In this document: piece after piece, positions 1 through 64,000 of the stretch
Layout of the letters: the number at the start of each line of letters is the position of its first letter
Position numbering within the stretch: position 1 is the stretch's first letter
Virus record (IMG/VR): IMGVR_UViG_3300028024_000007
Coordinates: 1 to 64,000 of that record
Direction: 5' to 3' (one strand)
DNA from: a virus
Length of the DNA: 64,000 nt
Notes under the pieces: model-generated
What the model saw: only the letters and a program-made list of their open reading frames with translations
Told to the model about the DNA's origin: nothing
Database searches by the model: none
Translations under genes and position numbers: made by a program

Positions 1-1
1 C

Positions 2-493
2 GCTGGGCCGCGCGGGGCGCGCGTCCGGGTGTTCCGGGACGCCCTGGGCCAGTTGAACGCGGCGGCCGCGCGCGTGCTCTCCAAGCTCGGCATGGACATC
101 ACCGTCCGGGTCACGGACAAGAAGGTCCAGGCGTCCGGCAAGGAGGTCGAGGAGGTGTCGCTCGAGGTGACCGGTGCCGGCGGAGGATCCTATTCCGGAT
201 CGTCGGACGGGGAGCGCGCCCGGATCGACGTGGCGATCTTGCTGGCCCTGGCGGAGGTCGCCGGGGCGGAGGGCCTGCTCGTGTTCGACGAGATCTTCGA
301 CCCCCTGGACAACGAGGGGGTGGAGCGCGCGGCTGACCTCCTGGAGGAGATGGCGCGCGACCGGCAGGTCCTGGTCATCACGCACAACGAGCGGTTCAGC
401 ACGATGGTCCCGGCGGCTCGGACCTGGAGGACCGAGAGGGTGCGGATAGCCCCCGGCGACCTGGGCACCGTCTCGCGGGTGGTGGTCTCGTGA
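2..493 (+). CDS. SMC/Rad50-type ABC ATPase, C-terminal part (5' truncated)
   Basis: The frame is open from base 2, so the gene begins outside the window and only the last 163 residues are seen. They carry the C-terminal half of an SMC/RecN/Rad50-type ATPase head: a signature-like SSDGERAR, a Walker B plus D-loop segment LLVFDEIFDPLD, and a switch histidine in VITHNE. Such phage proteins (T4 gp46/SbcC-like) act in recombination and replication with a nuclease partner, which would lie upstream. The N-terminal Walker A and coiled coils cannot be checked, so the exact subfamily is open. The stop overlaps the next start (GTGA). Confidence 0.75.
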   Translation, partial: AGPRGARVRVFRDALGQLNAAAARVLSKLGMDITVRVTDKKVQASGKEVEEVSLEVTGAGGGSYSGSSDGERARIDVAILLALAEVAGAEGLLVFDEIFDPLDNEGVERAADLLEEMARDRQVLVITHNERFSTMVPAARTWRTERVRIAPGDLGTVSRVVVS

Positions 494-696
494 GGGTGCG
501 CGGGTTCGGGTCCCACCTGGCGACCCACCGGCAGTTCGCCGGGAAGTTCGTCGTCAAGGTCGCCCCGCCGTACTCGGGCGGGCGCGGCATGACGGTGTCG
601 TCGTGGTCCGGGATGGGGCCGTCCGGGGAGTTCGCCCGCCTGCGCGCCGCCGGGTGGGTGTTCCGGCCGGTTGACCGCGCCGCCCTGCGCGGGTGA
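490..696 (+). CDS. small hypothetical protein
   Basis: A 68-residue protein starting at GTG inside the GTGA overlap with the ATPase gene, implying translational coupling. It is rich in Arg and Gly with no motif I recognise. Support is position, frame overlap at both ends and GC-rich third codon positions. Confidence 0.5.
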   Translation: MRVRGFGSHLATHRQFAGKFVVKVAPPYSGGRGMTVSSWSGMGPSGEFARLRAAGWVFRPVDRAALRG

Positions 697-1469
697 TCCT
701 GGGGGGCGTGAGCGAAGAAGCACCGCCCGAAGAACCGAAGGAACCCAAGCTCCGGTCCGTCCCGGGGGGCAAGAGGCCGGCGTCGAAGCCGACCAGCTTC
801 GAGACCTACGAGCGCTGCGCGACGACGTACTTCGCTGGCAACCGGACCGTGAAGGGGCTCATGCGCGCGATGCGCGAGCAGGGTTTCCCCATCACGGAGA
901 AGACCGCGAAGAAGGCGATCAAGGAGGGATGGCCCCAGCACAAGTGGCCGCCCCTCGACGAGCGCGCCGCCCTCCACGACAAGCTCCACCAGCAGGCGTC
1001 GATGTCGACCGACTCGGGGCGCGCGTCCGCCGCGAAGGGGTTCCTGAAGATGCGGGACGACTACCTTACGATCGCCGGCGGCGTCCGCGCCGGCATCGCC
1101 AAGGCGGTCACCGTCATCATGCAGAACGTCGACAGGGCGGTCGCCACCACCACGCGCCCGACGCGCCAGGTCCACGTGGAGGAGGTCCTGGACGCGAAGG
1201 GGCGAGTGGTCCGTCGCATCCCGAAGACGCTGACGGTAGACGCGCAGTTCGCCCCCAGCATCTTCGACGTGGCCCAGGCGCTGAACCAGCTGGCGGCCGC
1301 GCTCGAGCGGACGGGCGGCGGCGAGCTCGGCCAGCTCCTGGCAGACGTCCCGGACGAGGCCGCCGGGAAGGGGAAGCACAAGGTGACGATCGAGCAGATC
1401 CAGTACATGGCCGACCACGGCGGGGCGCTCCCCCCGGGGGTCACCCCGGAGATGCTCGGCGGGGACTGA
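693..1469 (+). CDS. candidate terminase small subunit
   Basis: A 258-residue protein (GTG at 693 in a GTGA overlap; GTG at 708 is an alternative start). After a Pro/Glu-rich N-terminus, residues about 35-75 read like a helix-turn-helix with small-subunit character (TVKGLMRAMREQGFPITEKT, then GWP), followed by helical sequence suited to oligomerisation. Small terminase subunits bind the pac/cos site and hand DNA to the large subunit. The ATPase half of the large subunit follows 1.8 kb downstream, separated by small genes and a lysozyme. No family signature is decisive; it could be another HTH protein. Confidence 0.45.
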   Translation: MILGGVSEEAPPEEPKEPKLRSVPGGKRPASKPTSFETYERCATTYFAGNRTVKGLMRAMREQGFPITEKTAKKAIKEGWPQHKWPPLDERAALHDKLHQQASMSTDSGRASAAKGFLKMRDDYLTIAGGVRAGIAKAVTVIMQNVDRAVATTTRPTRQVHVEEVLDAKGRVVRRIPKTLTVDAQFAPSIFDVAQALNQLAAALERTGGGELGQLLADVPDEAAGKGKHKVTIEQIQYMADHGGALPPGVTPEMLGGD

Positions 1470-1493
1470 CCTCGCCCGGCCAACATGGTCGGC

Positions 1494-1652
1494 ATGGATG
1501 ACGATCTGGCAACCGAGAAGGTGTCGAAGAAGGAGCAGCGCGCGCAGACGGTCCGCGCCGTGAAGGACTGGCTCGACCGGAAGATCATGGTCGGCGGCAT
1601 CTCGGACGAGGGGGCGCGCGTGGTCGAGGAGCTCCTCGAGGACCTACGATGA
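1494..1652 (+). CDS. small hypothetical protein
   Basis: A 52-residue charged, helical protein. ATG 1494 is preferred over the in-frame ATG at 1485 because CAACAT lies exactly 7 bases before it, as at several other starts here. The stop overlaps the next gene in ATGA. No recognised domain. Confidence 0.5.
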   Translation: MDDDLATEKVSKKEQRAQTVRAVKDWLDRKIMVGGISDEGARVVEELLEDLR

Positions 1653-1990
1653 GCAAGGGCGGGTTCGTCGGGCGCCAGCGGAAGGCGATTGCGCAGCGGA
1701 ACGCTGACTCCATGGCGCGCGCCGTGGAGCGCAACGTGGACGTCCCCCGCGGCCGCCCCGTGAAGACCGGGGACGTGTCGGCCTACGCGCTCGGCGGGCA
1801 CTCCAAGTGCCGCGGGACCGGCATGGTGGGCGCGGCGGAGGCGTGCTCCTGCGCGACGAAGCGCTTCATGCGCGCGCACCCGGAGGTGATCGTCGTGCGG
1901 GAGGGCGACCTCCTCGGCGTATACTGGCCGCTGAAGGTGGCGGAGACCGAGGCGAAAGACGGAGGTCCCGATGGCCAAGAAGGCGAGTGA
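1649..1990 (+). CDS. hypothetical protein with Cys cluster
   Basis: A 113-residue protein starting in an ATGA overlap. The middle carries His/Cys residues (HSKCRGTG, then EACSC) that could bind zinc; the N-terminus is basic. The C-terminus overlaps the next gene by 20 bases. Function unknown; a small phage zinc protein is the most that can be said. Confidence 0.5.
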   Translation: MSKGGFVGRQRKAIAQRNADSMARAVERNVDVPRGRPVKTGDVSAYALGGHSKCRGTGMVGAAEACSCATKRFMRAHPEVIVVREGDLLGVYWPLKVAETEAKDGGPDGQEGE

Positions 1991-2234
1991 CCTGGGTCGG
2001 TGCTCACAGCGGCTCTGCCAGCAGAAGGCGACCGCGGCCTGCCAGTTCGAGCTCCGCGGGCGGAGGGCCGGCGAGGCGTGCGGGCGCCCCTTCTGCGCGG
2101 ACCACAAGGCGGGCAGGTTCTGCCTGCCGCACGGCAGGCTGGTGTACCTGGAGCATATGGAGGGGATGGGGAAGGCGACCGGCGAGAGCCTCAACCGGAT
2201 CGCCCGCGGGGTCCTCTCCGGTAACGCGGGATGA
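1971..2234 (+). CDS. small zinc-finger-like protein
   Basis: An 87-residue protein whose first 60 residues hold seven Cys and two His in zinc-finger spacing (GRCSQRLCQQ, AACQFE, ACGRPFCADHKAG, FCLPHG). The pattern resembles small AN1/B-box-like or treble-clef zinc domains, but I cannot assign a family. A ribosome-binding sequence GGAGG precedes the ATG. The stop overlaps the next start. Confidence 0.6.
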   Translation: MAKKASDLGRCSQRLCQQKATAACQFELRGRRAGEACGRPFCADHKAGRFCLPHGRLVYLEHMEGMGKATGESLNRIARGVLSGNAG

Positions 2235-2374
2235 AGCGCCCGGTGGCGGTCGTGTTCTGGGGAGCCGCCCTGGCGCTCTACGTGGCCGTGGGCTGGTTCG
2301 CGATGCGCGGCCCGGTGGAGCGGGCCGACCGCGCCGCCGCGCGCGCCAGGGCGCAGCTGGAGGCCCGCCGGTGA
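2231..2374 (+). CDS. small single-pass membrane protein
   Basis: A 47-residue protein with one clear transmembrane helix (about residues 4-24, VAVVFWGAALALYVAVGWFA) followed by an Arg/Ala-rich amphipathic tail likely on the cytoplasmic side. It overlaps both neighbours (ATGA and GTGA). A role in lysis is possible because a lysozyme gene follows, but nothing proves it. Confidence 0.5.
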   Translation: MKRPVAVVFWGAALALYVAVGWFAMRGPVERADRAAARARAQLEARR

Positions 2375-2664
2375 GGCACCGCGCCGTGGCGTTGGTCGAA
2401 GTGGCCTACGTGAACGGGCTCCAGTACGCGTCGGTCATGTTCCGGCTCGAGTGCGGCCACTTCCACAACCCTCCCCTGATCGAGGTCCGGAACCTCCCGC
2501 TGGAGGTGTTCGCCCTGTCCGTCAGGGTCGCCGCCACCGGGTCGCTCCGCGCGTGCCCCGAGTGCCCGGACGAGGTCCAGGTGACGAACGCATACCCGGT
2601 CCTGCCGCCGCCCCCGCCCGAGGCCCCGGGGACCATCCCCAAGACGACCAAGCGCCCGCTCTGA
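2371..2664 (+). CDS. hypothetical protein with zinc-ribbon-like Cys/His
   Basis: A 97-residue protein starting at GTG in a GTGA overlap. It has CGHFH and CPECP motifs about 38 residues apart that could form one zinc site, and a Pro-rich C-terminus (PPPPPEAPG). No known family recognised. Confidence 0.5.
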   Translation: MRHRAVALVEVAYVNGLQYASVMFRLECGHFHNPPLIEVRNLPLEVFALSVRVAATGSLRACPECPDEVQVTNAYPVLPPPPPEAPGTIPKTTKRPL

Positions 2665-2670
2665 TATCGT
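2641..2670 (+). promoter_or_regulatory. promoter, leaderless type (lysozyme gene)
   Basis: AAGACG, 18 bases, extended -10 TGATATCGT, then 7 bases to ATG 2678. The expected transcription start falls at or next to the start codon. Confidence 0.5.
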
Positions 2671-2677
2671 CAGGCCC

Positions 2678-3313
2678 ATGGCCGACGACGTCGACGTCTA
2701 CATCGCAGACCTGGCGGACCCGTCCAAGGAGGGCCGCACCCGGTACGGCTACCGGGACAGCTCGTCCTCCGGGTGGTTCACCTACGCGATCGGGCAGAAG
2801 GCCGGCTCCTGGACGGAGGCCGCCACGGCGCCCTGGTGGAACTACACCGCCGGGCGCATGGCCGGCGCCGTCGAGGTGGCCAACGAGTTCAAGCGGGTGA
2901 TGTCGCTCCCCCCGGGCCGCGCCGCCGCCTCGTACCAGAACCGCGGGGAGCCGGTCGTCGAGCTGCTGGACGAGGGGCCCGAGACGCTCGCCCGCCGCGC
3001 CCTGGAGCAGCGGTTCCTGCCGGCCCTGGCGGAGGTGTTCCCCGGGTTCGCGGCGCTCCCGCTGTGCGTCCGGCGCGCCCTGGTGGACATCGTCTGGAAC
3101 GTCGGGCCCGGCCGCATCGCGACCTCGACCCAGACCGCCACCGGGATCCGCGCCTTCACGGTCCTCCGCCGCGAGCTCGCCGCCACCCCGCCGGACTGGG
3201 ACCGCGTCGCGGCAGCCACGCACCGCCACGCGGACACGCCCCACGCCGAGGCGCGCAACGCCTGGGCGGCCGCCATGGTCCTGCAGGCCAAGGCGCCCGC
3301 CGCGGTCACGTGA
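2678..3313 (+). CDS. T4-type lysozyme (GH24 endolysin)
   Basis: A 211-residue muramidase predicted to cut the glycan strands of the host wall at lysis. Residues 17-36 match the T4 lysozyme active-site block: KEGRTRYGYRD then GWFTYAIG, placing Glu18 and Asp27 at the same 9-residue spacing as catalytic Glu11 and Asp20 of T4 lysozyme. The C-terminal half follows the T4 pattern (VRRALVDIVWNVG, then a helix-rich region and an Arg-rich HTPN-like segment). There is no signal peptide, so a holin is needed; the best holin candidate is 60 kb away at 62405. The gene sits unusually between terminase genes and has its own leaderless promoter. Confidence 0.8.
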   Translation: MADDVDVYIADLADPSKEGRTRYGYRDSSSSGWFTYAIGQKAGSWTEAATAPWWNYTAGRMAGAVEVANEFKRVMSLPPGRAAASYQNRGEPVVELLDEGPETLARRALEQRFLPALAEVFPGFAALPLCVRRALVDIVWNVGPGRIATSTQTATGIRAFTVLRRELAATPPDWDRVAAATHRHADTPHAEARNAWAAAMVLQAKAPAAVT

Positions 3314-3317
3314 CCCC

Positions 3318-4142
3318 GTGCCAGCCGTCGCCCTGGTAGACCCGGACCGCGTCGTCTGGGCCGCCCGCCAGAAGCTCCTCCTGGGCGCCAGGAACGACTT
3401 CCACAAGTTCGGCCCCGCCGTCGTCCGGAACGACCAGGGTGAGCCCATCCGCTACGCCCCCATCCACCTCTGGTGGATCGCCCACATCAACTATGCCTGG
3501 AGCCGCGGGAAGCACGCGGGGATCTTCGCCCCGTTCGGCCACGGCAAGAGCTCGGCGCTGTCCTGCCCGCTCCTGGCGTACCTGGTGGGCCACAACCCTC
3601 AGGAGCGCATCAAGATCGTCTGCGCCGGTGACAGCGCCGCCGCCCTCCGCATGCAGTCCGTGAAGCAGATCATGGAGTCGCCGCTCTACGGCCACGTGTT
3701 CCCGGAGGCGCGCCGGTCGAAGCGCGGCAAGTGGACCGACCACATGATGGTGGTCGAGCGGCGCGGGCACGCGATCGATCCGACGATCGAGGCGCGCGGC
3801 GTCCTGACGAAGGCCACCGGCGCTCGCGCCACGACCATCCTGTTCGACGACATCGTGGACGCCGAGAACAGCACCACCCCGGAGAAGCGCGCCAAGAACA
3901 CCCGGCTGACCGAGGTGCTCTGGATGTCCCGCCTCGAGCCCGGCGGGCGCGCCCTGGCGATCGCCACCCCGTGGGACCTGGAGGACACCTCCTACCAGCT
4001 CCGCGCGCGCCCCGACTTCTGCTGGCTCGAGCAGCGCGTGAAGGAGGACCTGTCCGGCTACGAGCAGGACGCCCACAACGTGGGCCTGGACTACGCGGCC
4101 GAGTGCTCGCGCAACGTGGCCGAGATGCTGGCGGACCCGTAG
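3318..4142 (+). CDS. terL: terminase large subunit, ATPase half
   Basis: A 274-residue protein holding only the N-terminal packaging ATPase of a large terminase. Visible motifs: an adenine-binding-like N-terminus, Walker A APFGHGKSS (residues 71-79), Walker B ILFDDIVD (174-181) and the coupling motif ATPWD (216-220). The reading frame ends soon after, at about the point where the linker to the nuclease domain begins in ordinary 450-550-residue terminases. The missing nuclease half is a separate gene at 19735-20517, more than 15 kb downstream. There is no frameshift remnant of a nuclease directly after the stop. The start GTG follows the lysozyme stop by 4 bases. Confidence 0.85.
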   Translation: MPAVALVDPDRVVWAARQKLLLGARNDFHKFGPAVVRNDQGEPIRYAPIHLWWIAHINYAWSRGKHAGIFAPFGHGKSSALSCPLLAYLVGHNPQERIKIVCAGDSAAALRMQSVKQIMESPLYGHVFPEARRSKRGKWTDHMMVVERRGHAIDPTIEARGVLTKATGARATTILFDDIVDAENSTTPEKRAKNTRLTEVLWMSRLEPGGRALAIATPWDLEDTSYQLRARPDFCWLEQRVKEDLSGYEQDAHNVGLDYAAECSRNVAEMLADP

Positions 4143-4152
4143 GGGCTCTGGC

Positions 4153-4158
4153 CAACAT
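4153..4158 (+). promoter_or_regulatory. CAACAT box 7 bases before ATG
   Basis: The sequence GGCCAACAT ends 7 bases before ATG 4166. The same arrangement precedes starts at 1494, 15208 and 24805. It fits the CANNNT form of the -10 element; no -35 box is visible. Confidence 0.35.
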
Positions 4159-4165
4159 CCCCGGC

Positions 4166-4534
4166 ATGGAGAACGAACAAGAGACGTCGGCCGAGCGCGC
4201 GAAGCGCCTGTCCGACGAGGTGCAGAAGCTGGCCCCCGAGGTCGCCGCGGAGGCGGTCGCCGGCCTGGTGGGCGCCGTCATAACCTCCGCCGCCGGCCTG
4301 ACGAAGGAGACCGAGCAGCACTTCCGCACGGCGGAGCGGCAGATGGACACGGGGGCCGTCGTGTCCCTGATGGTCCAGGGCGCCCTCGCGGCAATCTGCG
4401 AGGGACACCCGGACGAGGACGTCCGCCACCGGCTCTACCGGGCCGGCCGGGCGATCGGCGACTTCATGACCGAGCGGTGGCGCTCCCAGATCGAGGAGAA
4501 GGTCGAGGCAGCGCACCGGGAGAACGCTTCGTGA
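4166..4534 (+). CDS. hypothetical helical protein
   Basis: A 122-residue, mostly helical, acidic protein; the middle (EAVAGLVGAVITSAAGL) is mildly hydrophobic. The start is the ATG preceded by a CAACAT box. It is the first gene of the block inserted between the terminase halves. Its stop overlaps the next GTG. No family recognised. Confidence 0.55.
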   Translation: MENEQETSAERAKRLSDEVQKLAPEVAAEAVAGLVGAVITSAAGLTKETEQHFRTAERQMDTGAVVSLMVQGALAAICEGHPDEDVRHRLYRAGRAIGDFMTERWRSQIEEKVEAAHRENAS

Positions 4535-5097
4535 GCGGCAAGCCGTGCGACGCCTGCGGTACTTACAACGACATGCACGACGGGCGCTTCCACGCGCTGT
4601 CCGATCGGGTGAAGAAGCTCGAGAACGTCTCCGTCAAGTACGAACCGCCGAGCGTCGTCGCGATGCCGCCGGGTACGTCGTTCACTCTCACGGGGAAGAC
4701 GGAGCTGCCGGCGCTGAGGATGGTGATCGCTCCGAACAGGTTCCTCATCGCGACGGAGATCGAGGCGGAGCTGCTCCGCGCTCGCGAGCTCTACCCGGAC
4801 AGCATCCGCCTCCCGGACGGAGTCGCTACCTGCCACGCGCGCGTGACGTACCGGAGGATGGCGCAGGCGTGGTGCGAACGCGCGACGCGCGAGGGGATCC
4901 TCACGCACACCGACGTGTTCGACGAGGAGGTCTCGGAGGCGCTCGACGCGCGGTCGCTCGCTGACCTGCGCAAGGAGCTGATCCAGGTCGGAGCGATGAC
5001 GGTGAAGTGGCTCGAGCACATCGACGAGCGCCTGGCGGCGGGCGAGGTGAACACCGCCGCGAACAAACAAGAACTGAAGGGAGGATCGAATGGGTGA
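4531..5097 (+). CDS. hypothetical protein with N-terminal CxxC
   Basis: A 188-residue protein starting at GTG in a GTGA overlap. The N-terminus has CDACGTYND and a His that might form a small metal site; the rest is mixed alpha/beta with no known motif. Codon use shifts here to a less extreme GC3 than the terminase genes, as in the following gene, suggesting that 4531-5530 share an origin. Function unknown. Confidence 0.55.
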   Translation: MSGKPCDACGTYNDMHDGRFHALSDRVKKLENVSVKYEPPSVVAMPPGTSFTLTGKTELPALRMVIAPNRFLIATEIEAELLRARELYPDSIRLPDGVATCHARVTYRRMAQAWCERATREGILTHTDVFDEEVSEALDARSLADLRKELIQVGAMTVKWLEHIDERLAAGEVNTAANKQELKGGSNG

Positions 5098-5530
5098 AGA
5101 CGTCGTCCGAGGCAAGAAGTACAAGAAGCAGCTCCGCGTGGAGATGACCGACAAGGAGATCGAGAAGAAGGGTCGGTCTGCCGGTCACCTCAAGAAGGAG
5201 TTCGACCAGATCAAGGCGAAGCAGAAGGCCGCCGCCGACATGTACAAGGAGGAGCTCGCGGAGGTGAAGACGAAGCTCGACGCCGTGCTCGCCGACCTCG
5301 AGGCAGGCGGTGACGAGCGCAACGTCGACTGCGTGGACGAGAAGGACTTCAAGCGCAACGTCGTGCGCACGATCCGCCTCGACACGAACGAGGTGGCGGA
5401 GACGCGCGCGCTCGCGGCGGAGGAGCGCCAGGAGATGATCGACGGCGCGGATGACGGTGAGGGGGCGCCCGCTGAAGAGGTCGCCGAGGAGAAGCCGAAG
5501 CGCAGCCGCAAGAAGAAGGCGGCGGAGTAA
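5090..5530 (+). CDS. conserved-type phage coiled-coil protein
   Basis: A 146-residue protein, strongly charged, with a predicted coiled coil at about residues 18-70 (Lys/Glu/Ala heptads). The end of the folded part reads VRTIRLDTNEVAETRAL followed by AAEERQEM, a pattern like a family of small phage proteins ending in TGE-V-R-MT-EERQ. The tail is acidic then basic (KPKRSRKKKAAE). Role unknown. A GGAGG sequence lies before the ATG. Confidence 0.55.
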   Translation: MGEDVVRGKKYKKQLRVEMTDKEIEKKGRSAGHLKKEFDQIKAKQKAAADMYKEELAEVKTKLDAVLADLEAGGDERNVDCVDEKDFKRNVVRTIRLDTNEVAETRALAAEERQEMIDGADDGEGAPAEEVAEEKPKRSRKKKAAE

Positions 5531-5536
5531 ACGAAG

Positions 5537-6655
5537 ATGGGCGACACCAGCATAGAGTGGACGGACTGGTCCCAAAATGTTTTTCGCGCGCGCCTGAACG
5601 GGCGCACCGGTCACTACTGCGTGAAGGTGTCGCCTGGTTGCAAGAACTGTTACAGCTCGCGGCTCCAGCCGCGGTTCGGCCTGCCGCAGTTCCAGGAGCA
5701 GCGCGGGGAGGACGCGCCGGAGGTGTACCTCGACCCGAAGAAGCTCGGCGAGGTCCTGCGCCGGAAGAAGCCAACGAAGATCTTCTGGTGCGACATGACC
5801 GACATGTTCGGCGACTGGGTCCCGTTCGAGTGGGTCGCCGCGTGCTTCGGGGTGATGGCCGCGACGCCTCAGCACACGCACCAGGTCCTCACCAAGCGCC
5901 CTGACCGCGCGCTTGAGTTCTTCCGGTGGCTCGGGGGGATGGTCGGCGCGGACGTCAGGACCGGCCTGAAGCTCGTCGCCCCGGCGGAACCGGTGATGGG
6001 CTGCTTCATGCAGGCGAGCCGGGTGCTGGTCGACCTGCCTGGCCAAGCCGCGCTGCTCGTGGCCTGGCAGAAGCCAGTCGCGTGGCCACTCCCGAACGTG
6101 CACCTGGGGGTCAGCTGCGAGGACCGGCGCCGCGCCGACGAACGGATCCCGCTGCTCCTGAGCTGCCCGGCCGCCGTACGGTGGGTGAGCGCGGAGCCTC
6201 TCTTGGAGTCGATCGACTTCCAGCGGATCCCGGCGAACCACGCGGGAGCGCAGTGGGACATGGTCGAGGCGCTGACGGGGAAGGAGTACTCGGACGAGGA
6301 GCTGTTCCCGCTGGATGACAAGGAGGATCGCCCGGTCGCGCCGCGCATCGACTGGGTCGTCGTCGGAGGCGAGAGCGGGCAACGCGCGCGCCCCTGTGAC
6401 ATCGGGTGGATCGGGGACATCGTCGACCAATGCCGGGACGCCGGCGTCCCGGTGTTCGTGAAGCAGCTGGGGAAGCGCCCGGTCGACGGGTCCGTCCCGG
6501 TCAGGGTGGACTCGGTCATCGAGCCCGGGTTCGCCATGGCCGGCGGAGGGAGCGCCCCTGTGGCCTACCCGATCCGCAGCACGAAGGGCGGTGACCCGGA
6601 GGAGTGGCCGGCGGAGTTGTGCGTCCGAATGATGCCCGGGGAAGCCTGGGAATAG
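5537..6655 (+). CDS. DUF5131 / phage Gp37-Gp68 family protein
   Basis: A 372-residue protein of the DUF5131 (phage Gp37/Gp68) family. The hallmark N-terminus is present: TSIEWTDWSQNVF, then Cys28, and VSPGCKNCY with Cys35 and Cys38, a three-Cys cluster like that of radical SAM relatives. Further family features are WCDMTDMFGDWV, HQVLTKRP, LGVSCEDRRRADERI, VSAEPLLESID and DWVVVGGESG. Members are common in phages and near bacterial three-Cys-motif partner proteins; the reaction is not established to my knowledge. Length is near normal or slightly long for the family. It may be a SAM-dependent modification enzyme. Confidence 0.85.
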   Translation: MGDTSIEWTDWSQNVFRARLNGRTGHYCVKVSPGCKNCYSSRLQPRFGLPQFQEQRGEDAPEVYLDPKKLGEVLRRKKPTKIFWCDMTDMFGDWVPFEWVAACFGVMAATPQHTHQVLTKRPDRALEFFRWLGGMVGADVRTGLKLVAPAEPVMGCFMQASRVLVDLPGQAALLVAWQKPVAWPLPNVHLGVSCEDRRRADERIPLLLSCPAAVRWVSAEPLLESIDFQRIPANHAGAQWDMVEALTGKEYSDEELFPLDDKEDRPVAPRIDWVVVGGESGQRARPCDIGWIGDIVDQCRDAGVPVFVKQLGKRPVDGSVPVRVDSVIEPGFAMAGGGSAPVAYPIRSTKGGDPEEWPAELCVRMMPGEAWE

Positions 6656-6673
6656 CCGTCGGACGATTCCCGT

Positions 6674-6702
6674 TTGCGTTCTAGTTTTAATTACGGTAGT
6701 AT
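6674..6702 (+). promoter_or_regulatory. promoter, leaderless type
   Basis: TTGCGT, 17 bases, TAGTAT, then 7 bases to ATG 6710. It lies in an unusually AT-rich 50-base gap after the DUF5131 gene, making it one of the clearest promoters in the window. Confidence 0.65.
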
Positions 6703-6709
6703 CTAGGTC

Positions 6710-6907
6710 ATGGAAACGACGACGGAACGGAAGGTGCCCCGCCTCGCCCCCCTGGCCTTGCAGCCGGCGACTGACATCTGGTCGCACCTGGCGGCCATGG
6801 TGGTCCACTCCTCGGCCTCCACCCCCACGGTCGAGTTCGAAGACGAGCCGACCGTGACGTACGGCGAACCGGTCACGGTGGTCGAGCGCCGGGTGGTGCG
6901 GTTGTGA
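6710..6907 (+). CDS. small hypothetical protein
   Basis: A 65-residue protein placed 7 bases after a good -10 box. It has a basic N-terminus and a beta-rich acidic C-terminal half (VEFEDEPTVTYGEPVTVV). The stop overlaps the next GTG. No family recognised. Confidence 0.5.
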   Translation: METTTERKVPRLAPLALQPATDIWSHLAAMVVHSSASTPTVEFEDEPTVTYGEPVTVVERRVVRL

Positions 6908-7704
6908 ACCCCGGTATCCTGGTCCACACTGCGAAGCGGACTATCGCCGCTCGCTGCCAGCGCAGCGGGTCTCCGTGGCTAGCGCTAGAGGTGTCCCGGT
7001 ACCGGAGGCGTGACGGGTGGGCCTATGCCACCGCCCGTGACCTACCTGGGGAGCGCGTGGTCGTGGTGTCCGGACCCGGTCACGTGGTGGGCCAGCCGCA
7101 CTTCGACCTCCCCCTGTACGAAGCCCTGGTGAAGGCTCGATCGTCATCGGGGACGTCTCTTCCGGAGATGCCGCGCGACCCGTCTGACGGCGTCGATGGC
7201 GGCGGGTTGTCTGATGGTCCGGACGCGCTCCCGTGTGGGCACGCCGGCCCGGCGGTCGATGGGTGGTGCCCCCGGTGCGCCGCCCTGACCGGGGACGCCG
7301 AGGACGTCGCCGGCGCCGCCGCCGAGCTGCTCCGCGCGGGGCGCCTCTCCGGCCGCCTGGCGGAGGTGGCCTTCTACGACCCGCCGGGCCGGGCCGCCAT
7401 GTACGCCGAGCACGAGTGGCAGGTCCGCGCCCGCCGGACCGGGGCCGTGGTCCTGGCGCACGACGCGTTCGAGGCGGCCCGGTGGTTCGTCCGGATCGAG
7501 AGCGGCCACCCGGGGTTCCGCCTCCCCCACGGCTCCTGCTTCCGGATGGCTAGTGACCTGGTCAAGGCGGAGCTCGCTTACAACCGCTGGTGCCGCAGCG
7601 AGCGGGCGGCGTACCTGTCAGCCGTGACCGACATCCACCGCGAGCGCCTGGCCCGCGCCCGGTCCGAGTTCCTCGGCCGGCTCGGCGCCCGCCCGCTGCC
7701 GTAG
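6904..7704 (+). CDS. hypothetical protein, 266 aa
   Basis: A 266-residue protein starting at GTG in a GTGA overlap. The middle has a zinc-ribbon-like CGHAG/WCPRCAAL segment (about residues 110-127). The N-terminal 90 residues look like a small beta domain, the C-terminal 120 are helical. I recognise no family. GC3 is high, as in the genome average. Confidence 0.5.
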   Translation: MNPGILVHTAKRTIAARCQRSGSPWLALEVSRYRRRDGWAYATARDLPGERVVVVSGPGHVVGQPHFDLPLYEALVKARSSSGTSLPEMPRDPSDGVDGGGLSDGPDALPCGHAGPAVDGWCPRCAALTGDAEDVAGAAAELLRAGRLSGRLAEVAFYDPPGRAAMYAEHEWQVRARRTGAVVLAHDAFEAARWFVRIESGHPGFRLPHGSCFRMASDLVKAELAYNRWCRSERAAYLSAVTDIHRERLARARSEFLGRLGARPLP

Positions 7705-7763
7705 GATCTGCCGGGACGGCGCCGCCCGCGCTGCGCCCGGCCAACAACCCAGGAGGAGACCCC

Positions 7764-8288
7764 ATGCGAGAGAACAACCGAGCCCTGAACTTGATGTGCG
7801 CCGCCGTCGTCCTGGCGGCCTCCGGCTACGCCTTCGCCAGCGACCCAATACCCTACTTCCGCCCTGACCCGAAGCCGGTCATGTACGGCCCCGACCTGCC
7901 GGACCCGATGGCCACGGAGTGCTCGGCCAGGGACGCCGCCTGCATCCGCGGGCACGACTACCGGCTCCTGTCGACCGCGCTCAAGGTCCACGACCGCGCC
8001 CTGTGCTTCAAGGCCACGGACGAGGCCCGGTGCCTGGCGGTCTACGACATGGTCGAGGGCGACGTGGTCATCCCGCTCAACCCCGTCCTGGCGGATCCCT
8101 GCGCGCAGGTCCTCCTGGTGGACGGCGGACGGGCGAAGGTCAGCTCGTCGAAGCTCGGCGTCGTCCGGTGGGTGCTGAACCGCGGATACAAGGCCGGGAC
8201 GCACGTGGGCAACTGCCAGACCCAGGCCGCGCTCGAAGTGAAGGTCCCGCTGCCGGAGTGGAAGCCGATGCCCCGGAGCGCGCCGTGA
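7764..8288 (+). CDS. secreted/periplasmic hypothetical protein
   Basis: A 174-residue protein with a Sec-type signal peptide (basic start, hydrophobic CAAVVLAASGYAFA, likely cleavage after AFA at about residue 25). The mature part has six Cys that could form disulfides. A strong ribosome-binding site AGGAGGAG lies 6 bases before the ATG, with a leader of about 55 bases. Such phage envelope proteins can act in superinfection exclusion or host surface change, but the role here is unknown. Confidence 0.6.
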   Translation: MRENNRALNLMCAAVVLAASGYAFASDPIPYFRPDPKPVMYGPDLPDPMATECSARDAACIRGHDYRLLSTALKVHDRALCFKATDEARCLAVYDMVEGDVVIPLNPVLADPCAQVLLVDGGRAKVSSSKLGVVRWVLNRGYKAGTHVGNCQTQAALEVKVPLPEWKPMPRSAP

Positions 8289-8551
8289 GCGACCCGGCAG
8301 AGATGTGGGTCCTCGAGTCGGACTGGGACGTGGAGAGCGGGTCTCCGCTGAACGTCGTCGACGTCGCAGGCCGCGTGGTGGCCCGGGTGGATCCGGCGTA
8401 CCCGGAGGCCGCTGAGGTGGCGAGGCTGATCTCGGTCTCCCAGAAGCTGCGGGAGTTCGTCCAGGAGAGCCACTGGGTCACCAACGTGGACGTGCTGGGG
8501 CTGCTCCTGTGGATCCGCAAGGGGATCGCTCGAAAGGAGGCAAAGTCGTGA
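8285..8551 (+). CDS. small hypothetical protein
   Basis: An 88-residue protein starting at GTG in a GTGA overlap. The acidic beta-like N-terminus is followed by a helical C-terminal half. A GGAGG at the end of the gene serves the next start. Unknown function. Confidence 0.5.
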   Translation: MSDPAEMWVLESDWDVESGSPLNVVDVAGRVVARVDPAYPEAAEVARLISVSQKLREFVQESHWVTNVDVLGLLLWIRKGIARKEAKS

Positions 8552-9015
8552 GCGACGAGCTGGGCTGGGAGGTGTCGAAGCTGCTGGCGCGCGCGGAGGC
8601 GCACGTGGAGGCGGAGGTCGGCGGGGGCCCTCCGCCTGCGCCCCCGGTGACGGGGCTCGTCCCTGGCGACAAGGTGCTCTACCGCGGGGTCCTGATCCGC
8701 TGCGTGGAGATTCGCTGCCCGGAGACCGGTGCGCGCCGTCCTGCCTACGCCGGCTACCGCGGCGGGTACCACTGCTTCACCGCGCACGAGCAGGAGCTGG
8801 CCCGCCACCTCGCCGACGTCTCTCCGGAGGCGACCGCGTGCGTGAGCTACGCCCACGACTACGAGTCCCTCGCCGCCTGGTGCGCCAAGCACGGGCTCGG
8901 GTGGGACTCGGCGACGGCCATGTACTTCTGCTCGGAGGGGGCGTCCCGGCTCATCGACGGCGACCCGGAGCGGTTCATGCGTCTGGTGCGCGCCCTAGCG
9001 GTGGGTGCAGCGTGA
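8548..9015 (+). CDS. hypothetical protein, 155 aa
   Basis: A 155-residue protein, GTG start overlapping the previous stop, with AAAGGAGG upstream. It has a Pro-rich linker at residues 26-34, a beta segment with two Cys, and a helical C-terminal region. Codon use is less extreme in GC3. No family recognised. Confidence 0.5.
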   Translation: MSDELGWEVSKLLARAEAHVEAEVGGGPPPAPPVTGLVPGDKVLYRGVLIRCVEIRCPETGARRPAYAGYRGGYHCFTAHEQELARHLADVSPEATACVSYAHDYESLAAWCAKHGLGWDSATAMYFCSEGASRLIDGDPERFMRLVRALAVGAA

Positions 9016-9737
9016 TGCCGCCGACGGTCCGGTGGGCGCGCGTCACCGTCCCGGGGCTCGGCGACAGGGACGTCCTCTCGTTCGGATTCCGCCAGGACCT
9101 GGTCGACGCCGTGAAGATGGCTGCCCCGGGCCACGCGCGGAGGTGGGACCCGATGGCGAAGATGTGGGTCGTCGACACTTCGTGGACGAACCTGGTGCTC
9201 GACAAGCTCAAGTCGCTCGGCGCGCGCATCGAGCCGGACAGGGGCCTCGCGAAGGTATTCGCGGCGCGAACGAAGGTGGACGCCGACGTCGAGGCGAAGG
9301 CGCGCGCGGCGGCCGATGGCGCCCCATGCAGCGGTCCAGCGGAGCCGCGGTGCACGTGCTCGAGCAACACGTCGATGGGTCCGAAGGACCACCGGCCGGG
9401 GTGCCCGTTCTTCATCCCGCCAAGGAAGTCGCCCTGGAGGGAGACGGTGTTCGAGGGTAGCTGGAAGGACTTCGAGCAGTTCATGCGGGGGGTGACGCCG
9501 GGGCGGGGGGCCGCGCGTCCGTCCCCGCCGCCGTCCCCATTCCGCCGCGGTATGCAGCCGTCCGAAGAAGACTACCGCGTCCTCGGCGTGGCGCAGTCGG
9601 CCGACCTGCAGGCGGTGAAGGCGGCGCACCGGCGCCTGGCGCTCGAGAACCACCCGGACCGCGGCGGGGACACGCAGAAGCTGGCGCGGATCAACGTCGC
9701 CCGCGACCGCGTCGTCTTCGCGCTGGGGCAGCGATGA
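9015..9737 (+). CDS. J-domain protein with N-terminal accessory region
   Basis: A 240-residue protein with a C-terminal DnaJ domain (about residues 180-240): EEDYRVLGVAQSADLQAVK, then AAHRRLALENHPDRGGD with the HPD loop that stimulates Hsp70. The N-terminal 75 residues contain RWDPMAKMWVVD, a short motif that I associate with small repeat domains in replication or helicase proteins. A Cys-rich stretch (CTCSSN...HRPGCPF) lies between. There is no DnaK gene in view, so it probably recruits the host Hsp70. ATG 9015 overlaps the previous TGA; GTG 9012 is the alternative start. Confidence 0.75.
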   Translation: MPPTVRWARVTVPGLGDRDVLSFGFRQDLVDAVKMAAPGHARRWDPMAKMWVVDTSWTNLVLDKLKSLGARIEPDRGLAKVFAARTKVDADVEAKARAAADGAPCSGPAEPRCTCSSNTSMGPKDHRPGCPFFIPPRKSPWRETVFEGSWKDFEQFMRGVTPGRGAARPSPPPSPFRRGMQPSEEDYRVLGVAQSADLQAVKAAHRRLALENHPDRGGDTQKLARINVARDRVVFALGQR

Positions 9738-9961
9738 GCCGCCTCAATGAATTGCAGGAGGAACTTCGGCTTTTGCTGATGAAATACTCCGACGTCGTCA
9801 TCGTCGCCTTCGCGCAAGAGTTCGACGTCGGGGAGCAGGTGACACACGGCCCCGTGAAGTACTTCGGGAACAGGGAAGGCTGCGAGGCGATCTTGAACGA
9901 CGAGCTCCTGAAATTTATCTCTCGCCAGAATCGAACCAGGAAAATGCGGAGGAGGAATTGA
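9734..9961 (+). CDS. small hypothetical protein
   Basis: A 75-residue protein with noticeably lower GC than its neighbours. It has a helical N-terminus, a hydrophobic VVIVAFA strand and a basic tail (RTRKMRRRN). It overlaps both the J-domain gene and the methyltransferase gene, whose GGAGGAGG ribosome site lies inside its last codons. Unknown function, possibly recently acquired. Confidence 0.5.
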   Translation: MSRLNELQEELRLLLMKYSDVVIVAFAQEFDVGEQVTHGPVKYFGNREGCEAILNDELLKFISRQNRTRKMRRRN

Positions 9962-10548
9962 ACCAAGAGCCATTCGCGTGCGTGGTGGCCGACCCGCCCT
10001 GGGCGTTCTCGGACCAGCTCTCGGGGGAGAAGCGCGGCGCCGCCAGGAACTACGACGTCATGTCGGTCGACGACCTCTGCCGCATCCCGCTCCCCCCGAT
10101 CGCCGACGACGCCTACCTGTTCCTGTGGCGCGTCTCCGCGATGGTGGAGGAGGCCTACCGGGTCGTCCGGGCCTGGGGGTTCAAGCCGAAGTCGGAGGTC
10201 GTCTGGAACAAGCTGACGAAGACCGGCAAGCCCTGGTTCGGCATGGGCCACCACGTCCGCGCCTCCCACGAGACCGCCATCCTCGCCGTGCGCGGCCGGC
10301 CGACCCGCTACAACGCCAGCACGCGGTCGTCGTTCTCCGCCCCCGTGCTCCGGCACAGCGAGAAGCCGGCGGCGTTCTACGCGCTGGTCGAGGGGCTCTG
10401 CCCGGGGCCGCGGGTCGAGCTGTTCGCCCGGGCGGAGCGCCCCGGGTGGACGTGCCTCGGGAACGAGCTGGTCACGCCGACGGTGTTCCCGGTGGCGCAG
10501 TCCAGCCTGTTCGGAATCGGTCCGGCCAACACGGAGGGGGAGACATGA
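9958..10548 (+). CDS. MT-A70 family adenine methyltransferase
   Basis: A 196-residue MT-A70-type N6-adenine methyltransferase. The catalytic motif DPPW is at residues 12-15 (VVADPPWAF). The SAM-binding side of the circularly ordered fold is seen in the C-terminal half (HSEKPAAFYALVEGL and RVELFARAERPGWTCLGNE), typical of this family. Length fits phage MT-A70 enzymes, which methylate DNA adenines, often for restriction avoidance. The start is TTG, supported by a strong GGAGGAGG. The target site cannot be read from sequence. Confidence 0.85.
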   Translation: MNQEPFACVVADPPWAFSDQLSGEKRGAARNYDVMSVDDLCRIPLPPIADDAYLFLWRVSAMVEEAYRVVRAWGFKPKSEVVWNKLTKTGKPWFGMGHHVRASHETAILAVRGRPTRYNASTRSSFSAPVLRHSEKPAAFYALVEGLCPGPRVELFARAERPGWTCLGNELVTPTVFPVAQSSLFGIGPANTEGET

Positions 10549-10781
10549 TCGCCTGGCTGAAGAAGCTCCTCCGGCGCGAGCCACCGCCCCCGCCGCCTCC
10601 CCCCCCGGTCCTGGCCCACTGGGTCCCCGGGACGTTCGACCGATCTGCGTACTGCGGGGAGGGCGAACCGGGGGTCTACGCGGTGGACGCCCAGTCGTTC
10701 ATGACGATGCGCGACCGCTGCACGCCGTGCTCGCGCGCGGCCTGGTCGAGGCTGATGGCGTACAGGACCAAGAACCGGTGA
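10545..10781 (+). CDS. small Pro-rich hypothetical protein
   Basis: A 78-residue protein starting in an ATGA overlap. A short amphipathic helix (MIAWLKKLLRRE) is followed by nine prolines in a row, then a small region with two pairs of Cys. It may be peripheral to the membrane. No family recognised. Confidence 0.45.
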   Translation: MIAWLKKLLRREPPPPPPPPPVLAHWVPGTFDRSAYCGEGEPGVYAVDAQSFMTMRDRCTPCSRAAWSRLMAYRTKNR

Positions 10782-10792
10782 GGAGGTCAGTC

Positions 10793-10927
10793 ATGTGGAG
10801 AGAGCGAGACGGGTTCGGGTGGCTCGGGACGCTGAAGCTCGCGTGCGACTTCGCGTTCGCCTGCGCGGTCGGGTCGGCTGCCGGCGCGGTCGTGGCGATC
10901 TGCTACGTGGAGATCTGGTGCAAGTGA
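10793..10927 (+). CDS. small membrane protein
   Basis: A 44-residue protein with one hydrophobic helix (about residues 15-40, FAFACAVGSAAGAVVAICYV). GAGGAGG lies before the ATG. Unknown function. Confidence 0.45.
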   Translation: MWRERDGFGWLGTLKLACDFAFACAVGSAAGAVVAICYVEIWCK

Positions 10928-10937
10928 GGAGGGACTG

Positions 10938-11735
10938 ATGCCATTCCGAGACGGCGACGAGGTGGTCATGTTCGAGGGGACCGTGAACATCGACCGGCGC
11001 TCCGCCGACAAGCAGGAGCGATCCGTGCTCTGCCGCCTGCCGGACGGGACCGAGCGGTTCGTGTCGCGGAACCAGTGCCCGAGCTACCAGAGTTTCGGGG
11101 AGCTGGACGAGGTGATCGACCTGGAGGTCTCCGCCTGGCTGGTGGGGAAGTGGGAGGAGGAGGGCCCGCCGCCGCACGCGGTGGTCCCGGGCGTGGTGGT
11201 CCTCCGCTCGAGCGAGAAGGCCATCCAGGTCCGTCTGCCGGACGGCACTGTCGCGTGGGTCCCGCTCCGGGGGATCGACAAGGACAGCCCGGTCAGCGGC
11301 GACGGCCAGCGCGGTGACCTGTGGGTCGCCGAGTGGCTCGCCAAGGCGAAGGGCTGGGGCCAGGGCGCCCCAGCCGCCAGCTCCGGCGGGGAGCGGGCCC
11401 GCCCGCGCCAGGCCAACATCGGGGACGACGCGCGGAGCGGGTACCGCGGGGATGACCTCGAGAACCCGGACCCGCACGGCGACGCGGCGGCCAAGGATGA
11501 CGAGCCGGACTTCGCGGCGGGGGACGATGACCTCCCTTTTGACGAAGCCCCCGGGGGAGTCCCCGGGGGCGGAACGAACGAAGGTCTGCTTCAAGTGCCA
11601 TCGGCGCAAGCGTGTCGGCCTGTTCTATCGGCATCCGAAGATGGCAGACGGCTACCTCGGCAAGTGCAAGGTGTGCGCGAAGCGCGATGTTCGTCTGGGA
11701 TACCTGGAGAACGTCGAAGCGAAGCGTGCCTATGA
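10938..11735 (+). CDS. duplicated-domain phage protein with acidic DDDLPF tail
   Basis: The convincing part runs to about base 11540. It holds two copies of a small beta domain: residues 1-75 (LCRLPDGTERFV, AWLVGKWEEEG) and 85-140 (AIQVRLPDGTVAWVPL, VAEWLAKAKGW), a domain seen in phage replication-associated proteins. A disordered acidic region ends in DDDLPF, like the C-terminal tail by which SSB proteins recruit partners. No stop follows that motif, and the frame runs on into a hairpin and then antiparallel coding of the HNH gene to 11735. These last ~60 residues look like accidental read-through caused by HNH gene insertion. Confidence 0.6.
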   Translation: MPFRDGDEVVMFEGTVNIDRRSADKQERSVLCRLPDGTERFVSRNQCPSYQSFGELDEVIDLEVSAWLVGKWEEEGPPPHAVVPGVVVLRSSEKAIQVRLPDGTVAWVPLRGIDKDSPVSGDGQRGDLWVAEWLAKAKGWGQGAPAASSGGERARPRQANIGDDARSGYRGDDLENPDPHGDAAAKDDEPDFAAGDDDLPFDEAPGGVPGGGTNEGLLQVPSAQACRPVLSASEDGRRLPRQVQGVREARCSSGIPGERRSEACL

Positions 11736-12000
11736 TCGGGAGAGATTCAAACGGCCGGCGCGTCGGCGGTGGTCAATCGAGGCAGCGAAGAAGCAACGCG
11801 GTCTGTATCCAGATCGCTATCGTGCAAGGACCGCGGTGGGGAACGCGATTAGGGACGGAAGGCTCGTTCGCGGTCCGTGTGAGACGTGCGGCACGGTGGT
11901 CAAAGTTGAGGCGCATCACGAGGACTACTCGAAGCCGTTACTGGTGAGGTGGTTCTGCAGGACGCACCACAGGGAACACGAAGGAAGGCTGGTCACATGA
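11527..12000 (+). CDS. HNH-type zinc protein (possible homing endonuclease)
   Basis: A 157-residue protein with two N-terminal CxxC pairs (VCFKCHRR and KCKVCAKRD), a basic middle, and a C-terminal HNH-like core: CETCGTVVKVEAHHEDYSKP followed by WFCRTHHREH. This is the arrangement of small phage HNH endonucleases that bind zinc and nick DNA. Third-position GC drops sharply at the gene, and its first 210 bases overlap the previous frame, both signs of a late insertion. The start is taken at ATG 11527; an internal start near 11575 is possible. Confidence 0.7.
   Translation: MTSLLTKPPGESPGAERTKVCFKCHRRKRVGLFYRHPKMADGYLGKCKVCAKRDVRLGYLENVEAKRAYDRERFKRPARRRWSIEAAKKQRGLYPDRYRARTAVGNAIRDGRLVRGPCETCGTVVKVEAHHEDYSKPLLVRWFCRTHHREHEGRLVT
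11547..11570 (+). repeat. perfect GC hairpin at HNH gene boundary
   Basis: GCCCCCGGGG, loop GAGT, CCCCGGGGGC: a perfect 10-bp stem. It lies just after the DDDLPF codons and exactly where codon use changes to the HNH type. It may be the old terminator of the upstream gene or a target/structure linked to the insertion. Confidence 0.6.
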
Positions 12001-12323
12001 AGACGCTGAAGGTCGAGCAGATGGGGACGGAGGTCCAGGGCATCAGGCTCTTGGGCGAAAGATGCAATCCTGAACCGACGCACGTTCGGATCGTGTTCCC
12101 GGGCGGCGACGTGGACGTCGCGCGCTGCGACGACGGGAGCTACTGGGTCCACGTTCGGGTGGACAGCGCGAAGGACGCGGTCGAGAGCGACGGTGGTCGC
12201 CCGGCCGGCAGGCTGGTCGACGCGCGCCTCGACGTCCGCGGGAAGCACGCCAGCGAGTGCGACGCCGGCGACTTCGCCGATCCTGGCCTGTACCACCTGG
12301 CCGTCCGGGTGGCGCGCGCGTAG
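11997..12323 (+). CDS. hypothetical beta-rich protein
   Basis: A 108-residue protein starting in an ATGA overlap with the HNH gene. It is mostly beta strands with alternating hydrophobic residues (THVRIVFPGGDVDVARCDD). No family recognised. GC3 returns to the genome norm towards its end. Confidence 0.5.
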   Translation: MKTLKVEQMGTEVQGIRLLGERCNPEPTHVRIVFPGGDVDVARCDDGSYWVHVRVDSAKDAVESDGGRPAGRLVDARLDVRGKHASECDAGDFADPGLYHLAVRVARA

Positions 12324-12336
12324 CAGCTCGGCGCCG

Positions 12337-12345
12337 TGATACCGT
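12337..12345 (+). promoter_or_regulatory. extended -10 promoter before ParB-like gene
   Basis: TGATACCGT (TG, one base, TACCGT) ends 8 bases before ATG 12354. This decides the start over the upstream in-frame GTG at 12336. No clear -35. Confidence 0.5.
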
Positions 12346-12353
12346 CTCTTCCC

Positions 12354-13004
12354 ATGGCGAAGAGAGCGACCAAGGTGGCCGTGGCGAAGGTCCAGGAGGA
12401 GGTGCGGATCGAATACGTCCGCCTCCCGGACGTCAAACCGGCGAAGCGGAACCCGAAACTGCACGACGTCCCGACGATCGTCGCGTCGATCCGGAGGTGG
12501 GGCTTCAAGGCCCCCCCGGTCGAGGACGCCGCCACGGGGAGGATCGTGGCGGGGCACGGCCGCAAGGAAGCGGTCGAGTTCATCAAGTCGGACACGCCGG
12601 GAGAAGTCCCCAGGGGCGTGAAGGTCGGGGAGGACGGCGAGTGGATGATCCCCGTCGTGCGCGGCGGGACGTTCGAGAACGAGGCGGAGGCCGAGCAGTA
12701 CCTGCTGGCCGACAACCGGCTGGTGGAGCTCGCCGGGTGGGATGAGAAGGTCCTCGGGTCCATGCTCCAGGCGGTTGCCGACCACGGCGGGGACGCGCTC
12801 GCGGCCATCGGATGGTCCGCCGACCAGGTCGCCTCCATCGCCGCGGGCTGGGACAGCGACATCACCGCCATCAGGAGCCACGGGGAGAACACCGACGGCA
12901 TCCTGGCGAAGATCGTCGTGTTCTGCCCCCAGGCTGTGAAGGAGAAGGTCTCGAAGGTGGTCGCGGCGGCCGTGAAGCGGTTCCCGAAGGTGAAGATCGT
13001 TTGA
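12354..13004 (+). CDS. ParB-fold nuclease/DNA-binding protein
   Basis: A 216-residue protein with a ParB N-terminal-like domain (about residues 15-135): VKPAKRNPKLHDVPTIVASI, GRIVAGHGRKEAVEF and the helical LADNRLVELAGWDEKVL. Phage ParB-fold proteins of this size are often next to DNA-modification genes and some have nuclease activity. Here it is directly coupled to dpdA (TTGA overlap) and has its own extended -10 promoter. There is no ParA, so plasmid partition is unlikely. It may act as a regulator or a DNA-binding partner of the modification enzyme. Confidence 0.75.
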   Translation: MAKRATKVAVAKVQEEVRIEYVRLPDVKPAKRNPKLHDVPTIVASIRRWGFKAPPVEDAATGRIVAGHGRKEAVEFIKSDTPGEVPRGVKVGEDGEWMIPVVRGGTFENEAEAEQYLLADNRLVELAGWDEKVLGSMLQAVADHGGDALAAIGWSADQVASIAAGWDSDITAIRSHGENTDGILAKIVVFCPQAVKEKVSKVVAAAVKRFPKVKIV

Positions 13005-13852
13005 TCGCGCCGCGTTCCGAGTCAGAGCTGCTGAACGTCCTGGTCGCGTACCCGTACATGTCCGATCGGGTGATCAAGATCCTGTCGGACGGCCAGGAGA
13101 AGATCCGGTTCCTCCTCGACTCCGGCGCGTTCACCGCGTGGAAGGCGAAGAAGAAGATCGAGGTCGACGACTACTGCAGGTTCATCGAATCGATGCCGTT
13201 TAAGCCGTGGCGCTACTTCACGCTCGACGTGGTTGGCGACCCGGCGGGGACGATGCGGAACTACCTCACGATGGTGAAGCGGGGCTTCAAGCCCGTGCCG
13301 ATCTTCACCCGCGGCGAGGACTTATCTGTGATCGACGACTACTACGAGACGAGTGACGTGGTCGGGGTCGGCGGACTGGTGGGGACGCCGGGGAACAAGG
13401 GCTTCGTGAACGGGGTAATGAAGCGGGTGAAGAGTCGTCGCTGCCACTGGCTGGGCTTCACCTCGGTCGAGTTCCTCAAGCACTACCGGCCGTACATGTG
13501 TGACTCGTCGACGTGGGAGGTGGCTATGTACGGCGGCTTGGTCCTGTACGACAGGGCCGGGATGTCGGTGAAGCTGAGCAAGGCGGACTTCGCGAAGAGG
13601 CCGACGAAGCGCGTGGTGGACCTGATCAGGTCTTACGGCGTCGACCCAGCGGTGTTCGCGCGAGACGCGAGCGGCTGGTCGACGGTCGGTTCGGGGAACC
13701 GCATGGTCAACGCGATGAGCGCGGTCAGGATGTCGCTCGACGTCCAGCGATCTCTGGGTACGCTGCTGTTCATGGCCGCGTCGGCTGGCAACGGAGACGT
13801 GGCGAGGTTACTGCACGGTTATGATTTCGAAATGAAGAGGGGGACCACATGA
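13001..13852 (+). CDS. dpdA: DNA-guanine transglycosylase (phage DpdA-like)
   Basis: A 283-residue TGT-like protein of the phage DpdA type, which exchanges guanine in DNA for a 7-deazaguanine base. Visible family features: FLLDSGAFTAWKAKKKI with Asp40, RYFTLDVVGD with Asp76, GVGGLVGT, WLGFTSVEFL and CDSSTWE. It is much shorter than bacterial DpdA or tRNA TGT, as expected of phage forms. The gene overlaps the ParB-like gene (TTG start inside TTGA) and queC (ATGA), forming one unit with the precursor genes. Codon use is less GC3-extreme than the structural genes, suggesting transfer as a block. Confidence 0.85.
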   Translation: MIAPRSESELLNVLVAYPYMSDRVIKILSDGQEKIRFLLDSGAFTAWKAKKKIEVDDYCRFIESMPFKPWRYFTLDVVGDPAGTMRNYLTMVKRGFKPVPIFTRGEDLSVIDDYYETSDVVGVGGLVGTPGNKGFVNGVMKRVKSRRCHWLGFTSVEFLKHYRPYMCDSSTWEVAMYGGLVLYDRAGMSVKLSKADFAKRPTKRVVDLIRSYGVDPAVFARDASGWSTVGSGNRMVNAMSAVRMSLDVQRSLGTLLFMAASAGNGDVARLLHGYDFEMKRGTT

Positions 13853-14523
13853 AGACTCTGATCATCCTGTCTGGAGGCGCCGACAGCGCCGTGCTCGCGC
13901 ACCACCTGGTGGACGCTGGCCACGAGCTCGAGGCCGTGTCGTTCGACTACGGCCAGCGCCACAAGCGCGAGCTGGTGGCTGCCGCGACGGTCGCGCGCGA
14001 CCTGGGGGTACCGCACCGGGTGATCGACCTCCCGGGCCTGGGCGCGCTCCTGAGCGGCTCCGCGCTCACGGACCCGAGCGTCCCGGTCCCGCACGGTCAC
14101 TACGAGGCGGAGACCATGCGGCAGACCGTGGTGCCGAACCGGAACACGATCATGCTCTCGATCGCGTGGGGCATCGCGTGCTCGTCCGGGTGCGACGCGG
14201 TCGCGCTCGGCGTCCACGCCGGCGACCACTACATCTACCCGGACTGCCGCCCCGAGTACCTCCAGGCGCTCGAGCGCGCGCTCCTCCTGGGGACCGAGGG
14301 CCACCGCAAGGAGCAGATGGGGCTGATCGCCCCGTTCCGCGACATGACGAAGCAGCAGATCGTGGCTCGCGGGCTCGAGCTCGGGGTCAAGTTCGAGCAC
14401 ACCTGGACCTGCTACGAGGGCGGCGCGTTCGCGTGCGGCAAGTGCGGGTCGTGCCGCGAGCGCCTGGAGGCGTTCGAGAAGTCCGGCGCCGTCGATCCGG
14501 TCGCGTACGCACCGGCGGCCTGA
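13849..14523 (+). CDS. queC: QueC, preQ0 synthase
   Basis: A 224-residue ATP-dependent enzyme converting 7-carboxy-7-deazaguanine to preQ0. The PP-loop SGGADS is at residues 8-13, FDYGQRHKRE follows, NRNTIMLSIAWG and GVHAGDHYIYPDCRPE are diagnostic, and the C-terminal zinc site is intact (CYEGG...CGKCGSCRERL). No amidotransferase domain is fused, so it is ordinary QueC rather than the Gat-QueC of archaeosine-type phages. It overlaps dpdA. Confidence 0.95.
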   Translation: MKTLIILSGGADSAVLAHHLVDAGHELEAVSFDYGQRHKRELVAAATVARDLGVPHRVIDLPGLGALLSGSALTDPSVPVPHGHYEAETMRQTVVPNRNTIMLSIAWGIACSSGCDAVALGVHAGDHYIYPDCRPEYLQALERALLLGTEGHRKEQMGLIAPFRDMTKQQIVARGLELGVKFEHTWTCYEGGAFACGKCGSCRERLEAFEKSGAVDPVAYAPAA

Positions 14524-14529
14524 TAACGT
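14521..14529 (+). promoter_or_regulatory. extended -10 promoter before folE
   Basis: TGATAACGT ends 7 bases before GTG 14537, giving a predicted leaderless folE transcript. The TGA of this element is also the queC stop codon. Confidence 0.5.
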
Positions 14530-14536
14530 CGCTGAC

Positions 14537-15211
14537 GTGGCGACGTCCGACGATATCAGGGGACGGCTTGAAGCCGCCGGCCTCCCGTACCTCTCCAACG
14601 ACAACGTCAGCCGGGCCGTCCAGCCGGGTGACCTGACTAGGATCGAGGAGGAGGTCGCCGGTCACGTCCGCGGCCTCCTCCGCTCCCTGGTCATCGACGT
14701 CGACCGCGACCCGGGCTCGCAGAAGACGCCCGAGCGGGTGGCCAAGATGCTGGTACGCGAGGTCATGTGCGGCCGCTACGAGCCGGTGCCGGCGGTGACC
14801 AGCTTCGAGAACACCAGGGAGCTCGACGAGGTCTACGCGGTGGGCCCGGTCGACGTGCGGTCCATGTGCTCGCACCACCTGGTCCCGGTCGTGGGGCGCG
14901 CCTGGGTGGGTGTCCTGCCGGACAGGAAGCTCATCGGCCTCTCCAAGTTCTCCCGCCTGACGTCGTGGGTGATGGCCAGGCCGCAGATGCAGGAGGAGGC
15001 GACCATCCAGCTCGCCGACCTGCTGGAGGAGATGATCGAGCCGCGCGGCCTGGCGCTGGTCGTCCGCGCGAGCCACATGTGCATGACCTGGCGGGGGGTC
15101 CGCGACTCGTCCGCGGAGATGGTCACCAGCGTCATGCGCGGGGCCTTCCTGGAGAAGCCCGCCGCGCGGGCGGAGTTCCTGGCCCTGGCGCGGCCAACAC
15201 GCTCGACATGA
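14537..15211 (+). CDS. folE: GTP cyclohydrolase I
   Basis: A 224-residue FolE that makes dihydroneopterin triphosphate from GTP, the first step of 7-deazaguanine synthesis. Key features: KTPERVAKML, zinc ligands in MCSHHLVP (Cys111, His114) and Cys182 in HMCMTWRGVRD, and GLSKFSRL. Length and motif order match the canonical enzyme. The last ~25 residues are extended. It lies between queC and queD with its own -10 box, supplying precursor independent of host folate control. Confidence 0.95.
   Translation: MATSDDIRGRLEAAGLPYLSNDNVSRAVQPGDLTRIEEEVAGHVRGLLRSLVIDVDRDPGSQKTPERVAKMLVREVMCGRYEPVPAVTSFENTRELDEVYAVGPVDVRSMCSHHLVPVVGRAWVGVLPDRKLIGLSKFSRLTSWVMARPQMQEEATIQLADLLEEMIEPRGLALVVRASHMCMTWRGVRDSSAEMVTSVMRGAFLEKPAARAEFLALARPTRST
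15195..15200 (+). promoter_or_regulatory. CAACAC box 7 bases before queD ATG
   Basis: GGCCAACAC ends 7 bases before ATG 15208, inside the end of folE. Same layout as the boxes before 1494, 4166 and 24805. Confidence 0.35.
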
Positions 15212-15627
15212 AGATCGCCATCACGAGGTACCACGACTTCTCGGCCGGTCACCGGGTCGTCGGGCACGAGGGCAAGTGCCGCAACCTGCACGGCCACAAC
15301 TACAGGGCCCACTTCGACGTGGTCTCCGACCGCCTCGACGCCGTCGGCAGGGTGGTCGACTTCTCGGTCGTGAGGGACCGCCTGTGCGCGTGGCTCGAGG
15401 AGAACTGGGACCACCGCATGGTCCTGTGGGATCAGGACCCCGACCTAGCGGTGATCCGCGCGGTCGACCCGACCGTCGCGGTCGTGGGGTTCAACCCCAC
15501 GGCGGAGAACCTGGCTCAGCACCTGGTGTTCGTGGTCGGCCCGGCGCAGCTCGCCGGAACGGGGTGCAGCCTCCAGGGCGTGACGCTCGAGGAGACGCGC
15601 AAGTGCGCGGCGAGCGTGACGGCGTGA
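15208..15627 (+). CDS. queD: QueD, 6-carboxy-tetrahydropterin synthase
   Basis: A 139-residue T-fold enzyme making CPH4 from dihydroneopterin triphosphate. Zinc ligands His15, His28 and His30 are seen in FSAGHRVV and NLHGHNYR, with catalytic Cys24 just before. FNPTAENLAQHL and VTLEETRKCAA complete the family pattern. It overlaps folE (ATGA) and queE (GTGA). Confidence 0.95.
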   Translation: MKIAITRYHDFSAGHRVVGHEGKCRNLHGHNYRAHFDVVSDRLDAVGRVVDFSVVRDRLCAWLEENWDHRMVLWDQDPDLAVIRAVDPTVAVVGFNPTAENLAQHLVFVVGPAQLAGTGCSLQGVTLEETRKCAASVTA

Positions 15628-16298
15628 CCTACCCGGTGAACGAGGTGTTCCTGACTGTCCAGGGCGAGGCCGCGAACGCGGGGCTGCCGGCGGTGTTCGT
15701 GCGCCTGCAGGGCTGCTCGGTCGGTTGTGCGTTCTGCGACACCAAGCACACGTGGGAGCTCTCCGACCAGAACTTCGTCCCGCTCGCCAGGATGCTGGGG
15801 AAGACGGAGGTGGCGACGCCGCAGTACGCGGAGGTCGGCACCGACGACCTGGTCCAGGAGGTGGTGCGCGCGGCGCGCGGCGCGCGCCTGGTCGTCCTGA
15901 CAGGCGGTGAGCCCGCCGACTACGACCTGGAGCCGCTGGCTTTTGGTCTCGAGGCGCGCGGGCTCCGCGTCCAGGTCGAGACGTCGGGGACGACGCCGGT
16001 CATGGTGACCAAGGACGCGTGGGTGACGGTCAGCCCGAAGATCCTCCAGGCCGGCGGGCTCTCCGTCGTCCGGGAGGCGGTCGAGCGGGCGGACGAGATC
16101 AAGCACCCGACCGCGACCCAGCGCCACGTGGACGAGCTCCGGGAGCTGCTGGCGATGGGGTGGCACCGGCCGGGGATCCCCGTGTGGCTCCAGCCGCTGT
16201 CGCAGTCCCCCCAGGCCACCGCCCGGTGCGTCGAGTGGTGCCGCCAGTACGGCTGGCGCTTGTCGGTCCAGACCCACAAGTACCTGGGGCTGCGGTGA
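15624..16298 (+). CDS. queE: QueE, 7-carboxy-7-deazaguanine synthase
   Basis: A 224-residue radical SAM enzyme turning CPH4 into 7-carboxy-7-deazaguanine. N-terminal VFLTVQGEAANAG is the family signature, the cluster motif is CSVGCAFCD (Cys31, 35, 38), and LTGGEP plus VQVETSGT and VSPK follow in order. The start GTG lies in a GTGA overlap with queD. With folE, queD and queC this completes the route from GTP to preQ0. No queF was found, so the base made is predicted to remain preQ0. Confidence 0.95.
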   Translation: MTYPVNEVFLTVQGEAANAGLPAVFVRLQGCSVGCAFCDTKHTWELSDQNFVPLARMLGKTEVATPQYAEVGTDDLVQEVVRAARGARLVVLTGGEPADYDLEPLAFGLEARGLRVQVETSGTTPVMVTKDAWVTVSPKILQAGGLSVVREAVERADEIKHPTATQRHVDELRELLAMGWHRPGIPVWLQPLSQSPQATARCVEWCRQYGWRLSVQTHKYLGLR

Positions 16299-17614
16299 CC
16301 GACTACCGCCCCCGCCTGCTCGGGCGCCTCCCCGGGTTCTCCGACCGCGCCCTCGACCAGCACCTGGCGCTCTACGAGGGCGCCGCGCGCGAGCTCCAGG
16401 CCGCGCGCTCCCAGCTGCGCCTGGTGTCGGCGGCCGTGCCGCCCGCCGCGCTCTCGCTGCCCGCCGGTGACCTCCAGCGCGTCCTCGACACGCCGATCGG
16501 CCAGCTCCAGCTGTCGCTCGAGGGCGGCCGCCTGGGCGACGCGCTCGCCCGGCTCCGCGCCGAGACCAGGTCCAAGGGGATCACCTGGTGGCCGAACTTC
16601 TACCTGGGCGGCGACGACTTCTGGACCACGGACCGCGCCACCAGCGTGAACCTCCCCTGGTACCTGGGGAGCGAGGCCACCTGGCGCATGGTGAACGACC
16701 GGCGCCTGAAGCTCACGGAGGACGACGTCCTGCGGATCCTCCGCCACGAGTACGCCCACGCGCTGCTCTACGCCTACGAGGGGTGGGAGGCGCCCGGCTG
16801 GGAGGAGGCCTTCGGCCCGTTCGGCGCCCCCTACCAGGACGCCTACGAGCCCGACGCGGCGGCCGCGGAGGACTACGTGGTCCACCTGTCCCGCCCCGGG
16901 CCCGGCCAGCTGGCGCACTACCCCCAGAAGCACCCGGACGAGGACTGGGCGGAGACGTTCGCCGTGTGGCTGGCGGGCGTGCGGCCCGGCGAGTACGAGG
17001 AGGGCACCGGCGCCGCCCGCAAGCTGGAGGTGGTGGCCCGCCTGGTGGTGGACCGGGGCAGGTTCTACGGCGACCCGAAGGTGACGGCGCTCGGCCGCCG
17101 CGAGCCGTACCAGCAGCTGACGGAGACGGTCGGCGACTACCTGGGGGCGCGCGCCGCCTACTCGGAGCACAGCGCCATCCTGCGCCGCCTGCCCGACCTG
17201 CACGCCGCGGTGAGGCTGCACGAGCTGCACTTCGAGAACCTGGCCCCGCCTGCCGGCGGGTACCTCGGCCTGAACACGGCGCTCCTGGCGGCCGAGGCGT
17301 TCGGCTCGACCGACGCCTGGCTGGCGGACCTGCGCGCCGCCGCCGGCAGCACGTCCGGGTGGTCCCTGGCGGCGTGGGACCCGAGGGAGCGCCGGGTCAT
17401 CACCGCCCTGGTGGAGGGCGAGTCGCGCGGCGTCCCGCCCGGCTGCCAGATCCTCCTGGCGGTCGACTGCCACGAGCACGCCTACGAGCTCGACTACGGC
17501 GCCACGGGGAAGCACCTCGGCCTGGCGGCGCAGTTCAACTGCGTGGACTGGCTCGAGGTCGAGCGGCGCCTGATGGTCGCCGCCGGCATCCCGTCAGACC
17601 TGGCGCTGGCGTAG
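16295..17614 (+). CDS. metallopeptidase fused to a superoxide-dismutase-like domain
   Basis: A 439-residue two-domain protein, GTG start overlapping queE. Residues 1-250 hold a zinc metallopeptidase region: RHEYAHALLYAY (HExxH, His151/Glu152/His155) and HPDEDWAETFAVWL, like the putative zinc-binding peptidase family Peptidase_Mx, with Glu220 as a possible third ligand. Residues 265-430 resemble Fe/Mn superoxide dismutase: YSEHSAIL (His292), LHELHFENLAPPAGG (His309), SGWSLAAWD and AVDCHEHAYELDY (Asp391, His395), so all four metal ligands appear kept, though the usual Trp beside the Asp ligand is changed. I know of no defined role for this fusion. It may be packaged or released, but no signal peptide is present. 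Confidence 0.7.
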   Translation: MTDYRPRLLGRLPGFSDRALDQHLALYEGAARELQAARSQLRLVSAAVPPAALSLPAGDLQRVLDTPIGQLQLSLEGGRLGDALARLRAETRSKGITWWPNFYLGGDDFWTTDRATSVNLPWYLGSEATWRMVNDRRLKLTEDDVLRILRHEYAHALLYAYEGWEAPGWEEAFGPFGAPYQDAYEPDAAAAEDYVVHLSRPGPGQLAHYPQKHPDEDWAETFAVWLAGVRPGEYEEGTGAARKLEVVARLVVDRGRFYGDPKVTALGRREPYQQLTETVGDYLGARAAYSEHSAILRRLPDLHAAVRLHELHFENLAPPAGGYLGLNTALLAAEAFGSTDAWLADLRAAAGSTSGWSLAAWDPRERRVITALVEGESRGVPPGCQILLAVDCHEHAYELDYGATGKHLGLAAQFNCVDWLEVERRLMVAAGIPSDLALA

Positions 17615-17773
17615 CTCGACCGCGTCATAACTTGACGGATCCGCGCCTGCTCGGCCGGATAGCTTGCTCTGGTATGGACCGCCACCGCGTCGCCCCCCGG
17701 AGGTCGCCGCGCGCGGCAGCCCGGCGGGGACTCGGCGGGGCCGGCCAACATGTCTCCCAGGAGGACGGAGACG

Positions 17774-18949
17774 ATGAGCAGCCCAGAAGAGCGAGAGGTC
17801 GAGTATCGGGAGCGATTGTTCGCCGCGCAGAAGCAGCACGCCGAGGCGATCTTGGTGGAGGCGAAGAGGCAGTCGGTCGCGCTCGAGTCGGTCGCGAACC
17901 TGCTGGCCGAGTACGCGGTGTACATGAAGTCGAAGGAGGCGCCGGAGGAGGTGGAGTTCATCGGTTCGGCGATCCTGGAAAGGGTCGAGAAGATGCGTAA
18001 GACGCCGCACCGGTTCACCCTCCTGGACGCGAGCGACACCAGCGTCATCAGGTGCCTCGTCTGCCACCTCCCGAAGGGGATCATCGCCCACGACTTCAAT
18101 CGCGCCGGCGGCGTCGAGGTCAAGCTGACGAACGCTTCGGTGCAGGCGGGATCTCCGAAGTGCGTCGAGTGCGGCACGCCGGAGTACGTCGTGCCGGGAT
18201 TGTCGATGGCATCGTCGACGTGGCTGTGTCGCAGGTGCGGGTGGGCGAGCGTAGACGGGCTGACGTGGTGCCAGCCGCCGAAGTCAGCGAATACGATTGT
18301 TGAGCAAGACCAAGACGTCGCGTCCGTCACGAATGACCTGACCGAGGCACACGTCGGAATCTCCGGTGCGATCTTCGACCTCCAGCAGCAGCACCTATTG
18401 GTCCCCGAGCAATTGTCGAAGGCGCGGCGCCACATCGACCTGGCGATCGACGTCATCAACGACAAGCTGGTCACCAGGGTCAAGGACGCGGAGAAGCGCG
18501 CGAGGGAGAACCAAGAAGACCGCTCGCAGGCGCTGCGCGTCCTCGACGAAGTCCGCGACAAGCGAGACGCGCTCGCCGCGAAGAACAATGCGTTGTTCGC
18601 GGACTACGAGGCCCTGCTGGTCATCCATGCGCAGCTCACGCGGTCCGCCAAAGACCACGACGCCCGCGTCGAGCAGCTCCTGGCGTCCGAGAGCGCGGCG
18701 CTCGAGAAGGTCGCCGCCGCGGAGCAGCGCGTCCGTCACGCGAGCGCGACGTGCGAGCGCGCCATCGCCGACGCGCTCCACCTTGCCAGGGAGCGCGAGG
18801 GCGCCGTCATCAAGGAGCGCGCTCGCGTGACTGACGCGGTCGTCGCAGAATACGAGCGGATGAGGAACGCGGGCCGGATGTTCCAGTTCGACGTGGCGGA
18901 CATCCGCATGGCGGCCGCGCCGGACTACGTCCCGGTGAAGGCGCTCTGA
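17774..18949 (+). CDS. coiled-coil protein with zinc ribbon
   Basis: A 391-residue protein. Residues 1-75 are helical; residues about 88-158 carry paired Cys (RCLVCHLP, PKCVECGTPEYV, WLCRRCGW) fitting one or two zinc ribbons; residues 190-370 are a long Lys/Arg/Glu/Ala coiled coil. The ATG at 17774 is chosen because AGGAGG lies about 10 bases upstream; ATG 17750 is in frame. Codon use has lower GC3 than neighbours. No family recognised; structural or DNA-bridging roles are possible. Confidence 0.55.
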   Translation: MSSPEEREVEYRERLFAAQKQHAEAILVEAKRQSVALESVANLLAEYAVYMKSKEAPEEVEFIGSAILERVEKMRKTPHRFTLLDASDTSVIRCLVCHLPKGIIAHDFNRAGGVEVKLTNASVQAGSPKCVECGTPEYVVPGLSMASSTWLCRRCGWASVDGLTWCQPPKSANTIVEQDQDVASVTNDLTEAHVGISGAIFDLQQQHLLVPEQLSKARRHIDLAIDVINDKLVTRVKDAEKRARENQEDRSQALRVLDEVRDKRDALAAKNNALFADYEALLVIHAQLTRSAKDHDARVEQLLASESAALEKVAAAEQRVRHASATCERAIADALHLAREREGAVIKERARVTDAVVAEYERMRNAGRMFQFDVADIRMAAAPDYVPVKAL

Positions 18950-19077
18950 TGCTCCGCGCGGCCACCCTCGTCGTGGTGATACTGGTGCTCGCCTGCCAGG
19001 TGGTGGACATCTGGTTCACCGTGACGTCGGTGCGTCGCCTGGAGGCCCGCGTGGCGGCCGTCGAGGCGTGCGAGTGA
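18949..19077 (+). CDS. tiny membrane protein
   Basis: A 42-residue protein, ATG overlapping the previous TGA. One transmembrane helix (ATLVVVILVLACQVVDIWFT) and a short charged helix. It precedes a lipoprotein gene with which it overlaps; the pair has the shape of an inner-membrane/outer-membrane spanin couple but is too short to claim it. Confidence 0.45.
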   Translation: MLRAATLVVVILVLACQVVDIWFTVTSVRRLEARVAAVEACE

Positions 19078-19445
19078 GGCCCCTGGTCGTCCTCCTGCTC
19101 CTGTCCGCCTGCGGTGTGGATGCCATGCCGTTCGGCGGGGCGACCGGCGCCACCCCGGGGAAGCTCTCCCGCGGGGCGGCCGGGGCCGCGGGGGGCGAGG
19201 AGGGCGGCCGCGCCGGTACCGCGCCGGTGTCCAGCGGAGGCGCCCCGGGTGGGTCTGCGGGTACCGGAGCAGGTCCCGGGGGATCCGTGGGGGCGCCTCC
19301 ACTGGGTACCGGCGGATCGGTCGGTTCGACGGGTGGGACGCCGGGGGCGAGCGGATCCGGAGGCTCCGTACCGCCAGGTACGGGCGGCGACCAGGGTGTC
19401 TGCTACGACACGAACGGCAACCTCGGCACCTGCCCGCGCCCCTGA
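19074..19445 (+). CDS. Gly/Ser-rich lipoprotein
   Basis: A 123-residue protein with a lipoprotein signal: MRPLVVLLLLSAC, lipid-modified Cys at residue 13. The mature chain is low-complexity Gly/Ser/Thr/Ala (TGGSVGSTGG-type repeats), ending in a short Cys pair (VCYDTNGNLGTCP). This composition resembles myxobacterial lipoproteins in my experience, a weak host clue. The gene starts at GTG in a GTGA overlap. Role unknown. Confidence 0.6.
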   Translation: MRPLVVLLLLSACGVDAMPFGGATGATPGKLSRGAAGAAGGEEGGRAGTAPVSSGGAPGGSAGTGAGPGGSVGAPPLGTGGSVGSTGGTPGASGSGGSVPPGTGGDQGVCYDTNGNLGTCPRP

Positions 19446-19530
19446 GGGGCGCGCAGGAGCCCGCCGGTACGTCCGGACGCCCGGGACGAGAACGCCCCGT
19501 ACGGCGCGAACCGGTGAGCCAGGCGCCCCT

Positions 19531-19559
19531 TGCCGTATCGGCCGCCGTACCCCAAGGTG
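19531..19559 (+). promoter_or_regulatory. promoter, leaderless type
   Basis: TTGCCG, 17 bases, CAAGGT, then 6 bases to ATG 19566. The 120-base gap upstream (19446-19565) otherwise shows only short GC-rich inverted segments. Confidence 0.45.
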
Positions 19560-19565
19560 GGGGCC

Positions 19566-19721
19566 ATGATCATCCTCATCCCCCTCCTGGCCTGCATCGT
19601 CGGCGTCCTGGTCTACGCCCTGGCCTCGAACCCCAAGGTCCAGGAGATGGGGCGCCTGGCGTTCGGCGCCGGCCTCCTGGTGACGCTCTGGGAGGTCGCC
19701 GGGCACGTCCTGCGGCTGTAG
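19566..19721 (+). CDS. small two-helix membrane protein
   Basis: A 51-residue protein with two hydrophobic segments (IILIPLLACIVGVLVYALA and LAFGAGLLVTLWEVAGHVL) joined by a short charged loop. It sits directly before the terminase nuclease half. The layout is holin-like but could equally be another phage membrane protein. Start fixed by the -10 box and first ATG. Confidence 0.5.
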   Translation: MIILIPLLACIVGVLVYALASNPKVQEMGRLAFGAGLLVTLWEVAGHVLRL

Positions 19722-19727
19722 TACCCT
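19722..19727 (+). promoter_or_regulatory. -10 box before terminase nuclease half
   Basis: TACCCT ends 7 bases before ATG 19735. No good -35 is visible. It would give the nuclease gene its own transcript, separate from the ATPase half. Confidence 0.4.
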
Positions 19728-19734
19728 CGGGGGC

Positions 19735-20517
19735 ATGAGGGCCGTCCCCAAGCTCCAGCTGCCCGAGCTCCCCCGGTGGGAGGAGAAGTTCCCGCTCGAG
19801 GTTCTCCAGGCGAAGGCCAGCGGTCGCGAGGTGGGCGGCTCGGCCATGTGGCTCCAGGGGTTCCGGATGCAGGTGGTGAAGCCAGGGGACCTGAAGTTCC
19901 CCAGCTTCCCGTCCTGCCTGTCCCCCGGCCTGGTCCTGTCCGAGGTGTGGCGCCGCGCGCTGCCGACCTACGTGGGGGTCGACCTCTCCAGCGCCAGCCG
20001 CCCCGGCAACTTCATCGTGGCGGTGGCGGTCGACACGGCGAACGGAATCCGGATCCCCGTGGAGGCCAGGGCCGGCGCCTGGAGCTCCCCGGAGACGGCC
20101 GAGGTCCTGACGGACGTCTGCTCCCACCACCCGAACCTCCAGTACGTGATGGTCGAGAACAACGCCTACCAGGAGGCGATCATCGACTGGGTCAAGAAGG
20201 GCAAGTCGGCCTTCCCCTGGTGGAACAAGGTCGAGGCCCACACGACCGGGCGGAACAAGGCCGACCCCGCGTTCGGCCTCCCCGGGCTCGAGGTGGAGTT
20301 CGCGAACCACAGCTGGGCGTTCCCGAGCGGCGAGTGGGAGGGGCACGAGACGGGGCACGACTGCGCCTGGTGCGTGCTCTCCCGCGAGTTCCGGCTCTAC
20401 CCGAAGTACAGCACCTCCGACGGCATCATGGCGACGTGGTTCTGCAAGGCGGCCATCGACCGCTGGTGGCGCCCCGGCTCCTCCCGCAGTGCGAAGCGCG
20501 ACCACAACGTGCGATAG
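19735..20517 (+). CDS. terL: terminase large subunit, nuclease half
   Basis: A 260-residue protein corresponding to the C-terminal half of a large terminase. Residues 11-55 look like the linker that follows the ATPase (PRWEEKFPLEVLQAKA, GSAMWLQGF). The RNase H-fold nuclease shows its three acidic residues in order: YVGVDLSSAS (Asp83), VMVENNAYQ (Glu141) and STSDGIMATWF (Asp229). It has its own ATG and -10 box and no ATPase motif. Together with 3318-4142 it would make a normal-sized 534-residue terminase, presumably as two interacting chains. Confidence 0.8.
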   Translation: MRAVPKLQLPELPRWEEKFPLEVLQAKASGREVGGSAMWLQGFRMQVVKPGDLKFPSFPSCLSPGLVLSEVWRRALPTYVGVDLSSASRPGNFIVAVAVDTANGIRIPVEARAGAWSSPETAEVLTDVCSHHPNLQYVMVENNAYQEAIIDWVKKGKSAFPWWNKVEAHTTGRNKADPAFGLPGLEVEFANHSWAFPSGEWEGHETGHDCAWCVLSREFRLYPKYSTSDGIMATWFCKAAIDRWWRPGSSRSAKRDHNVR

Positions 20518-20543
20518 ACAGCGTGGTCGTTCCGTTGTATCCG
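20515..20543 (+). promoter_or_regulatory. promoter, leaderless type
   Basis: TAGACA, 17 bases, TATCCG, then 7 bases to GTG 20551. The -35 overlaps the terminase stop codon. Confidence 0.5.
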
Positions 20544-20550
20544 TCGAGGT

Positions 20551-20787
20551 GTGGCAGACGAGGACCGTCGGAACGTCGTGCGGGCGCTGAAGACCCCGAA
20601 CACCGACCACGTCCGCGACGGCGTCCAGGCGCTGGCCCAGATCTCCGACGACCCCGACACGCGCGGCGTCCTGATCGCGGTGATCGCGCAGAACGGCAGC
20701 GTCACCGTCTACCCGTTCGGCGACTGCAAGAATCAGGACTCGGCGTTCGTCGCCGCCACCCTGCTCGGCCACGTGATCCAGTCATGA
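20551..20787 (+). CDS. small hypothetical protein
   Basis: A 78-residue alpha/beta protein. The second half (GVLIAVIAQNGSVTVYPFGD) looks like a beta hairpin pair. The stop overlaps the next ATG. No family recognised. Confidence 0.5.
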   Translation: MADEDRRNVVRALKTPNTDHVRDGVQALAQISDDPDTRGVLIAVIAQNGSVTVYPFGDCKNQDSAFVAATLLGHVIQS

Positions 20788-20933
20788 TCAAGAGGGTCGA
20801 CGGGAAGTATCACCTCGTGTCGAAGAAAAAGGATCCGAAGACCGGGCGCCACAGGAACCTCGGGACGTTCGCGACCAAGGCCGAGGCCGTGAAGCACGAG
20901 CAGCAGGTCGAGTACTTCAAGAGGTCGAAGTAG
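20784..20933 (+). CDS. small basic hypothetical protein
   Basis: A 49-residue basic protein starting in an ATGA overlap; KKKDPKTGRHRNLGTFATKA resembles the beta-hairpin end of small AP2/integrase-type DNA-binding segments found in phage peptides. Too short for certainty. Confidence 0.5.
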   Translation: MIKRVDGKYHLVSKKKDPKTGRHRNLGTFATKAEAVKHEQQVEYFKRSK

Positions 20934-20934
20934 C

Positions 20935-21252
20935 GTGGCGAAGAAGCGGAAGAAGGGTCGCGAGCTGCGCATCGACGAGGTGGCCCCGGCGATCTTGCCG
21001 CTCGAGGTGCCGGTCAGGAAGTGGCGCTTCGACGTCGGTCCCGAGCGGCGCGCGTTCGTGTTCGCGATCGAGCACGCCGACCGGCTGAAGCTCTCTCACC
21101 TGAAGCTCGAGCAGATGGCGCAGGTGCTCGGCAACCTGGTGCACCCGCACTTCTCGGCGCTGCTCGTGGTGCAGCCCGGCGCGAAGCTGTCGGTGTACGA
21201 GGTGGTAGATCCGTGCAATCCTCCGAAGCATGTCGCAGCAGCCGAAGGATAG
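20935..21252 (+). CDS. hypothetical protein
   Basis: A 105-residue protein with a very basic N-terminus (AKKRKKGREL) and an amphipathic helical centre. Its end overlaps the next gene by 23 bases. No family recognised. Confidence 0.5.
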   Translation: MAKKRKKGRELRIDEVAPAILPLEVPVRKWRFDVGPERRAFVFAIEHADRLKLSHLKLEQMAQVLGNLVHPHFSALLVVQPGAKLSVYEVVDPCNPPKHVAAAEG

Positions 21253-21535
21253 GTACCCGGTGAAGCTCGAGGTCTTCGACGTCGTCCTGATCAAGAAGGA
21301 GGTCGGGGAGCACGCCGCCGCGGAGGACGACTTCAAGCGCGTCCGGGTGGAGGCGGAGAGCTCGCTGGCCGCGCAGTCCCACGCCGACGTGGAGAAGGCG
21401 CTCCCCGAGGCGCCGGGCTGGCGGGTGATGTTCGTGGCGCCGCCTGGCGTGACGACCGAGCCGGAGATGCAGGCGCGCCAGCGCGCGCACACGTCCTCCT
21501 GGCGGCCCGACCGGGAGAAGGTCAAGTTCGTCTGA
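21230..21535 (+). CDS. hypothetical protein
   Basis: A 101-residue protein, beta strands in the first third, then helix, with a basic C-terminus. Overlaps the preceding gene in another frame; GC3 supports this frame downstream of 21252. Unknown function. Confidence 0.5.
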   Translation: MSQQPKDRYPVKLEVFDVVLIKKEVGEHAAAEDDFKRVRVEAESSLAAQSHADVEKALPEAPGWRVMFVAPPGVTTEPEMQARQRAHTSSWRPDREKVKFV

Positions 21536-21610
21536 CGCCCGGCCCGCTCCTGGTCGCGGTGACCAGGGTGCGCGCCGGGTTCCTGGACGTCTCGATAGCG
21601 GAGGTGACCG

Positions 21611-22072
21611 GTGGCCAAGATGTTCCACAAGTACGACGCCGGGGCGATGGCGAAGGCCATGGAGCGGATCCGGGAGGGCGCCGACAGCGGATCGCAGGTC
21701 CAGCGGCCGCAGTTCGACCCGAAGGAGCGCGCCGAACTGCTCCGCCGCGCCTCTGACGGCAAGAGCCCGGAGGCCATGCGCCGGGTCCTCGAGCACCACG
21801 GGTTCCGGTTCTACCCGGCCGAACTGGTGGCCGAGGCAGCGCTCATGGCCGGGACCGAGATGGTCACCGCCCCGGGCGAGGCGGCCCCGGAGGTCGAGGG
21901 CCAGTGGCGGCACGTCGGCCTGCGCCTGGCGCTGACCCCCAGCGACCTGGTGGCGAACTACGCCAGCCACGAGGACCTGGACCGCTGGGTGAAGCAGGAG
22001 AAGCTCGAGCGCCGGCTGACCAGAGCGCGGGTGGGTAAGGCGGAGCGCCGCCTGGTGGTGGCGCGGTCATGA
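21611..22072 (+). CDS. hypothetical helical protein
   Basis: A 153-residue protein with a GTG start behind GCGGAGG. Helical, charged; the C-terminal 45 residues are a basic coiled segment (DRWVKQEKLERRLTRARVGK). The 75 bases before it hold no other feature. Unknown function. Confidence 0.5.
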   Translation: MAKMFHKYDAGAMAKAMERIREGADSGSQVQRPQFDPKERAELLRRASDGKSPEAMRRVLEHHGFRFYPAELVAEAALMAGTEMVTAPGEAAPEVEGQWRHVGLRLALTPSDLVANYASHEDLDRWVKQEKLERRLTRARVGKAERRLVVARS

Positions 22073-22455
22073 GCGGCGACCTGGAGCGCCAGGTACAGCT
22101 GGGGCCGATCTGCGAGGAGACCGGCGTCTACGCGTCCCGGTGCGAGCACTGCGGTGCTGAGCCGATGAACGCCGCGGTCGCCAGCGTGATCCCGCCGTCC
22201 AGTCCAACGTCGGAGGACGCCTGCAACCAGATGCGCGCCGAGCTCCTCGCCATCGAGAAGCGCGTGCGGCAGATGGCCTTCGGTGGCGCGGAAGGGCCCC
22301 CGGTACTTTACGGCGAGGCTCACGCGCAGGCCGTCCTCGCCGTGCGCCACCTGGAGGACGCGAGGATGCGCCTCGGCAAGGTCATCCAGTACGCGGTGGG
22401 CGGCGGCGTGTCCTGCTTCGATTCGGGGCGCAAGCCGGCCGACGACGGGCGATGA
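22069..22455 (+). CDS. candidate Acb2/Tad1-like hairpin protein
   Basis: A 128-residue protein. The first 35 residues include a CEHCGAE pair. The remainder forms a helical hairpin: CNQMRAELLAIEKRVRQ, then AVLAVRHLEDARMRLGKVI. The second helix resembles the conserved HLE-A-M-L-N-AI helix of the Acb2/Tad1 hairpin domain, in phage proteins that sequester cyclic nucleotide or gcADPR immune signals. This is a motif-level resemblance only; ordinary helical-hairpin proteins could look alike. Starts in an ATGA overlap. Confidence 0.4.
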   Translation: MSGDLERQVQLGPICEETGVYASRCEHCGAEPMNAAVASVIPPSSPTSEDACNQMRAELLAIEKRVRQMAFGGAEGPPVLYGEAHAQAVLAVRHLEDARMRLGKVIQYAVGGGVSCFDSGRKPADDGR

Positions 22456-22781
22456 GCGCTCCCGTCGTGAAGCTCCAGATCCCCGACGGCGTGGAGGTCT
22501 CGGACGGCTACCACACGTTCGGGGAGCTGTACGAGCACCGGATCGCGCTGTACCTGGCTCTCTGCCGCACGCGCTCCGACGCCTGGAAGAGCCGGGTCCA
22601 CTCCGACGGGACGGCGTTCCTGGGCTGGTTCATCGTCGGCATCGGGGCCGAGCCGGGCCAGCAGGTCACCTACCACCTGCCGCTCTCGCGGTGGGACGAG
22701 GCGGACGTGCCGGAGCGGGCGCCGCCGCCGTTCGACGGGCACACGTCCGCCGACGTCCTGGTCAGGCTGCGCCAGCTGTGA
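22452..22781 (+). CDS. conserved phage protein
   Basis: A 109-residue protein matching a widespread phage family of unknown role: DGYHTFGELYEHRIALYLAL, then GWFIVGIG, GQQVTYHLPLSRWD and PPPFDGHTSADVLVRL. These motifs (FxELYEHR and FDGHT) recur in tailed phages. Likely a small enzyme-like or regulatory fold; no catalytic claim. Overlaps both neighbours. Confidence 0.65.
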   Translation: MSAPVVKLQIPDGVEVSDGYHTFGELYEHRIALYLALCRTRSDAWKSRVHSDGTAFLGWFIVGIGAEPGQQVTYHLPLSRWDEADVPERAPPPFDGHTSADVLVRLRQL

Positions 22782-22972
22782 GCGGCCCGCCGGAGTTCGT
22801 GGAGATCCCCGCCTCCACGGCCGGGTGGGAGCCACCCCAGGAGTACCCGCTGGCGCTCGGGCTGCCGGCCCCGGTGGACTTCGACAGGAAGCTCCGCGGC
22901 CCGCGCTGGCTCCGGTGGCTCCTGGCCTGGGCGGCGGACACTGTCTTGCGATACCTCGGCCGACCCGGATAG
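22778..22972 (+). CDS. small hypothetical protein
   Basis: A 64-residue protein starting at GTG in a GTGA overlap. Its basic amphipathic C-terminus (RWLRWLLAWAADTVLRYLG) may lie on a membrane. Unknown function. Confidence 0.45.
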   Translation: MSGPPEFVEIPASTAGWEPPQEYPLALGLPAPVDFDRKLRGPRWLRWLLAWAADTVLRYLGRPG

Positions 22973-22975
22973 CCT
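22946..22975 (+). promoter_or_regulatory. promoter before portal gene
   Basis: TTGCGA, 18 bases, TAGCCT, then 6 bases to ATG 22982. Predicted leaderless portal transcript. Confidence 0.55.
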
Positions 22976-22981
22976 GACCGG

Positions 22982-24790
22982 ATGTCGTTCCTCCCGTCCG
23001 GCGCCCCGGTCCTGGCCCCATTCGTCATGAAGCCGGAGGAGGCGGTGGCCTTCCTCGAGCAGAACGCGCTCCCGCCCTACACGTCCGACGAGCGGTACCT
23101 CCAGCTCGACCGGTACGAGGCCCACTGGCGCGGCTGCCAGTACGACCACCAGAGCGTCGACTGGTGGGGCATGAACGCCGACGACTACGAGACCGTCAGC
23201 CCGCGCGTGGCCGTCCCCCAGGGGTTCGTGCAGCCGGCCCAGCTGGTCCTGAACACCCGGCAGAAGCGCCCGAGCATCGAGACGGGCGCCTGCGCCACGG
23301 TGGTCGAGGGCTACACGGACCTGATGATGTCCGAGCAGGCGGCGCCCCGGACCATCGTGGAGGGTGATCCGGACACGGAGGCGATGCTCCTGGCGCTCCA
23401 GGAGAAGATGCACTGGCTCCCGAAGTGGACCCACGCCCGCGACCTGGGCGGCGCGGTGGGCTCGGTCCTGGTGACGGTGGCGGCGCGCGCCGGCCAGATG
23501 GACATGGAGGTCCACAACACGAAGTGCGTGGTCCCCCTGTGGCGGAACCGGCGCCAGCTGAAGCCGGCCGCCGTCCTGATCTTCAAGGTCGTCGTGGTCC
23601 AGGAGGACGAGCTCGACGACAAGGACCGGAAGACCGGGAACAAGACCCCCGTGGAGTACGTCCACCGGCGGATCATCTCGGAGGCCGAGGACGTGGTCTA
23701 CCGCCCCATAAAGGCGTCCGACCCGAACACGTGGGACTGGGTCCGGGTGGAGGCGCTCTGCTCCCGCCACGACCTTGGGGTGTTCCCCGGGGTGTGGATC
23801 CAGAACACCGCGGCCGACGACGACAAGGACGGCCTGGCCGACTGCGAGGGCGCCTGGAAGACGGTCGACGCGCTCGACCGCCTGCTCTCCCAGGTGAACA
23901 AGGGCGAGCTCGCCACGGTCGACCCCAGCCTGGTCATCAGCGACGACCCGAAGATGAAGGAGGCCGGACCGGTCAGCCGCAGCAGCGACAACACCGTCGA
24001 GCTGTCCGAGAAGGGCACCGCCAAGTTCCTCGAGGTCACGGGCACCGGCCTGGCGTCCGCGATGTCGTTCGCCGAGCAGCTGGAGCGGTGGATCTCCCGG
24101 CGCACCGGCTACGTGTTCGCCGAGCCGGACAAGGTCGCCGGCGCGGCGGCCAGCTCCCTGGCTATCCGCCTGATGTTCAGGCCCATGATCCAGCGCGCCG
24201 ACAAGAAGCGCGGCCAGTACGGGCCTGCCATGGTCGAGCTGCTGAAGGTCGTGGAGAAGATCGTCCGCGGGTTCGCGGCCCAGCGGATCCCCCTGCCGCC
24301 GGCGGAGGACGGGCGGGAGCGAGTGGGCGTGCCGACGCTCGAGCTCGACCCGCGCCGCATGCCGGACGGGACCATGCAGGCCCACCGGCTTGGGAAGGGC
24401 GGCGTGATCCAGGTGAAGTGGGGCCCGTACTTCAACAAGGGCCCGGCCGAGGAGGGCGTCGACATCACGAACGCGGTGGCGGCTAAGAACGGCGGGCTCA
24501 TCGACCGGCGGACCGCCGCGTCCCACGTGGCCGAGTCCGTGTTCCAGGTCCGCGACCTCGACGCCATGCTGGCGAAGGTCGAGACCGAGCAGGCCTCCGA
24601 GGTGGACGCCATGATGGCGGCCGCGGGCGGCGGGGTGACCGGCGTGGCCCTGGCGGACCTCCAGCGGTCGAGCTCGGCGGCGGGTGGTCAGAACGGCGCG
24701 GGGAAGACCCCGCTGCTCGGGAAGGACCACGCCGACCTGCGCAAGGAGGCCATGGGGAGCCAGGGCGCGGGCGACTCTGAGGTCAGCTAG
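22982..24790 (+). CDS. portal protein
   Basis: A 602-residue protein of the size and layout of a phage portal: N-terminal wing region, a long central region with YVHRRIISEAEDVVYRPI and GVFPGVWIQNT, a helical stem-like part (RLLSQVNKGELATVDPSLVI, then SAMSFAEQLERWISRRTGY), and a C-terminal crown region. Portals form the 12-fold ring through which the terminase pumps DNA and to which neck proteins attach. It lies 2.5 kb after the terminase nuclease half and before the MuF-like gene, the usual order. It is called from overall pattern and position. Confidence 0.75.
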   Translation: MSFLPSGAPVLAPFVMKPEEAVAFLEQNALPPYTSDERYLQLDRYEAHWRGCQYDHQSVDWWGMNADDYETVSPRVAVPQGFVQPAQLVLNTRQKRPSIETGACATVVEGYTDLMMSEQAAPRTIVEGDPDTEAMLLALQEKMHWLPKWTHARDLGGAVGSVLVTVAARAGQMDMEVHNTKCVVPLWRNRRQLKPAAVLIFKVVVVQEDELDDKDRKTGNKTPVEYVHRRIISEAEDVVYRPIKASDPNTWDWVRVEALCSRHDLGVFPGVWIQNTAADDDKDGLADCEGAWKTVDALDRLLSQVNKGELATVDPSLVISDDPKMKEAGPVSRSSDNTVELSEKGTAKFLEVTGTGLASAMSFAEQLERWISRRTGYVFAEPDKVAGAAASSLAIRLMFRPMIQRADKKRGQYGPAMVELLKVVEKIVRGFAAQRIPLPPAEDGRERVGVPTLELDPRRMPDGTMQAHRLGKGGVIQVKWGPYFNKGPAEEGVDITNAVAAKNGGLIDRRTAASHVAESVFQVRDLDAMLAKVETEQASEVDAMMAAAGGGVTGVALADLQRSSSAAGGQNGAGKTPLLGKDHADLRKEAMGSQGAGDSEVS

Positions 24791-24791
24791 C

Positions 24792-24797
24792 CAACAC
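24792..24797 (+). promoter_or_regulatory. CAACAC box 7 bases before ATG
   Basis: TAGCCAACAC ends 7 bases before ATG 24805, directly after the portal stop. Same layout as boxes at 1481, 4153 and 15195. Confidence 0.35.
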
Positions 24798-24804
24798 AGT
24801 GGTC

Positions 24805-25059
24805 ATGAAGACAGCATTGGAACTGCTAGGGGATGACTCGCATACGTTCTTGTGCCTTACGTCGACGGTGTCTGGTCCGTTCGGTGAGTCGATGGGAAAG
24901 ATGATGGAGCTCGTCGCGGAGAGGGCCCGCGCGGAGATGCGCGACGCCATCGTGTCGGAGATGTCGCTCATCGGAGTGGGGACGTGCAGTCTGCTGGACC
25001 TCTCCGACTCGATCATCGAATTCGGGCGCAGGGTTCATGCGCTTCCGGTGAAGCCATGA
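24805..25059 (+). CDS. hypothetical protein, paralogue 1
   Basis: An 84-residue protein beginning MKTALELLGDD, almost the same opening as the next gene. The remainder is helical (MMELVAERARAEMRDAI). GC3 is lower than in structural genes. Its stop overlaps the paralogue's start. Confidence 0.5.
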   Translation: MKTALELLGDDSHTFLCLTSTVSGPFGESMGKMMELVAERARAEMRDAIVSEMSLIGVGTCSLLDLSDSIIEFGRRVHALPVKP

Positions 25060-25574
25060 AGACAGCACTGGAACTGATCGGGAAGGATGCGGCGGCGCGG
25101 TGCCATGAGTCGATCGTGCCGCTGCTCGAGCTGGTCGCGTTCCACGCGCGCGTCGAGATGCGCGCGTTGGCAGCGACGCGCGCAAGGGTGACGGCGGCAT
25201 GTGCGATTGACGCCGGAGAGATCCCCGCCGCGATCATGCAGCTACCGGTGGACAACGGTGTGGACACCGCGTACGTGATGTCGACTCCGTCAGCGATCGC
25301 TGCGATGCGCGTCGAACGCGCTGCGAACGAAGCGGAGGAGGTACCCGAGCGGAAGCACGCGCACTACTTCAAGGCGACGCCGTTCGCGGAGGTGGACGTC
25401 TACCGCGTCCTCCTGCTGTTCGGCGTGACGGACCCGTGCCTGCAGCACGCGCTGAAGAAGCTCCTGGTGGCGGGCGGGCGTGGCGCCGGGAAGGACATCC
25501 GGCAGGACGTCGCGGAGGCGGTCGACACGCTGGTGAGGTGGCAGGAGATGCGCGCGGAAGAAGGTGCGGCGTGA
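25056..25574 (+). CDS. hypothetical protein, paralogue 2
   Basis: A 172-residue protein beginning MKTALELIGKDAA. Its first 45 residues align by eye with the preceding gene (helical LLELVAFHARVEMRALA), pointing to tandem duplication followed by growth of the C-terminal half. The C-terminal 75 residues are helical. No family recognised. Confidence 0.5.
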   Translation: MKTALELIGKDAAARCHESIVPLLELVAFHARVEMRALAATRARVTAACAIDAGEIPAAIMQLPVDNGVDTAYVMSTPSAIAAMRVERAANEAEEVPERKHAHYFKATPFAEVDVYRVLLLFGVTDPCLQHALKKLLVAGGRGAGKDIRQDVAEAVDTLVRWQEMRAEEGAA

Positions 25575-25714
25575 ACCACGACGGGATCCTCATCGCTGGC
25601 CTCGCGATGATGAACGCGGCGGCTCTGGTCGCGTGGATCACGTACGCGATCGACAACGCGAGCAAGCGCATCGCGCGTGCGATCCTCGAAGCGAACAAGA
25701 AGGACGCGCCGTGA
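25571..25714 (+). CDS. small membrane protein
   Basis: A 47-residue protein, GTG start in a GTGA overlap, with one transmembrane helix (LIAGLAMMNAAALVAWITYA) and a short basic tail. Unknown function. Confidence 0.45.
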   Translation: MNHDGILIAGLAMMNAAALVAWITYAIDNASKRIARAILEANKKDAP

Positions 25715-26055
25715 AGGTCGTCTACGTCGCGGGCCCATTCACTGCTCCGACCGCGTGGGGCATCGAGCAGAACGTCCGCGTGGCGGAGGAGGCTGGACTG
25801 CGCGTCGCGGAGATGGGCGCGTCGGCGCTCGTCCCGCACACGATGGGTCGCCACTTGGTCGGCACCATCACGCCGGCGTACTGGTACGAGGCGACGCTCG
25901 CGCTGATGCTGAAGTGCGACGCCGTGCTGACGGTCGACGCGTGGGGGTCTTCGAATGGAGCGACGAACGAGGTGCTGGTCGCGCGCGAGAAGGGGATCCC
26001 CGTGTTCGAGTGGTTCGCCGAGCTCGCGCTGTGGCTGACGAAGGGGGCCGCGTGA
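25711..26055 (+). CDS. DUF4406-like nucleoside deoxyribosyltransferase-fold protein
   Basis: A 114-residue protein of the DUF4406 type, related in fold to nucleoside 2-deoxyribosyltransferases. It has the family pattern VVYVAGPFTAP, a helix, ALVPHTMGRHL, CDAVLTVDAWGSSNGATNE and AREKGIPVFE. The strand-helix order is complete, so the fold is likely intact. Whether it acts on nucleosides, nucleotides or an NAD-type signal is not known. Starts in a GTGA overlap. Confidence 0.75.
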   Translation: MKVVYVAGPFTAPTAWGIEQNVRVAEEAGLRVAEMGASALVPHTMGRHLVGTITPAYWYEATLALMLKCDAVLTVDAWGSSNGATNEVLVAREKGIPVFEWFAELALWLTKGAA

Positions 26056-26465
26056 TCGTCGCCGCGTCGTTCGAGGGGGCGCTGGTGGTGAGCACCCCGG
26101 ACGCCCCGCTCACCTGGCGCCCAGGGGCGAAGGACTTCGTCCTGGCGGTGGCCGCCGCCGGCGGGCGCCTGGTGGTGGTCTCCGCCGCCGCGGTCCAGGA
26201 GGCGGAGGTCCTGCCGGGCGACGCGGAGGACTGGGCGCGCACCGGCCGCGTCCCGGCCGCAACCTCCCTGCGCTGGACCGACCAGCAGCGGATGCGGGCC
26301 TTCCTGCAGATCGAGGGCGCGTGGCCGCTCGTCCGCGTCTGGGAGGGTCAGGGCATGCCCCCCTGCCAGCTGTACGTCGACGTCTGGTCCGAGGGGCCCG
26401 ACTTCATCCGCCTGGCCCGCGAGCTCGGTTTCTTGGTACCTGTGTCACCGCCCAACCAACCGTAA
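26052..26465 (+). CDS. HAD-like protein lacking the nucleophile
   Basis: A 137-residue protein that reads like a small phage HAD hydrolase: an N-terminal strand VAASFEGALV where a HAD enzyme has DxDGTL, then WRPGAKDFVLAVAAAGGRLV followed by VVSA, and a C-terminal PPCQLYVDVWSEG like the PPA-LY-DD motif. The nucleophilic Asp is replaced by Ser and the acid pair near the end is incomplete, so phosphatase activity is doubtful. It may be a degenerate or binding-only member. Confidence 0.45.
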   Translation: MIVAASFEGALVVSTPDAPLTWRPGAKDFVLAVAAAGGRLVVVSAAAVQEAEVLPGDAEDWARTGRVPAATSLRWTDQQRMRAFLQIEGAWPLVRVWEGQGMPPCQLYVDVWSEGPDFIRLARELGFLVPVSPPNQP

Positions 26466-26475
26466 GGAGGATCCC

Positions 26476-27129
26476 ATGTTGAAGAGAGCGATCGTCAGTC
26501 TGTCCCTGCTCGCCGCCGCCGCTGGGTGCGACGGTGGTGGCACGTCCGTCTCGGGCCCCGCGCACGACGCGATGTGCGCGATGAACCCGCTCGCGGTGTC
26601 GTGCAATACCAGCTCCTCCGCCGCCGCCGAGGAGGAAGCGAAGCAGGGGTCGGTGTTCGGCCCCCCGAACTTCGCGTCGGACTGGACGGCGCTGTGGGGT
26701 CTCTACAGCTGCGTGCCAGGGAACTTTTTCTCGATGGGCGGGCGGACTCGCACGTACAACGCTGGTGGAGGGTTCGGCGACTGGTACACGAGTTACGAGG
26801 ACACCAACGTTGGCATCGCGTGGGGGTTCACCGAGAAGCTGACGGTGGCGCCGAGGATGAAGCTGACAGAGGCGATGGACGGCCCCTATCACGTCCTGTA
26901 CAACGCCGGACCGCTGCCATACACCAGCGGCGTGTGCGTAAAGAGCACCGACCCGTTCAATCCCGGGTGTACCCCAGCGGCGATCCCGGTGTACGGGACG
27001 TGGATCTACGCTCCGAACGAGCGCCCCGACTACCCTGCCGGCGTACAGATCATCACGATCGACCCGCAGAGCCCGGACCCGACAAAGGGGGCCTGCAACC
27101 AGCGCGTCCAGTTCGTCGTTCCGCTCTGA
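26476..27129 (+). CDS. lipoprotein
   Basis: A 217-residue lipoprotein: basic start, hydrophobic AIVSLSLLAAAAGC, Cys18 as lipidation site. The mature part is aromatic and Gly-rich with five or more Cys and is probably beta-rich. A clear AAGGAGGA lies 6 bases before the ATG. GC3 is lower than average, so a host-derived or transferred gene is likely. Possible roles include blocking superinfection; not shown. Confidence 0.6.
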   Translation: MLKRAIVSLSLLAAAAGCDGGGTSVSGPAHDAMCAMNPLAVSCNTSSSAAAEEEAKQGSVFGPPNFASDWTALWGLYSCVPGNFFSMGGRTRTYNAGGGFGDWYTSYEDTNVGIAWGFTEKLTVAPRMKLTEAMDGPYHVLYNAGPLPYTSGVCVKSTDPFNPGCTPAAIPVYGTWIYAPNERPDYPAGVQIITIDPQSPDPTKGACNQRVQFVVPL

Positions 27130-27133
27130 GCGG

Positions 27134-27334
27134 TCAGTCCCCCAGGTCGACGTGCTCGACCAGGACCCAACCGTCGTCCGTCATGGCGAACGGGAAACCA
27201 CCGTAGCTGACGACCTCCTCGGCCCTGACCTCCCGGTCGGGGCCGTTGACGTTGAAGGGGTAGAGCGGCCGCTCCGAGAGCCGCGGGCGGATGAGGACGT
27301 CCTGCTGGTTTGGCATGGGCGCGTCGAGGTGCAA
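27134..27334 (-). CDS. small protein, only minus-strand gene
   Basis: A 66-residue protein on the minus strand, convergent with the lipoprotein gene and ending 4 bases from its stop. About nine in ten third codon positions are G or C in this frame, matching the phage's coding style, while the + strand here shows no gene. It starts at TTG 27334 (weak AGG upstream) or ATG 27316. The sequence is balanced (VVSYGGFPFAMTDDGWVLVE). No family recognised. Confidence 0.6.
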   Translation of the reverse strand: MHLDAPMPNQQDVLIRPRLSERPLYPFNVNGPDREVRAEEVVSYGGFPFAMTDDGWVLVEHVDLGD

Positions 27335-27419
27335 GTGGCGGACCTACACGCGACCCCGCGCGGGATGCGGACCGCGCCCCCCGGGCCGGGTCACGCGGTC
27401 GTAGCGCGCGTCCCGGCCG

Positions 27420-27428
27420 TGCTACCGT
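27420..27428 (+). promoter_or_regulatory. extended -10 promoter
   Basis: TGCTACCGT ends 8 bases before ATG 27437. The 100 bases upstream (27335-27436) hold no gene and would separate this promoter from the divergent minus-strand gene. Confidence 0.5.
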
Positions 27429-27436
27429 CTCGTGGC

Positions 27437-27913
27437 ATGGGGATCGACAGGGACCAGCTCGGGAAGTGGGCGGGCCGCAAGGTCCGCTCTAGCGCCTCTC
27501 CGGCCGCGCCAGAGCCCGCCAGGCAGCCGGCGGCGGCATCCCTGCCCGCCCCCCCTCCCGGGTACACCTACGCGTTCCACGGGGGTGTACCGATGCTCGT
27601 ACCGCTCCCCGCCGGGATGCCCGACGCGCCGGTGATGTCCTTCCCGTCCCACCCGAACGTCGTCCCGATCCGCCCGCGGACCCGGAACGCCAAGCTGGTC
27701 CGCCCGCTCTCGAAGGACGGGGTCGTGATCCCCGACCCGTGGGACGCGGCGCTCGCGAACCTCCCCGACCTGGCCCCCGCGCCGCAGACCGCCGCCTACT
27801 TCGAGGCGTTCGCGACCGAGCCCGAGGCGCCTGTCCAAGCGCAGCACCAGGCGATGGACAACCCGTTCGGCCGGGCCCCCCTGCAGTTCGGATCATCCGA
27901 CCTCAAGAAGTAG
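27437..27913 (+). CDS. Pro/Ala-rich hypothetical protein
   Basis: A 158-residue protein rich in Pro and Ala, probably largely unstructured (PAPPPGYTYAFHGGVPMLVP), with a basic N-terminus. Start fixed by the extended -10 box. Position between portal and head genes suggests a head or packaging accessory, not proven. Confidence 0.5.
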   Translation: MGIDRDQLGKWAGRKVRSSASPAAPEPARQPAAASLPAPPPGYTYAFHGGVPMLVPLPAGMPDAPVMSFPSHPNVVPIRPRTRNAKLVRPLSKDGVVIPDPWDAALANLPDLAPAPQTAAYFEAFATEPEAPVQAQHQAMDNPFGRAPLQFGSSDLKK

Positions 27914-27919
27914 TAGGGT
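27914..27919 (+). promoter_or_regulatory. -10 box before small conserved gene
   Basis: TAGGGT, made partly from the preceding TAG stop, ends 8 bases before ATG 27928. No -35 visible, so weak evidence alone. Confidence 0.35.
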
Positions 27920-27927
27920 CCTGGGTC

Positions 27928-28152
27928 ATGAAGCCAACCGTCGCAAGGATCGTCCATTACCACTCGTACGGGACCCCGAACGGTGAGTTCAAGCCGGCGC
28001 CGCGCGCCGCGATCATCGCCGAGGTGCACGAGGACGAGGAGTGCAGCGTCGTCGTGATGAACCCCCAGGGGTTGTTCTTCAACCGGGTCAAGCACGCCCC
28101 CGGGGACGTCCCGACGCCGGGCTGCTGGAACTGGCCGCCCCGGGAGGCGTGA
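27928..28152 (+). CDS. conserved small phage protein
   Basis: A 74-residue protein of a type common in phages: VARIVHYHSYGTPNGEFKP, RAAIIAEV, VVVMNPQGLFFN and a final WNWPPR. Probably a compact beta fold. Role unknown. Confidence 0.6.
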   Translation: MKPTVARIVHYHSYGTPNGEFKPAPRAAIIAEVHEDEECSVVVMNPQGLFFNRVKHAPGDVPTPGCWNWPPREA

Positions 28153-28466
28153 TGGACCTGCAGGAGGCGAGGGGTTGGGCCGAGGCCGTCCTGCGGGAGC
28201 CGCAGCACGCTGGCAAGGAGGTGGACGGCGAGCTGGTCGAGTCGTTCGCCAGGCTCCTCTCCGAGCGCGTCCAGGAGGACCGGGCGGTCCGCCGGTTCAT
28301 CGGCGCCAGGAACATCATGGCGGCCGCGTTCATGGCCGATGAGGGGCTCCGCCAGGCCTACGTTGCGAACGTGGCCATGCTCCTGCACGACCGGTTCGGC
28401 GTCACCGGGTACGAGCAGCGGAACGCGGCGGCCATCGCCGTCCTGGACCTGATCTTCGCGGGCTGA
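28152..28466 (+). CDS. hypothetical helical protein
   Basis: A 104-residue all-helical protein starting in a TGATG overlap. No motif recognised. Confidence 0.5.
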   Translation: MDLQEARGWAEAVLREPQHAGKEVDGELVESFARLLSERVQEDRAVRRFIGARNIMAAAFMADEGLRQAYVANVAMLLHDRFGVTGYEQRNAAAIAVLDLIFAG

Positions 28467-28488
28467 ACCAAGAGGAGGAGCGAATCCC

Positions 28489-28791
28489 ATGAGTATGAAG
28501 ATTCTCAGGAACGTTGTCGGTGACGCGGTGGCGAGCGCACTGGGGGAGGTGACGAGCATCGTCTGCCGTCTCATCCGCGGTGACGCGGTTGCGCGAGCGT
28601 GTGAGAAGTCAGACCTGTCGATGCGCGAGCGCTGCGATCTCAACGTTCACCTGCAGTGCAAGGCGAAGCGCGTGAGCGGCGGTGACGAGTACTTCTGCCC
28701 GCGCGACGCGGGTCACGAGGAGTACGCGATCTCGCACCACTGGATGCTGGACGAGGCCCTCGCGCACCGGAAGCGCAGCGCCGCGGGCTGA
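28489..28791 (+). CDS. hypothetical protein with Cys/His cluster
   Basis: A 100-residue protein behind AGAGGAGGAG. The C-terminal half holds LQCKAKRV, YFCPRDAGHEEYA and HHWMLDE, a possible zinc site. GC3 is lower than neighbours. Unknown function. Confidence 0.5.
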   Translation: MSMKILRNVVGDAVASALGEVTSIVCRLIRGDAVARACEKSDLSMRERCDLNVHLQCKAKRVSGGDEYFCPRDAGHEEYAISHHWMLDEALAHRKRSAAG

Positions 28792-28795
28792 GCAC

Positions 28796-29716
28796 GTGGC
28801 CGTCTCCGCCATCCGCCGGATCATCGACCTGCACCGGCGCCAGCTGTTCGGCCTGGTGGAGATCCGCGGCGTGGAGCGCCTGCGCCCCTCGTACGACCAT
28901 GCCCGGGTGGAGCTCGAGCGGAAGCTGAAGCACCTGGTGCGCGGCGGGAAGGGCCAGACGTTCCAGGCCCACCACGTCCGCCAGGTGCTGGCCCAGGTGG
29001 TGGGCGCCGTGCACGAGGTACAGAAGGGGATCGTGACCCGGCTCGAGGACACGGGGCGGGTGGCGGCCGACCTGGCCCCGCGCCACCTCATCTCGGCCAT
29101 CGAGCAGCTCCAGGAGCACTTCAAGGGGGCGACCCCGGTGCTCCAGCCGCGCCAGGCGGCGGTGTTCCAGCGCGCCTACGAGGGCCGCGCGCCGTCGCTC
29201 CTCGACCACTACGAGAGCTCGTCCCGGCTCTACGGCCCGCCCGTGATCGCGAAGGTCCGGGACCAGCTGACGCTCTCCGTGCTCCAGGGAGAGGGCGTGG
29301 ACGAGGCGGTCGACCGGGTGGCCGGGGCGACCGGCCTGGTGGCCGACCAGCGCTGGCGGGCGGAGCGGATCGTCAGGACGGAAAGTTCGTTCAGTTACGG
29401 GGTGGCGACGCAGATTGGAATGGACGAGCTATCGAAGCAGACCCCGCAGATGCTGAAGCGCTTGGTGGCGACACTCGACGATCGAACCGGCGAGGACTCC
29501 AAGGAACTGAACGGCCAGACGGTGCCAGTCGACCAGCCGTTCGTGTGGGTCGTGAAGGACTCGAAGGGAAGTCCGACCGGGAAGGTGGTCAGGTACATGC
29601 AGCCTCCCGGGAGACCCAACGACAGAGAGCTTAGTATCCCGTGGTTTTCGAACTGGCCAGCCTCGGTTTCTCTCGATCACTCTGGGCCGGTTGAGCCGAC
29701 GACTCGCGGACTATAG
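28796..29716 (+). CDS. MuF-like head morphogenesis protein
   Basis: A 306-residue protein of the phage Mu gpF / SPP1 gp7 family, minor head proteins bound to the portal. The family core is clear: WRAERIVRTESSFSYGVAT, then LKRLVATLDDRTGEDSKELN and GQTVPVDQPF, ending with RPNDRELSIPW. GTG 28796 is the likely start. From about base 29385 to the end the third codon positions become much less GC-rich, although the protein stays in frame, and an HNH endonuclease gene follows. The last dozen residues may be altered. Confidence 0.8.
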   Translation: MAVSAIRRIIDLHRRQLFGLVEIRGVERLRPSYDHARVELERKLKHLVRGGKGQTFQAHHVRQVLAQVVGAVHEVQKGIVTRLEDTGRVAADLAPRHLISAIEQLQEHFKGATPVLQPRQAAVFQRAYEGRAPSLLDHYESSSRLYGPPVIAKVRDQLTLSVLQGEGVDEAVDRVAGATGLVADQRWRAERIVRTESSFSYGVATQIGMDELSKQTPQMLKRLVATLDDRTGEDSKELNGQTVPVDQPFVWVVKDSKGSPTGKVVRYMQPPGRPNDRELSIPWFSNWPASVSLDHSGPVEPTTRGL

Positions 29717-29735
29717 CAGAACGAGAGCGCGGCCG

Positions 29736-29744
29736 TGGTATCGT
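29736..29744 (+). promoter_or_regulatory. extended -10 promoter before HNH gene
   Basis: TGGTATCGT ends 6 bases before ATG 29751. No clear -35. Confidence 0.45.
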
Positions 29745-29750
29745 GGCTGG

Positions 29751-30455
29751 ATGGACACGAGGAAGGTTCGGCCGGAGAGGCGGAAGTCGTTCGACTTGGC
29801 GGAGGCCCTTCGCCTGTACGGAGAAGGGAAGTCGTTCGCCTCGGTAGGGCACGACCTGGGGGTCGCCGGAGGGGTCGTCAGGAAGCGCTTACTGGAAGCG
29901 GGGGTCCAGCCGCGATCGAGGAACGGCTACTCGAGCTACCCCGGCGAGGTCGTGTTACGGAAGCTGTACCTGGAGAGGAGAATGAGCACCAGGGAGGTCG
30001 GTGCGGAGCTCGGCACGGATGCCACGACCATCAGGTTCTGGCTCAAGATGGCTGGGATCGGGACCAGGACGATCTCGCAGGCCAAGGCGGGTAAGCCGGC
30101 GTCGCGCGCTTCGATCGCGGCCAGCGTGAAGAGTCGGAGGAAGTACGTGCGGGCTGGCATGCCGACCGTCGGTTACAAGGTTGACGGGTACGGGTATCTC
30201 GCGCGCTACGTACCGGATCATCCGATGGCTGACAGGGCCGGGTACGTGAAAGAGCACCGGCTCGTCATGGCAAAGAAGCTCGGGAGATCGCTCGGGCGTG
30301 AAGAGATCGTCCACCACGTGAACGGCGACGTCACGGACAACAACCCGTTGAACCTAGAGCTGACGACGATCTCGGAGCACATGAGGCACCACTCCAAGGA
30401 CAGGGTTCGCGTCAACGGTCAGTTCGCCAGGAAGCGCGCCCGCTCCGTTCCTTGA
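29751..30455 (+). CDS. HNH homing endonuclease with HTH repeats
   Basis: A 234-residue protein. Residues 15-110 contain two helix-turn-helix units (FDLAEALRLYGEGKSFASVG and RMSTREVGAELGTDATTI) for site recognition. The C-terminal HNH nuclease reads VKEHRLVMAKKLGRSLGREE, then IVHHVNGDVTDNNPLNLEL, with His-His-Asn-Asn as metal/catalytic set. Lower GC3 than structural genes marks it as mobile. It is inserted between head genes and uses its own extended -10 promoter. The target is probably the end of the MuF-like gene. Confidence 0.85.
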   Translation: MDTRKVRPERRKSFDLAEALRLYGEGKSFASVGHDLGVAGGVVRKRLLEAGVQPRSRNGYSSYPGEVVLRKLYLERRMSTREVGAELGTDATTIRFWLKMAGIGTRTISQAKAGKPASRASIAASVKSRRKYVRAGMPTVGYKVDGYGYLARYVPDHPMADRAGYVKEHRLVMAKKLGRSLGREEIVHHVNGDVTDNNPLNLELTTISEHMRHHSKDRVRVNGQFARKRARSVP

Positions 30456-30481
30456 CACCCGCCGCGCGCGCAGCGCATCCT
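30452..30481 (+). promoter_or_regulatory. promoter, leaderless type
   Basis: TTGACA, 18 bases, CATCCT, then 6 bases to ATG 30488. A consensus -35 overlaps the HNH stop codon (CCTTGACA). Confidence 0.6.
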
Positions 30482-30487
30482 CGGCGA

Positions 30488-30922
30488 ATGGCCAACGAGT
30501 TCGACGCTGCCGACGCCCAGAACTGGGCGAAGGAACGGGGCAAGAAGAAGGGCGCCGGAGCCGTGGGCGGCGCGGCCGCCGCCGGCGCGGACGACGAGGA
30601 CGCCGCGGTAGACGACGAGGACGCGGCCGCCGACGGGCCGATGTCTCTCGGCGACCAGCTGCGCGCGGTGGCCGGGGCGATCGGGGACGGCCTCGACGTC
30701 CTGAAGGACAACGCCCTCCCGGCGGCCGACGCGAAGAAGTTCCGCAAGCGCCTGGACAAGGTCATCGAGGACATGGGCGAGACGGCCGACGAGCTCACGG
30801 AGTTCGCGGACGACTACGACAAGGCCCACGCCGATGACGAGAAGCCCGGCGACAGGGCCGACGACGAGGAGCCGGACGACGACGAGGACGACGAGGACGA
30901 AGACGCCGGGTCGGAGGACTGA
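30488..30922 (+). CDS. acidic head-region protein
   Basis: A 144-residue, very acidic protein. The basic N-terminus is followed by an Ala/Asp stretch, a helical core (LRAVAGAIGDGLDVLKDNA), and a long Asp/Glu tail. Such proteins can be scaffolding or decoration helpers; not assigned. Confidence 0.5.
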   Translation: MANEFDAADAQNWAKERGKKKGAGAVGGAAAAGADDEDAAVDDEDAAADGPMSLGDQLRAVAGAIGDGLDVLKDNALPAADAKKFRKRLDKVIEDMGETADELTEFADDYDKAHADDEKPGDRADDEEPDDDEDDEDEDAGSED

Positions 30923-30925
30923 CCC

Positions 30926-31132
30926 GTGCCGCTCCCGTACAGAACGCCGGGTACCGCGCCGGTCCAGGACCGGGTGGTGGTGACCGAGGTGGTCCGCGAC
31001 CCCATCGTCGACGACTTCGCCGACGGCCGGGTCCTGCAGAACCAGCGCGAGGCCTCGGGCGGGCTCTCCGACTCCGACCCCGAGAACCCGGTCCGCGACC
31101 CGATCCCCTACAAGAACCTCCGGAGGAAGTGA
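30926..31132 (+). CDS. small head-region protein with NPVR-P-KN-R tail
   Basis: A 68-residue protein, GTG start 3 bases after the previous stop. It ends ENPVRDPIPYKNLRRK. Nearly the same tail closes the 53-residue protein at 31334. A short linear docking peptide for a capsid or scaffold partner is a reasonable guess. Confidence 0.5.
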   Translation: MPLPYRTPGTAPVQDRVVVTEVVRDPIVDDFADGRVLQNQREASGGLSDSDPENPVRDPIPYKNLRRK

Positions 31133-31134
31133 CC

Positions 31135-31302
31135 ATGCCGACACCCAGGGAGATCGCCATCAGCTCCGGCGCCGCCGGCCAGCTCGAGGAGAAGGCCGAG
31201 AAGTTCGTGAAGGAGCAGGAGCAACCGCGCGACCGCGACCCGCGCGCCAACCCGCGCAACCCTGCGAAGCAGCCGGCCCCCGTCCGCGTCACCCGCGGCT
31301 GA
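31135..31302 (+). CDS. small charged protein
   Basis: A 55-residue protein behind CGGAGGAAG. Helical N-terminus, then Arg/Pro-rich disordered tail. No recognised domain. Confidence 0.45.
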   Translation: MPTPREIAISSGAAGQLEEKAEKFVKEQEQPRDRDPRANPRNPAKQPAPVRVTRG

Positions 31303-31333
31303 ACCACAACCCCTCTCGAGAAGGAGCGCCACC

Positions 31334-31495
31334 ATGTCCGACACTAACCCGATCGACGCCTACGACCGCGAGCACGGCAAGCCCGGCAGCCAGCCGGACG
31401 CGAAGCCGATCTCCGAGGCCGAGGCCTGGGGCACGACCCTGAACCCGGTCCGCGAGACGCCGACCCCGTTCAAGAACGTCCGCGAAGTCGGCTGA
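31334..31495 (+). CDS. small head-region protein with NPVR-P-KN-R tail
   Basis: A 53-residue protein behind AAGGAGCG, likely disordered. It ends LNPVRETPTPFKNVREVG, matching the tail of the 30926 gene. See the finding on the shared tail. Confidence 0.5.
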   Translation: MSDTNPIDAYDREHGKPGSQPDAKPISEAEAWGTTLNPVRETPTPFKNVREVG

Positions 31496-31499
31496 CCGC

Positions 31500-31886
31500 A
31501 TGGGGCAGCCGGTCATAGTCCAGGTCACCGGGGCCGCCACGCTCGCGCCAGCCGTGAGCATGGGGGGCCCGACCCTGTTCGACACGATGCAGGTCACGGT
31601 GAACGCGGCCTACGGCGCATCCAAGGCTGGCCGCCCGAGCATCAACGCGCCGAGTACGCCGTTCGTGATCCCGCTCGAGGGCGTCGTGAAGGTCCGCTTC
31701 TTCGCGTTCCAGACGCAGATGCCGATGAAGCTCCTGGTCACGTCCCCGAACGGCGGGGTGGACCAGGTGATCCCCTGCTCCGACCGGTTCGTGATCCACG
31801 CTCCCGGGGCGGGCGACGAGATGACCGCCCTGAAGGTCGTGGGCGTCGGCGACATCGCGTACATGATCGCGGGCGACGCCGCCTGA
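31500..31886 (+). CDS. hypothetical structural protein
   Basis: A 128-residue beta-rich protein (VTVNAAYGASKAGRPSINAP, VVKVRFFAFQ, DRFVIHAPGAGDEMTALKVV). It resembles small virion beta-sandwich proteins and lies just before the capsid genes. No specific family. Confidence 0.5.
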   Translation: MGQPVIVQVTGAATLAPAVSMGGPTLFDTMQVTVNAAYGASKAGRPSINAPSTPFVIPLEGVVKVRFFAFQTQMPMKLLVTSPNGGVDQVIPCSDRFVIHAPGAGDEMTALKVVGVGDIAYMIAGDAA

Positions 31887-31902
31887 GGGAGCAGTCGCCG
31901 TC

Positions 31903-32256
31903 GTGACGACGGTGGGCCCGTCCGAGGTGGTGACCGATCTGCACCTGTCGGTTGGTGACGCCCCGTGGACGTCTGCAGACCGCGGCCTGTTCGCGGTGAT
32001 GTTTTCAGGGCAGCTCTCCGTCCGTCGCCGTCGCGACGACCCGTACGACCTGGCGCTCCCGCGCGCGGCGACGTACCTCGCCGCGCGCTACGCGGGCGGG
32101 CGCGACATGGTCCTGCACCTGACGACGGACGACGGGGTGGCGCTCCTCCCGGTGTCCGGGACGGTCATCCTCCCCGGCACGAGCGTCACGGGGGTAGCGG
32201 TGTCAGGGCTGGGCGAGCTCGAGCTCCTGGTGCTCCGCGACGTGTCGGTTCCTTGA
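31903..32256 (+). CDS. hypothetical structural protein
   Basis: A 117-residue beta-rich protein with GTG start, similar in character to its upstream neighbour. The TGA stop forms part of the TTGACA of the following promoter. Unknown role. Confidence 0.5.
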   Translation: MTTVGPSEVVTDLHLSVGDAPWTSADRGLFAVMFSGQLSVRRRRDDPYDLALPRAATYLAARYAGGRDMVLHLTTDDGVALLPVSGTVILPGTSVTGVAVSGLGELELLVLRDVSVP

Positions 32257-32282
32257 CAGCCGGTCGCGGCGTGCAGCAGTCT
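32253..32282 (+). promoter_or_regulatory. promoter with leader
   Basis: TTGACA, 18 bases, CAGTCT. The next gene starts 44 bases later behind AGGAGATAG, so this transcript has a short leader. Confidence 0.6.
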
Positions 32283-32325
32283 GGTCGGCGAGCGCGCATC
32301 TCAAACGTCCACCAGGAGATAGAAC

Positions 32326-32736
32326 ATGGCAGCCGAAACCACCCTCCGAGACAGCCTCAACACGGTCGATCCGAACCGACTCGCCGAGGTCCTCCGGCTG
32401 ATGGGTTTCGGGGAGATGCTTAACCTGCTCCTGTCGGCCCTGACGGCGACCGAGACCGGCGTCACCGTGACGGCGAACGTCGCGACGCTGGCCAACGTGC
32501 CGTCCTCGTTCGTCCTGATCAACGGGACCGCCGGCACCTCGACCGGGATCAAGACCCTCCGCCAGGGCGCGATCTCCGGCCCGAACGCCGTCCCCCCCGT
32601 GGCCGGCGAGGCCGTGTGGGACGGCGCGAAGAAGGTCCTCTTCTCCACCGCCGACGCGATCACGACGGCGGCCTTCACGTACGCCACCGCGGCGAACGTG
32701 TCCCGCAGCATCCTGGCCCAGCCGCTCGACAAGTAA
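32326..32736 (+). CDS. probable capsid-associated protein
   Basis: A 136-residue protein with a helical N-terminus (SLNTVDPNRLAEVLRLMGFG) and a beta-rich remainder (VTANVATLANVPSSFVLING). Its own promoter, a strong ribosome site and a following hairpin suggest high expression, as for a decoration or head protein. Family not identified. Confidence 0.55.
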   Translation: MAAETTLRDSLNTVDPNRLAEVLRLMGFGEMLNLLLSALTATETGVTVTANVATLANVPSSFVLINGTAGTSTGIKTLRQGAISGPNAVPPVAGEAVWDGAKKVLFSTADAITTAAFTYATAANVSRSILAQPLDK

Positions 32737-32742
32737 CCCGAC

Positions 32743-32786
32743 GAGGCGGCGCGCCAGTGCCCGGGGCACCCCGGGCGCGCCGCCTC
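32743..32786 (+). terminator. perfect 13-bp hairpin, terminator-like
   Basis: GAGGCGGCGCGCC and GGCGCGCCGCCTC form a perfect 13-bp stem around an 18-base loop that itself contains GTGCC/GGCAC. It starts 6 bases after the stop codon. No T-run follows, so termination or processing are both possible. The rest of the gap to 32896 shows only GC-rich spacer. Confidence 0.55.
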
Positions 32787-32896
32787 CAGCCGAGCAGCGG
32801 GATCCCCGGGTAGGGGTCGCGAGTCCCTCCCCCACGCCCCCGCCGGGCGGTCATTCCGGCGCCTACTGACCCGAGGGACCGGAAGAGAAACGTCCG

Positions 32897-33712
32897 ATGG
32901 CCGACCAAGTAACGATCCCAGGCACCGCCCCCGTCGTCCCGCCAGTCACGCCCGCCGTGACGCCGCCACCGGCGGGAGACCCGCCCCCGCCCGCCGCGGT
33001 GGTCCCGCCGGCAGCGGTGGTACCGCCCCCCGCGGTGACGCCGCCCCCCGCGACCCCTCCCGCCGCCGCCCCGGAGGCCAAGAAGGTGTTCCGGATCCCC
33101 CAGGCGAAGCTGGAGGCGCGCGTGGGGCGCGAGGCCGAGAAGCGGATCCAGAAGGAGCTTGGCTGCACGCTCGAGGAGGCCAAGGAGCTCCTCGCCAAGA
33201 GCAAGGCCAAGGGCGGCGGCGCCCCGGAGGGCGAGACGGAGGCCGAGCGGATCGCCCGCCTCGAGAAGAAGGCCGAGCGCGAGCGCGAGCGCGGCGACAA
33301 GTGGAAGTCCCGCCTGCAGCGCACGCGCGCCTCGCACGGCGCCGAGGTGTTCGAGCTGAACCTGCGCCACGCGGCGCTCGTGTCCGGCGTCCTCGACGAC
33401 CACGTGGACTTCGCGCTCGACCGGTACCAGAAGCACGTCCAGGCGGACGGCGCCGACAAGGCGCAGGAGCCGCGCGCGTTCTTCGCCGGGCTGCGGGGGA
33501 AGTACCCCTACCTGTTCGGCAGCAGCGCCGCCCCCGTCGCCCCCGAGGTGGTCAAGGTGCCCGCGTCGACGGCGGCGCCGGAGAGCACGGCGCCCGGCGG
33601 CGGGCCGCCCGAGACGGCCGCCAAGCCCGTCGAGAAACCGGTCAACGTCGACGACATGAGTCCGGAAGAGTTCCGGCGCTACACGAGGCGCAACCACAAC
33701 TACGGGGGCTGA
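32897..33712 (+). CDS. capsid scaffolding protein
   Basis: A 271-residue protein directly before the major capsid gene. The first 70 residues are Pro/Val/Ala-rich and disordered; residues 70-170 form a long charged helix/coiled coil (ARLEKKAERERERGDKWKSR) typical of scaffolds; residues 175-205 are helical; the basic C-terminus (FRRYTRRNHNYGG) would contact capsid protein. No protease gene is seen next to it. Confidence 0.65.
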   Translation: MADQVTIPGTAPVVPPVTPAVTPPPAGDPPPPAAVVPPAAVVPPPAVTPPPATPPAAAPEAKKVFRIPQAKLEARVGREAEKRIQKELGCTLEEAKELLAKSKAKGGGAPEGETEAERIARLEKKAERERERGDKWKSRLQRTRASHGAEVFELNLRHAALVSGVLDDHVDFALDRYQKHVQADGADKAQEPRAFFAGLRGKYPYLFGSSAAPVAPEVVKVPASTAAPESTAPGGGPPETAAKPVEKPVNVDDMSPEEFRRYTRRNHNYGG

Positions 33713-33715
33713 TTC

Positions 33716-33745
33716 TTGACGGCGGAGACGCCGTACAGGCAAGGT
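33716..33745 (+). promoter_or_regulatory. promoter before major capsid gene
   Basis: TTGACG, 18 bases, CAAGGT; ATG 33769 follows after a leader with AAGGAG. The hairpin terminator at 35160 closes this unit. Confidence 0.55.
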
Positions 33746-33768
33746 TTCCACCAAGGAGATGAACGAAC

Positions 33769-35142
33769 ATGGCTGACCAGCTTTCCGTCGCATTCAACCC
33801 GAGCGTCGTCGCGACCATCCAGGACCGGACGCTGCAGCGCATGTTCCGGGACGCCCTGTTCCCGCGCCTGCTGTTCCGCATGGAGGCCACCGCCGAGCTC
33901 TGGGCGATGAACCTCGGCGGATCGCAGACGTTCACCCGGCGCGGCCTGGTGAAGCCGAAGACCCGGCCCCAGACGGCCGGCTTCGACCCGTCTCCCAAGA
34001 TCGTCCCCACCGAGCAGTGGGACGCCACCGCGGCCCAGTGGGCGGACACCGTCGACACGCACATGCCGACCAGCTACCTGACGCTGGCCAGCCAGTACCT
34101 GTCGAACATGCAGGCCCTCGGGATGCAGTCCGGCCAGTCGATCAACCGCGTCGTCCGGGACAAGCTCTACAACGCCTACGTCTCGGGCAACTCGGTGGTC
34201 GACGTCGCGCAGACCTCGACCAACACCACGGTCCACGTGGCGAACCTGGTCGGGTTCACGCGCCAGCTGTTCCAGGGTCGCCCCCAGCTGGTCAGCTCGA
34301 CCAACCCGATCGGGATCACGATCCCCGCGCAGGCCGGCGGGTCGTACTCCGGTCAGGTCACCGGGTTCACCGCCGACACGGCCGGCGACGAGGTCCACGG
34401 CGGGACGCTCACCATCACCCCGGCGCTGGCCGGCAACGTGGCGGCGCGCTCGGCCATCCTCGCGACGAACGGGACCGCCCTGGTCTACTCGGGCGGCGGG
34501 ACGTCGGTCGACGACATCTCCTCGGCCGACCAGCTCACGCTGGCGGACGTGCGGACCGCGGTGGCGAAGCTCCGGTTCAACAACATCCCGACCCACGAGG
34601 ACGGCGCCTACCACGTCCACCTCGACCCCACGTCGGAGAACCAGATCTTCGGTGACAACGAGTTCCAGCGGCTGAACCAGTCGCTGCCCGACGGGATCCA
34701 CTACCGCGAGTTCGCGGCCGGGTACCTGCTGAACTGCGCGTTCTACCGGAACAACGAGGCACCCTTCGTGACGACCTGCGACCCGGACGTCGTGAACGGC
34801 GCGACGCACGGGTTCGAGGTGACGAACGGTGCCAGCGTGAACATCCACCGCCCGATCTTCACGGGCCAGGGCGCCATCGAGGAGAAGTACCTCGACGAGT
34901 CCCGCTACATCAGCGAGGCCGGCGTGATGGGAAAGATCGGGGAGTTCGCCGTCACCAACGGCGGCGTCCAGGTCATGACCGAGCGGATCCGCCTGGTGCT
35001 CCGTTCGCCGCAGGACCGCCTGCAGCAGGTCACCAGCTCCAGCTGGTCCATAAGCGGAGACTGGCCCGTGCCTTCGGATGCTCTGGCCACTTCCAGCCCG
35101 GCGGTGTTCAAGCGCGCGGTCTGCGTGATCCACGGCGAGTAA
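33769..35142 (+). CDS. major capsid protein
   Basis: A 457-residue protein with the order and pattern of a HK97-fold capsid protein: an N-terminal arm region (VVATIQDRTLQRMFRDALFP), ETFTRR-like strand GSQTFTRRGLVKPK, an E-loop/spine region, a middle insertion rich in Gly/Thr (residues 150-235) and a P/A-domain end (GVMGKIGEFAVTNGGVQVMT, IRLVLRSPQDRL). It follows the scaffold gene, has its own promoter, and is followed by the best intrinsic terminator in the window, consistent with very high expression. Confidence 0.85.
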   Translation: MADQLSVAFNPSVVATIQDRTLQRMFRDALFPRLLFRMEATAELWAMNLGGSQTFTRRGLVKPKTRPQTAGFDPSPKIVPTEQWDATAAQWADTVDTHMPTSYLTLASQYLSNMQALGMQSGQSINRVVRDKLYNAYVSGNSVVDVAQTSTNTTVHVANLVGFTRQLFQGRPQLVSSTNPIGITIPAQAGGSYSGQVTGFTADTAGDEVHGGTLTITPALAGNVAARSAILATNGTALVYSGGGTSVDDISSADQLTLADVRTAVAKLRFNNIPTHEDGAYHVHLDPTSENQIFGDNEFQRLNQSLPDGIHYREFAAGYLLNCAFYRNNEAPFVTTCDPDVVNGATHGFEVTNGASVNIHRPIFTGQGAIEEKYLDESRYISEAGVMGKIGEFAVTNGGVQVMTERIRLVLRSPQDRLQQVTSSSWSISGDWPVPSDALATSSPAVFKRAVCVIHGE

Positions 35143-35159
35143 CGCCAGCGCCTGAGAGA

Positions 35160-35200
35160 GCGGCCGTCCCGGGGAGACCCAGGGCGGCCGTTTCTATTTT
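35160..35200 (+). terminator. intrinsic terminator after major capsid gene
   Basis: GCGGCCGTCCC / GGGCGGCCG stem (one bulged T) followed by TTTCTATTTT. It is the only hairpin in the window with a clear T-run, 18 bases after the capsid stop. Confidence 0.8.
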
Positions 35201-35201
35201 G

Positions 35202-35230
35202 GCGACAGGCGGCGCGCGCGGGCGTACCGT
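35202..35230 (+). promoter_or_regulatory. promoter, leaderless type
   Basis: GCGACA, 17 bases, TACCGT, then 7 bases to ATG 35238, immediately behind the terminator. Confidence 0.55.
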
Positions 35231-35237
35231 CTCCGTC

Positions 35238-35645
35238 ATGCAGGAAGTAATCGAGATGGTCGAACGCGCTCTCCACCGCATCGACCACGTGCTCATGACC
35301 GTGGAGGGCATCGCCAGGAAGGTAGAAATCATGTCGCAGCAGATGAACGACCTCGAGACCCAGATCTCCCAGCTCACCGCCCAGGTCGCGGCCAGCGTGA
35401 CCGTGGAGCAGTCGGCGCTCACCCTGATCCAGGGGATCAACGCCCAGCTGTCCGCTGCCGGGACCGACGCGACGAAGCTCGCTGACCTGCGGTCGCAGCT
35501 GATGGGGAGCGCCGAGGCGCTCTCCGCCGCCGTCGCCGCCAACACGGTGGCCGTCACGCCGGCTCCCGCCCCGGCCCCCGATCCCGCGCCGGCTCCCGCC
35601 GCGGACCCGGTGCCCCCGGCCCCCGAAGCGCCGCCCTCGACCTGA
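35238..35645 (+). CDS. coiled-coil virion protein
   Basis: A 135-residue protein. Residues 1-100 are a heptad-rich coiled coil (IEMVERALHRIDHVLMTVEG, QQMNDLETQISQLTAQVA), followed by a Pro/Ala tail (PAPAPAPDPAPAP). It could be a trimeric head fibre or spacer. ATG 35238 is preferred over the upstream in-frame start at 35199 because it lies 7 bases after the -10 box. Confidence 0.5.
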   Translation: MQEVIEMVERALHRIDHVLMTVEGIARKVEIMSQQMNDLETQISQLTAQVAASVTVEQSALTLIQGINAQLSAAGTDATKLADLRSQLMGSAEALSAAVAANTVAVTPAPAPAPDPAPAPAADPVPPAPEAPPST

Positions 35646-35650
35646 CCCGC

Positions 35651-35679
35651 TTGACGGTCCGCGCCCGGGGACCCAGTCT
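35651..35679 (+). promoter_or_regulatory. promoter with leader and overlapping hairpin
   Basis: TTGACG, 17 bases, CAGTCT. ATG 35730 follows with CAGGAGGAC upstream. The -10 lies in the loop of the hairpin 35657-35693. Confidence 0.5.
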
Positions 35680-35693
35680 CAGGGGCGCGGACC
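35657..35693 (+). repeat. 11-bp inverted repeat over promoter
   Basis: GGTCCGCGCCC and GGGCGCGGACC are perfect inverse copies flanking the CAGTCT -10 box. This may be an operator, or a terminator of the preceding gene without T-run. Confidence 0.5.
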
Positions 35694-35729
35694 GCGCAAT
35701 CTCGCGCCACCCCGCACCAGGAGGACGCG

Positions 35730-36032
35730 ATGGATGAACCGAAGAAGAACCCGCTCGGCGGCGGTCGCCCGAACCAGCAGCAGGACCTGACGAACGAGGC
35801 GCAGCCCCCCGCCCCGGCGAAGGCCGCGAAGCCCGCGGCGAAGGTGGCGGCGAACGAGGGCTGGTTCATCGTGAAGAAGGGCGGCGTCGTCTCCCGGCAG
35901 CACGGGCAGATGAAGCTCCCGGAGGGCGAGGTGATCCACTCCTCGTCCTACGACCCGGCGAAGCTCCGCCAGGCCGGCATCCAGCTCGAGGCGTGCGAAG
36001 CGCCCGAGTGGCACACGGCGGCGCAGGGCTGA
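35730..36032 (+). CDS. hypothetical protein
   Basis: A 100-residue protein: Pro/Ala/Lys-rich N-terminal half, then a compact domain GWFIVKKGGVVSRQHGQMKL. Strong GGAGG upstream. Possibly a small capsid accessory. No family. Confidence 0.5.
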   Translation: MDEPKKNPLGGGRPNQQQDLTNEAQPPAPAKAAKPAAKVAANEGWFIVKKGGVVSRQHGQMKLPEGEVIHSSSYDPAKLRQAGIQLEACEAPEWHTAAQG

Positions 36033-36039
36033 CGGGGGC

Positions 36040-36075
36040 GGGCGGGGGCCGACACTCGCCAGCCGACCCCCGCCC
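36040..36075 (+). terminator. GC hairpin between head genes
   Basis: GGGCGGGGG / CCCCCGCCC perfect 9-bp stem with an 18-base loop, starting 7 bases after a stop codon and ending just before the next promoter. No T-run. Confidence 0.45.
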
Positions 36076-36076
36076 C

Positions 36077-36085
36077 TGCTAGGGT
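36077..36085 (+). promoter_or_regulatory. extended -10 promoter
   Basis: TGCTAGGGT ends 6 bases before ATG 36092. Confidence 0.45.
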
Positions 36086-36091
36086 GATCCG

Positions 36092-36517
36092 ATGGCCGAG
36101 AACACCGCCATCCTGAGCCAGGAGGAGAAGACGTCGGTCCTCCTCCACATGGGCTACCAGGCCCAGCAGATGGCCTCCGCGTCGATGTCTCTGGGCATCC
36201 CGTCCGCGACCCAGCCGATGTTCCTGGTGGCGTCCGCTCTCGAGCGGATCCCCGAGTCGGCGGTGGGTGAGCTCCGGCGCACCCTGGGCCACCTCGAGCG
36301 GATAAAGGTCCGCCTGATGGACATCGTCGAGCAGCTGGACGTGAGCGAGATCGGGAACATCAAGCTCCGCGAGGACGCGACCAACGCGCTCGAGCGCGAG
36401 TACAACCGGTGGGCCCAGCGGCTCTCAAACTTGCTCGGCGCGCCCCTGAACCCGTACGCTGAGCGCTACGCGACGACGGCCGGGGTGGGCGCGTCTCGAC
36501 CAGTCATCCACTTCTGA
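36092..36517 (+). CDS. probable head-tail connector/adaptor
   Basis: A 141-residue, helix-rich protein (LGHLERIKVRLMDIVEQLD, ATNALEREYNRWAQRLSNLL) of the size of head-tail adaptor proteins, in the expected place after capsid and before tail genes. Assignment rests on position and helix content only. Confidence 0.5.
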   Translation: MAENTAILSQEEKTSVLLHMGYQAQQMASASMSLGIPSATQPMFLVASALERIPESAVGELRRTLGHLERIKVRLMDIVEQLDVSEIGNIKLREDATNALEREYNRWAQRLSNLLGAPLNPYAERYATTAGVGASRPVIHF

Positions 36518-36530
36518 GGAGCAACGGCAG

Positions 36531-37031
36531 ATGAACACACGGCGAATCATCGACAAGAACAACGGGACCACTCGGACCGAGCGTTGCAATGAGCCGGCCC
36601 TCGAGACGGCGAACGCGCGGTTCGAGCAGATCGGCCAGTTCCGCGTCGACTCCCTGGCGGCCAGCCAGGCGGGCGTCGCCGAAAAGTACCAGGGGATCGA
36701 CGCGAACGCCCAGACCAGCTTCGTGGCGGGGCGCGCCGGCCACATCGTCGGCCTGGCCTGGACCCTGAGCACCGCGGTCACTGCCGGCGTGTGTACGGCC
36801 CGCGCGACGATCGCCGGCACCGCCGTGGGTGACACCGCGAACCTCGCGGCCCCCGCGACGTCGACCTCCGGCACGCTGCAGTTCGGGGTCCCGGTCGCCT
36901 TCAACGCCGGCGACAAGCTCGGCGTGAAGCACACGACTGACGGCAGCTTCACCCCGACGCCGCACGTTGGCGTCGACCTGCTCATTCGCTGGACCTCGGT
37001 CGAGCCGTCGGTCCCCGAGCAGCTCGCCTGA
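36531..37031 (+). CDS. hypothetical structural beta protein
   Basis: A 166-residue protein behind AGGAG. After a 60-residue helical start it has regular beta strands (HIVGLAWTLSTAVTAG, GTLQFGVPVAFNAGDKLGVK) like a jelly-roll used by decoration or fibre proteins. Family not identified. Confidence 0.5.
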   Translation: MNTRRIIDKNNGTTRTERCNEPALETANARFEQIGQFRVDSLAASQAGVAEKYQGIDANAQTSFVAGRAGHIVGLAWTLSTAVTAGVCTARATIAGTAVGDTANLAAPATSTSGTLQFGVPVAFNAGDKLGVKHTTDGSFTPTPHVGVDLLIRWTSVEPSVPEQLA

Positions 37032-37048
37032 AGCGAGGGTAGGACCCC

Positions 37049-37663
37049 GTGTCGGCCGACCGGACACAGACGGGCGTCCCGGGGTCCCAGATCCCCGAGG
37101 CGTCCGGGCAGCTCGAGGGGCCGCGCGTCGACCAGGTGGCCGACACGCTGGCCTGGCGGCTGACCGGCGTGGTCGACCGGGTCCGCCGCCTCAACTCGAA
37201 GTTCGGGATCCGCCGCTGGCGCGTCTACCTGGTCCACGTGGAGTGGACGGGCGGGCGCCGGGGCAGCGGCGAGCAGAGGGAGATCTCCCGCCGGGAGATC
37301 GTCCCGCCACCGCGGGTCCGCGACGTCGACAGCATCCGCCGGGTGGTGCAGCCGACCGGGACGATCGAGGACGGCGAGGTCATCGTCGACGAGATCTCCA
37401 ACCGGTTCACCGAGGACGACCTGATGGGCCGGACCCCGGACCTGCAGGACCCTGTCCTCCAGCGGACGTCACGGCGGGCGGTGGACTTCTTCTACGAGAT
37501 GGTCGAGCTGCGGCCGTCGCAGCCGAAACCGGCCCGCCGGCGGTTCAGCCCACCGGTGGCGGTGCCCGAGCTCCAGCGCGACGGGCTCGGGTGGGTGGTC
37601 ACGATCACGAAGCAGGACTACGACCGCGGCCGGAACGGCGGCACCCGCCGGGAGGACTTCTGA
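37049..37663 (+). CDS. neck/tail-completion region protein
   Basis: A 204-residue mixed protein starting at GTG. It lies between the connector and the HK97-gp10-like gene, a slot usually held by head-closure proteins. I see no motif that settles this. The next start is 2 bases after its stop. Confidence 0.45.
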   Translation: MSADRTQTGVPGSQIPEASGQLEGPRVDQVADTLAWRLTGVVDRVRRLNSKFGIRRWRVYLVHVEWTGGRRGSGEQREISRREIVPPPRVRDVDSIRRVVQPTGTIEDGEVIVDEISNRFTEDDLMGRTPDLQDPVLQRTSRRAVDFFYEMVELRPSQPKPARRRFSPPVAVPELQRDGLGWVVTITKQDYDRGRNGGTRREDF

Positions 37664-37664
37664 C

Positions 37665-38174
37665 GTGCCGGGCCAGGTCTACAGTTTCTCAGAGATGGCG
37701 AAGGTCTACCGCGAGCACGACCGCACGGTTGAGGACGCCGTGAAGGTCATCCGCAAGACGGTGAAGGTCAGCGGCCCCCGGCGAGTCCAGGAGGTGATCT
37801 CCGCCCTGGCCAGGAAGCCGGTGGACCGCGGGACCTACCGGCGCAGCTTCCAGTACGAGGACATCGAGGGCGGAGCGACGGTCTACAACTCCGCGCCCTA
37901 CGCCGCGGTCATCGAGTACGGGCGCCGCAAGGGGGCGAAGGGCCCGCCGCTGAAGGTCCTGATGGAGTGGGTCGTGCGGAAGAAGCTCGTGGCCGGCGGC
38001 CGGAAGGCGAACCAGTCAGACGTCAGGGGCGTCGCCTGGCTCATCCAGCGCGCGATCAAGCGTCGGGGGATCCCCGGGCGCCACGTCCTGGGGATCGCCT
38101 CGCGGAACATCCAGGCGGACGTGCGGCAGGCCCTGCGAGCGGAGCTAGGAGGCGGCGGTGCCCATAACCCGTGA
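37665..38174 (+). CDS. HK97 gp10-like neck protein
   Basis: A 169-residue protein of the HK97 gp10/tail-completion type. The family hallmark is YNSAPYAAVIEYGRRKG, preceded by RGTYRRSFQYED and followed by a helical basic end. Such proteins join the tail tube to the head-closure ring. GTG start; its end overlaps the next gene by 17 bases. Confidence 0.7.
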   Translation: MPGQVYSFSEMAKVYREHDRTVEDAVKVIRKTVKVSGPRRVQEVISALARKPVDRGTYRRSFQYEDIEGGATVYNSAPYAAVIEYGRRKGAKGPPLKVLMEWVVRKKLVAGGRKANQSDVRGVAWLIQRAIKRRGIPGRHVLGIASRNIQADVRQALRAELGGGGAHNP

Positions 38175-38799
38175 GCAGTTCTCCCGGATCCGCCGGTGCG
38201 ACCTGGAGACGGCCATGGCGCGCGCCCTGGTGGAGCTGGTCCGGGGCCGGTCGTTCACGGCGCCGGGCGGCCCGGTCCGCCTGCTCGAGGTGTACGAGGA
38301 GTGGCCGGACCTGAACGACGGGAACGTGGCGCCGGCGGCGTGCGTCCTGCCGGACGGCGACCTGACGATCTCCGCCCCCCAGGCCACCCCGGCACTGATG
38401 GAGGACACCTGGGAGCGCCAGGGCGAGCCCGGGTTCGGGCTCTACAAGCTCGGCGAGGGGACGAAGGACTTCCTCCTGGAGGTCCGCGCGTCCTCCCCGG
38501 AGGAGCGGTCGGCCGTCGTGGGCGGGCTGGAGGACCTCCTGGCGGTCGACCCGGAGGTGCTCATGACGGACCAGGGCACGCGCTACGGGGTCGTCGTCGA
38601 GCTCGGGGACTACTACCGCGTCCCGGCCCGGTTCACGCTCCTCAGCTCGCGCAAGCTGGACGACAGCGACAGCGCGGCCAAGAACATCGAGGAGGCGCAG
38701 CTGGTGGTCCGGTGCGACGCCCCGAAGGTCATCGTGGGTCCGGTGCAGCCGTTCAAGCTCAACCTCGTCGTGTCGACCGGCGAGGGGCCGATTCCTTGA
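38158..38799 (+). CDS. tail terminator protein
   Basis: A 213-residue protein placed between the neck gene and the sheath. Alpha/beta pattern with a helix then strands (AMARALVELVRGR, RYGVVVELGDYYRVPARFTL) as in tail terminators that cap tube and sheath. Called by order and size. Its stop codon is inside TTGACG of the next promoter. Confidence 0.55.
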   Translation: MPITREQFSRIRRCDLETAMARALVELVRGRSFTAPGGPVRLLEVYEEWPDLNDGNVAPAACVLPDGDLTISAPQATPALMEDTWERQGEPGFGLYKLGEGTKDFLLEVRASSPEERSAVVGGLEDLLAVDPEVLMTDQGTRYGVVVELGDYYRVPARFTLLSSRKLDDSDSAAKNIEEAQLVVRCDAPKVIVGPVQPFKLNLVVSTGEGPIP

Positions 38800-38825
38800 C
38801 GCCCGTTTCACGGGTAGTCCAGGAT
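38796..38825 (+). promoter_or_regulatory. promoter before sheath gene
   Basis: TTGACG, 18 bases, CAGGAT; ATG 38844 follows with GCGGAGG as ribosome site. The -35 overlaps the preceding stop in ATTCCTTGACG. Confidence 0.55.
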
Positions 38826-38843
38826 GGTCCGCGGAGGCCGTAG

Positions 38844-40550
38844 ATGGCATTTGTCCTGCGCCGCGACACCACGCCGACCCTAGCCGAGATCACGGCCGTC
38901 CCTCAGATCGTCATCATCGACGACACCGGCCCGGTCATCTCGATCGGGACCGCCCCCGGCATCTGCGTCTGCATCGGGGAGTTCGTGAAGGGCCCCTTCG
39001 TCCCCACCGAGATCGGATCGTCCGGCGAGCAGGCCGCCCTGTTCGGCGGGACCGTCTACAAGTACTTCAGCCAGTCCTCCGCCGGCATCCAGGACGGCTC
39101 GGCCGACGTGACCCTCTCCTCCATCGGCTACGCGCCGTGGAACGGCAACGGCAACCTGTCGCTGCTGAAGAAGCCATTCCGCCGGCTGGCGCTCCTGCGC
39201 GTCGACCACGAGGCCGTGACGGCGGACGCCGGGACGACCAAGGCCGCGCTCTCGCTGACCGTGACGGTGGCGTCGGTGGACCAGGACGGGTCCAGCAACA
39301 CGAACAAAGACATCGTCCTCCCCGCCGGCGCACGGTTCGGCTCCTCGAGCACGTTCGCCGCGTCGACCCGGGTGTTCGCGCTCTCCGGCGACTACACGAT
39401 CCCCAAGGGGACCGCGCTGACGACGAACGCCGTGACCATCACGGCGCCGTGCTTCCCGATCCGCGTGGTCGAGCCGGTGGTGGCGACGGCCATCGCGGCG
39501 ATCGCCAACGTGCTGGACCCCGCGCTCCCGAACGTGGCGGCCGGGACCACCATCACCGCCGTGAACAACGCGACGGTGCTCTGGCCCCAGGGCGCCGGGA
39601 CGACGCTGGCGGCGCGGCTCGAGGCGCAGTACCTGGCGGCCATCAACAAGACGATCCCCGGCGACGGCGACGTGACCCCGAACATCGTGGTCAACTGGTC
39701 GGCCCGCCGGACCTCGGCGATCCGCGTGGCCCTGGTGGCGAACGCGGTGGCCTGCTCGGAGATGGGCCGCGGGAGGATGGCGGTGGTGGCGGCGGACCCG
39801 GCGGCCGACGGGACGGTGGCCTCGGCCTCCGCCGCGAAGACCGCGGCCATCGGCCTGGCCGGGTCGGACGGCTACGCCCAGCCGGCGGACCGCGCGGTCA
39901 TCACCTTCCCCCACCGGAAGATCACCGTGCCGGACTTCGGGTCGGTGAACGTGACGACCGACTCCTGCTCGGCCATGGCAGCGACCCTCTCGAACATGCC
40001 GGAGGAGCAGAACCCCGGCCAGGCGAACGTCTACATCCAGGACATCACGGAGCTGGAGGACGCGTTCAAGAACAGCCCCCTGGAGAAGACCGACCACGCG
40101 AACCTGATCCGCGCGGGCGTCTGCGCGCTCTACAAGGACCGCGCGACCGGCTGGCAGTGGATGCAGGGCGTGACGGCGGCGAACAGCGCGTCCTACCCGA
40201 CCCGCACCAGCATCAAGCGCCGGCGCATGGCGGACTTCATCCAGGACAGCCTGGCGGAGCAGGCCGCCCCGTACCTCAAGAGCCCCGCGACCACCGACCG
40301 GGTGGACGCCCTGGTGGCCGAGAACATCGCGTTCCTCGAGCTCCTGCTGGCGACGGCGACGCCGTCGGCGCAGCGGATCGCCGAGTACAAGGTCGACCCC
40401 GACGGCGGGAACACGAGCGCCCTCATCGCGCTCGGGATCCGCACCATCCTGGTCTACGTCCGCATCCTGCCGACGAACGACTACATCGTCTACCGGACCC
40501 AGATCGGGGAGACGGTCGTCATCCCGGTCACCGTCCAGGCCGCCGCCTGA
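38844..40550 (+). CDS. contractile tail sheath protein
   Basis: A 568-residue sheath protein, the marker of a contractile tail. The N-terminus has GTAPGICVCIGEFVKGPF-type strand-turn, with a variable middle domain (residues 120-300), and the conserved C-terminal part shows RTSIKRRRMADFIQDSLAEQ, followed by helices and a final strand (YVRILPTNDYIVYRTQIGE). Good promoter and ribosome site. The tube gene follows 23 bases later, as in other myoviruses. Confidence 0.85.
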   Translation: MAFVLRRDTTPTLAEITAVPQIVIIDDTGPVISIGTAPGICVCIGEFVKGPFVPTEIGSSGEQAALFGGTVYKYFSQSSAGIQDGSADVTLSSIGYAPWNGNGNLSLLKKPFRRLALLRVDHEAVTADAGTTKAALSLTVTVASVDQDGSSNTNKDIVLPAGARFGSSSTFAASTRVFALSGDYTIPKGTALTTNAVTITAPCFPIRVVEPVVATAIAAIANVLDPALPNVAAGTTITAVNNATVLWPQGAGTTLAARLEAQYLAAINKTIPGDGDVTPNIVVNWSARRTSAIRVALVANAVACSEMGRGRMAVVAADPAADGTVASASAAKTAAIGLAGSDGYAQPADRAVITFPHRKITVPDFGSVNVTTDSCSAMAATLSNMPEEQNPGQANVYIQDITELEDAFKNSPLEKTDHANLIRAGVCALYKDRATGWQWMQGVTAANSASYPTRTSIKRRRMADFIQDSLAEQAAPYLKSPATTDRVDALVAENIAFLELLLATATPSAQRIAEYKVDPDGGNTSALIALGIRTILVYVRILPTNDYIVYRTQIGETVVIPVTVQAAA

Positions 40551-40573
40551 TTTCAAAAGAGAGGAGCTGAGCA

Positions 40574-41017
40574 GTGGCTGACGAACTGAGGGTCAAGGGG
40601 CAGGAGATGCAGATCCGCCTCACCAAGGGCGGGGAGCTCCTCCGGACCATCACCGCCATCGAGAGCCTGACGCTCACCCTGAAGGTGGACATCATCCGCA
40701 AGGGGTACCAGGGCGAGACCATCGACCGGCGCGACGACATCTACCGCGGCGTCGGCGTGGAGATCGCGATCGACGCCGAGTCGCCGGACGTGATCGACCT
40801 GCTGACGGCCATCCGCGACCGGGCGGCCCGCCGCACGGCCAACGCGAACGTCCAGATCAACCTGACGTTCAGCATCAACTTCCTCCAGAAGCGCGCCCGC
40901 ATCACGGTCCCGGACCTGATGTTCCAGGACCCGAGCCTCACCAGCTCGGGCCGCGACGCGTACATCTCCCTGCGGCTCTCCGGCGAGGGGCAAGACTTCA
41001 TCCCCATCGGGCAGTAG
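40574..41017 (+). CDS. tail tube protein
   Basis: A 147-residue protein of the right size and place for the myovirus tail tube, with strand-rich pattern (KGQEMQIRLTKGGELLRTIT, ESLTLTLKVDIIRKGYQGE, VQINLTFSINFLQKRARITV). GTG start behind GAGGAGC. Polymerises inside the sheath. Confidence 0.75.
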   Translation: MADELRVKGQEMQIRLTKGGELLRTITAIESLTLTLKVDIIRKGYQGETIDRRDDIYRGVGVEIAIDAESPDVIDLLTAIRDRAARRTANANVQINLTFSINFLQKRARITVPDLMFQDPSLTSSGRDAYISLRLSGEGQDFIPIGQ

Positions 41018-41067
41018 CATCGGAGCCCTGGTCCCCATCCCGGGCGACCTGAAAGGGGCACGAGAAG

Positions 41068-41448
41068 ATGAGCGACCGAGGGAGTCTGGAACCGAAGCTT
41101 CTGGCGAGGCCGGTGCTGTCAGCGACGATCCCGGAGGCGGCGCGCGCCTTCCCGGACACGGACGTGAAGACGTTCAAGATGCGCGCGCCGACCCTGCAGA
41201 ACGAGATCGACGCCGCCCGGGCGGCCGCGCTCCAGGGGGGGACGGACGTCTCCCTGAAGGCGGAGGTCATCCGCCGGTGCGTGTTCGAGATCAACGGGGT
41301 CGAGGTGAAGGACTTCGACTGGCTCGAGGGCCAGAGCCAGCAGGTCCGGATGTTCCTCGACCTCGCCATGGCCAAGCTCACCAGCACCGGCCTCGGCAAG
41401 GAGGAGACGGACGCTTTTTTAGCCGGGATGTCGATCGGAATCGGGTGA
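41068..41448 (+). CDS. tail assembly chaperone, short form
   Basis: A 126-residue protein between tube and tape measure. It is the unshifted product of a tail-chaperone pair; codons 117-118 (TTT TTA) are in a T TTT TTA slippery site where a fraction of ribosomes shift to the -1 frame. Chaperones of this type coat the tape measure during tail assembly. The C-terminal region is helical (VRMFLDLAMAKLTS). Confidence 0.75.
   Translation: MSDRGSLEPKLLARPVLSATIPEAARAFPDTDVKTFKMRAPTLQNEIDAARAAALQGGTDVSLKAEVIRRCVFEINGVEVKDFDWLEGQSQQVRMFLDLAMAKLTSTGLGKEETDAFLAGMSIGIG
41415..41421 (+). promoter_or_regulatory. -1 programmed frameshift site
   Basis: T TTT TTA in the zero frame (GCT TTT TTA), the ideal X XXY YYZ heptamer, 27 bases before the zero-frame stop. 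The -1 frame is open through it and continues to 41621. Confidence 0.75.
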
Positions 41449-41621
41449 CCGTGGAGAGGTTCGACGCGACCCGGTTCGAGCGCGACTGCTTCAACCGGAT
41501 CGCGTACATCTGCCGCTACGCCCACGTCCCCATGGTCGAGGTCCTGTCCCTGACCCGCCGCGACGCCGACCTCCTGCAGCGCGCCCTGTCCGGCATCGTC
41601 CAGGAGGAGAACGGGAAGTAA
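41421..41621 (+). CDS. tail assembly chaperone, frameshift extension
   Basis: A 66-residue -1-frame extension (SRDVDRNRVTVERFDATRF onward), joined to the first 118 codons of the 41068 gene to give about 184 residues. Its sequence is well formed (FNRIAYICRYAHVPMVEVLS) and GC3-rich. GTG 41445 could also start it alone in a GTGA overlap, but the frameshift layout is the rule in tailed phages. Confidence 0.7.
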   Translation, partial: SRDVDRNRVTVERFDATRFERDCFNRIAYICRYAHVPMVEVLSLTRRDADLLQRALSGIVQEENGK

Positions 41622-41622
41622 C

Positions 41623-43362
41623 ATGGGCGAGCACGAGACGAGGGAAGTCAGGACCGAGTTCACCGCGGAGGACAAGGGCCTCCGCGGGCAGCTCTCCCAG
41701 ATCTCCGGAGCGTTCGCCCACGCCGGCCACCAGACCGAGGGACTGCGCGACCGGATCCGCGACTTCCGCAAGGAGCAGGGACTGACGACGGTCGCCGTCC
41801 TGGGCCTGGGCTACGGGATCGGGTCGGTGTTCGAGCGCATCAAGGAGGAGAACGCCGAGTTCGGCCGCGCGACGAAGGGCATCGCCGGCGTCCTGTCCGG
41901 CGCGCTGAAGTTCGACGAGGGGACCACCGAGGTGAACCGCTACACGCGGTCCCTGGCCCTGGCCAAGGATGTCACGGAGGAGCTCGAGCACACGGCCGGC
42001 CGGTTCAACCTCCAGTTCACCGACGTCGCTGAGGTCTACAAGAAGACCGCGCTCGCCGCCGGTAGCATGGGCCTCTCCCAGAAGCAGGTCATGGAGCTGA
42101 CGGAGAAGACGTCGGCATCCGCGGCCCGGTTCCAGATCCAGGGCGGCGACGCCGTCAACACCGTGGTCCGGGCCCTCCGGACGGGCGGCGTCCGCGGCAC
42201 GGACGAGTTCTCCATCTCCCTGGACCGCCTCCTGAAGCGCATGGGGAACCTGAAGAAGATGAACCAGGAGCAGCGCTTCGGCGCCATCCAGAAGGCGCTC
42301 GGTGGGTCGGTGGAGATCGCCGACGTCATGGCCGGTGGGATCGGCGGCGCCGTCAGCCGGGCCCGGATGGTGATCGGTGAGACGCTCCGCGACCTGACGT
42401 CCCCCGTGTTCAAGGAGGTCGCCACCCGCCTCGAGTCCTGGGTGAAGCACCTGCGCGAGGCACGCGCCGGGGCGAAGCCACTGATCGACGAGTTCTCCGG
42501 GAAGCTCCTGTCCGCGTTCAAGACGCTCGCCGACATCACGTCCACGCTCAAGGAGCACTGGATGTCGATCGGCGCGGTGGTCGCCGGGATGAAGGTCGGC
42601 GGCCTCCTGACCGGCATCGCCGGGGCGCTCGGGAGCGCCGGCGGCGCGCTCGGCGGCGGCGGCCCCCTGGGCTACCTGGGGGGCAAGCTCGGCGGGCTGG
42701 GGGGGATCGCCGGGTCCCTCGGCGCGCTGGCCCCGGCGCTGGGTGGGATCGTGACGGCGGCCGCCCTGGCGTCCATCGCCCTGAAGGGCGTCTACGACGA
42801 GTGGCAGGGGCGGAAGAAGCAGGCCGCCGACCTCGGCGGGTTCTTCTCCGAGATGGGGAAGGTCGCCGAAACGCAGCAGTACATGCAGAAGCACCTCGGT
42901 CTGTCCTCCGACCAGGCGCAGGCGGGGAAGGACTTCGCCGCGACGCACGCGGCGGCGGCGGCGGAGATCTTGAAGGCCAAGGGCCTGTTCGAGAACGGCG
43001 CCCTGGCGGTGGAGAAGTTCAACGGCGTGGTCGACTCGATGAGCGACGACGTCCGGAAGAAGTTCGCCGAGTCCCTGGGGCTGAAGGGCCTGGGCGACGT
43101 GTCGAGCGGGATGCTCGGTGCGGCCGCGACCGAGCTGTTCCAGAAGACCTACAAGCCGGTCGTGGCTGGCGCCGGCGCGGACGACGCGAACCGGAAGTTC
43201 GCGAAGCAGGTGGTGAACAACAACTTCACGGGCGGCATCCACGTCACCTGGAAGAACGAGGAGACGGACCCCGACCGGGTGTTCGTCCGGTTCATCGACC
43301 ACATCGAGAACTACACCAGCCGCCGGACCCAAGCGGTGACGGCGGACCCGCTGTCGGAGTAG
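41623..43362 (+). CDS. tape measure protein
   Basis: A 579-residue tape measure that sets tail length. Helical N-terminal half (FTAEDKGLRGQLSQISGAFA, MELTEKTSASAARFQIQ), a hydrophobic Gly/Ala/Leu middle around residues 310-390 that could span a membrane (GAVVAGMKVGGLLTGIAGAL), and a helical end. It follows the frameshift chaperones by 1 base. The length points to a fairly short contractile tail. Confidence 0.85.
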   Translation: MGEHETREVRTEFTAEDKGLRGQLSQISGAFAHAGHQTEGLRDRIRDFRKEQGLTTVAVLGLGYGIGSVFERIKEENAEFGRATKGIAGVLSGALKFDEGTTEVNRYTRSLALAKDVTEELEHTAGRFNLQFTDVAEVYKKTALAAGSMGLSQKQVMELTEKTSASAARFQIQGGDAVNTVVRALRTGGVRGTDEFSISLDRLLKRMGNLKKMNQEQRFGAIQKALGGSVEIADVMAGGIGGAVSRARMVIGETLRDLTSPVFKEVATRLESWVKHLREARAGAKPLIDEFSGKLLSAFKTLADITSTLKEHWMSIGAVVAGMKVGGLLTGIAGALGSAGGALGGGGPLGYLGGKLGGLGGIAGSLGALAPALGGIVTAAALASIALKGVYDEWQGRKKQAADLGGFFSEMGKVAETQQYMQKHLGLSSDQAQAGKDFAATHAAAAAEILKAKGLFENGALAVEKFNGVVDSMSDDVRKKFAESLGLKGLGDVSSGMLGAAATELFQKTYKPVVAGAGADDANRKFAKQVVNNNFTGGIHVTWKNEETDPDRVFVRFIDHIENYTSRRTQAVTADPLSE

Positions 43363-43365
43363 TCT
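43336..43365 (+). promoter_or_regulatory. promoter, leaderless type
   Basis: GTGACG, 18 bases, TAGTCT, then 7 bases to ATG 43373. The TAG is also the tape measure stop. Confidence 0.5.
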
Positions 43366-43372
43366 GGGCAGC

Positions 43373-44554
43373 ATGCCCGGCGCAGAGCTCGACTCGCAGG
43401 CAGGCGCCTTCCAGATCCGCGTCCTGGAGGGCGAGCTGTCAGTGGCCCAGCTCCAGCCCGGGGAGACGGCCGGCGTCATCAAGCTCTCCGGGCGGGCCGG
43501 CCCGCTCCAGGGGCTGGTCTACGAGGGGAGCCACCGGGTCAAGACGACCTACTACCCCGGCAACCAGAACGGCTCCCAGCAGGCGCTCGGCGCCACGGAC
43601 AAGCCCATGGTGGTGGCGGGCGAGTGGAACGACCGGTTCCTGGGCGACGGCGCGGCCATGGGGCTGATGAACCTCCTCGACGACGTGCGGGCGCGCGGCG
43701 TGTCGGTGGAGGTCTCCTGGGGCGGGGCCATCTCCGGCTCGAGCGCGACGGGGTCGGCGCTGGTGCGGGTGGGCGTCATCACGAACGCGAAGTTCAGCCC
43801 GGTCCGGGTCCAGGACGTCCCCTGGGAGCTGACGTTCGAGTGGCGCGGCCGCGGGACGCCGACGGCGCCCGCCATCACGGCGACCCCGAAGCTCAACCCG
43901 CGCCAGGACGTGGCCGACGCCACGGACGACCTGGAGATGTCCTCGGCCATGTGGACGGCCTACTCGCAGGGCCCGGTGAGCCAGGTGGGGTTCTCCCAGC
44001 TGGTGGAGCAGGTGATGGCGAACGCCCAGGACTCGATCGAGACGGCGGTGGCGGCGCTGCAGAGCGGCCAGTCGGCCATCCAGGCGGCGACCGTGATCCC
44101 CACGCAGGCGGCGCTCCGGATGATCGGGGCGGCCGAGGACGCGGTGGCGTCGGTGAGGCTCATGGAGCGGACGCTGCTCGAGACGCCCCTCCTACTGGTG
44201 GAGGTGCGCGACAGCGCGCTCGACCTCCTGCGCGTGACGGACGACGTGTTCACGCAACTGCTGCAGCACGGCCAGTCGAAGGAGACCTGCCTGCGCGTGC
44301 GGGACGGCGTGGTCGACCTGGTCGAGCCGGACGTGGTGGCGGCGGTGGACGCGCCGGCGGGGACGTCCTACCGCGACCTGGCGCTCCGCTACTACGGCGA
44401 CCCGGACCTCGGGTGGGCGATCGCGCAGTTCAACGACGCGGACGGGATGTCCGTCCCATCGCAGCCGGACGGGCCCGGGGACACGCCCCCCCGCCCGACG
44501 TACATCCCCCGCGTGCAGCCCGGCGCGACGTCGGACCTGCGGGCCCAGTGCTGA
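43373..44554 (+). CDS. baseplate/tail protein with C-terminal LysM-like segment
   Basis: A 393-residue protein after the tape measure. The N-terminal 175 residues are beta-rich; a helical middle follows (residues 195-290); residues about 330-370 resemble LysM (AGTSYRDLALRYYGDPDLGW then AIAQFND). Similar proteins link tube and hub in contractile tails. A leaderless-type promoter precedes it. Confidence 0.65.
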   Translation: MPGAELDSQAGAFQIRVLEGELSVAQLQPGETAGVIKLSGRAGPLQGLVYEGSHRVKTTYYPGNQNGSQQALGATDKPMVVAGEWNDRFLGDGAAMGLMNLLDDVRARGVSVEVSWGGAISGSSATGSALVRVGVITNAKFSPVRVQDVPWELTFEWRGRGTPTAPAITATPKLNPRQDVADATDDLEMSSAMWTAYSQGPVSQVGFSQLVEQVMANAQDSIETAVAALQSGQSAIQAATVIPTQAALRMIGAAEDAVASVRLMERTLLETPLLLVEVRDSALDLLRVTDDVFTQLLQHGQSKETCLRVRDGVVDLVEPDVVAAVDAPAGTSYRDLALRYYGDPDLGWAIAQFNDADGMSVPSQPDGPGDTPPRPTYIPRVQPGATSDLRAQC

Positions 44555-44561
44555 GGTCGGA

Positions 44562-46730
44562 GTGGGGCTGACCGACGCGACCGCCCCGGTGGGCCTGGCG
44601 ACCGACCAGGCCGCGCGCCAGGGCGTGAAGTACGTCTACCGGCCGGCGCTGGTGGCGCGCCTGACGATCCGGCTGGAGGACTTCGGCAACGACGACGGTC
44701 CGATCGCGCTGCAGGAGGGGGCGCCCCCGAAGTCCAAGGCGGCGCGCGCGGCGGTCGCGGCCTCGTTCGCGGCCGGGCTCCAGGCGATCCGCCGCGCCTC
44801 GGGCGACGCGGACATCCGCGCGGACGCCGAGGCGATCCGGACGCGGAAGCGGGCGGCGGCCGGCCGGTCGGACCGGATGGGGGCGGCGGACGCGGCGGCG
44901 CCGCTCAACGTCCCCGGCGACGACCTGACGATCCAGGTGGCGGTGGTACCGATCGGCCTGTCGCTCGAGCTGCAGGGGTTCAAGACGGCGGACCACCTGT
45001 CGATCCAGATCCCCCTCGGCGACTTCCCCGTGGTTCCGGACATCGTCCGGGCCGTCCTGGTGGAGGTGTTCTTCGGGACGGTGGCGGCCGACGACTACAC
45101 CGACCCGACCCGGTGGATCCCCCAGCTGTTCCACACGGCGCCGGTGTTCCGCGGCTACGCGGAGGAGGAGGACATCGAGGCGTCCGACTCCGACCTCCAG
45201 CTGACGATCGACGCGCACAGCCTGGAGAAGCGCCTGATGGAGGCGAAGTTCGACCCGTTCGCCAAGGAGCGCCGGGTGGCGGCCGGCGGAGAGGACCTGG
45301 CCGACTACGTCCGGAAGATCCTGGCGGTGGTCCCCGAGTTCAACGGCAGCCTGGGGAGCGCCATCGGCGTCCGGTACTTCCCGAACGTCGACCCGGCCAA
45401 GGCGCCCCGGATCGACGGGAAGCGCCTGAAGCGGTCGCTCCAGAGCGCCCAGTCGCGCGCGGCCGCCGGCGGCGCCGTCCAGGGGGGGCTGCCCCCGGGC
45501 ATGGACCCCGGCGCCGACCCGGGCGGCGGGACGCCCGCCGGCGTGGGCTACCCGACCCCGGCCCCGACCACGGAGATCACGGTGTGGGACCTGGTCACGC
45601 GCGCCTGCCTGCTCTCCGGGATGATCCCGATCTACGACCCGTCGATCGTGGTCACGGAGCCCGACGGGTCGGTCAACCCGATCGGCGCGAACAGCATCCT
45701 GATCGTCCCGCCGCAGAACATCAAGGAGACACCCCAGGGCGGCCTCACGATCCCCGGCGGACCGGCCGACGGGTTCTCCCGCCAGGTGACGCTCGGCGGG
45801 ACGAGCGAGGTCACGACCCAGGTGCGGCTGCTCGTGTGGGGGAAGAACCTGCGCAAGTACAAGATGGGCAGGAAGTACGGGCGCAACAGCCGCGTCCCGC
45901 GCGTCCGGGTCATCTGCCACAACCCCGACGGCCGCCCCGGGGAGCGGACGCTCGAGGCCGTGTTCCCCAAGACGCCGCGCGCCACCGCCGTCAGCGCGGC
46001 CGGGACGGGCGCCGCCGGCGCCGCGCAGGGGCACCAGCCGATCGAGGAGGAGGTGGTCCGGGTGGTCCGAGAGATCCGCTCGAAGGAGGACCTGGAGCGG
46101 ATCGCGGTCGCGCTCTACCACCTCATCAGCCAGCACGAGGTCACCGCGACCATCGAGACGGACGAGCTGTCGAGCTACATCGACCCCACCCGGCCCGAGA
46201 GCCACAACGAGAATCCCGACCTGCTCCGGCTCCGCCCGGGGGCGTGCGTCCGCGTCATGGTGGCGCGCTCGGTCGAGGACCCGGCCTCGGGCGACGTCGC
46301 CACGGACGGGCTCTCCCAGCTCATGGACCGGCGGAGCAACCCGGCGTTCCTCCGCAAGGCGCTTCTCGACAACCCGAACAGCCAGGCCTACATCGCCGCC
46401 GGCCAGCGCCCGGCCCTCGAGCGGGCCCTGGCCCGGATCGACGCCGCCTACCAGACCGCCAAGCTGACCGACTGGTTCTACGTCCGCTCCGTGTGCTACC
46501 GGTGGAGCGCGGACGAGGGGTTCCAGCTCACGATCGAGCTCGCCGGGTACCAGGAGGCCAGGAACAACCCCGCGTCGCTCTCAGCGCAGGACAAGGCGTC
46601 TGACGACCACTACAAGGCGAGGGTCAGCGGCAAGAAGCCGGACGCCCGCGCGGCCGCCCTGGAGGCGAACAAGGACCAGGTCCTCCTCCGCCTGGCCCAG
46701 GCCGCCGTCCGGCGGGGTGGCACGCCGTGA
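44562..46730 (+). CDS. baseplate hub protein
   Basis: A 722-residue protein in the position of the hub (gp27/gpD-like). Beta-rich domains with long linkers; residues 310-340 are a Gly/Pro-rich insertion (GGLPPGMDPGADPGGG), and the C-terminal part has hub-like strands (SVCYRWSADEGFQLTIELAG). GTG start. Its stop overlaps the spike gene. Confidence 0.65.
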   Translation: MGLTDATAPVGLATDQAARQGVKYVYRPALVARLTIRLEDFGNDDGPIALQEGAPPKSKAARAAVAASFAAGLQAIRRASGDADIRADAEAIRTRKRAAAGRSDRMGAADAAAPLNVPGDDLTIQVAVVPIGLSLELQGFKTADHLSIQIPLGDFPVVPDIVRAVLVEVFFGTVAADDYTDPTRWIPQLFHTAPVFRGYAEEEDIEASDSDLQLTIDAHSLEKRLMEAKFDPFAKERRVAAGGEDLADYVRKILAVVPEFNGSLGSAIGVRYFPNVDPAKAPRIDGKRLKRSLQSAQSRAAAGGAVQGGLPPGMDPGADPGGGTPAGVGYPTPAPTTEITVWDLVTRACLLSGMIPIYDPSIVVTEPDGSVNPIGANSILIVPPQNIKETPQGGLTIPGGPADGFSRQVTLGGTSEVTTQVRLLVWGKNLRKYKMGRKYGRNSRVPRVRVICHNPDGRPGERTLEAVFPKTPRATAVSAAGTGAAGAAQGHQPIEEEVVRVVREIRSKEDLERIAVALYHLISQHEVTATIETDELSSYIDPTRPESHNENPDLLRLRPGACVRVMVARSVEDPASGDVATDGLSQLMDRRSNPAFLRKALLDNPNSQAYIAAGQRPALERALARIDAAYQTAKLTDWFYVRSVCYRWSADEGFQLTIELAGYQEARNNPASLSAQDKASDDHYKARVSGKKPDARAAALEANKDQVLLRLAQAAVRRGGTP

Positions 46731-47512
46731 GGGCCCGGTCCATCCCGGCCCGCCGCGCCCTGGACATGACGCGGTTCGCGGAGGGGCTCCGGTCCGCCGG
46801 GCTCGACCTGCGCCACTGGGTCAGCTACGCGACCGTGGCGGTGGTGGACGACGCCACCGGCAAGCCCGACTTCACGAACCGGAACGCCGTCGTCGTCACC
46901 CCGAGCGGCGCCGAGGTGGACCTGGTACTCGAGCCCAGCATGCACCCGGTGACGGCGCGCTGGGGCTGGGGCGGCGGCCGGGCCCACTTCCACTGCCCGC
47001 TCGAGCCGGGGGACCAGGTGATCGTCGGGTTCCCGGACGGCGACGTGTCGATGGTCCCCCAGGTCCTGGCCGCCGTGACCGGCGCCTCGGCGCCCATGCC
47101 GGTGGGGGACGACGGGCTCCCCCTGTTCAAGAACGACCGGGTCCTGCTCCACGCGCGCGGCGTCCCGGTCGAGATCGTGACGGACGGCGGGTCGCGCGTC
47201 CTGCTCGAGGCCGGCGGCGCCGTCCAGGTTGAGAACAAGAACGGGACGGTCCGGATCGATCCGGACGGGACGGTCCGCCTGCACGGCGCCGGCGCCCAGG
47301 AGGCGTTCCTGAAGGGCTCCACCTACCGCCAGGCGGAGGCCCAGCTGAACGGTGAGGGTACCGGCCTGGCGGGGGCCTTCGCCGCGCTCCAGGCGGCTGC
47401 CGTGGGCCCGCTGGCGGCCCTGCAGCCCGGGTTCGCCACCGCCCACGCCGCGCTCCTCGCGTTCGAGGCGCAGGCCTCCCAGTTCTTGTCGAGCGCAATC
47501 AAAGGCGAGTAG
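46727..47512 (+). CDS. baseplate spike / OB-fold protein (gpV/gp45-like)
   Basis: A 261-residue spike-type protein. Residues 30-115 fit the OB domain of gp45/gpV spikes (WVSYATVAVVDDATGKPDFT, PLEPGDQVIVGFPDGD), and residues 140-205 have short beta repeats (RVLLEAGGAVQVENKNGTVR, IDPDGTVRLHG) forming the needle shaft. The end is helical, and I see no clear metal-binding apex motif. Starts in a GTGA overlap. Confidence 0.7.
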   Translation: MRARSIPARRALDMTRFAEGLRSAGLDLRHWVSYATVAVVDDATGKPDFTNRNAVVVTPSGAEVDLVLEPSMHPVTARWGWGGGRAHFHCPLEPGDQVIVGFPDGDVSMVPQVLAAVTGASAPMPVGDDGLPLFKNDRVLLHARGVPVEIVTDGGSRVLLEAGGAVQVENKNGTVRIDPDGTVRLHGAGAQEAFLKGSTYRQAEAQLNGEGTGLAGAFAALQAAAVGPLAALQPGFATAHAALLAFEAQASQFLSSAIKGE

Positions 47513-47515
47513 TCT
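47486..47515 (+). promoter_or_regulatory. promoter, leaderless type
   Basis: TTGTCG, 18 bases, TAGTCT, then 6 bases to GTG 47522. The TAG is also the stop of the spike gene. Confidence 0.5.
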
Positions 47516-47521
47516 CGGGCC

Positions 47522-48385
47522 GTGGCCCTGAAGTCAGCCGGATACGGTCGCGAGGCGTACGGTGACCCGTTCGGGGGCGGCGGCCCGATCAGCGTCGTCC
47601 GGGCGCTGGCGGTGGCGGGCCAGGTCGTCCGGGTGACGTTCTCCGAGGAGCCGCTCCACCGGACCCCCGCGGGCGCGCGCGACGCGCTCAACGTCGCGAA
47701 CTACGTGTTCTCCGTGGTCGACGGCCAGGCCACCGCGCCGGCGGCGGTCGGGGTGAGCCGCGACCTGGTGGTGGGCCCGGCCTACGGCGTGGGCAACGGG
47801 ACCGACGCCGGGGACGAGCGGGCCCTCGACGTCCACGTGGACCGGCAACTGGTCGTGGGGATCCGCTACCGGGTGTTCGTAAAGAACGTCGACAGTCTGG
47901 TCGGCGGGGAGATCGGCGCGCCGTACACCGCCGACTTCAGCGGTGTCACGCTCCTCCAGGAGACCCAGCGCCCCCAGCGGCGCCAGGACCTGACCGACTT
48001 CCTGAGCGTCCAGGGCCACTGGGTGATCGACGACGGCGGCGACGTCGTCCCCGAACCGCCCCAGGTCGACGCACCCGACGTCGGCATCCGGAAGCGGGTC
48101 CTGCGGCGCCTCGGGACCAGCCGCGGGGCGTTCTCGTTCCTCTCCGGGTACGGCCTGCGCATCCCGCTGAAGGGCGTGGCCACGACCGCCAAGATGTCCG
48201 AGCTCCGGGACGAGGCCGGCCCCCAGCTCCGCCGCGAGCCGGAGGCGCAGGACGTCTCCGTCTCGGTCTCCGTGAGCGGCCTGGGCGTGACCACGGTGGA
48301 CGCCCGGATCAAGACCAGGAAGACCGGGGTCGTCCCCGTGAAGCTCGCCGTCGACCAGGCGGGACAGGTGGTGTCCGTTGGGTGA
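47522..48385 (+). CDS. baseplate protein with gp25/W-like C-terminus
   Basis: A 287-residue protein before baseplate J. The N-terminal 140 residues look like an Ig-like domain (VRVTFSEEPLHRT, ANYVFSVVDG). The C-terminal 95 residues (FSFLSGYGLRIPLKGVA, LRDEAGPQLRREPEAQDVSV) follow the gp25/gpW wedge pattern, which lacks such a domain in P2 and Mu. If right, this is a fused sheath-initiator. Confidence 0.55.
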   Translation: MALKSAGYGREAYGDPFGGGGPISVVRALAVAGQVVRVTFSEEPLHRTPAGARDALNVANYVFSVVDGQATAPAAVGVSRDLVVGPAYGVGNGTDAGDERALDVHVDRQLVVGIRYRVFVKNVDSLVGGEIGAPYTADFSGVTLLQETQRPQRRQDLTDFLSVQGHWVIDDGGDVVPEPPQVDAPDVGIRKRVLRRLGTSRGAFSFLSGYGLRIPLKGVATTAKMSELRDEAGPQLRREPEAQDVSVSVSVSGLGVTTVDARIKTRKTGVVPVKLAVDQAGQVVSVG

Positions 48386-48414
48386 CCTGCACGTAACGAA
48401 GGGAGGGTAGGCAA

Positions 48415-49524
48415 ATCGGCGACCTCCCAAATCGCAGTGATTTATTCGCTATCGGCAGGCGCTACATAGTCACGGCGCCGAACACGCGGATCAACCCGCT
48501 GGTCGTCGACGTCGAGGGATCCGACGTCAACCTTGTAGTCGGCCAGTCGTCGCTCATGGGCGAGGCCATCGTCGCCAGCTGGGCGAAGTGCATGCGTGAC
48601 CTGTTCGTCGACACCGCCCGCGGCGCGGCGCTCGACCGGATCGCGTTCGACCGCTTCGGCGTCACGCGCAAGCCGGCGTCCGCCGCCACCGTCGACATCA
48701 ACCTCCACCGCACGAGCGCGGCCGCGGGCGGCGGGACCGTCGCGGCGGGTACGCGCCTGACGACCGCCTCGGGGTCGGTGTTCGCGGTCGAGGTCGACGT
48801 GGTGTTCGGGCCGACCGACCTGTCCAAGAACGCGCCGTCCGTGGCGCAGGTCGTCGGGCCTTCGATGAACGTCCCGGCGGGGACGGCCTGGGTGATCTCC
48901 GACTCCCTGTTCGACCCGTCGATCGTCGCGACCAACTCGACCAACCCGGCGGCGGGCGGGTCCGACGCGGAGAGCGACGCGCAGTTCCGGGGTCGGATCC
49001 GGAGCTACTTCCTGACGCTCCGGCGCGCCACGGTGGGGGCCATCCAGTACGCCGCCACCACGATCCCCGGCGTCTCCGTCTCGAGCGCGTACGAGATCGT
49101 GAACCCGGGGAACGCGCTGCCCGCCGGGGCGGTCGAGCTCATCATCGGCGACGACGACGGCAACGCCTCGTCCGACATGCTCCAGTCCGTCCGAGACATC
49201 CTCCTGCAGTTCCGGGCCTGCGGGATCCCCGTGTTCCTCTCGGGCGGCGACGTGGCCTTCGAGAGCGTCGTCTACAAGCTCGGGTTCGCCCCCGGCGTGG
49301 ACACCATCCGCGCCGCGAACGAGGTCCGCTCGGTGGTGGTCGCCATGGCCCAGTTCCTGAACCCGGGGCAGCGGCTCCTGCGGTCCGACCTGATCGGGGC
49401 GGCCCGGTCGGTCCCCGGCGTGGTCGTCGCGGACGACGCGCTGGTGGCCCCGGTCGGGGACATCATCCCGGACGACAACCAGCAGCTCCTCCGCGTGCGC
49501 CCAGAGGACGTGTCGTTCACGTGA
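48415..49524 (+). CDS. baseplate J-like wedge protein, probable ATC start
   Basis: A 369-residue baseplate J (gp6-like) protein. The conserved N-terminus is read upstream of the first ATG (48556): DLPNRSDLFAIGRRYIV, then TRINPLVVDVEGSDVNLVVG. No ATG, GTG or TTG occurs between the in-frame stop at 48394 and this segment, but ATC 48415 sits 7 bases behind GGGAGGG. The core has QFRGRIRSYFLTLRRATVGA and a C-terminal helical-strand end. A sequencing error at the start codon is the main alternative. Confidence 0.75.
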   Translation: MGDLPNRSDLFAIGRRYIVTAPNTRINPLVVDVEGSDVNLVVGQSSLMGEAIVASWAKCMRDLFVDTARGAALDRIAFDRFGVTRKPASAATVDINLHRTSAAAGGGTVAAGTRLTTASGSVFAVEVDVVFGPTDLSKNAPSVAQVVGPSMNVPAGTAWVISDSLFDPSIVATNSTNPAAGGSDAESDAQFRGRIRSYFLTLRRATVGAIQYAATTIPGVSVSSAYEIVNPGNALPAGAVELIIGDDDGNASSDMLQSVRDILLQFRACGIPVFLSGGDVAFESVVYKLGFAPGVDTIRAANEVRSVVVAMAQFLNPGQRLLRSDLIGAARSVPGVVVADDALVAPVGDIIPDDNQQLLRVRPEDVSFT

Positions 49525-49748
49525 GCGCGGTCGTACTCGCGGCGGTCTTCGAGACGGAGGAGAGCGCCATGGCCTTCGCGCGCGAGGGCGCCGGCCAGCT
49601 CCTGGGCGTGACGGTCGTCAGGAACCGGCCGTCCGCGGCGTGCTGCTACTGCCGGGACGGCACGTGCGTCCAGCTGATCCAGACGTACGGGCCGTCGGCG
49701 GAGAGCCCGGACGGGTTCGACGTCGTCGTCCACGACCAGGTAGGCTGA
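49521..49748 (+). CDS. small hypothetical protein
   Basis: A 75-residue protein between wedge genes, start in a GTGA overlap. It contains CCYCRDGTC, a possible metal site. Unknown function. Confidence 0.45.
   Translation: MSAVVLAAVFETEESAMAFAREGAGQLLGVTVVRNRPSAACCYCRDGTCVQLIQTYGPSAESPDGFDVVVHDQVG
49717..49746 (+). promoter_or_regulatory. promoter, leaderless type
   Basis: TCGACG, 18 bases, TAGGCT, then 6 bases to ATG 49753. Confidence 0.5.
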
Positions 49749-49752
49749 GCCG

Positions 49753-51171
49753 ATGGCGCTCCCCGAGACCGCCGACAGCCTGCTCGAGCTACTCCGCGCG
49801 AACACGGACGAGTTCGGCTGGCTGCAGCCGCTCCTCGACGACCCCGACTCGGCCGCGCTGGTGGGGGCGACGGTGGCGATCTTCGGCCGCCTGGGGCCGG
49901 CGGTCCTGCACAACCGGGACGCGGCCCTGATCTCGGCGTGCTCGGCCGGGCAGCACGGGACGTGCCAGGTGACGATGACTCGCGCCGGCGGCTCGTCCGG
50001 GACGATCCCACACGGCTACCCGTTCGTCGACCAGCGCGGGTGCCGGGCGATCACGCAGACGGACGTCCCGGTGGTGATCGGCCAGACGACCGTCGTCCTG
50101 CAGCTCGAGACCGTCCGGCAGACCGAGCTCGTCAACACGGCGGATGACCCCGGGTTCGAAGTCGCCCCGGACGCCCCCGGTGTCATCGCCAACTTCTCGA
50201 TCAGCAACCTGATCGGGCCGGTCGGCGACCCGGCCAACGGCGGCGGGACGTTCGTCGCGGTCGCGTCGTCCACCCCGATCCAGGGCGGGGCGGCGGACTA
50301 CCTGACCGTCCACGGCGACGAGCGCGGGGCGCTCCGCCAGACGGGCGAGACCGAGTCGGACTACCGGGCCCGGATCCGCAACGTCCCCGACGCGGTGTCG
50401 CCGGTCGCGGTGGCCGACGTGGTCGGGGCCACCGGCCAGGTCGACGGCGTCCCCACGTTCCGCGTGCTCGAGCCGTTCCGGGACCTGGCGACCCCCGCGC
50501 TGAAGGAGCTGCATCACCTGGGCAGCTTCGACACGGTCGCATTCGACGCCACCCCGGCGCCTGGGAACGCCGACTTCCTGGACGACGACGAGCTCGAGCT
50601 CGGGGACCGGCGCACGATCCGCGCCTACTTCCGGGTCCAGGGCCAGGACTACGCGCGCGACGTCGGGATGCTGGCGATGTTCTACGAGGACGGGTACTAC
50701 GACGACCCGATCCACGGGTACGCGGACGCGTGGATCGGGTTCCCGCCGGAGGTCCTGGCCGGCATCCTGTCGATGCTCCGCGCGGTCCAGGGCGCGAAGG
50801 CGGGGGGCGTCAACTTCGACGTCTACATGCGCGACCCGGACGTGGTCTACGGCGTGGGCGCGACGACCAGCGCGACCCTGACCCAGGTGTTCGACCTCAT
50901 CGCCCCGGCGTTCGACTCGTGGATGATCATGGAAGTGACGGCCGGGGTCGACTCGCCGAACCCGGTCCCGGCGTCGGCCTGGAACCTGTTCTTCACGCTC
51001 ATCGACAACTCCACGATCTCGATCGACGGCAGCGGGTACGGGACGGTGCGCGTGCCGGTGGCGGTCGGCAAGGCCGTCCACCGCGTCCAGGGGTCGGTGA
51101 AGTCCGACGGGTCCACGGCCGTGAACCTGGTGATGACCATGCGCGTCCACCTGATGTACGGCCTGTACTGA
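49753..51171 (+). CDS. second baseplate wedge protein (J-related)
   Basis: A 472-residue protein following baseplate J. The middle has RQTGETESDYRARIRNVPDA followed by SPVAVADVV, the pattern of baseplate J family proteins. The C-terminal 200 residues are helix/strand mixed. It probably forms the wedge heterodimer with the previous gene product. Confidence 0.6.
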   Translation: MALPETADSLLELLRANTDEFGWLQPLLDDPDSAALVGATVAIFGRLGPAVLHNRDAALISACSAGQHGTCQVTMTRAGGSSGTIPHGYPFVDQRGCRAITQTDVPVVIGQTTVVLQLETVRQTELVNTADDPGFEVAPDAPGVIANFSISNLIGPVGDPANGGGTFVAVASSTPIQGGAADYLTVHGDERGALRQTGETESDYRARIRNVPDAVSPVAVADVVGATGQVDGVPTFRVLEPFRDLATPALKELHHLGSFDTVAFDATPAPGNADFLDDDELELGDRRTIRAYFRVQGQDYARDVGMLAMFYEDGYYDDPIHGYADAWIGFPPEVLAGILSMLRAVQGAKAGGVNFDVYMRDPDVVYGVGATTSATLTQVFDLIAPAFDSWMIMEVTAGVDSPNPVPASAWNLFFTLIDNSTISIDGSGYGTVRVPVAVGKAVHRVQGSVKSDGSTAVNLVMTMRVHLMYGLY

Positions 51172-51183
51172 CCGGCCCGGAGA

Positions 51184-51213
51184 TAGACAGGCCGTCGGGC
51201 GATCGCTTAGCCT
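51184..51213 (+). promoter_or_regulatory. promoter, leaderless type
   Basis: TAGACA, 18 bases, TAGCCT, then 7 bases to ATG 51221. It is not built from a stop codon, so it supports the motif independently. Confidence 0.6.
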
Positions 51214-51220
51214 CGGTCGC

Positions 51221-52687
51221 ATGGGCGGATCTCACTTCTCCCGGGTCAACGAGAACGCGCGAGAGCAGGTCCTCTCGGGCGACCTCAACCGCGGCCTGGA
51301 CCTGCACTCCCGGGAGATCCAGGACTCCCTGGCCTACCTGAGCTCGGACTTCGACAGCAACGCGCCGTTCTCCGGCGCCATCCAGCTCCCGCCCGTCACC
51401 GGCGACGCCGGCGGGTTCACGGCGACGGTGGGCGCCGGGCGCGGGTTCTCGTGGGACCCGACGTTCCCCGGCCTGACCGCCGACGACAGCGCCTACCTGG
51501 TCCTCCGGTGGGCGTCCACGCTGCTGACGTTCGCCTCCCCCGACAGCACGAACGGGCGCATCGACGTGATCTGCGGGACCGTCACCGGGCAGGACACCGA
51601 CCTGCAGAGCCGGAACATCCTGGTCGACCCGACCACGCGGTCCATCACGCCGAACAACGTGTTCAAGACCAGCAACCCGCTGACCGTGCTCTCCGTCGTG
51701 ACGGGGACTGCGGCCGGGTCGCCGCAGGGCCCGACGATCCCCGCCCACCTGGTCCCGATCTACGAGGTGTACGTGCCGCCCGGCGTGGCGAACGCCTCGT
51801 TCTTCAGGTTCTTCCCGCGCCTCTGGCGCAAGGCGCTCTACCCGATGAGCGCGATCAACACCGTCGTGTCCGACTGCAAGCTGCTCTGGGACATGACCGT
51901 CGACCCGGCCTCCGTCGCCGCCGAGATGTCGATGAACAACAACGCCAAGCACGCGGCGATCATCGACGGGGAGATGATCACGTGGACCGGGTCTCCCAAG
52001 GTCGTCCAGGACTCGACGGCCAACCCGTTCGGCAGCGCCGCCCCAGCGACGGCCGCGCGCCCCTACTACGTCTACCTGTGCGCCGGCCGCAACCAGCCGC
52101 AGCTCGCGCTCGGCGGGACGGGCCTGCTGGCGGGCGCCCTGCCGCTCCCGGTGGTGCTCGTCGAGAGCACCGTACCCCCAGACCCGAACGGTCGCCCGTC
52201 CGGGACCATCACCACGCCGCGCGGCACGACGCAGCGGGGGGCGCTCTACGTGGGGCTCGGGTTCGTCTACCGCGGGACCACGAACCGCCAGAACTGCATC
52301 CAGGCGGGTGGCATCACGTGGGCGGCGCGCGGCGTCCTGGAGGCTCTCGCCAGCGCGACGTCCCCCACGGTGTTCCTGTCCATCCCCGCTCCCACCAGCC
52401 ACTCCGACCTGACTGCGAAGGTGCGCTGCGTCCTCAGTTCAACCGGCGCGCAGATCAACGCCGGCATCTCGATCAACCCGTCGGCTGCCGGCGTCCCCGC
52501 CGGCACGGGGCTGGGCACGATCGACGAGGAGGCGATCGGGGCCTCCGGGGTCATCGGATTCGTGCGCACGCTCGACATCCCGCTGGGAGTGGGGTCCAAC
52601 GGGATCGCCTGGCTCACGTACAACGCCAGCAACGTCGGCTTCACGATCCTCGGGTACTCCCACGGCGTCCACCGGCTGGCGGGCTAA
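51221..52687 (+). CDS. tail fibre / baseplate-attached fibre protein
   Basis: A 488-residue protein before the repeat fibre genes. Helical N-terminus (ENAREQVLSGDLNRGLDLHS) suited to baseplate attachment, then a long beta-rich body with a Cys-containing middle. Probably the proximal fibre or fibre-anchoring protein. Confidence 0.55.
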   Translation: MGGSHFSRVNENAREQVLSGDLNRGLDLHSREIQDSLAYLSSDFDSNAPFSGAIQLPPVTGDAGGFTATVGAGRGFSWDPTFPGLTADDSAYLVLRWASTLLTFASPDSTNGRIDVICGTVTGQDTDLQSRNILVDPTTRSITPNNVFKTSNPLTVLSVVTGTAAGSPQGPTIPAHLVPIYEVYVPPGVANASFFRFFPRLWRKALYPMSAINTVVSDCKLLWDMTVDPASVAAEMSMNNNAKHAAIIDGEMITWTGSPKVVQDSTANPFGSAAPATAARPYYVYLCAGRNQPQLALGGTGLLAGALPLPVVLVESTVPPDPNGRPSGTITTPRGTTQRGALYVGLGFVYRGTTNRQNCIQAGGITWAARGVLEALASATSPTVFLSIPAPTSHSDLTAKVRCVLSSTGAQINAGISINPSAAGVPAGTGLGTIDEEAIGASGVIGFVRTLDIPLGVGSNGIAWLTYNASNVGFTILGYSHGVHRLAG

Positions 52688-52693
52688 CCGGAC

Positions 52694-55030
52694 ATGGCGT
52701 TCGAGAACTGCAGAATCCAGAGCACCAGGAACGGTTCCGGCCTGACGGTCGGCTACCGCGAGGACCTGGAGCAGGCCGACGTCCTGGCGCTGTCCCTGAC
52801 GAGCACGGTCGGCGTGAGCTCGGTCCGGTGGGAGATCGCCGGGAGGCCGGAGTTCTCGGTCGCCGGCGGCACCGGGTCCAACCCGTGGCCCCTGGCGTCC
52901 GCGCTCACCGCCTCGTTCACCGTCGACCTGGACAACGGCGGCGTCCACCGGGACGGGACGTACACCGTCTGGGCGACCATCAACCCCGGGTCCCCCGGTG
53001 AGACTCGGAAGACGTGCATCTTCCGCCGCTTGACCGGCCTGACGATCCCCGCTCCCGGTGGCCAGACGGTCCCCCTGGCGAAGCTCGGACCCTTCGAGTC
53101 GCTCGAGGACACGTCGGTGCACAACCTCCTGGCCGGCTGGGCGACGATGCTCAACCGCTGGCTCGAGCTGCTGCGCGGAGGAGGAGGCGGAGGAGGAGGC
53201 GGCGTCGCATCAGTCAGCGCCGGCACGGGCATCTCGATCACGGGGACCGCGACGAACCCGATCGTCAACAACACCGGCGTCCTCCTGGTCACGGCAGGCA
53301 CTGGCATCTCCGTCACCGGGACCGTAGCCGTCCCGATCGTGAACAACACGGGCGTCCTGTCGGTCGCTGCCGGGACGAACGTCACCGTCACGGGCACGGC
53401 CCAGAACCCGATCATCAATGCCTCCGCCGGCGGCGTCCTCACCGTCACGGCCGGTCCCGGCATCAGCATCACGGGGTCGGGCGCCAACCCCATCGTCAAC
53501 AACACCGGGGTCCTGTCGATCACGGCCGGGGTCAACATCTCCCTGGGTGGTACGGCGCAGAACCCGATCATCAACGCCGCCGGGGGCGGGGGCGGGGGCG
53601 CCAACCCGACGCTGTTCCGGCGCTCGAACATCGCCGGCATGATCGGGATCGACGCCTCCGTGTTCCTGACCTCCGACGCGCACATCTGCGAGGTCCTCAC
53701 CGTCGGCGACTACTACAAGTACGTCCCCGGGACCACGCTGACCCCTGATGGGATCACGGTGATCAACAACACCGGCGGCGGCGGCGGCCAGTGGCAGCGG
53801 CTCCTGATCCCCAACCTGGCCTGGCGCGCGCAGGCCACCTGGTCCATCGACGAGGGGAACATCAGCACCCTGGCGAGCGACGAGAACACCGGCGTCGACG
53901 ACACGCACCCCCTGCGCACCGGCGCGGAGTTCGCGCGGCGCATGGGACGCTGCGTGCTACCGCAGGTCACGACGATCCGCTGGATGAGCGACACCACGCA
54001 CTACTCGCTGGACCTGTCCGGCATCAACGCTGGCGCGCAGTCCGCGGCGGGCACGCTCACGGCGGCCTTCCCGCTGGTCATCGTCGGCGTGACGACGCTC
54101 GTCCGCGCGGGCACCTTCAGCGCGGTGTCTCAGGTCGGACCGTGGGAGCTGGTCGACTCCTCACTGGGGACGTCGTGGGCCGCGTCCGCGTGCCTCTCCA
54201 CGTCGGCGTCGTCCAGGTTCATCCGCACGCCGGACGGGGCGAAGCACGCCTTCATGGGGTACGAGCCACTCGCCAAGACGGTGGACACGTCCCCCACGAC
54301 CGGGTACTCGAACACCTACGCCTTCGGGTCTGACGGCACGCCCGTGGCCACGTTCGTCATCGAGGACTCGTACGAGGTGATCAACGTGCCGAAGTTCCCG
54401 CGCGTCAAGCCGCCGCAGTCCATCCCCGACTCCCACGGGACGGACATCGCGGGCTGCTACTTCATCTACCTCGACATGCAGGACGTCTTTGGCGGCTCGA
54501 ACGAGTACCGGATGTGCGGCTGGCGCGCGGCCTCCGCGCTGAGCTGCGAGGTGCGCGGCGGCAAGCACGTCCTGCGCGGCTGCGGGTTCACGTTCGGCGG
54601 CACCGTGCAGGGGTCACAGGCGTGCTCCCTGAACAGGTCGATCGTCCTGGGAGACTTCCAGTTCGTGGACTGGGCTGGCGACTCGAGCGGCCAGGCCAAC
54701 GTCGTCGCGAACAACGGCACCGTGTCGGTGACCCATGGCAGCAGGGGGCGCCTGGGCGTCGTGCACGCGTACGACTGCGCGTTCGTCCCCCTCACGGTCA
54801 GCAGCAGGTCGAACCCTGTCCTAGACGAGGTGCGCGGGTCTGGAAACTTTGACCTGATCATCAACGTCCAGGACACGGACTGCTCCGTGTCCTGCCCGCA
54901 GTCGGCCGCGTTCTTCCACGCGACGACGGCCGCCGCGCACCCGATCAAGATCGTCGGCAAGACGTTCGACTACGCCGACCTCCCGGTCGTCCGCCTCTCG
55001 AAGAACGCCTCCATCACGGTGACCACCTGA
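52694..55030 (+). CDS. tail fibre protein 1, beta-repeat
   Basis: A 778-residue fibre. N-terminal 155 residues attach to the baseplate, then a run of nine Gly and five ~24-residue repeats of the form VSAGTGISITGTATNPIVNN. A domain shared with fibre 2 follows (FRRSNIAGMIGIDASVFLTS; ICEVLTVGDYYKY), then a long receptor-binding/beta-helix part (residues 370-778). The repeats probably form a trimeric shaft. Confidence 0.7.
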   Translation: MAFENCRIQSTRNGSGLTVGYREDLEQADVLALSLTSTVGVSSVRWEIAGRPEFSVAGGTGSNPWPLASALTASFTVDLDNGGVHRDGTYTVWATINPGSPGETRKTCIFRRLTGLTIPAPGGQTVPLAKLGPFESLEDTSVHNLLAGWATMLNRWLELLRGGGGGGGGGVASVSAGTGISITGTATNPIVNNTGVLLVTAGTGISVTGTVAVPIVNNTGVLSVAAGTNVTVTGTAQNPIINASAGGVLTVTAGPGISITGSGANPIVNNTGVLSITAGVNISLGGTAQNPIINAAGGGGGGANPTLFRRSNIAGMIGIDASVFLTSDAHICEVLTVGDYYKYVPGTTLTPDGITVINNTGGGGGQWQRLLIPNLAWRAQATWSIDEGNISTLASDENTGVDDTHPLRTGAEFARRMGRCVLPQVTTIRWMSDTTHYSLDLSGINAGAQSAAGTLTAAFPLVIVGVTTLVRAGTFSAVSQVGPWELVDSSLGTSWAASACLSTSASSRFIRTPDGAKHAFMGYEPLAKTVDTSPTTGYSNTYAFGSDGTPVATFVIEDSYEVINVPKFPRVKPPQSIPDSHGTDIAGCYFIYLDMQDVFGGSNEYRMCGWRAASALSCEVRGGKHVLRGCGFTFGGTVQGSQACSLNRSIVLGDFQFVDWAGDSSGQANVVANNGTVSVTHGSRGRLGVVHAYDCAFVPLTVSSRSNPVLDEVRGSGNFDLIINVQDTDCSVSCPQSAAFFHATTAAAHPIKIVGKTFDYADLPVVRLSKNASITVTT

Positions 55031-55031
55031 C

Positions 55032-57161
55032 ATGGGCTACGTAACCTCAGACGGCGAGAAGCTCCGCGGTGAGGCTGTCACGGCCGCCGCGACGGACAAG
55101 TTCCACTTCCCCCTCTACGACCAGTCGCTCCGGGGCGCGGACATCACCTCGGCCGCCGGCGGCGTGATCGGTGGCGCCGGCGCCGAGGAGTACTTCCACG
55201 TCAACGTAGCCACGACGACGATCACCTACTACGACACGACGTTCCTGCTCGACGGGAAGGAGATCGTCCTCTACTTCGTTGGCAACCAGACCCTGGTGCA
55301 CAACGGGTCATCTCCGCCCGGTGGCACCGTCTTGTTTGATCTGTCCGCCGGGGTCAGCGCCAGCGTGCTCAACGGGCAGACGCTCATCCTCCGGTACGAC
55401 GCCACCCTGGCGCGGATGGTCCAGATCGGAGGAACCGTCGGGTCGTCTGGCGGCGCCCCCGGGGTCCTGTCTATCAGCGCCGGGCCAGGCATATCGATCA
55501 CGGGGACGGGGACCGTCCCCGTCGTGAACAACACCGGAGTCCTGTCGATCACGGCTGGCGCCGGCATCAGCGTCACGGGGACGGGCGCCAACCCCGTGGT
55601 GACGAACACGGGCGTCCTGTCGATCACGGCTGGCACGAACGTCTCCCTGGGCGGGACGGCCCAGAACCCGATCATCAACGCGGCGACGGGCGGCGGCCCG
55701 GTCACCCCCGTGCTGTACCGCCGCCCCAACATCGCCGGGATGGTGGGCATCGACGCCAGCGCCTTCTTGACCTCCGACGCGCACATCTGCGAGGTGCTCT
55801 CCGTCGGTGACTTCTACCGCTACACGCCCTCCACGACGATCCCCCAGACGGACGGGATCAACGCCGTGCTCAACACCGGCGGCGGCGGCGGCCAGTGGGT
55901 CCGGATGAACATCCCGAACCTGATCTTCCAGCAAGCCACGTACTGGGCGATCGACCCCAGCAACTCGACGGGCGTGGCCAGCGACGAGAACGACGGCTGG
56001 GGCACGTCGCAGGCCGCAGCCGACGCAGTCCCGCTGCTGACGCGCGCGGAGCTGAACCGGCGCCTGGTGGGCGTGGACGCGCCGACCACGCGCATCTTCC
56101 ACCTCCTGTCGAGCGAGACGACCCTGTCCGGATCCGACGTCCTGACGAACCTCAAGAGTGGTCACGGGCAGGGATTCCCGATCTTCATCGGGAAGAAGAC
56201 CCAGGTCGGGAGCGACTACACGGTGACCGCGTACGCCGCCGCGGTCCCGGCCAGCAACACCGGCTTTCTCCTGTCGGCCACCGGTCTCGGCGCCGGCGGC
56301 AACGTCGGGAAGCTAGTCACCAACGCCGCGGAGACGAAGTGGGCGTTCATCAAGTCGAGCTTGGGCGCGAACCAGGTGCGCATCCAGCAGCCAGACGCCT
56401 GGGACACGATCTCCCAGTCGGGATCTTTCTCGGCCCCATTCTCGGTCGGCGAGACTGTGCGCGTGTGGAACCTGCCCGTCCTGCGTAATTTTCCCTTCTC
56501 GCATCAGGTCATGTCCGCGGCGATCGAGACGTGCGAGATCCAAGGTCGCAACTCCAACGTAGGAGACCTGGGGATCGCCGAGTTCGGCAACGACCTGTTC
56601 GTCGCGCACTCGATCATAAATGGCGTTACGATCGCGAAGAATGGTGGGTTCGGCGGCGCGATCATCGGGAGCCTCTTCTCGAAGAACTTCAGCTCCTTCA
56701 GCGGTGACGGGCAGACGACTCTCGTCGGCGTAGGCGTCCTCGGACTCAGCGTCGTGTTCACTGGCGGGACGATCCTCGCGACTCAGGCGCCACTAGACCT
56801 GGAGAACTCCAGCCTGCAGTTCCAGCACGACGCCTACATATCCGTAGACGGATCGGGAGCGGTCTCAGCCTTTAACGTCCCGAACACGGTGTCGGGTGGG
56901 CACATGATCTCTTGCTCGCGGTGTGCTCGATTCATCGCCACCGTAGGAGCGACTCCGTTCTACGGATCCGGAAACTCCGCGAAGATACTCCAGGGGTCGC
57001 TCGGAACGGTGTCTCAGTTACCACCTGCCACGACGACCGTCGCGACCAGTGACGCCTCTCCGATCACACTGGCGGGCGCCACGTACACGGTCTCCCAGAT
57101 CCCGATCATGGACCTGTCGACGCTGTCCGGGATCGGCCTCGGGGCAGGAATAGGAGGCTGA
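55032..57161 (+). CDS. tail fibre protein 2, beta-repeat
   Basis: A 709-residue fibre starting 1 base after fibre 1. Its N-terminal 140 residues match fibre 3 (EEYFHVNVATTTITYYDTTF; FLLDGKEIVLYFVGNQTL). Three shaft repeats and the 75-residue domain after them match fibre 1 (RPNIAGMVGIDASAFLTSDA). The last 400 residues look like a parallel beta-helix, possibly an adhesin or depolymerase. Codon use near the C-terminus is AT-richer, so the tip may be transferred. Confidence 0.7.
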   Translation: MGYVTSDGEKLRGEAVTAAATDKFHFPLYDQSLRGADITSAAGGVIGGAGAEEYFHVNVATTTITYYDTTFLLDGKEIVLYFVGNQTLVHNGSSPPGGTVLFDLSAGVSASVLNGQTLILRYDATLARMVQIGGTVGSSGGAPGVLSISAGPGISITGTGTVPVVNNTGVLSITAGAGISVTGTGANPVVTNTGVLSITAGTNVSLGGTAQNPIINAATGGGPVTPVLYRRPNIAGMVGIDASAFLTSDAHICEVLSVGDFYRYTPSTTIPQTDGINAVLNTGGGGGQWVRMNIPNLIFQQATYWAIDPSNSTGVASDENDGWGTSQAAADAVPLLTRAELNRRLVGVDAPTTRIFHLLSSETTLSGSDVLTNLKSGHGQGFPIFIGKKTQVGSDYTVTAYAAAVPASNTGFLLSATGLGAGGNVGKLVTNAAETKWAFIKSSLGANQVRIQQPDAWDTISQSGSFSAPFSVGETVRVWNLPVLRNFPFSHQVMSAAIETCEIQGRNSNVGDLGIAEFGNDLFVAHSIINGVTIAKNGGFGGAIIGSLFSKNFSSFSGDGQTTLVGVGVLGLSVVFTGGTILATQAPLDLENSSLQFQHDAYISVDGSGAVSAFNVPNTVSGGHMISCSRCARFIATVGATPFYGSGNSAKILQGSLGTVSQLPPATTTVATSDASPITLAGATYTVSQIPIMDLSTLSGIGLGAGIGG

Positions 57162-57162
57162 G

Positions 57163-58242
57163 ATGGCCGTCACCATCATCACCCGCGGGGAGAACATCCA
57201 GGGAGGCAACGTCTCGGCGGCCAGCCTTCGCAAGGACGACTTCCAGATCAACGAGCAGCACCTGCACGGCCTCGACATCGCGTCCGGGACCACGCTCGCT
57301 CCGGCAGGCCCGCAGGAGTACTTCCACGTCACCGGGACCAGCACGACCAGCTTCTACAACAACGCATTCCTGCTGGACGGCCAGCAGGTCGTCCTCTACT
57401 TCGTCTCCGCGCTGACGCTGAACCACAACGCCGGCGGCGGCGGTGTCAGCCAGGCTGCATTCGTCCTGTCGTCCGGGGCGAACGCATCGGTAGCCGCTGG
57501 GCAGTCAGCCACCTTCCGGTTCGAGAACGCCACCAACAAGATGGTCCAGGTCGGTGGCGTCCTGGGCAGTTCCAGCGGCGTCGTGTCCGTCGGCGCGGGC
57601 ACGGGCATCTCCGTCACGGCAGGGTCCAACCCGATCGTCAGCAACACCGGCGTCCTGGCCGTGACCCACGGGACCGGCATCAGCGTCACGGGGACGGGCG
57701 CCAACCCCGTGGTCAACAACACCGGGGTCCTGTCGGTCATCAGCGGGACCGGCATCAGCAGTTCCGGCGGGCAGAACCCCGTCATCACGAACACCGGCAT
57801 CATCGGCCTAGTCCCTACCGCCGGGGTGGACTCCACGGGTGGGCAGAACCCGATCATCTCGGCCCACATAAAGGGGCTGCTGCAGCTCGGCGGGCTGATC
57901 CCGAGCATGGGGTCAACGACGATCTGGTTCTACGGGGGGAACTTCGCGTCCCCCACGCGCTTCGAGTTCCCGATCGAGTCGTTCATGGCGAACGGCGCCA
58001 CCACGTGCTTCCTCCGCGGGTACGTTGCCGACTTCGTGGGCCCCGACGCGGTGGTCATCCTCACCGTCAACGGGGCCGTCGTGTCCGGCTCCGCCCACGG
58101 CATCGGCGTCAGCAGCATCGGAGGGGCGATCGCCCTCGGGCCGCTGACCATCCCGGCCGGGGTCAATCGCGGCATGGGCCTCGCCATAATCCCGATCAGC
58201 TCCAGCGGCTGCGCCTACGCCGCCACGGTCGAATTCAACTAA
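57163..58242 (+). CDS. tail fibre protein 3, beta-repeat
   Basis: A 359-residue fibre. The N-terminus matches fibre 2 (FLLDGQQVVLYFVSALTLNH). Four shaft repeats follow (GTGISVTGTGANPVVNNTGV), and a C-terminal globular domain of about 120 residues (TTIWFYGGNFASPTRFEF) unlike the tips of the other two. A short, separate host-binding specificity is likely. Confidence 0.7.
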   Translation: MAVTIITRGENIQGGNVSAASLRKDDFQINEQHLHGLDIASGTTLAPAGPQEYFHVTGTSTTSFYNNAFLLDGQQVVLYFVSALTLNHNAGGGGVSQAAFVLSSGANASVAAGQSATFRFENATNKMVQVGGVLGSSSGVVSVGAGTGISVTAGSNPIVSNTGVLAVTHGTGISVTGTGANPVVNNTGVLSVISGTGISSSGGQNPVITNTGIIGLVPTAGVDSTGGQNPIISAHIKGLLQLGGLIPSMGSTTIWFYGGNFASPTRFEFPIESFMANGATTCFLRGYVADFVGPDAVVILTVNGAVVSGSAHGIGVSSIGGAIALGPLTIPAGVNRGMGLAIIPISSSGCAYAATVEFN

Positions 58243-58245
58243 GCT
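58240..58245 (+). promoter_or_regulatory. -10 box before glycosyltransferase
   Basis: TAAGCT, overlapping the fibre stop codon, ends 6 bases before GTG 58252. Confidence 0.35.
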
Positions 58246-58251
58246 ACCCCC

Positions 58252-58953
58252 GTGATCGTGGTTCTCACGGACCCCCGGCGCGGCGAGCACCTGGCTGCCA
58301 CGCTGGCCTCGGTCGACTCGTCGGCGACCTCGGAGCTCCGCGTGGTCCTGGTCGACGGCGCATCCAACTCCGTGACCGTCAGGCCGGGGTGGGTCGTGGT
58401 CGGCGCGCCGAAGCCGCCGGGGAGGCCGCGCACGGAGAACCGGTGGTCGACGTGGGCCGCCTTCGAAGCGGCGGTCGCGGCCGGCGAGGACCTGCTGTTC
58501 TTCGAGGACGACGTGGTCGGGTGCCCGAACGCGGTCCGCTACGCGGAGGAGCTGCCCGTCCCGAGGGACTGCGCGTGGCTCTCCCTGTACGCGCCCTGGG
58601 GGGACATCTCGTTCCCGCACGGGATCTGGCGGCGCCCCGCCGCGCAGTTCGTGTTCTGCCAGGCCCTCAAGGTCCCCCTGGCCACCTGCCGGGAGTTGGC
58701 CGGCGCCCGCGCCGAGATGGAGGCCCACGCGCTGGGAGGTTCCGACGAGTGCATGGCGGCGGTCGGCGGGCGCCGCGACTGGCTGGTCGGGTACCACTAC
58801 CCGGGTCTGTTCCAGCACGTCGGGCACGCGTCCCTGGTGAGCGCGGACCGGACGCTGATGGGGCCGCGCAGCTCCCGGGCGTGGCTCTGCGACGTGGACG
58901 CGATGCGCCTCCGGCGGCAGCCCGGGTCCGCGCTCCCGGACCACTTCCGGTGA
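58252..58953 (+). CDS. glycosyltransferase-like protein
   Basis: A 233-residue protein. N-terminal strand and helix IVVLTDPRRGEHLAATLASV, an acidic metal-binding motif LLFFEDDVVGC (DxD-like EDDV, about residue 85), a central FPHGIWRRPAAQFVF, and a C-terminal YHYPGLFQHVGHASLV, together typical of GT-A-fold glycosyltransferases. It starts 10 bases after the third fibre, so fibre or capsid glycosylation is an attractive role. Donor and acceptor are unknown. Confidence 0.65.
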   Translation: MIVVLTDPRRGEHLAATLASVDSSATSELRVVLVDGASNSVTVRPGWVVVGAPKPPGRPRTENRWSTWAAFEAAVAAGEDLLFFEDDVVGCPNAVRYAEELPVPRDCAWLSLYAPWGDISFPHGIWRRPAAQFVFCQALKVPLATCRELAGARAEMEAHALGGSDECMAAVGGRRDWLVGYHYPGLFQHVGHASLVSADRTLMGPRSSRAWLCDVDAMRLRRQPGSALPDHFR

Positions 58954-59951
58954 GGCGCTTCTGCGCCAACCCGTTCGAGCACCTGGAGGTCATGCCGGAC
59001 GGGACGGCCTACGCCTGCTGCCCCGGGTGGCAACCGCGCCCGATCGGCAACGTGGTGGACGAGGGACCGCGCGCCGTGTGGGAGGGCCTCTACGCGCGGG
59101 ACGTGCGCATCTCGGTCCTGGACGGATCGTTCCGGCGCTGCAAGGCGTGCCCGTTCCTGGCGACCTCGACCGGGCCCGTGCAGCAGGTGGCCGAGGACGC
59201 GGACCTGTCCGCCTACCCCCTGGTCCCCCCCGGACCGCGCTACCTGAACCTGGCGGTGGACCTGGCCTGCAACCTGGCCTGCCCCAGCTGCCGGGTGGCG
59301 CCCCACCGGTCCAGTCCTGCCGACCGGGACCGCGTGCGGCGGGTCCAGGCAGCCGCCCTGTCGGAGGGGATCCTGGAGGGGCTGGACTGGCTGTCCGTCA
59401 GCGGCAGCGGCGACCCGTTCGCCAGCGCCCCCCACCTGGAGCTGCTCCGTACGCTCTCCCCCGCGCGCTTGCCGGGCCTGAAGCTCCGCCTGCACACCAA
59501 CGGCCTGCTGCTGGACGAGACCGCCTGGGCGGGCCTGGGAGAGGCCAGGGAGATGGTCCGGGCCATCGAGGTGTCGGTGGACGCCGCAACCCCGGAGACC
59601 TACGCGGTGAACCGCGGCGGGGACTGGGGCGTGCTCCAGCGCAACCTGGCGTTCGTCGCCGGCCTGCGCCGCGGTGGGCCGCTGGAGACGCTGCAGCTGT
59701 CGTTCGTGACGCAGGCGAACAACTGGCGCGAGGCGCCCGCGTTCGTGGAGATGGGCCGCGGGCTCGGCGCCGACGCGGTCCTGTTCACCGCGCTGCGGAA
59801 CTGGGGGACGTTCCGGGAGGAGGACTTCGCGGCCCGGGCGGTGCACCTCCCCGAGCACCCGGAGCGGGACGCGATGCGCGCCCTGTTCGCGCGGGAGCCG
59901 CTCTCCGCGCCGCCGGCGCTGGTGGGCGGGCTGCTCGACCCGGCCCCGTGA
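58950..59951 (+). CDS. radical SAM protein with N-terminal SPASM-like domain
   Basis: A 333-residue protein, GTG start overlapping the glycosyltransferase. Residues 1-70 look like a SPASM auxiliary-cluster domain (FCANPFEHLEVMPDGTAYAC, IGNVVDEGPRAVWEG, RRCKACPF; Cys5, 23, 24, 64, 67). The radical SAM core follows, with CNLACPSC (Cys107, 111, 114), SVSGSGDPFAS, LRLHTNGLLL and IEVSVDAATPETY. The usual order is core first, SPASM last. Substrate unknown; fibre peptide or sugar modification is possible. Confidence 0.8.
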   Translation: MRRFCANPFEHLEVMPDGTAYACCPGWQPRPIGNVVDEGPRAVWEGLYARDVRISVLDGSFRRCKACPFLATSTGPVQQVAEDADLSAYPLVPPGPRYLNLAVDLACNLACPSCRVAPHRSSPADRDRVRRVQAAALSEGILEGLDWLSVSGSGDPFASAPHLELLRTLSPARLPGLKLRLHTNGLLLDETAWAGLGEAREMVRAIEVSVDAATPETYAVNRGGDWGVLQRNLAFVAGLRRGGPLETLQLSFVTQANNWREAPAFVEMGRGLGADAVLFTALRNWGTFREEDFAARAVHLPEHPERDAMRALFAREPLSAPPALVGGLLDPAP

Positions 59952-59957
59952 TATCCT
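59949..59957 (+). promoter_or_regulatory. extended -10 promoter
   Basis: TGATATCCT ends 7 bases before ATG 59965; its TGA is the stop of the radical SAM gene. Confidence 0.5.
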
Positions 59958-59964
59958 GCCCGGC

Positions 59965-60300
59965 ATGAGGGTGCTCGGGTACCAGCTGAACTGGGGACAA
60001 GCCAAGGACGCCGTCGCCACCGGGCACTTCGTCCGCCACGCGCACTGGTGCGCGAACAAGCCGATCCCCCAGCCCGACTACGTCGGGCCCACGGCGGCCG
60101 GCGCCGCCGAGGACGGGAAGATGGCGGTCTACACGGACGACGGGACCAAGATCCACGCCTGGGAGCCCGGCGCCGACGAGCTCGCCTCCTCCGATTGGCA
60201 GGTCGTGGACCTCGAGCGCAAGCCCGGGGAGCCCCGGCTCGTCGTGCCGGCGACCGAGATGCCCGCGCCGCCGCGCGCCAAGCGCCGCCGCAAGGCTTGA
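59965..60300 (+). CDS. Tad2-like (DUF2829) protein, candidate anti-Thoeris
   Basis: A 111-residue protein resembling DUF2829, the family of Tad2 that sequesters Thoeris signalling molecules. It has the opening NWGQAKDAVATGHFVRHAHW (F-AL-L-G-VRR-W pattern), KMAVYTDDGTKIHAWEPGAD and ELASSDWQVVD (W-PS-DMLA-DW pattern). A 30-residue Pro/Arg/Lys tail is added. It sits among accessory genes with its own promoter. No functional proof. Confidence 0.6.
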   Translation: MRVLGYQLNWGQAKDAVATGHFVRHAHWCANKPIPQPDYVGPTAAGAAEDGKMAVYTDDGTKIHAWEPGADELASSDWQVVDLERKPGEPRLVVPATEMPAPPRAKRRRKA

Positions 60301-60326
60301 CGGCCGCGCGCGGGCGGGAGCACGAT
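60297..60326 (+). promoter_or_regulatory. promoter, leaderless type
   Basis: TTGACG, 18 bases, CACGAT, then 6 bases to ATG 60333. The -35 contains the preceding stop codon. Confidence 0.6.
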
Positions 60327-60332
60327 GGGCGA

Positions 60333-60779
60333 ATGAACAGGATCATCGCCGCCGCCTTCGCCCTCGCGCTCATGTCCGCCACCATGGCCGCACCAGGGTG
60401 CGCACTGTTCAAGCCGGTCGTCAGCAACCTCCCGCACGCCGTGGCCTACGCGCAGGACGCCGAGCTGATCTTGACCGGCCTCGAGACCTTCGAGAGGGGG
60501 TACTTCGTCGTCAGCCCGAACCCGGCGCTGCAGGCCAAGGTCGAGAAGGGGATCTCCGACGCCCGGGTGGCGCTCGACGCCGGGATCCGGATCTGCGACG
60601 GGACGACCGAGCTGACGAACGCTCAGGTCGACCTGGCGTTCGCCGACTTCAAGTCCGCCTACACCAGCCTGGTGGCCCTCCTCGGCCCCCTCGGCGTGAG
60701 GCGCGCGACCCCGGGATCGCCCATGGGCGCCGTCCGCGGCGGCTACGTGGCCCCGGACCCGCTGATCCTCGGGCGGTGA
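60333..60779 (+). CDS. lipoprotein
   Basis: A 148-residue lipoprotein: MNRIIAAAFALALMSATM, then AAPGC with Cys23 as lipidation site. The mature part is helical (TGLETFERGYFVV, AALDAGIRIC) with a Gly/Pro end. It lies in the region that also has holin-like genes. A lysis or superinfection role is possible. Confidence 0.6.
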   Translation: MNRIIAAAFALALMSATMAAPGCALFKPVVSNLPHAVAYAQDAELILTGLETFERGYFVVSPNPALQAKVEKGISDARVALDAGIRICDGTTELTNAQVDLAFADFKSAYTSLVALLGPLGVRRATPGSPMGAVRGGYVAPDPLILGR

Positions 60780-61129
60780 TGGCAGACGTCGCGCGCGTCC
60801 AGGAGGAACAACGGGTCGCTGACGACGTCATGTCGCTGGCGGCCGCGCTCGGGTTCGCGTGCCCCCCCCTCGCCATCGGCGCCGCCGCGGTCAAGGCGCT
60901 GGTGGACGTCGGGTTCGGGATCTTCCTCGGCCGGGCTCGGGAGGCCGCGGAGGACATGCGGCGCGAGCAGGCGGCCGGCCAGGCGGCGGCGGTGAGCTCG
61001 GCGGTGACGGAGGCGTTGGCCCACCAGAAACTGACGTGCGGCGCGGCCCTGCCGGGGCGTGACGCCAGGGTGTTCCACGGCGCTGACTGCGCCACCTCGG
61101 TCGGATGCGGAAGGGAGATCGCAGGATGA
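60779..61129 (+). CDS. membrane-associated hypothetical protein
   Basis: A 116-residue protein, ATG overlapping the previous TGA. Hydrophobic residues 22-52 (AAALGFACPPLAIGAAAVKA, then VDVGFGIFLG) could be one or two membrane segments, followed by a charged helix and a Cys-containing end. Could be a holin or antiholin; not assigned. Confidence 0.5.
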   Translation: MADVARVQEEQRVADDVMSLAAALGFACPPLAIGAAAVKALVDVGFGIFLGRAREAAEDMRREQAAGQAAAVSSAVTEALAHQKLTCGAALPGRDARVFHGADCATSVGCGREIAG

Positions 61130-61299
61130 GCAAAGTCGTCGGCCTGGTCGGGATGGTGGCGCTCGCGCTGGCGTGCGCGCTCGTCGGAAGCTGCTACAAG
61201 GGCGACCCGCCCTGCAACCCCAGCACGGTCGACTGGCCGCGCTGCGACCCGACCCAGCCGTCCTGGGGGGCCAAGGCCGACGGCGGGGTGCGCGAATGA
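61126..61299 (+). CDS. small Cys-rich lipoprotein
   Basis: A 57-residue lipoprotein with signal VALALACALVGSC (lipid Cys23). The mature part has only 35 residues with two further Cys and ends in Glu. Starts in an ATGA overlap and ends in one with the peptidase gene, so the two are coupled. Size fits an outer-membrane spanin-like protein, but no partner is certain. Confidence 0.55.
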   Translation: MSKVVGLVGMVALALACALVGSCYKGDPPCNPSTVDWPRCDPTQPSWGAKADGGVRE

Positions 61300-62093
61300 G
61301 GGCCCTCGGGTACCGCCGCGCCCCCGGCGGGGGTCCGCGCGACCGCGACGCCCGCCACCACCTGGGCACGGCGCCCGCGCCGACGACGTCTGACCTGCGC
61401 CCGATCTTCGGGCCCGCGGTCGACCAGCTCGCCCTCTCGTCGTGCGTCGCGAACGCGATCGCCGACTCGGTGCGCGCGGTGCAAGTCCGGCTCGGCGCTG
61501 ACCCGGGGAGGGCGCAGCTGCTCTCGCGCCTCGCGCTCTACTGGCTAGCGCGCGCGGAGACCGGCGAGCAGGACGTGGACCAGGGGTCGTTCATCCACCT
61601 GGCGTTCCAGGCGCTCAACACGTTCGGGTTCGCGCCCGAGTCCGCGTGGCCGTACACGGACGCCGGGGAGAAGTGGAAGCAGAAGCCGCCGCTGTTCGCG
61701 CTCGAGTCAGCCTTCGACCAGCGCGACGACAAGCGCCCCGAGGTCGACTACCGCCGCATCCTGAGCTCGGGCGGCGGCCTGGTGGACGACGTCAAGCGCG
61801 CCCTCGGCGGCGGCATGCCGGTGGTGTTCGGCGTCGAAGTCACCGAGGCGTTCGTCAACGCCGACCTCGGGCCGACCGGAATCGCCCAGGCACCAGGCCC
61901 CGGAGACGCGATCGCCGGCGGCCACTGCATGCTGCTCGGCGGCCACACGCCAGACTACGCCTGGGCCCGGACGAGCTGGGGCGACGGGGTGTTCGATCAC
62001 GGCTGGTTCAAGATCGCCTGGGACTACCTCGAGGTGTCGGAGGACACGTGGATGATTGCTTCCTGTCCGCTTTATTCCGAGGGGTCCCTGTGA
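61296..62093 (+). CDS. papain-like cysteine peptidase
   Basis: A 265-residue C1A-type peptidase. The oxyanion Gln44 and nucleophile Cys50 are in VDQLALSSCVANAIADSV, the catalytic His210 in AGGHCMLLGGHTPD, and the end block ARTSWGDGVFDHGWFKI matches the NSWG motif except that Asn is replaced by Thr226. There is no signal peptide or propeptide. Start in an ATGA overlap with a lipoprotein. It may cleave host proteins or fold as part of a virion. Confidence 0.8.
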   Translation: MRALGYRRAPGGGPRDRDARHHLGTAPAPTTSDLRPIFGPAVDQLALSSCVANAIADSVRAVQVRLGADPGRAQLLSRLALYWLARAETGEQDVDQGSFIHLAFQALNTFGFAPESAWPYTDAGEKWKQKPPLFALESAFDQRDDKRPEVDYRRILSSGGGLVDDVKRALGGGMPVVFGVEVTEAFVNADLGPTGIAQAPGPGDAIAGGHCMLLGGHTPDYAWARTSWGDGVFDHGWFKIAWDYLEVSEDTWMIASCPLYSEGSL

Positions 62094-62338
62094 GGCTCGC
62101 GGCTATCCTGGTGGTTCTCGGGTGCGTCGCGACCGTACCGCCGCCCGCTCCCCCGCTCGTCACCGGGTCCCCGACCTGCGCGACTGCGTGCGCCAACATC
62201 ACCCGCCTCGGGTGCGCCAACAAGTCCGCCCAGTGCGTCCCGGCCTGCGAGAACGCCCAGGCCTCCGGGATCATCTCGTACGACGTCATGTGCATCACGT
62301 CTGCCGAGACGTGCGCCGCGGTTGACATCTGCCAGTAG
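62090..62338 (+). CDS. Cys-rich lipoprotein
   Basis: An 82-residue lipoprotein, GTG start overlapping the peptidase stop. Signal MRLAAILVVLGC (lipid Cys12). The mature chain has eight more Cys (CATACANITRLGC, CVPACENAQ, VMCITSAETC), evenly spaced as in small disulfide-rich domains of myxobacterial proteins. Role unknown. Confidence 0.55.
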   Translation: MRLAAILVVLGCVATVPPPAPPLVTGSPTCATACANITRLGCANKSAQCVPACENAQASGIISYDVMCITSAETCAAVDICQ

Positions 62339-62367
62339 GAGCCGCACCGCAGCGTCGGACCGCATGG

Positions 62368-62397
62368 TAGACGGCGCGCCCGGAGCTGGTGCATCAT
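62368..62397 (+). promoter_or_regulatory. promoter before holin gene
   Basis: TAGACG, 18 bases, CATCAT, then 7 bases to ATG 62405. Confidence 0.55.
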
Positions 62398-62404
62398 CGG
62401 CCAG

Positions 62405-62851
62405 ATGAACAAGTTCCTGGTCGAGACCGTCCTCCCCGCGCTCGGTTCGATCCTGGCGGCCCTGGTGCCGCTCGCGGTCTGGGAGCTGAAGAAGTTCATC
62501 GCCGCGAAGACCAAGAACGAGCAGCTGCGGGGCGTGCTCGACCGGCTCGCGGACGCGGCCTCCGACGTGGTCCGCGACGTCTCGGCGACCACCTACAAGG
62601 AGCTGTCCGCGCGCGCCAAGGACGGCCAGCTCACGCCGGAGGACCGCGAGTACCTCCGCGGCGTCGCCGTGAAGCGCCTCCGCGAGGTCGCCACGAAGGA
62701 GATCGTCGACCTCGCGAAGCTGAACGGCCTGGACGTCGTCCAGATGACGACGACCCTGCAGGGGAAGATCGAGGCCGCCGTCGACGAGATGAAGCTCGCT
62801 CACGTGGCGGCGGCGAACGCGGTCCCGGTCGCCCCCGTGGCGGGGGCCTGA
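62405..62851 (+). CDS. LLH-type holin
   Basis: A 148-residue protein with one N-terminal transmembrane segment (VLPALGSILAALVPLAVWEL), then a charged helix (KNEQLRGVLDRLADAASDVV) and a repeated amphipathic helical region as in the phage_holin_LLH family. It would release the cytoplasmic lysozyme made from 2678. A leaderless-type promoter precedes it. The call is by pattern, not a full alignment. Confidence 0.6.
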   Translation: MNKFLVETVLPALGSILAALVPLAVWELKKFIAAKTKNEQLRGVLDRLADAASDVVRDVSATTYKELSARAKDGQLTPEDREYLRGVAVKRLREVATKEIVDLAKLNGLDVVQMTTTLQGKIEAAVDEMKLAHVAAANAVPVAPVAGA

Positions 62852-62855
62852 CGGG

Positions 62856-63551
62856 GTGGGCGAGGAGGAGGTCACCCCGGCGGAGTCGCGGCGGCCGCGC
62901 CGGACATCGTCGCGCCTGCAGAGTCTCCGCGACAGCGAGGGCTACCACCGGTTCCTCGACAAGGCGCTCTGGCCACTGCTGACGACGCTCGGCATGCTGG
63001 CGATCGCTCGCATCCAGCACGGCGTCACGACCAGCGCGGTCGACGAGAAGACCGACAAGGTCAAGACCGAGGTCAAGGCCGAGGTCAAAGCTGAAGCCAA
63101 GGCGACGGCCAAGACCGAGGCGAAGACGGAGACCGCCAGCGTGGTGGGCGGCGTGTGGTCGGGCCTCGCCGACCCGCTGAACAAACTGCAGACGAGGGTC
63201 GAGGCCTGCGAGGCTCGCCTCATCGCGGTCGAGAAGACGCAGAAGGCGCAGAGCGCGATCGAGGTCGCCCTGGCGCACGACTTCGTGGTCGAAGGCCACC
63301 CGGCGGCGCTCCGCCGAATCGACGCTGGACTGGTCAAGGACGTGAAGGCCAACGCCGCGAAGAACAGCAAGGAGCTCGAGGCTCGGCGCAAGAAGCCGGT
63401 CCCCGCGCTCAAGCCGCTACCGCTCCTCCTGCCCGTCGCCCCGGCGTCCATCAGGCTAACGCCGGCACCGGACAAAAACGACCATCCGACAGTGGCGCCG
63501 GTGGTGCCGACCGCACCGCAGAATCTCGACGCCGGATTGGGCAAGGGGTGA
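62856..63551 (+). CDS. membrane-anchored coiled-coil protein
   Basis: A 231-residue protein with GTG start 2 bases from the holin stop. A possible transmembrane helix at about residues 35-55 (FLDKALWPLLTTLGMLAIAR), then a Lys/Glu/Ala coiled coil (KTEVKAEVKAEAKATAKTEA) and a Pro-rich end. The layout fits an inner-membrane spanin or envelope scaffold; no match seen. Confidence 0.5.
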   Translation: MGEEEVTPAESRRPRRTSSRLQSLRDSEGYHRFLDKALWPLLTTLGMLAIARIQHGVTTSAVDEKTDKVKTEVKAEVKAEAKATAKTEAKTETASVVGGVWSGLADPLNKLQTRVEACEARLIAVEKTQKAQSAIEVALAHDFVVEGHPAALRRIDAGLVKDVKANAAKNSKELEARRKKPVPALKPLPLLLPVAPASIRLTPAPDKNDHPTVAPVVPTAPQNLDAGLGKG

Positions 63552-63612
63552 CGGACGTGGTTACCCTGTTCAGCAGGCCAGATGCGCATCTCCAAACCGC
63601 CGGCAGGGAGTC

Positions 63613-64000
63613 ATGAATGATGGGCAGCCTCGCAACGGTAGTGCGGGATCTGGTGACAGGGCGGCGCGCCTCGCGGAAGCAAATCGGAGGCTCGAGGACA
63701 ACCAAGAGAGCCGACGGCACTGGCGCCGTGTCCGGGCCCTCCTCGACACTCTCAGCGAGATTCAAGGCTCAGCTGTCGGAGCTCAGGGAGTCGACCGAGC
63801 TACGACTCTCCGCCTTTTCGCGGACGCCTTAGACGAGCTCATGCCGACGCTCGCGGCGCAGGGACCCCTGGCGCGCGCGGAGGCCATCGACCTCGACCGC
63901 GGGCGCGACGCTACTCCGCCTCCGACCGAGGAGACCAGCGAGACGCGCCGGGCCAGGCGCGAGCGCGGCGAGGACTCCCGCCCCGGCCGCAAGCGGGCCT
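63613..64000 (+). CDS. hypothetical helical protein (3' truncated)
   Basis: The frame from ATG 63613 is open to the window edge (129 residues). It is helical and charged (LAEANRRLEDNQESRRHWRR; ATTLRLFADALDELMPTLAA) with a basic Arg-rich end. Preferred over the overlapping frame from ATG 63617 because it stays open and is more regular. Confidence 0.5.
   Translation, partial: MNDGQPRNGSAGSGDRAARLAEANRRLEDNQESRRHWRRVRALLDTLSEIQGSAVGAQGVDRATTLRLFADALDELMPTLAAQGPLARAEAIDLDRGRDATPPPTEETSETRRARRERGEDSRPGRKRA

Follow-up and report, generated by a model that had tools for sequence, protein, structure and literature searches.

Results

Two genes for the two parts of a large terminase

In this study, we analyzed a window of 64,000 nucleotides, positions 1 to 64,000 of the IMG/VR virus record IMGVR_UViG_3300028024_000007. 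The whole record (G000) has 92,779 bp. Its two ends share an overlap of ~130 bp that contains one indel, and the record thus appears complete. A preliminary description of the window had claimed that the large terminase (TerL) is divided between an ATPase-only gene, with Walker A, Walker B and a coupling motif, and a distant linker and nuclease gene with a triad of Asp83, Glu141 and Asp229. As shown in Table 1, both open reading frames were present, with 15,592 bp between them. The three ATPase motifs were read in the translation, and the three acids of the second gene aligned with those of fused TerLs. Each half has its own start, GTG for the ATPase and ATG for the nuclease, and the two chains (274 and 260 aa) sum to 534 aa, compared to 488-555 aa in fused TerLs; the description was right on both points.

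Table 1. Features of the split terminase locus (positions in the window)
Feature	Position	Strand	Remarks
TerL ATPase chain	3318..4142	+	274 aa, GTG start; PHROG 38; homologues in three relatives
Walker A FGHGKSS	3534..3554	+	read in translation; F-G-x-G-K-[ST]-S in four of four genomes
Walker B region TTILFDD	3831..3851	+	read in translation; FDD invariant in four of four genomes
Coupling motif IATPWD	3960..3977	+	invariant in four of four genomes
Conserved ATPase C-terminal tail (GYEQDAHNVGLDY...)	4041..4139	+	Y-x-Q...N-x-G-x-DY in four of four genomes
7-deazaguanine DNA-modification cluster (DpdA/TGT-like, QueC, FolE, QueE)	12812..16298	+	between the halves
TACCCT, -10-like box	19722..19727	+	7 bases before nuclease ATG; leaderless-type
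TerL linker and nuclease chain	19735..20517	+	260 aa; PHROG 38; homologues in G001, G004 and G007
Linker-subdomain part (LPxxPxWE..FP ... PGDLKFPSF)	19735..19902	+	corresponds to the LWPE... segment in fused TerLs
Catalytic Asp83	19981..19983	+	invariant; aligns with fused TerL motif I
Catalytic Glu141	20155..20157	+	invariant; aligns with fused TerL motif II
Putative metal-binding knuckle H204-x3-H208-x-C210-x2-C213	20344..20373	+	insertion within the nuclease
Catalytic Asp229	20419..20421	+	invariant; aligns with DD of fused TerL motif III
Portal gene	22982..24790	+	PF05133 E=4e-8; downstream of the nuclease chain, the usual TerL neighbourhood

Both halves matched the TerL profile PHROG 38 on consecutive stretches without overlap. 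The ATPase matched positions 267-477 (E=1.7e-28) and the nuclease about 487-683 (E=7.3e-8; best member 2.2e-11). The nuclease match begins at residue 15, in the linker, and the break (477|487) falls between the ATPase core and the LWPE linker segment. A second phrog_38 match was not found across the 92.8-kb genome, and PF03354, PF03237 and PF17289 detected no further TerL in it. The large proteins of the genome were a sheath, a tape measure, helicases and others, with no TerL among them; the third, full-length terminase gene that would have contradicted the preliminary description was therefore absent from these searches. These results confirm, at the level of sequence, that the phage encodes both TerL halves, each predicted to work, as separate genes 15.6 kb apart.

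The ATPase chain

Walker A, Walker B and the coupling motif lie in an ASCE ATPase core as in TerL proteins, and fused TerLs aligned with the ATPase half over the entire core (E=6e-22). The best matches were T7-type large terminases (gp19 / DNA maturase B), namely NF033889 (E=2e-17, under the cut-off) and the PDB terminases 8dgc and 4bij (E about 1e-6). Unlike the pair in the window, T7-type large terminases are single polypeptides. The best match of the structural model was the PhiV-1 terminase. The chain passes from the last core strand, WLEQRVKEDL, into a tail, GYEQxxxNxGxDY..., which was kept in four of four genomes and forms a strand and a terminal helix in the structural model (mean pLDDT 62; the confidence of our models was low to medium). 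Since the GTG start lies 4 bases past the stop of the upstream open reading frame 2678-3313, the ATPase gene is probably read together with the upstream operon.

The nuclease chain

The N-terminus of the nuclease chain was conserved in five phages. Profile-profile comparison with fused TerLs gave E=6e-4 and placed D83, E141 and D229 on their metal-binding acids. The nuclease of the relative G004 matched Pfam Terminase_6C (PF17289) at 5.8e-4, under the curated cut-off. The modelled chain had an RNase H-like topology, and its matches included the SPP1 and HCMV terminase nucleases; these matches are weak, as they come from a low-confidence model (pLDDT 40). The chain thus has the three metal-binding acids of an RNase H-like TerL nuclease, with weak support for the fold itself. 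The knuckle pattern of H, H or C, C, C was present in every nuclease seen and may bind metal. A tblastn search of known phages and plasmids gave no match to the nuclease half.

The -10 box claimed for the nuclease gene was also found. A TANNNT box lies 7-8 bases ahead of the nuclease ATG in both G000 and the relative G001, and it is absent at the G004 nuclease. The pattern TANNNT-N5-9-ATG was found 19 times on the coding strand, compared to about 6 expected, and 2 times on the other strand.

The same split in related phages

Relatives were found by an IMG/VR scan with both proteins and the tail sheath. These were G001 (IMGVR_UViG_3300026078_000023, 93 kb), G004 (IMGVR_UViG_3300028563_000014, 87 kb) and G007 (IMGVR_UViG_3300021403_000011, 60 kb). 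All four genomes are metagenome assemblies, and the relatives came from other metagenomes than the window. Identity to the window was 69%, 60% and 44% for the ATPase (273, 275 and 268 aa) and 78%, 67% and 52% for the nuclease in G001, G004 and G007, respectively. In all four genomes, the ATPase gene came first and the nuclease gene followed it on the same strand, ahead of the portal gene; the break fell in the same residue region, as the preliminary description would predict. The gap between the halves was 15.6 kb in G000, 16.8 kb in G001, 13.8 kb in G004 and 15.8 kb in G007, and the virion genes were syntenic. Neither G000 nor its three relatives had both domains in a single polypeptide; all carried separate ATPase-domain and nuclease-domain genes without a full-length TerL. 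The three longest contigs look complete from their terminal overlaps, and they held no other phrog_38 match.

Both halves look selected. Between G000 and G001, dN/dS by NG86, a crude method at 97% GC3, was about 0.5 for the ATPase and 0.4 for the nuclease (GC3 97-98%), consistent with purifying selection. Because the break, the order and the gap are common to three relatives, assembly error and recent gene breakage are excluded. These comparisons indicate that the split is older than the ancestor shared by the four phages. A fifth nuclease (L054) was found at the end of a short contig and says nothing about the split. A pattern-based scan of 84,980 bacterial and archaeal genomes found no prophage relative with the sheath or the ATPase.

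The intervening block and the HNH genes of G007

The preliminary description stated that the block between the halves holds the DNA-modification cluster. The cluster is real and occupies only positions 12812-16298. It was rejected as the cause of the split: tblastn detected no 7-deazaguanine genes in G004 or G007, and since both have the split without the cluster, the cassette does not explain the separation.

G007 carries two HNH_3 genes that are 55% identical, the first overlapping the stop of the ATPase gene and the second directly before the nuclease gene. This second gene is preceded by a remnant of the first codons of the nuclease, which reads NRGQQLPSIP as in the live copy behind it; all differences within this stretch are synonymous. 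A homing element that rebuilds the 5' end of its host gene would leave such a remnant behind. The remnant already includes a start codon of its own, which places the arrival of the second HNH gene of G007 after the split. A comparable HNH gene was not found at the break in G000, G001 or G004. HNH elements might still be responsible for the original split; a plausible origin is that a homing endonuclease gene inserted into terL and that the locus was then rearranged.

Discussion

A proposed two-chain packaging motor

We consider it very probable from these comparisons that the phage makes a two-chain large terminase, encoded by separate distant genes, whose chains reassemble via the split linker subdomain as one TerL protomer. 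The first gene would provide the packaging ATPase core. The distant second gene would provide the C-terminal part of the linker subdomain and an RNase H-like nuclease for headful or end cutting. The linker subdomain of T4 has known limits, which we used for placing the break. The break lies past the last ATPase-core strand and ahead of the LWPE segment, by these limits inside the linker (transmission) subdomain. Since the nuclease chain opens with the second part of this subdomain, the subdomain appears to be divided between the two chains, and it would be the natural site of reassembly. The chains would bind by completing it, perhaps aided by the conserved ATPase tail, and the paired chains would act at the portal as a single TerL protomer. 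Alignment and profile data demonstrate the homology, the conserved break, the intact motifs, the single copy of each half and the conservation in four divergent genomes. From these, we infer separate translation, non-covalent reassembly and function.

Packaging models rest on a covalent ATPase-linker-nuclease chain. When T4 gp17 was split at the linker, the ATPase and nuclease activities were kept and translocation was abolished (PMC3012670; PMC9958956). The artificial cut in gp17 was probably made at a different point from the natural break described here. As the gp17 cut loses all translocation, natural split terminases would have to reassemble differently or translocate differently. A natural split TerL that has persisted across deep divergence, and that also occurs in easily cultured Arthrobacter phages, makes the need for a covalent link testable against the alternative that completion of the linker subdomain suffices. 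We hold a more far-reaching version of the two-chain reading to be rather unlikely: in an old phage clade, the chains would never be covalently linked and could be made separately at distant loci, perhaps with a different timing or in unequal amounts, so that the nuclease could join or leave the motor and nuclease-free ATPase rings could translocate DNA, the split itself having been made by homing endonucleases inserted into terL.

Other explanations of the two genes

It is conceivable that the halves are joined after expression into a normal TerL, either through a split intein or through RNA trans-splicing with a split intron of group I or II. Introns or inteins are frequent in TerL genes, as in ICP1 (PMC10448857), Jug phages (PMC12363816), Mic1 (PMC7156551) and L001 in this study, and the helicase of the window phage carries an intein. 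However, Rfam scans detected no intron in positions 1-24000 of the window or in 40 kb of G007, and no intein N- or C-motif was visible by inspection at the ends facing the break, in agreement with the earlier observation that nothing spliceable lies there. Each half also starts and stops on its own, at equivalent positions in four of four genomes, and the extra tails conserved at the break would be unneeded at exon or extein edges. We therefore regard joining after expression as very improbable. That the locus is an assembly chimera, or a terL that was broken and is decaying, has a negligible chance of being true and was rejected. Although all four genomes were assembled from metagenomes, the break is common to four independent assemblies at 44-69% ATPase identity, the frames are intact and conserved with dN/dS below 1, and the genome has no other TerL.

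The phi29 packaging ATPase has only a vestigial nuclease. By analogy, the ATPase half might package alone while the nuclease half serves another job, for example as a resolvase-like RNase H enzyme. Packaging ATPases without a nuclease exist (PMC7672431), and in Foldseek the low-confidence nuclease model had poxvirus resolvases ranked higher than terminases. Against this, the TerL-profile match of the nuclease starts within the linker and continues where the ATPase half ends, its gene precedes the portal gene, and it was always paired with the ATPase half in genomes holding both regions. A separate job for the nuclease is very improbable on this evidence, and we retain the two-chain terminase as the preferred reading.

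Comparison with known split systems

The preliminary description called two-chain terminases uncommon. This is fair, and such pairs have already been annotated in Arthrobacter Kelleziovirus and cluster AY phages. Split TerL is thus known in cultured, plaque-forming Arthrobacter phages, and the window is a new, widely spaced example and not the first. In the Arthrobacter phages KellEzio, Kitkat, BeatusComedenti and DanielleIgnace, separate terminase large subunit genes were annotated for the ATPase and nuclease domains (PMC5513430). In Kelleziovirus (Arthrobacter cluster AT; KellEzio, Kitkat and BeatusComedenti), the ATPase gene also comes first on the same strand. Both KellEzio halves match PHROG 38 (ATPase 288-470, nuclease 498-699) with the break as in the window, and the nuclease half begins shortly before LWPERW. 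However, the genes of Kelleziovirus and DanielleIgnace lie about 0.9-1.9 kb apart (3-6 genes), compared to 14-17 kb in the window clade. The proteins are only distant kin, with a nuclease blastp E of about 1e-6 in a tiny set and no significant match of the window ATPase.

BillyTP and most cluster AY Arthrobacter phages have the TerL ATPase and nuclease in two adjacent genes (PMC11920828). BillyTP resembles the window in having two genes; unlike those of the window, they are consecutive and overlapping, match the PHROG 9 TerL and break after the linker (359 + 198 aa). Essential phage enzymes in two reassembling chains are also known in Aeh1 NrdA, split by mobE, and T4 topoisomerase, split by mobA, with a homing endonuclease at the break (PMC2988022). 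In G007, HNH genes flank the split. The Aeh1 and T4 pieces are adjacent, whereas the window halves are about 15 kb apart without an HNH gene.

This kind of split is known and little discussed. It may surprise specialists, as a review of jumbo phages describes the nuclease domain as universally associated with the large subunit in Caudovirales (PMC7824862). It is also a warning for annotation and TerL-tree pipelines, since plain protein searches of phage records miss the nuclease half of the window phage. In a tree of the joined halves, G000, G001, G004 and G007 formed one fully supported clade, and KellEzio and DanielleIgnace formed another. A single origin of all split forms in the tree was recovered in 8% of bootstrap trees (AU p=0.165), which is compatible with the split having arisen once or twice.

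Genes at and between the terminase halves

The large terminase gene (terL) is also split in three related metagenome phages, G001, G004 and G007. The 531-aa ORF with a superoxide-dismutase-like C-terminus was retained between the terL halves in all four genomes. In G007, a pair of mutually related HNH_3 homing-type genes was observed, one at each broken end of terL. The 5' end of the G007 nuclease gene was duplicated and recoded synonymously (L044:5273-5305 vs 5869-5901), and the duplicated 5' end precedes the second HNH_3 gene. The final part of the G007 ATPase gene was AT-rich, at 55-58% GC compared with 69%.

Features at the split terL and elsewhere (L043 and L044, stretches of the G007 contig; L012, stretch of the window's genome, G000, past the window end; L001, stretch from another virus)
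Feature	Position	Remarks
DUF5131 (PF07505) protein	window 5537-6655	adjoins ATPase gene region; common to G001, G007
DNA methyltransferase-like ORF	window 9958-10548	PHROG 359, E=4e-63; also one in G007
DpdA/TGT-like, QueC, FolE, QueE genes	window 12812-16298	
531-aa ORF	window 16019-17614	C-terminal superoxide-dismutase-like match PF02777, E=4e-10; weak metallopeptidase match
First HNH_3 gene, G007	L043:10064-10597 (contig 10064-10597)	
Second HNH_3 gene, G007	L044:5324-5872 (contig 25324-25872)	
UvsW-like helicase with intein	L012:10062-12419 (genome 74062-76419)	PF14890; HNH-like PHROG matches
Fused full-length TerL	L001:5632-8271	intein insertion at Walker B

Outside the window, an intein interrupts the UvsW-like helicase of G000 (785 aa). 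Its G001 homologue is a 471-aa ORF, and the match covers only part of the length.

DNA modification and host

The DpdA/TGT-like, QueC, FolE and QueE gene content suggests that the DNA of G000 and G001 is 7-deazaguanine-modified and that of G004 and G007 is not. Across the whole genome, the leaderless-type -10 pattern TANNNT-N5-9-ATG occurred 19 times on the coding strand vs about 6 expected. This enrichment points to leaderless genes in the host. The G000 major capsid protein shared 33% identity with its counterpart in Streptomyces phage Kromp.
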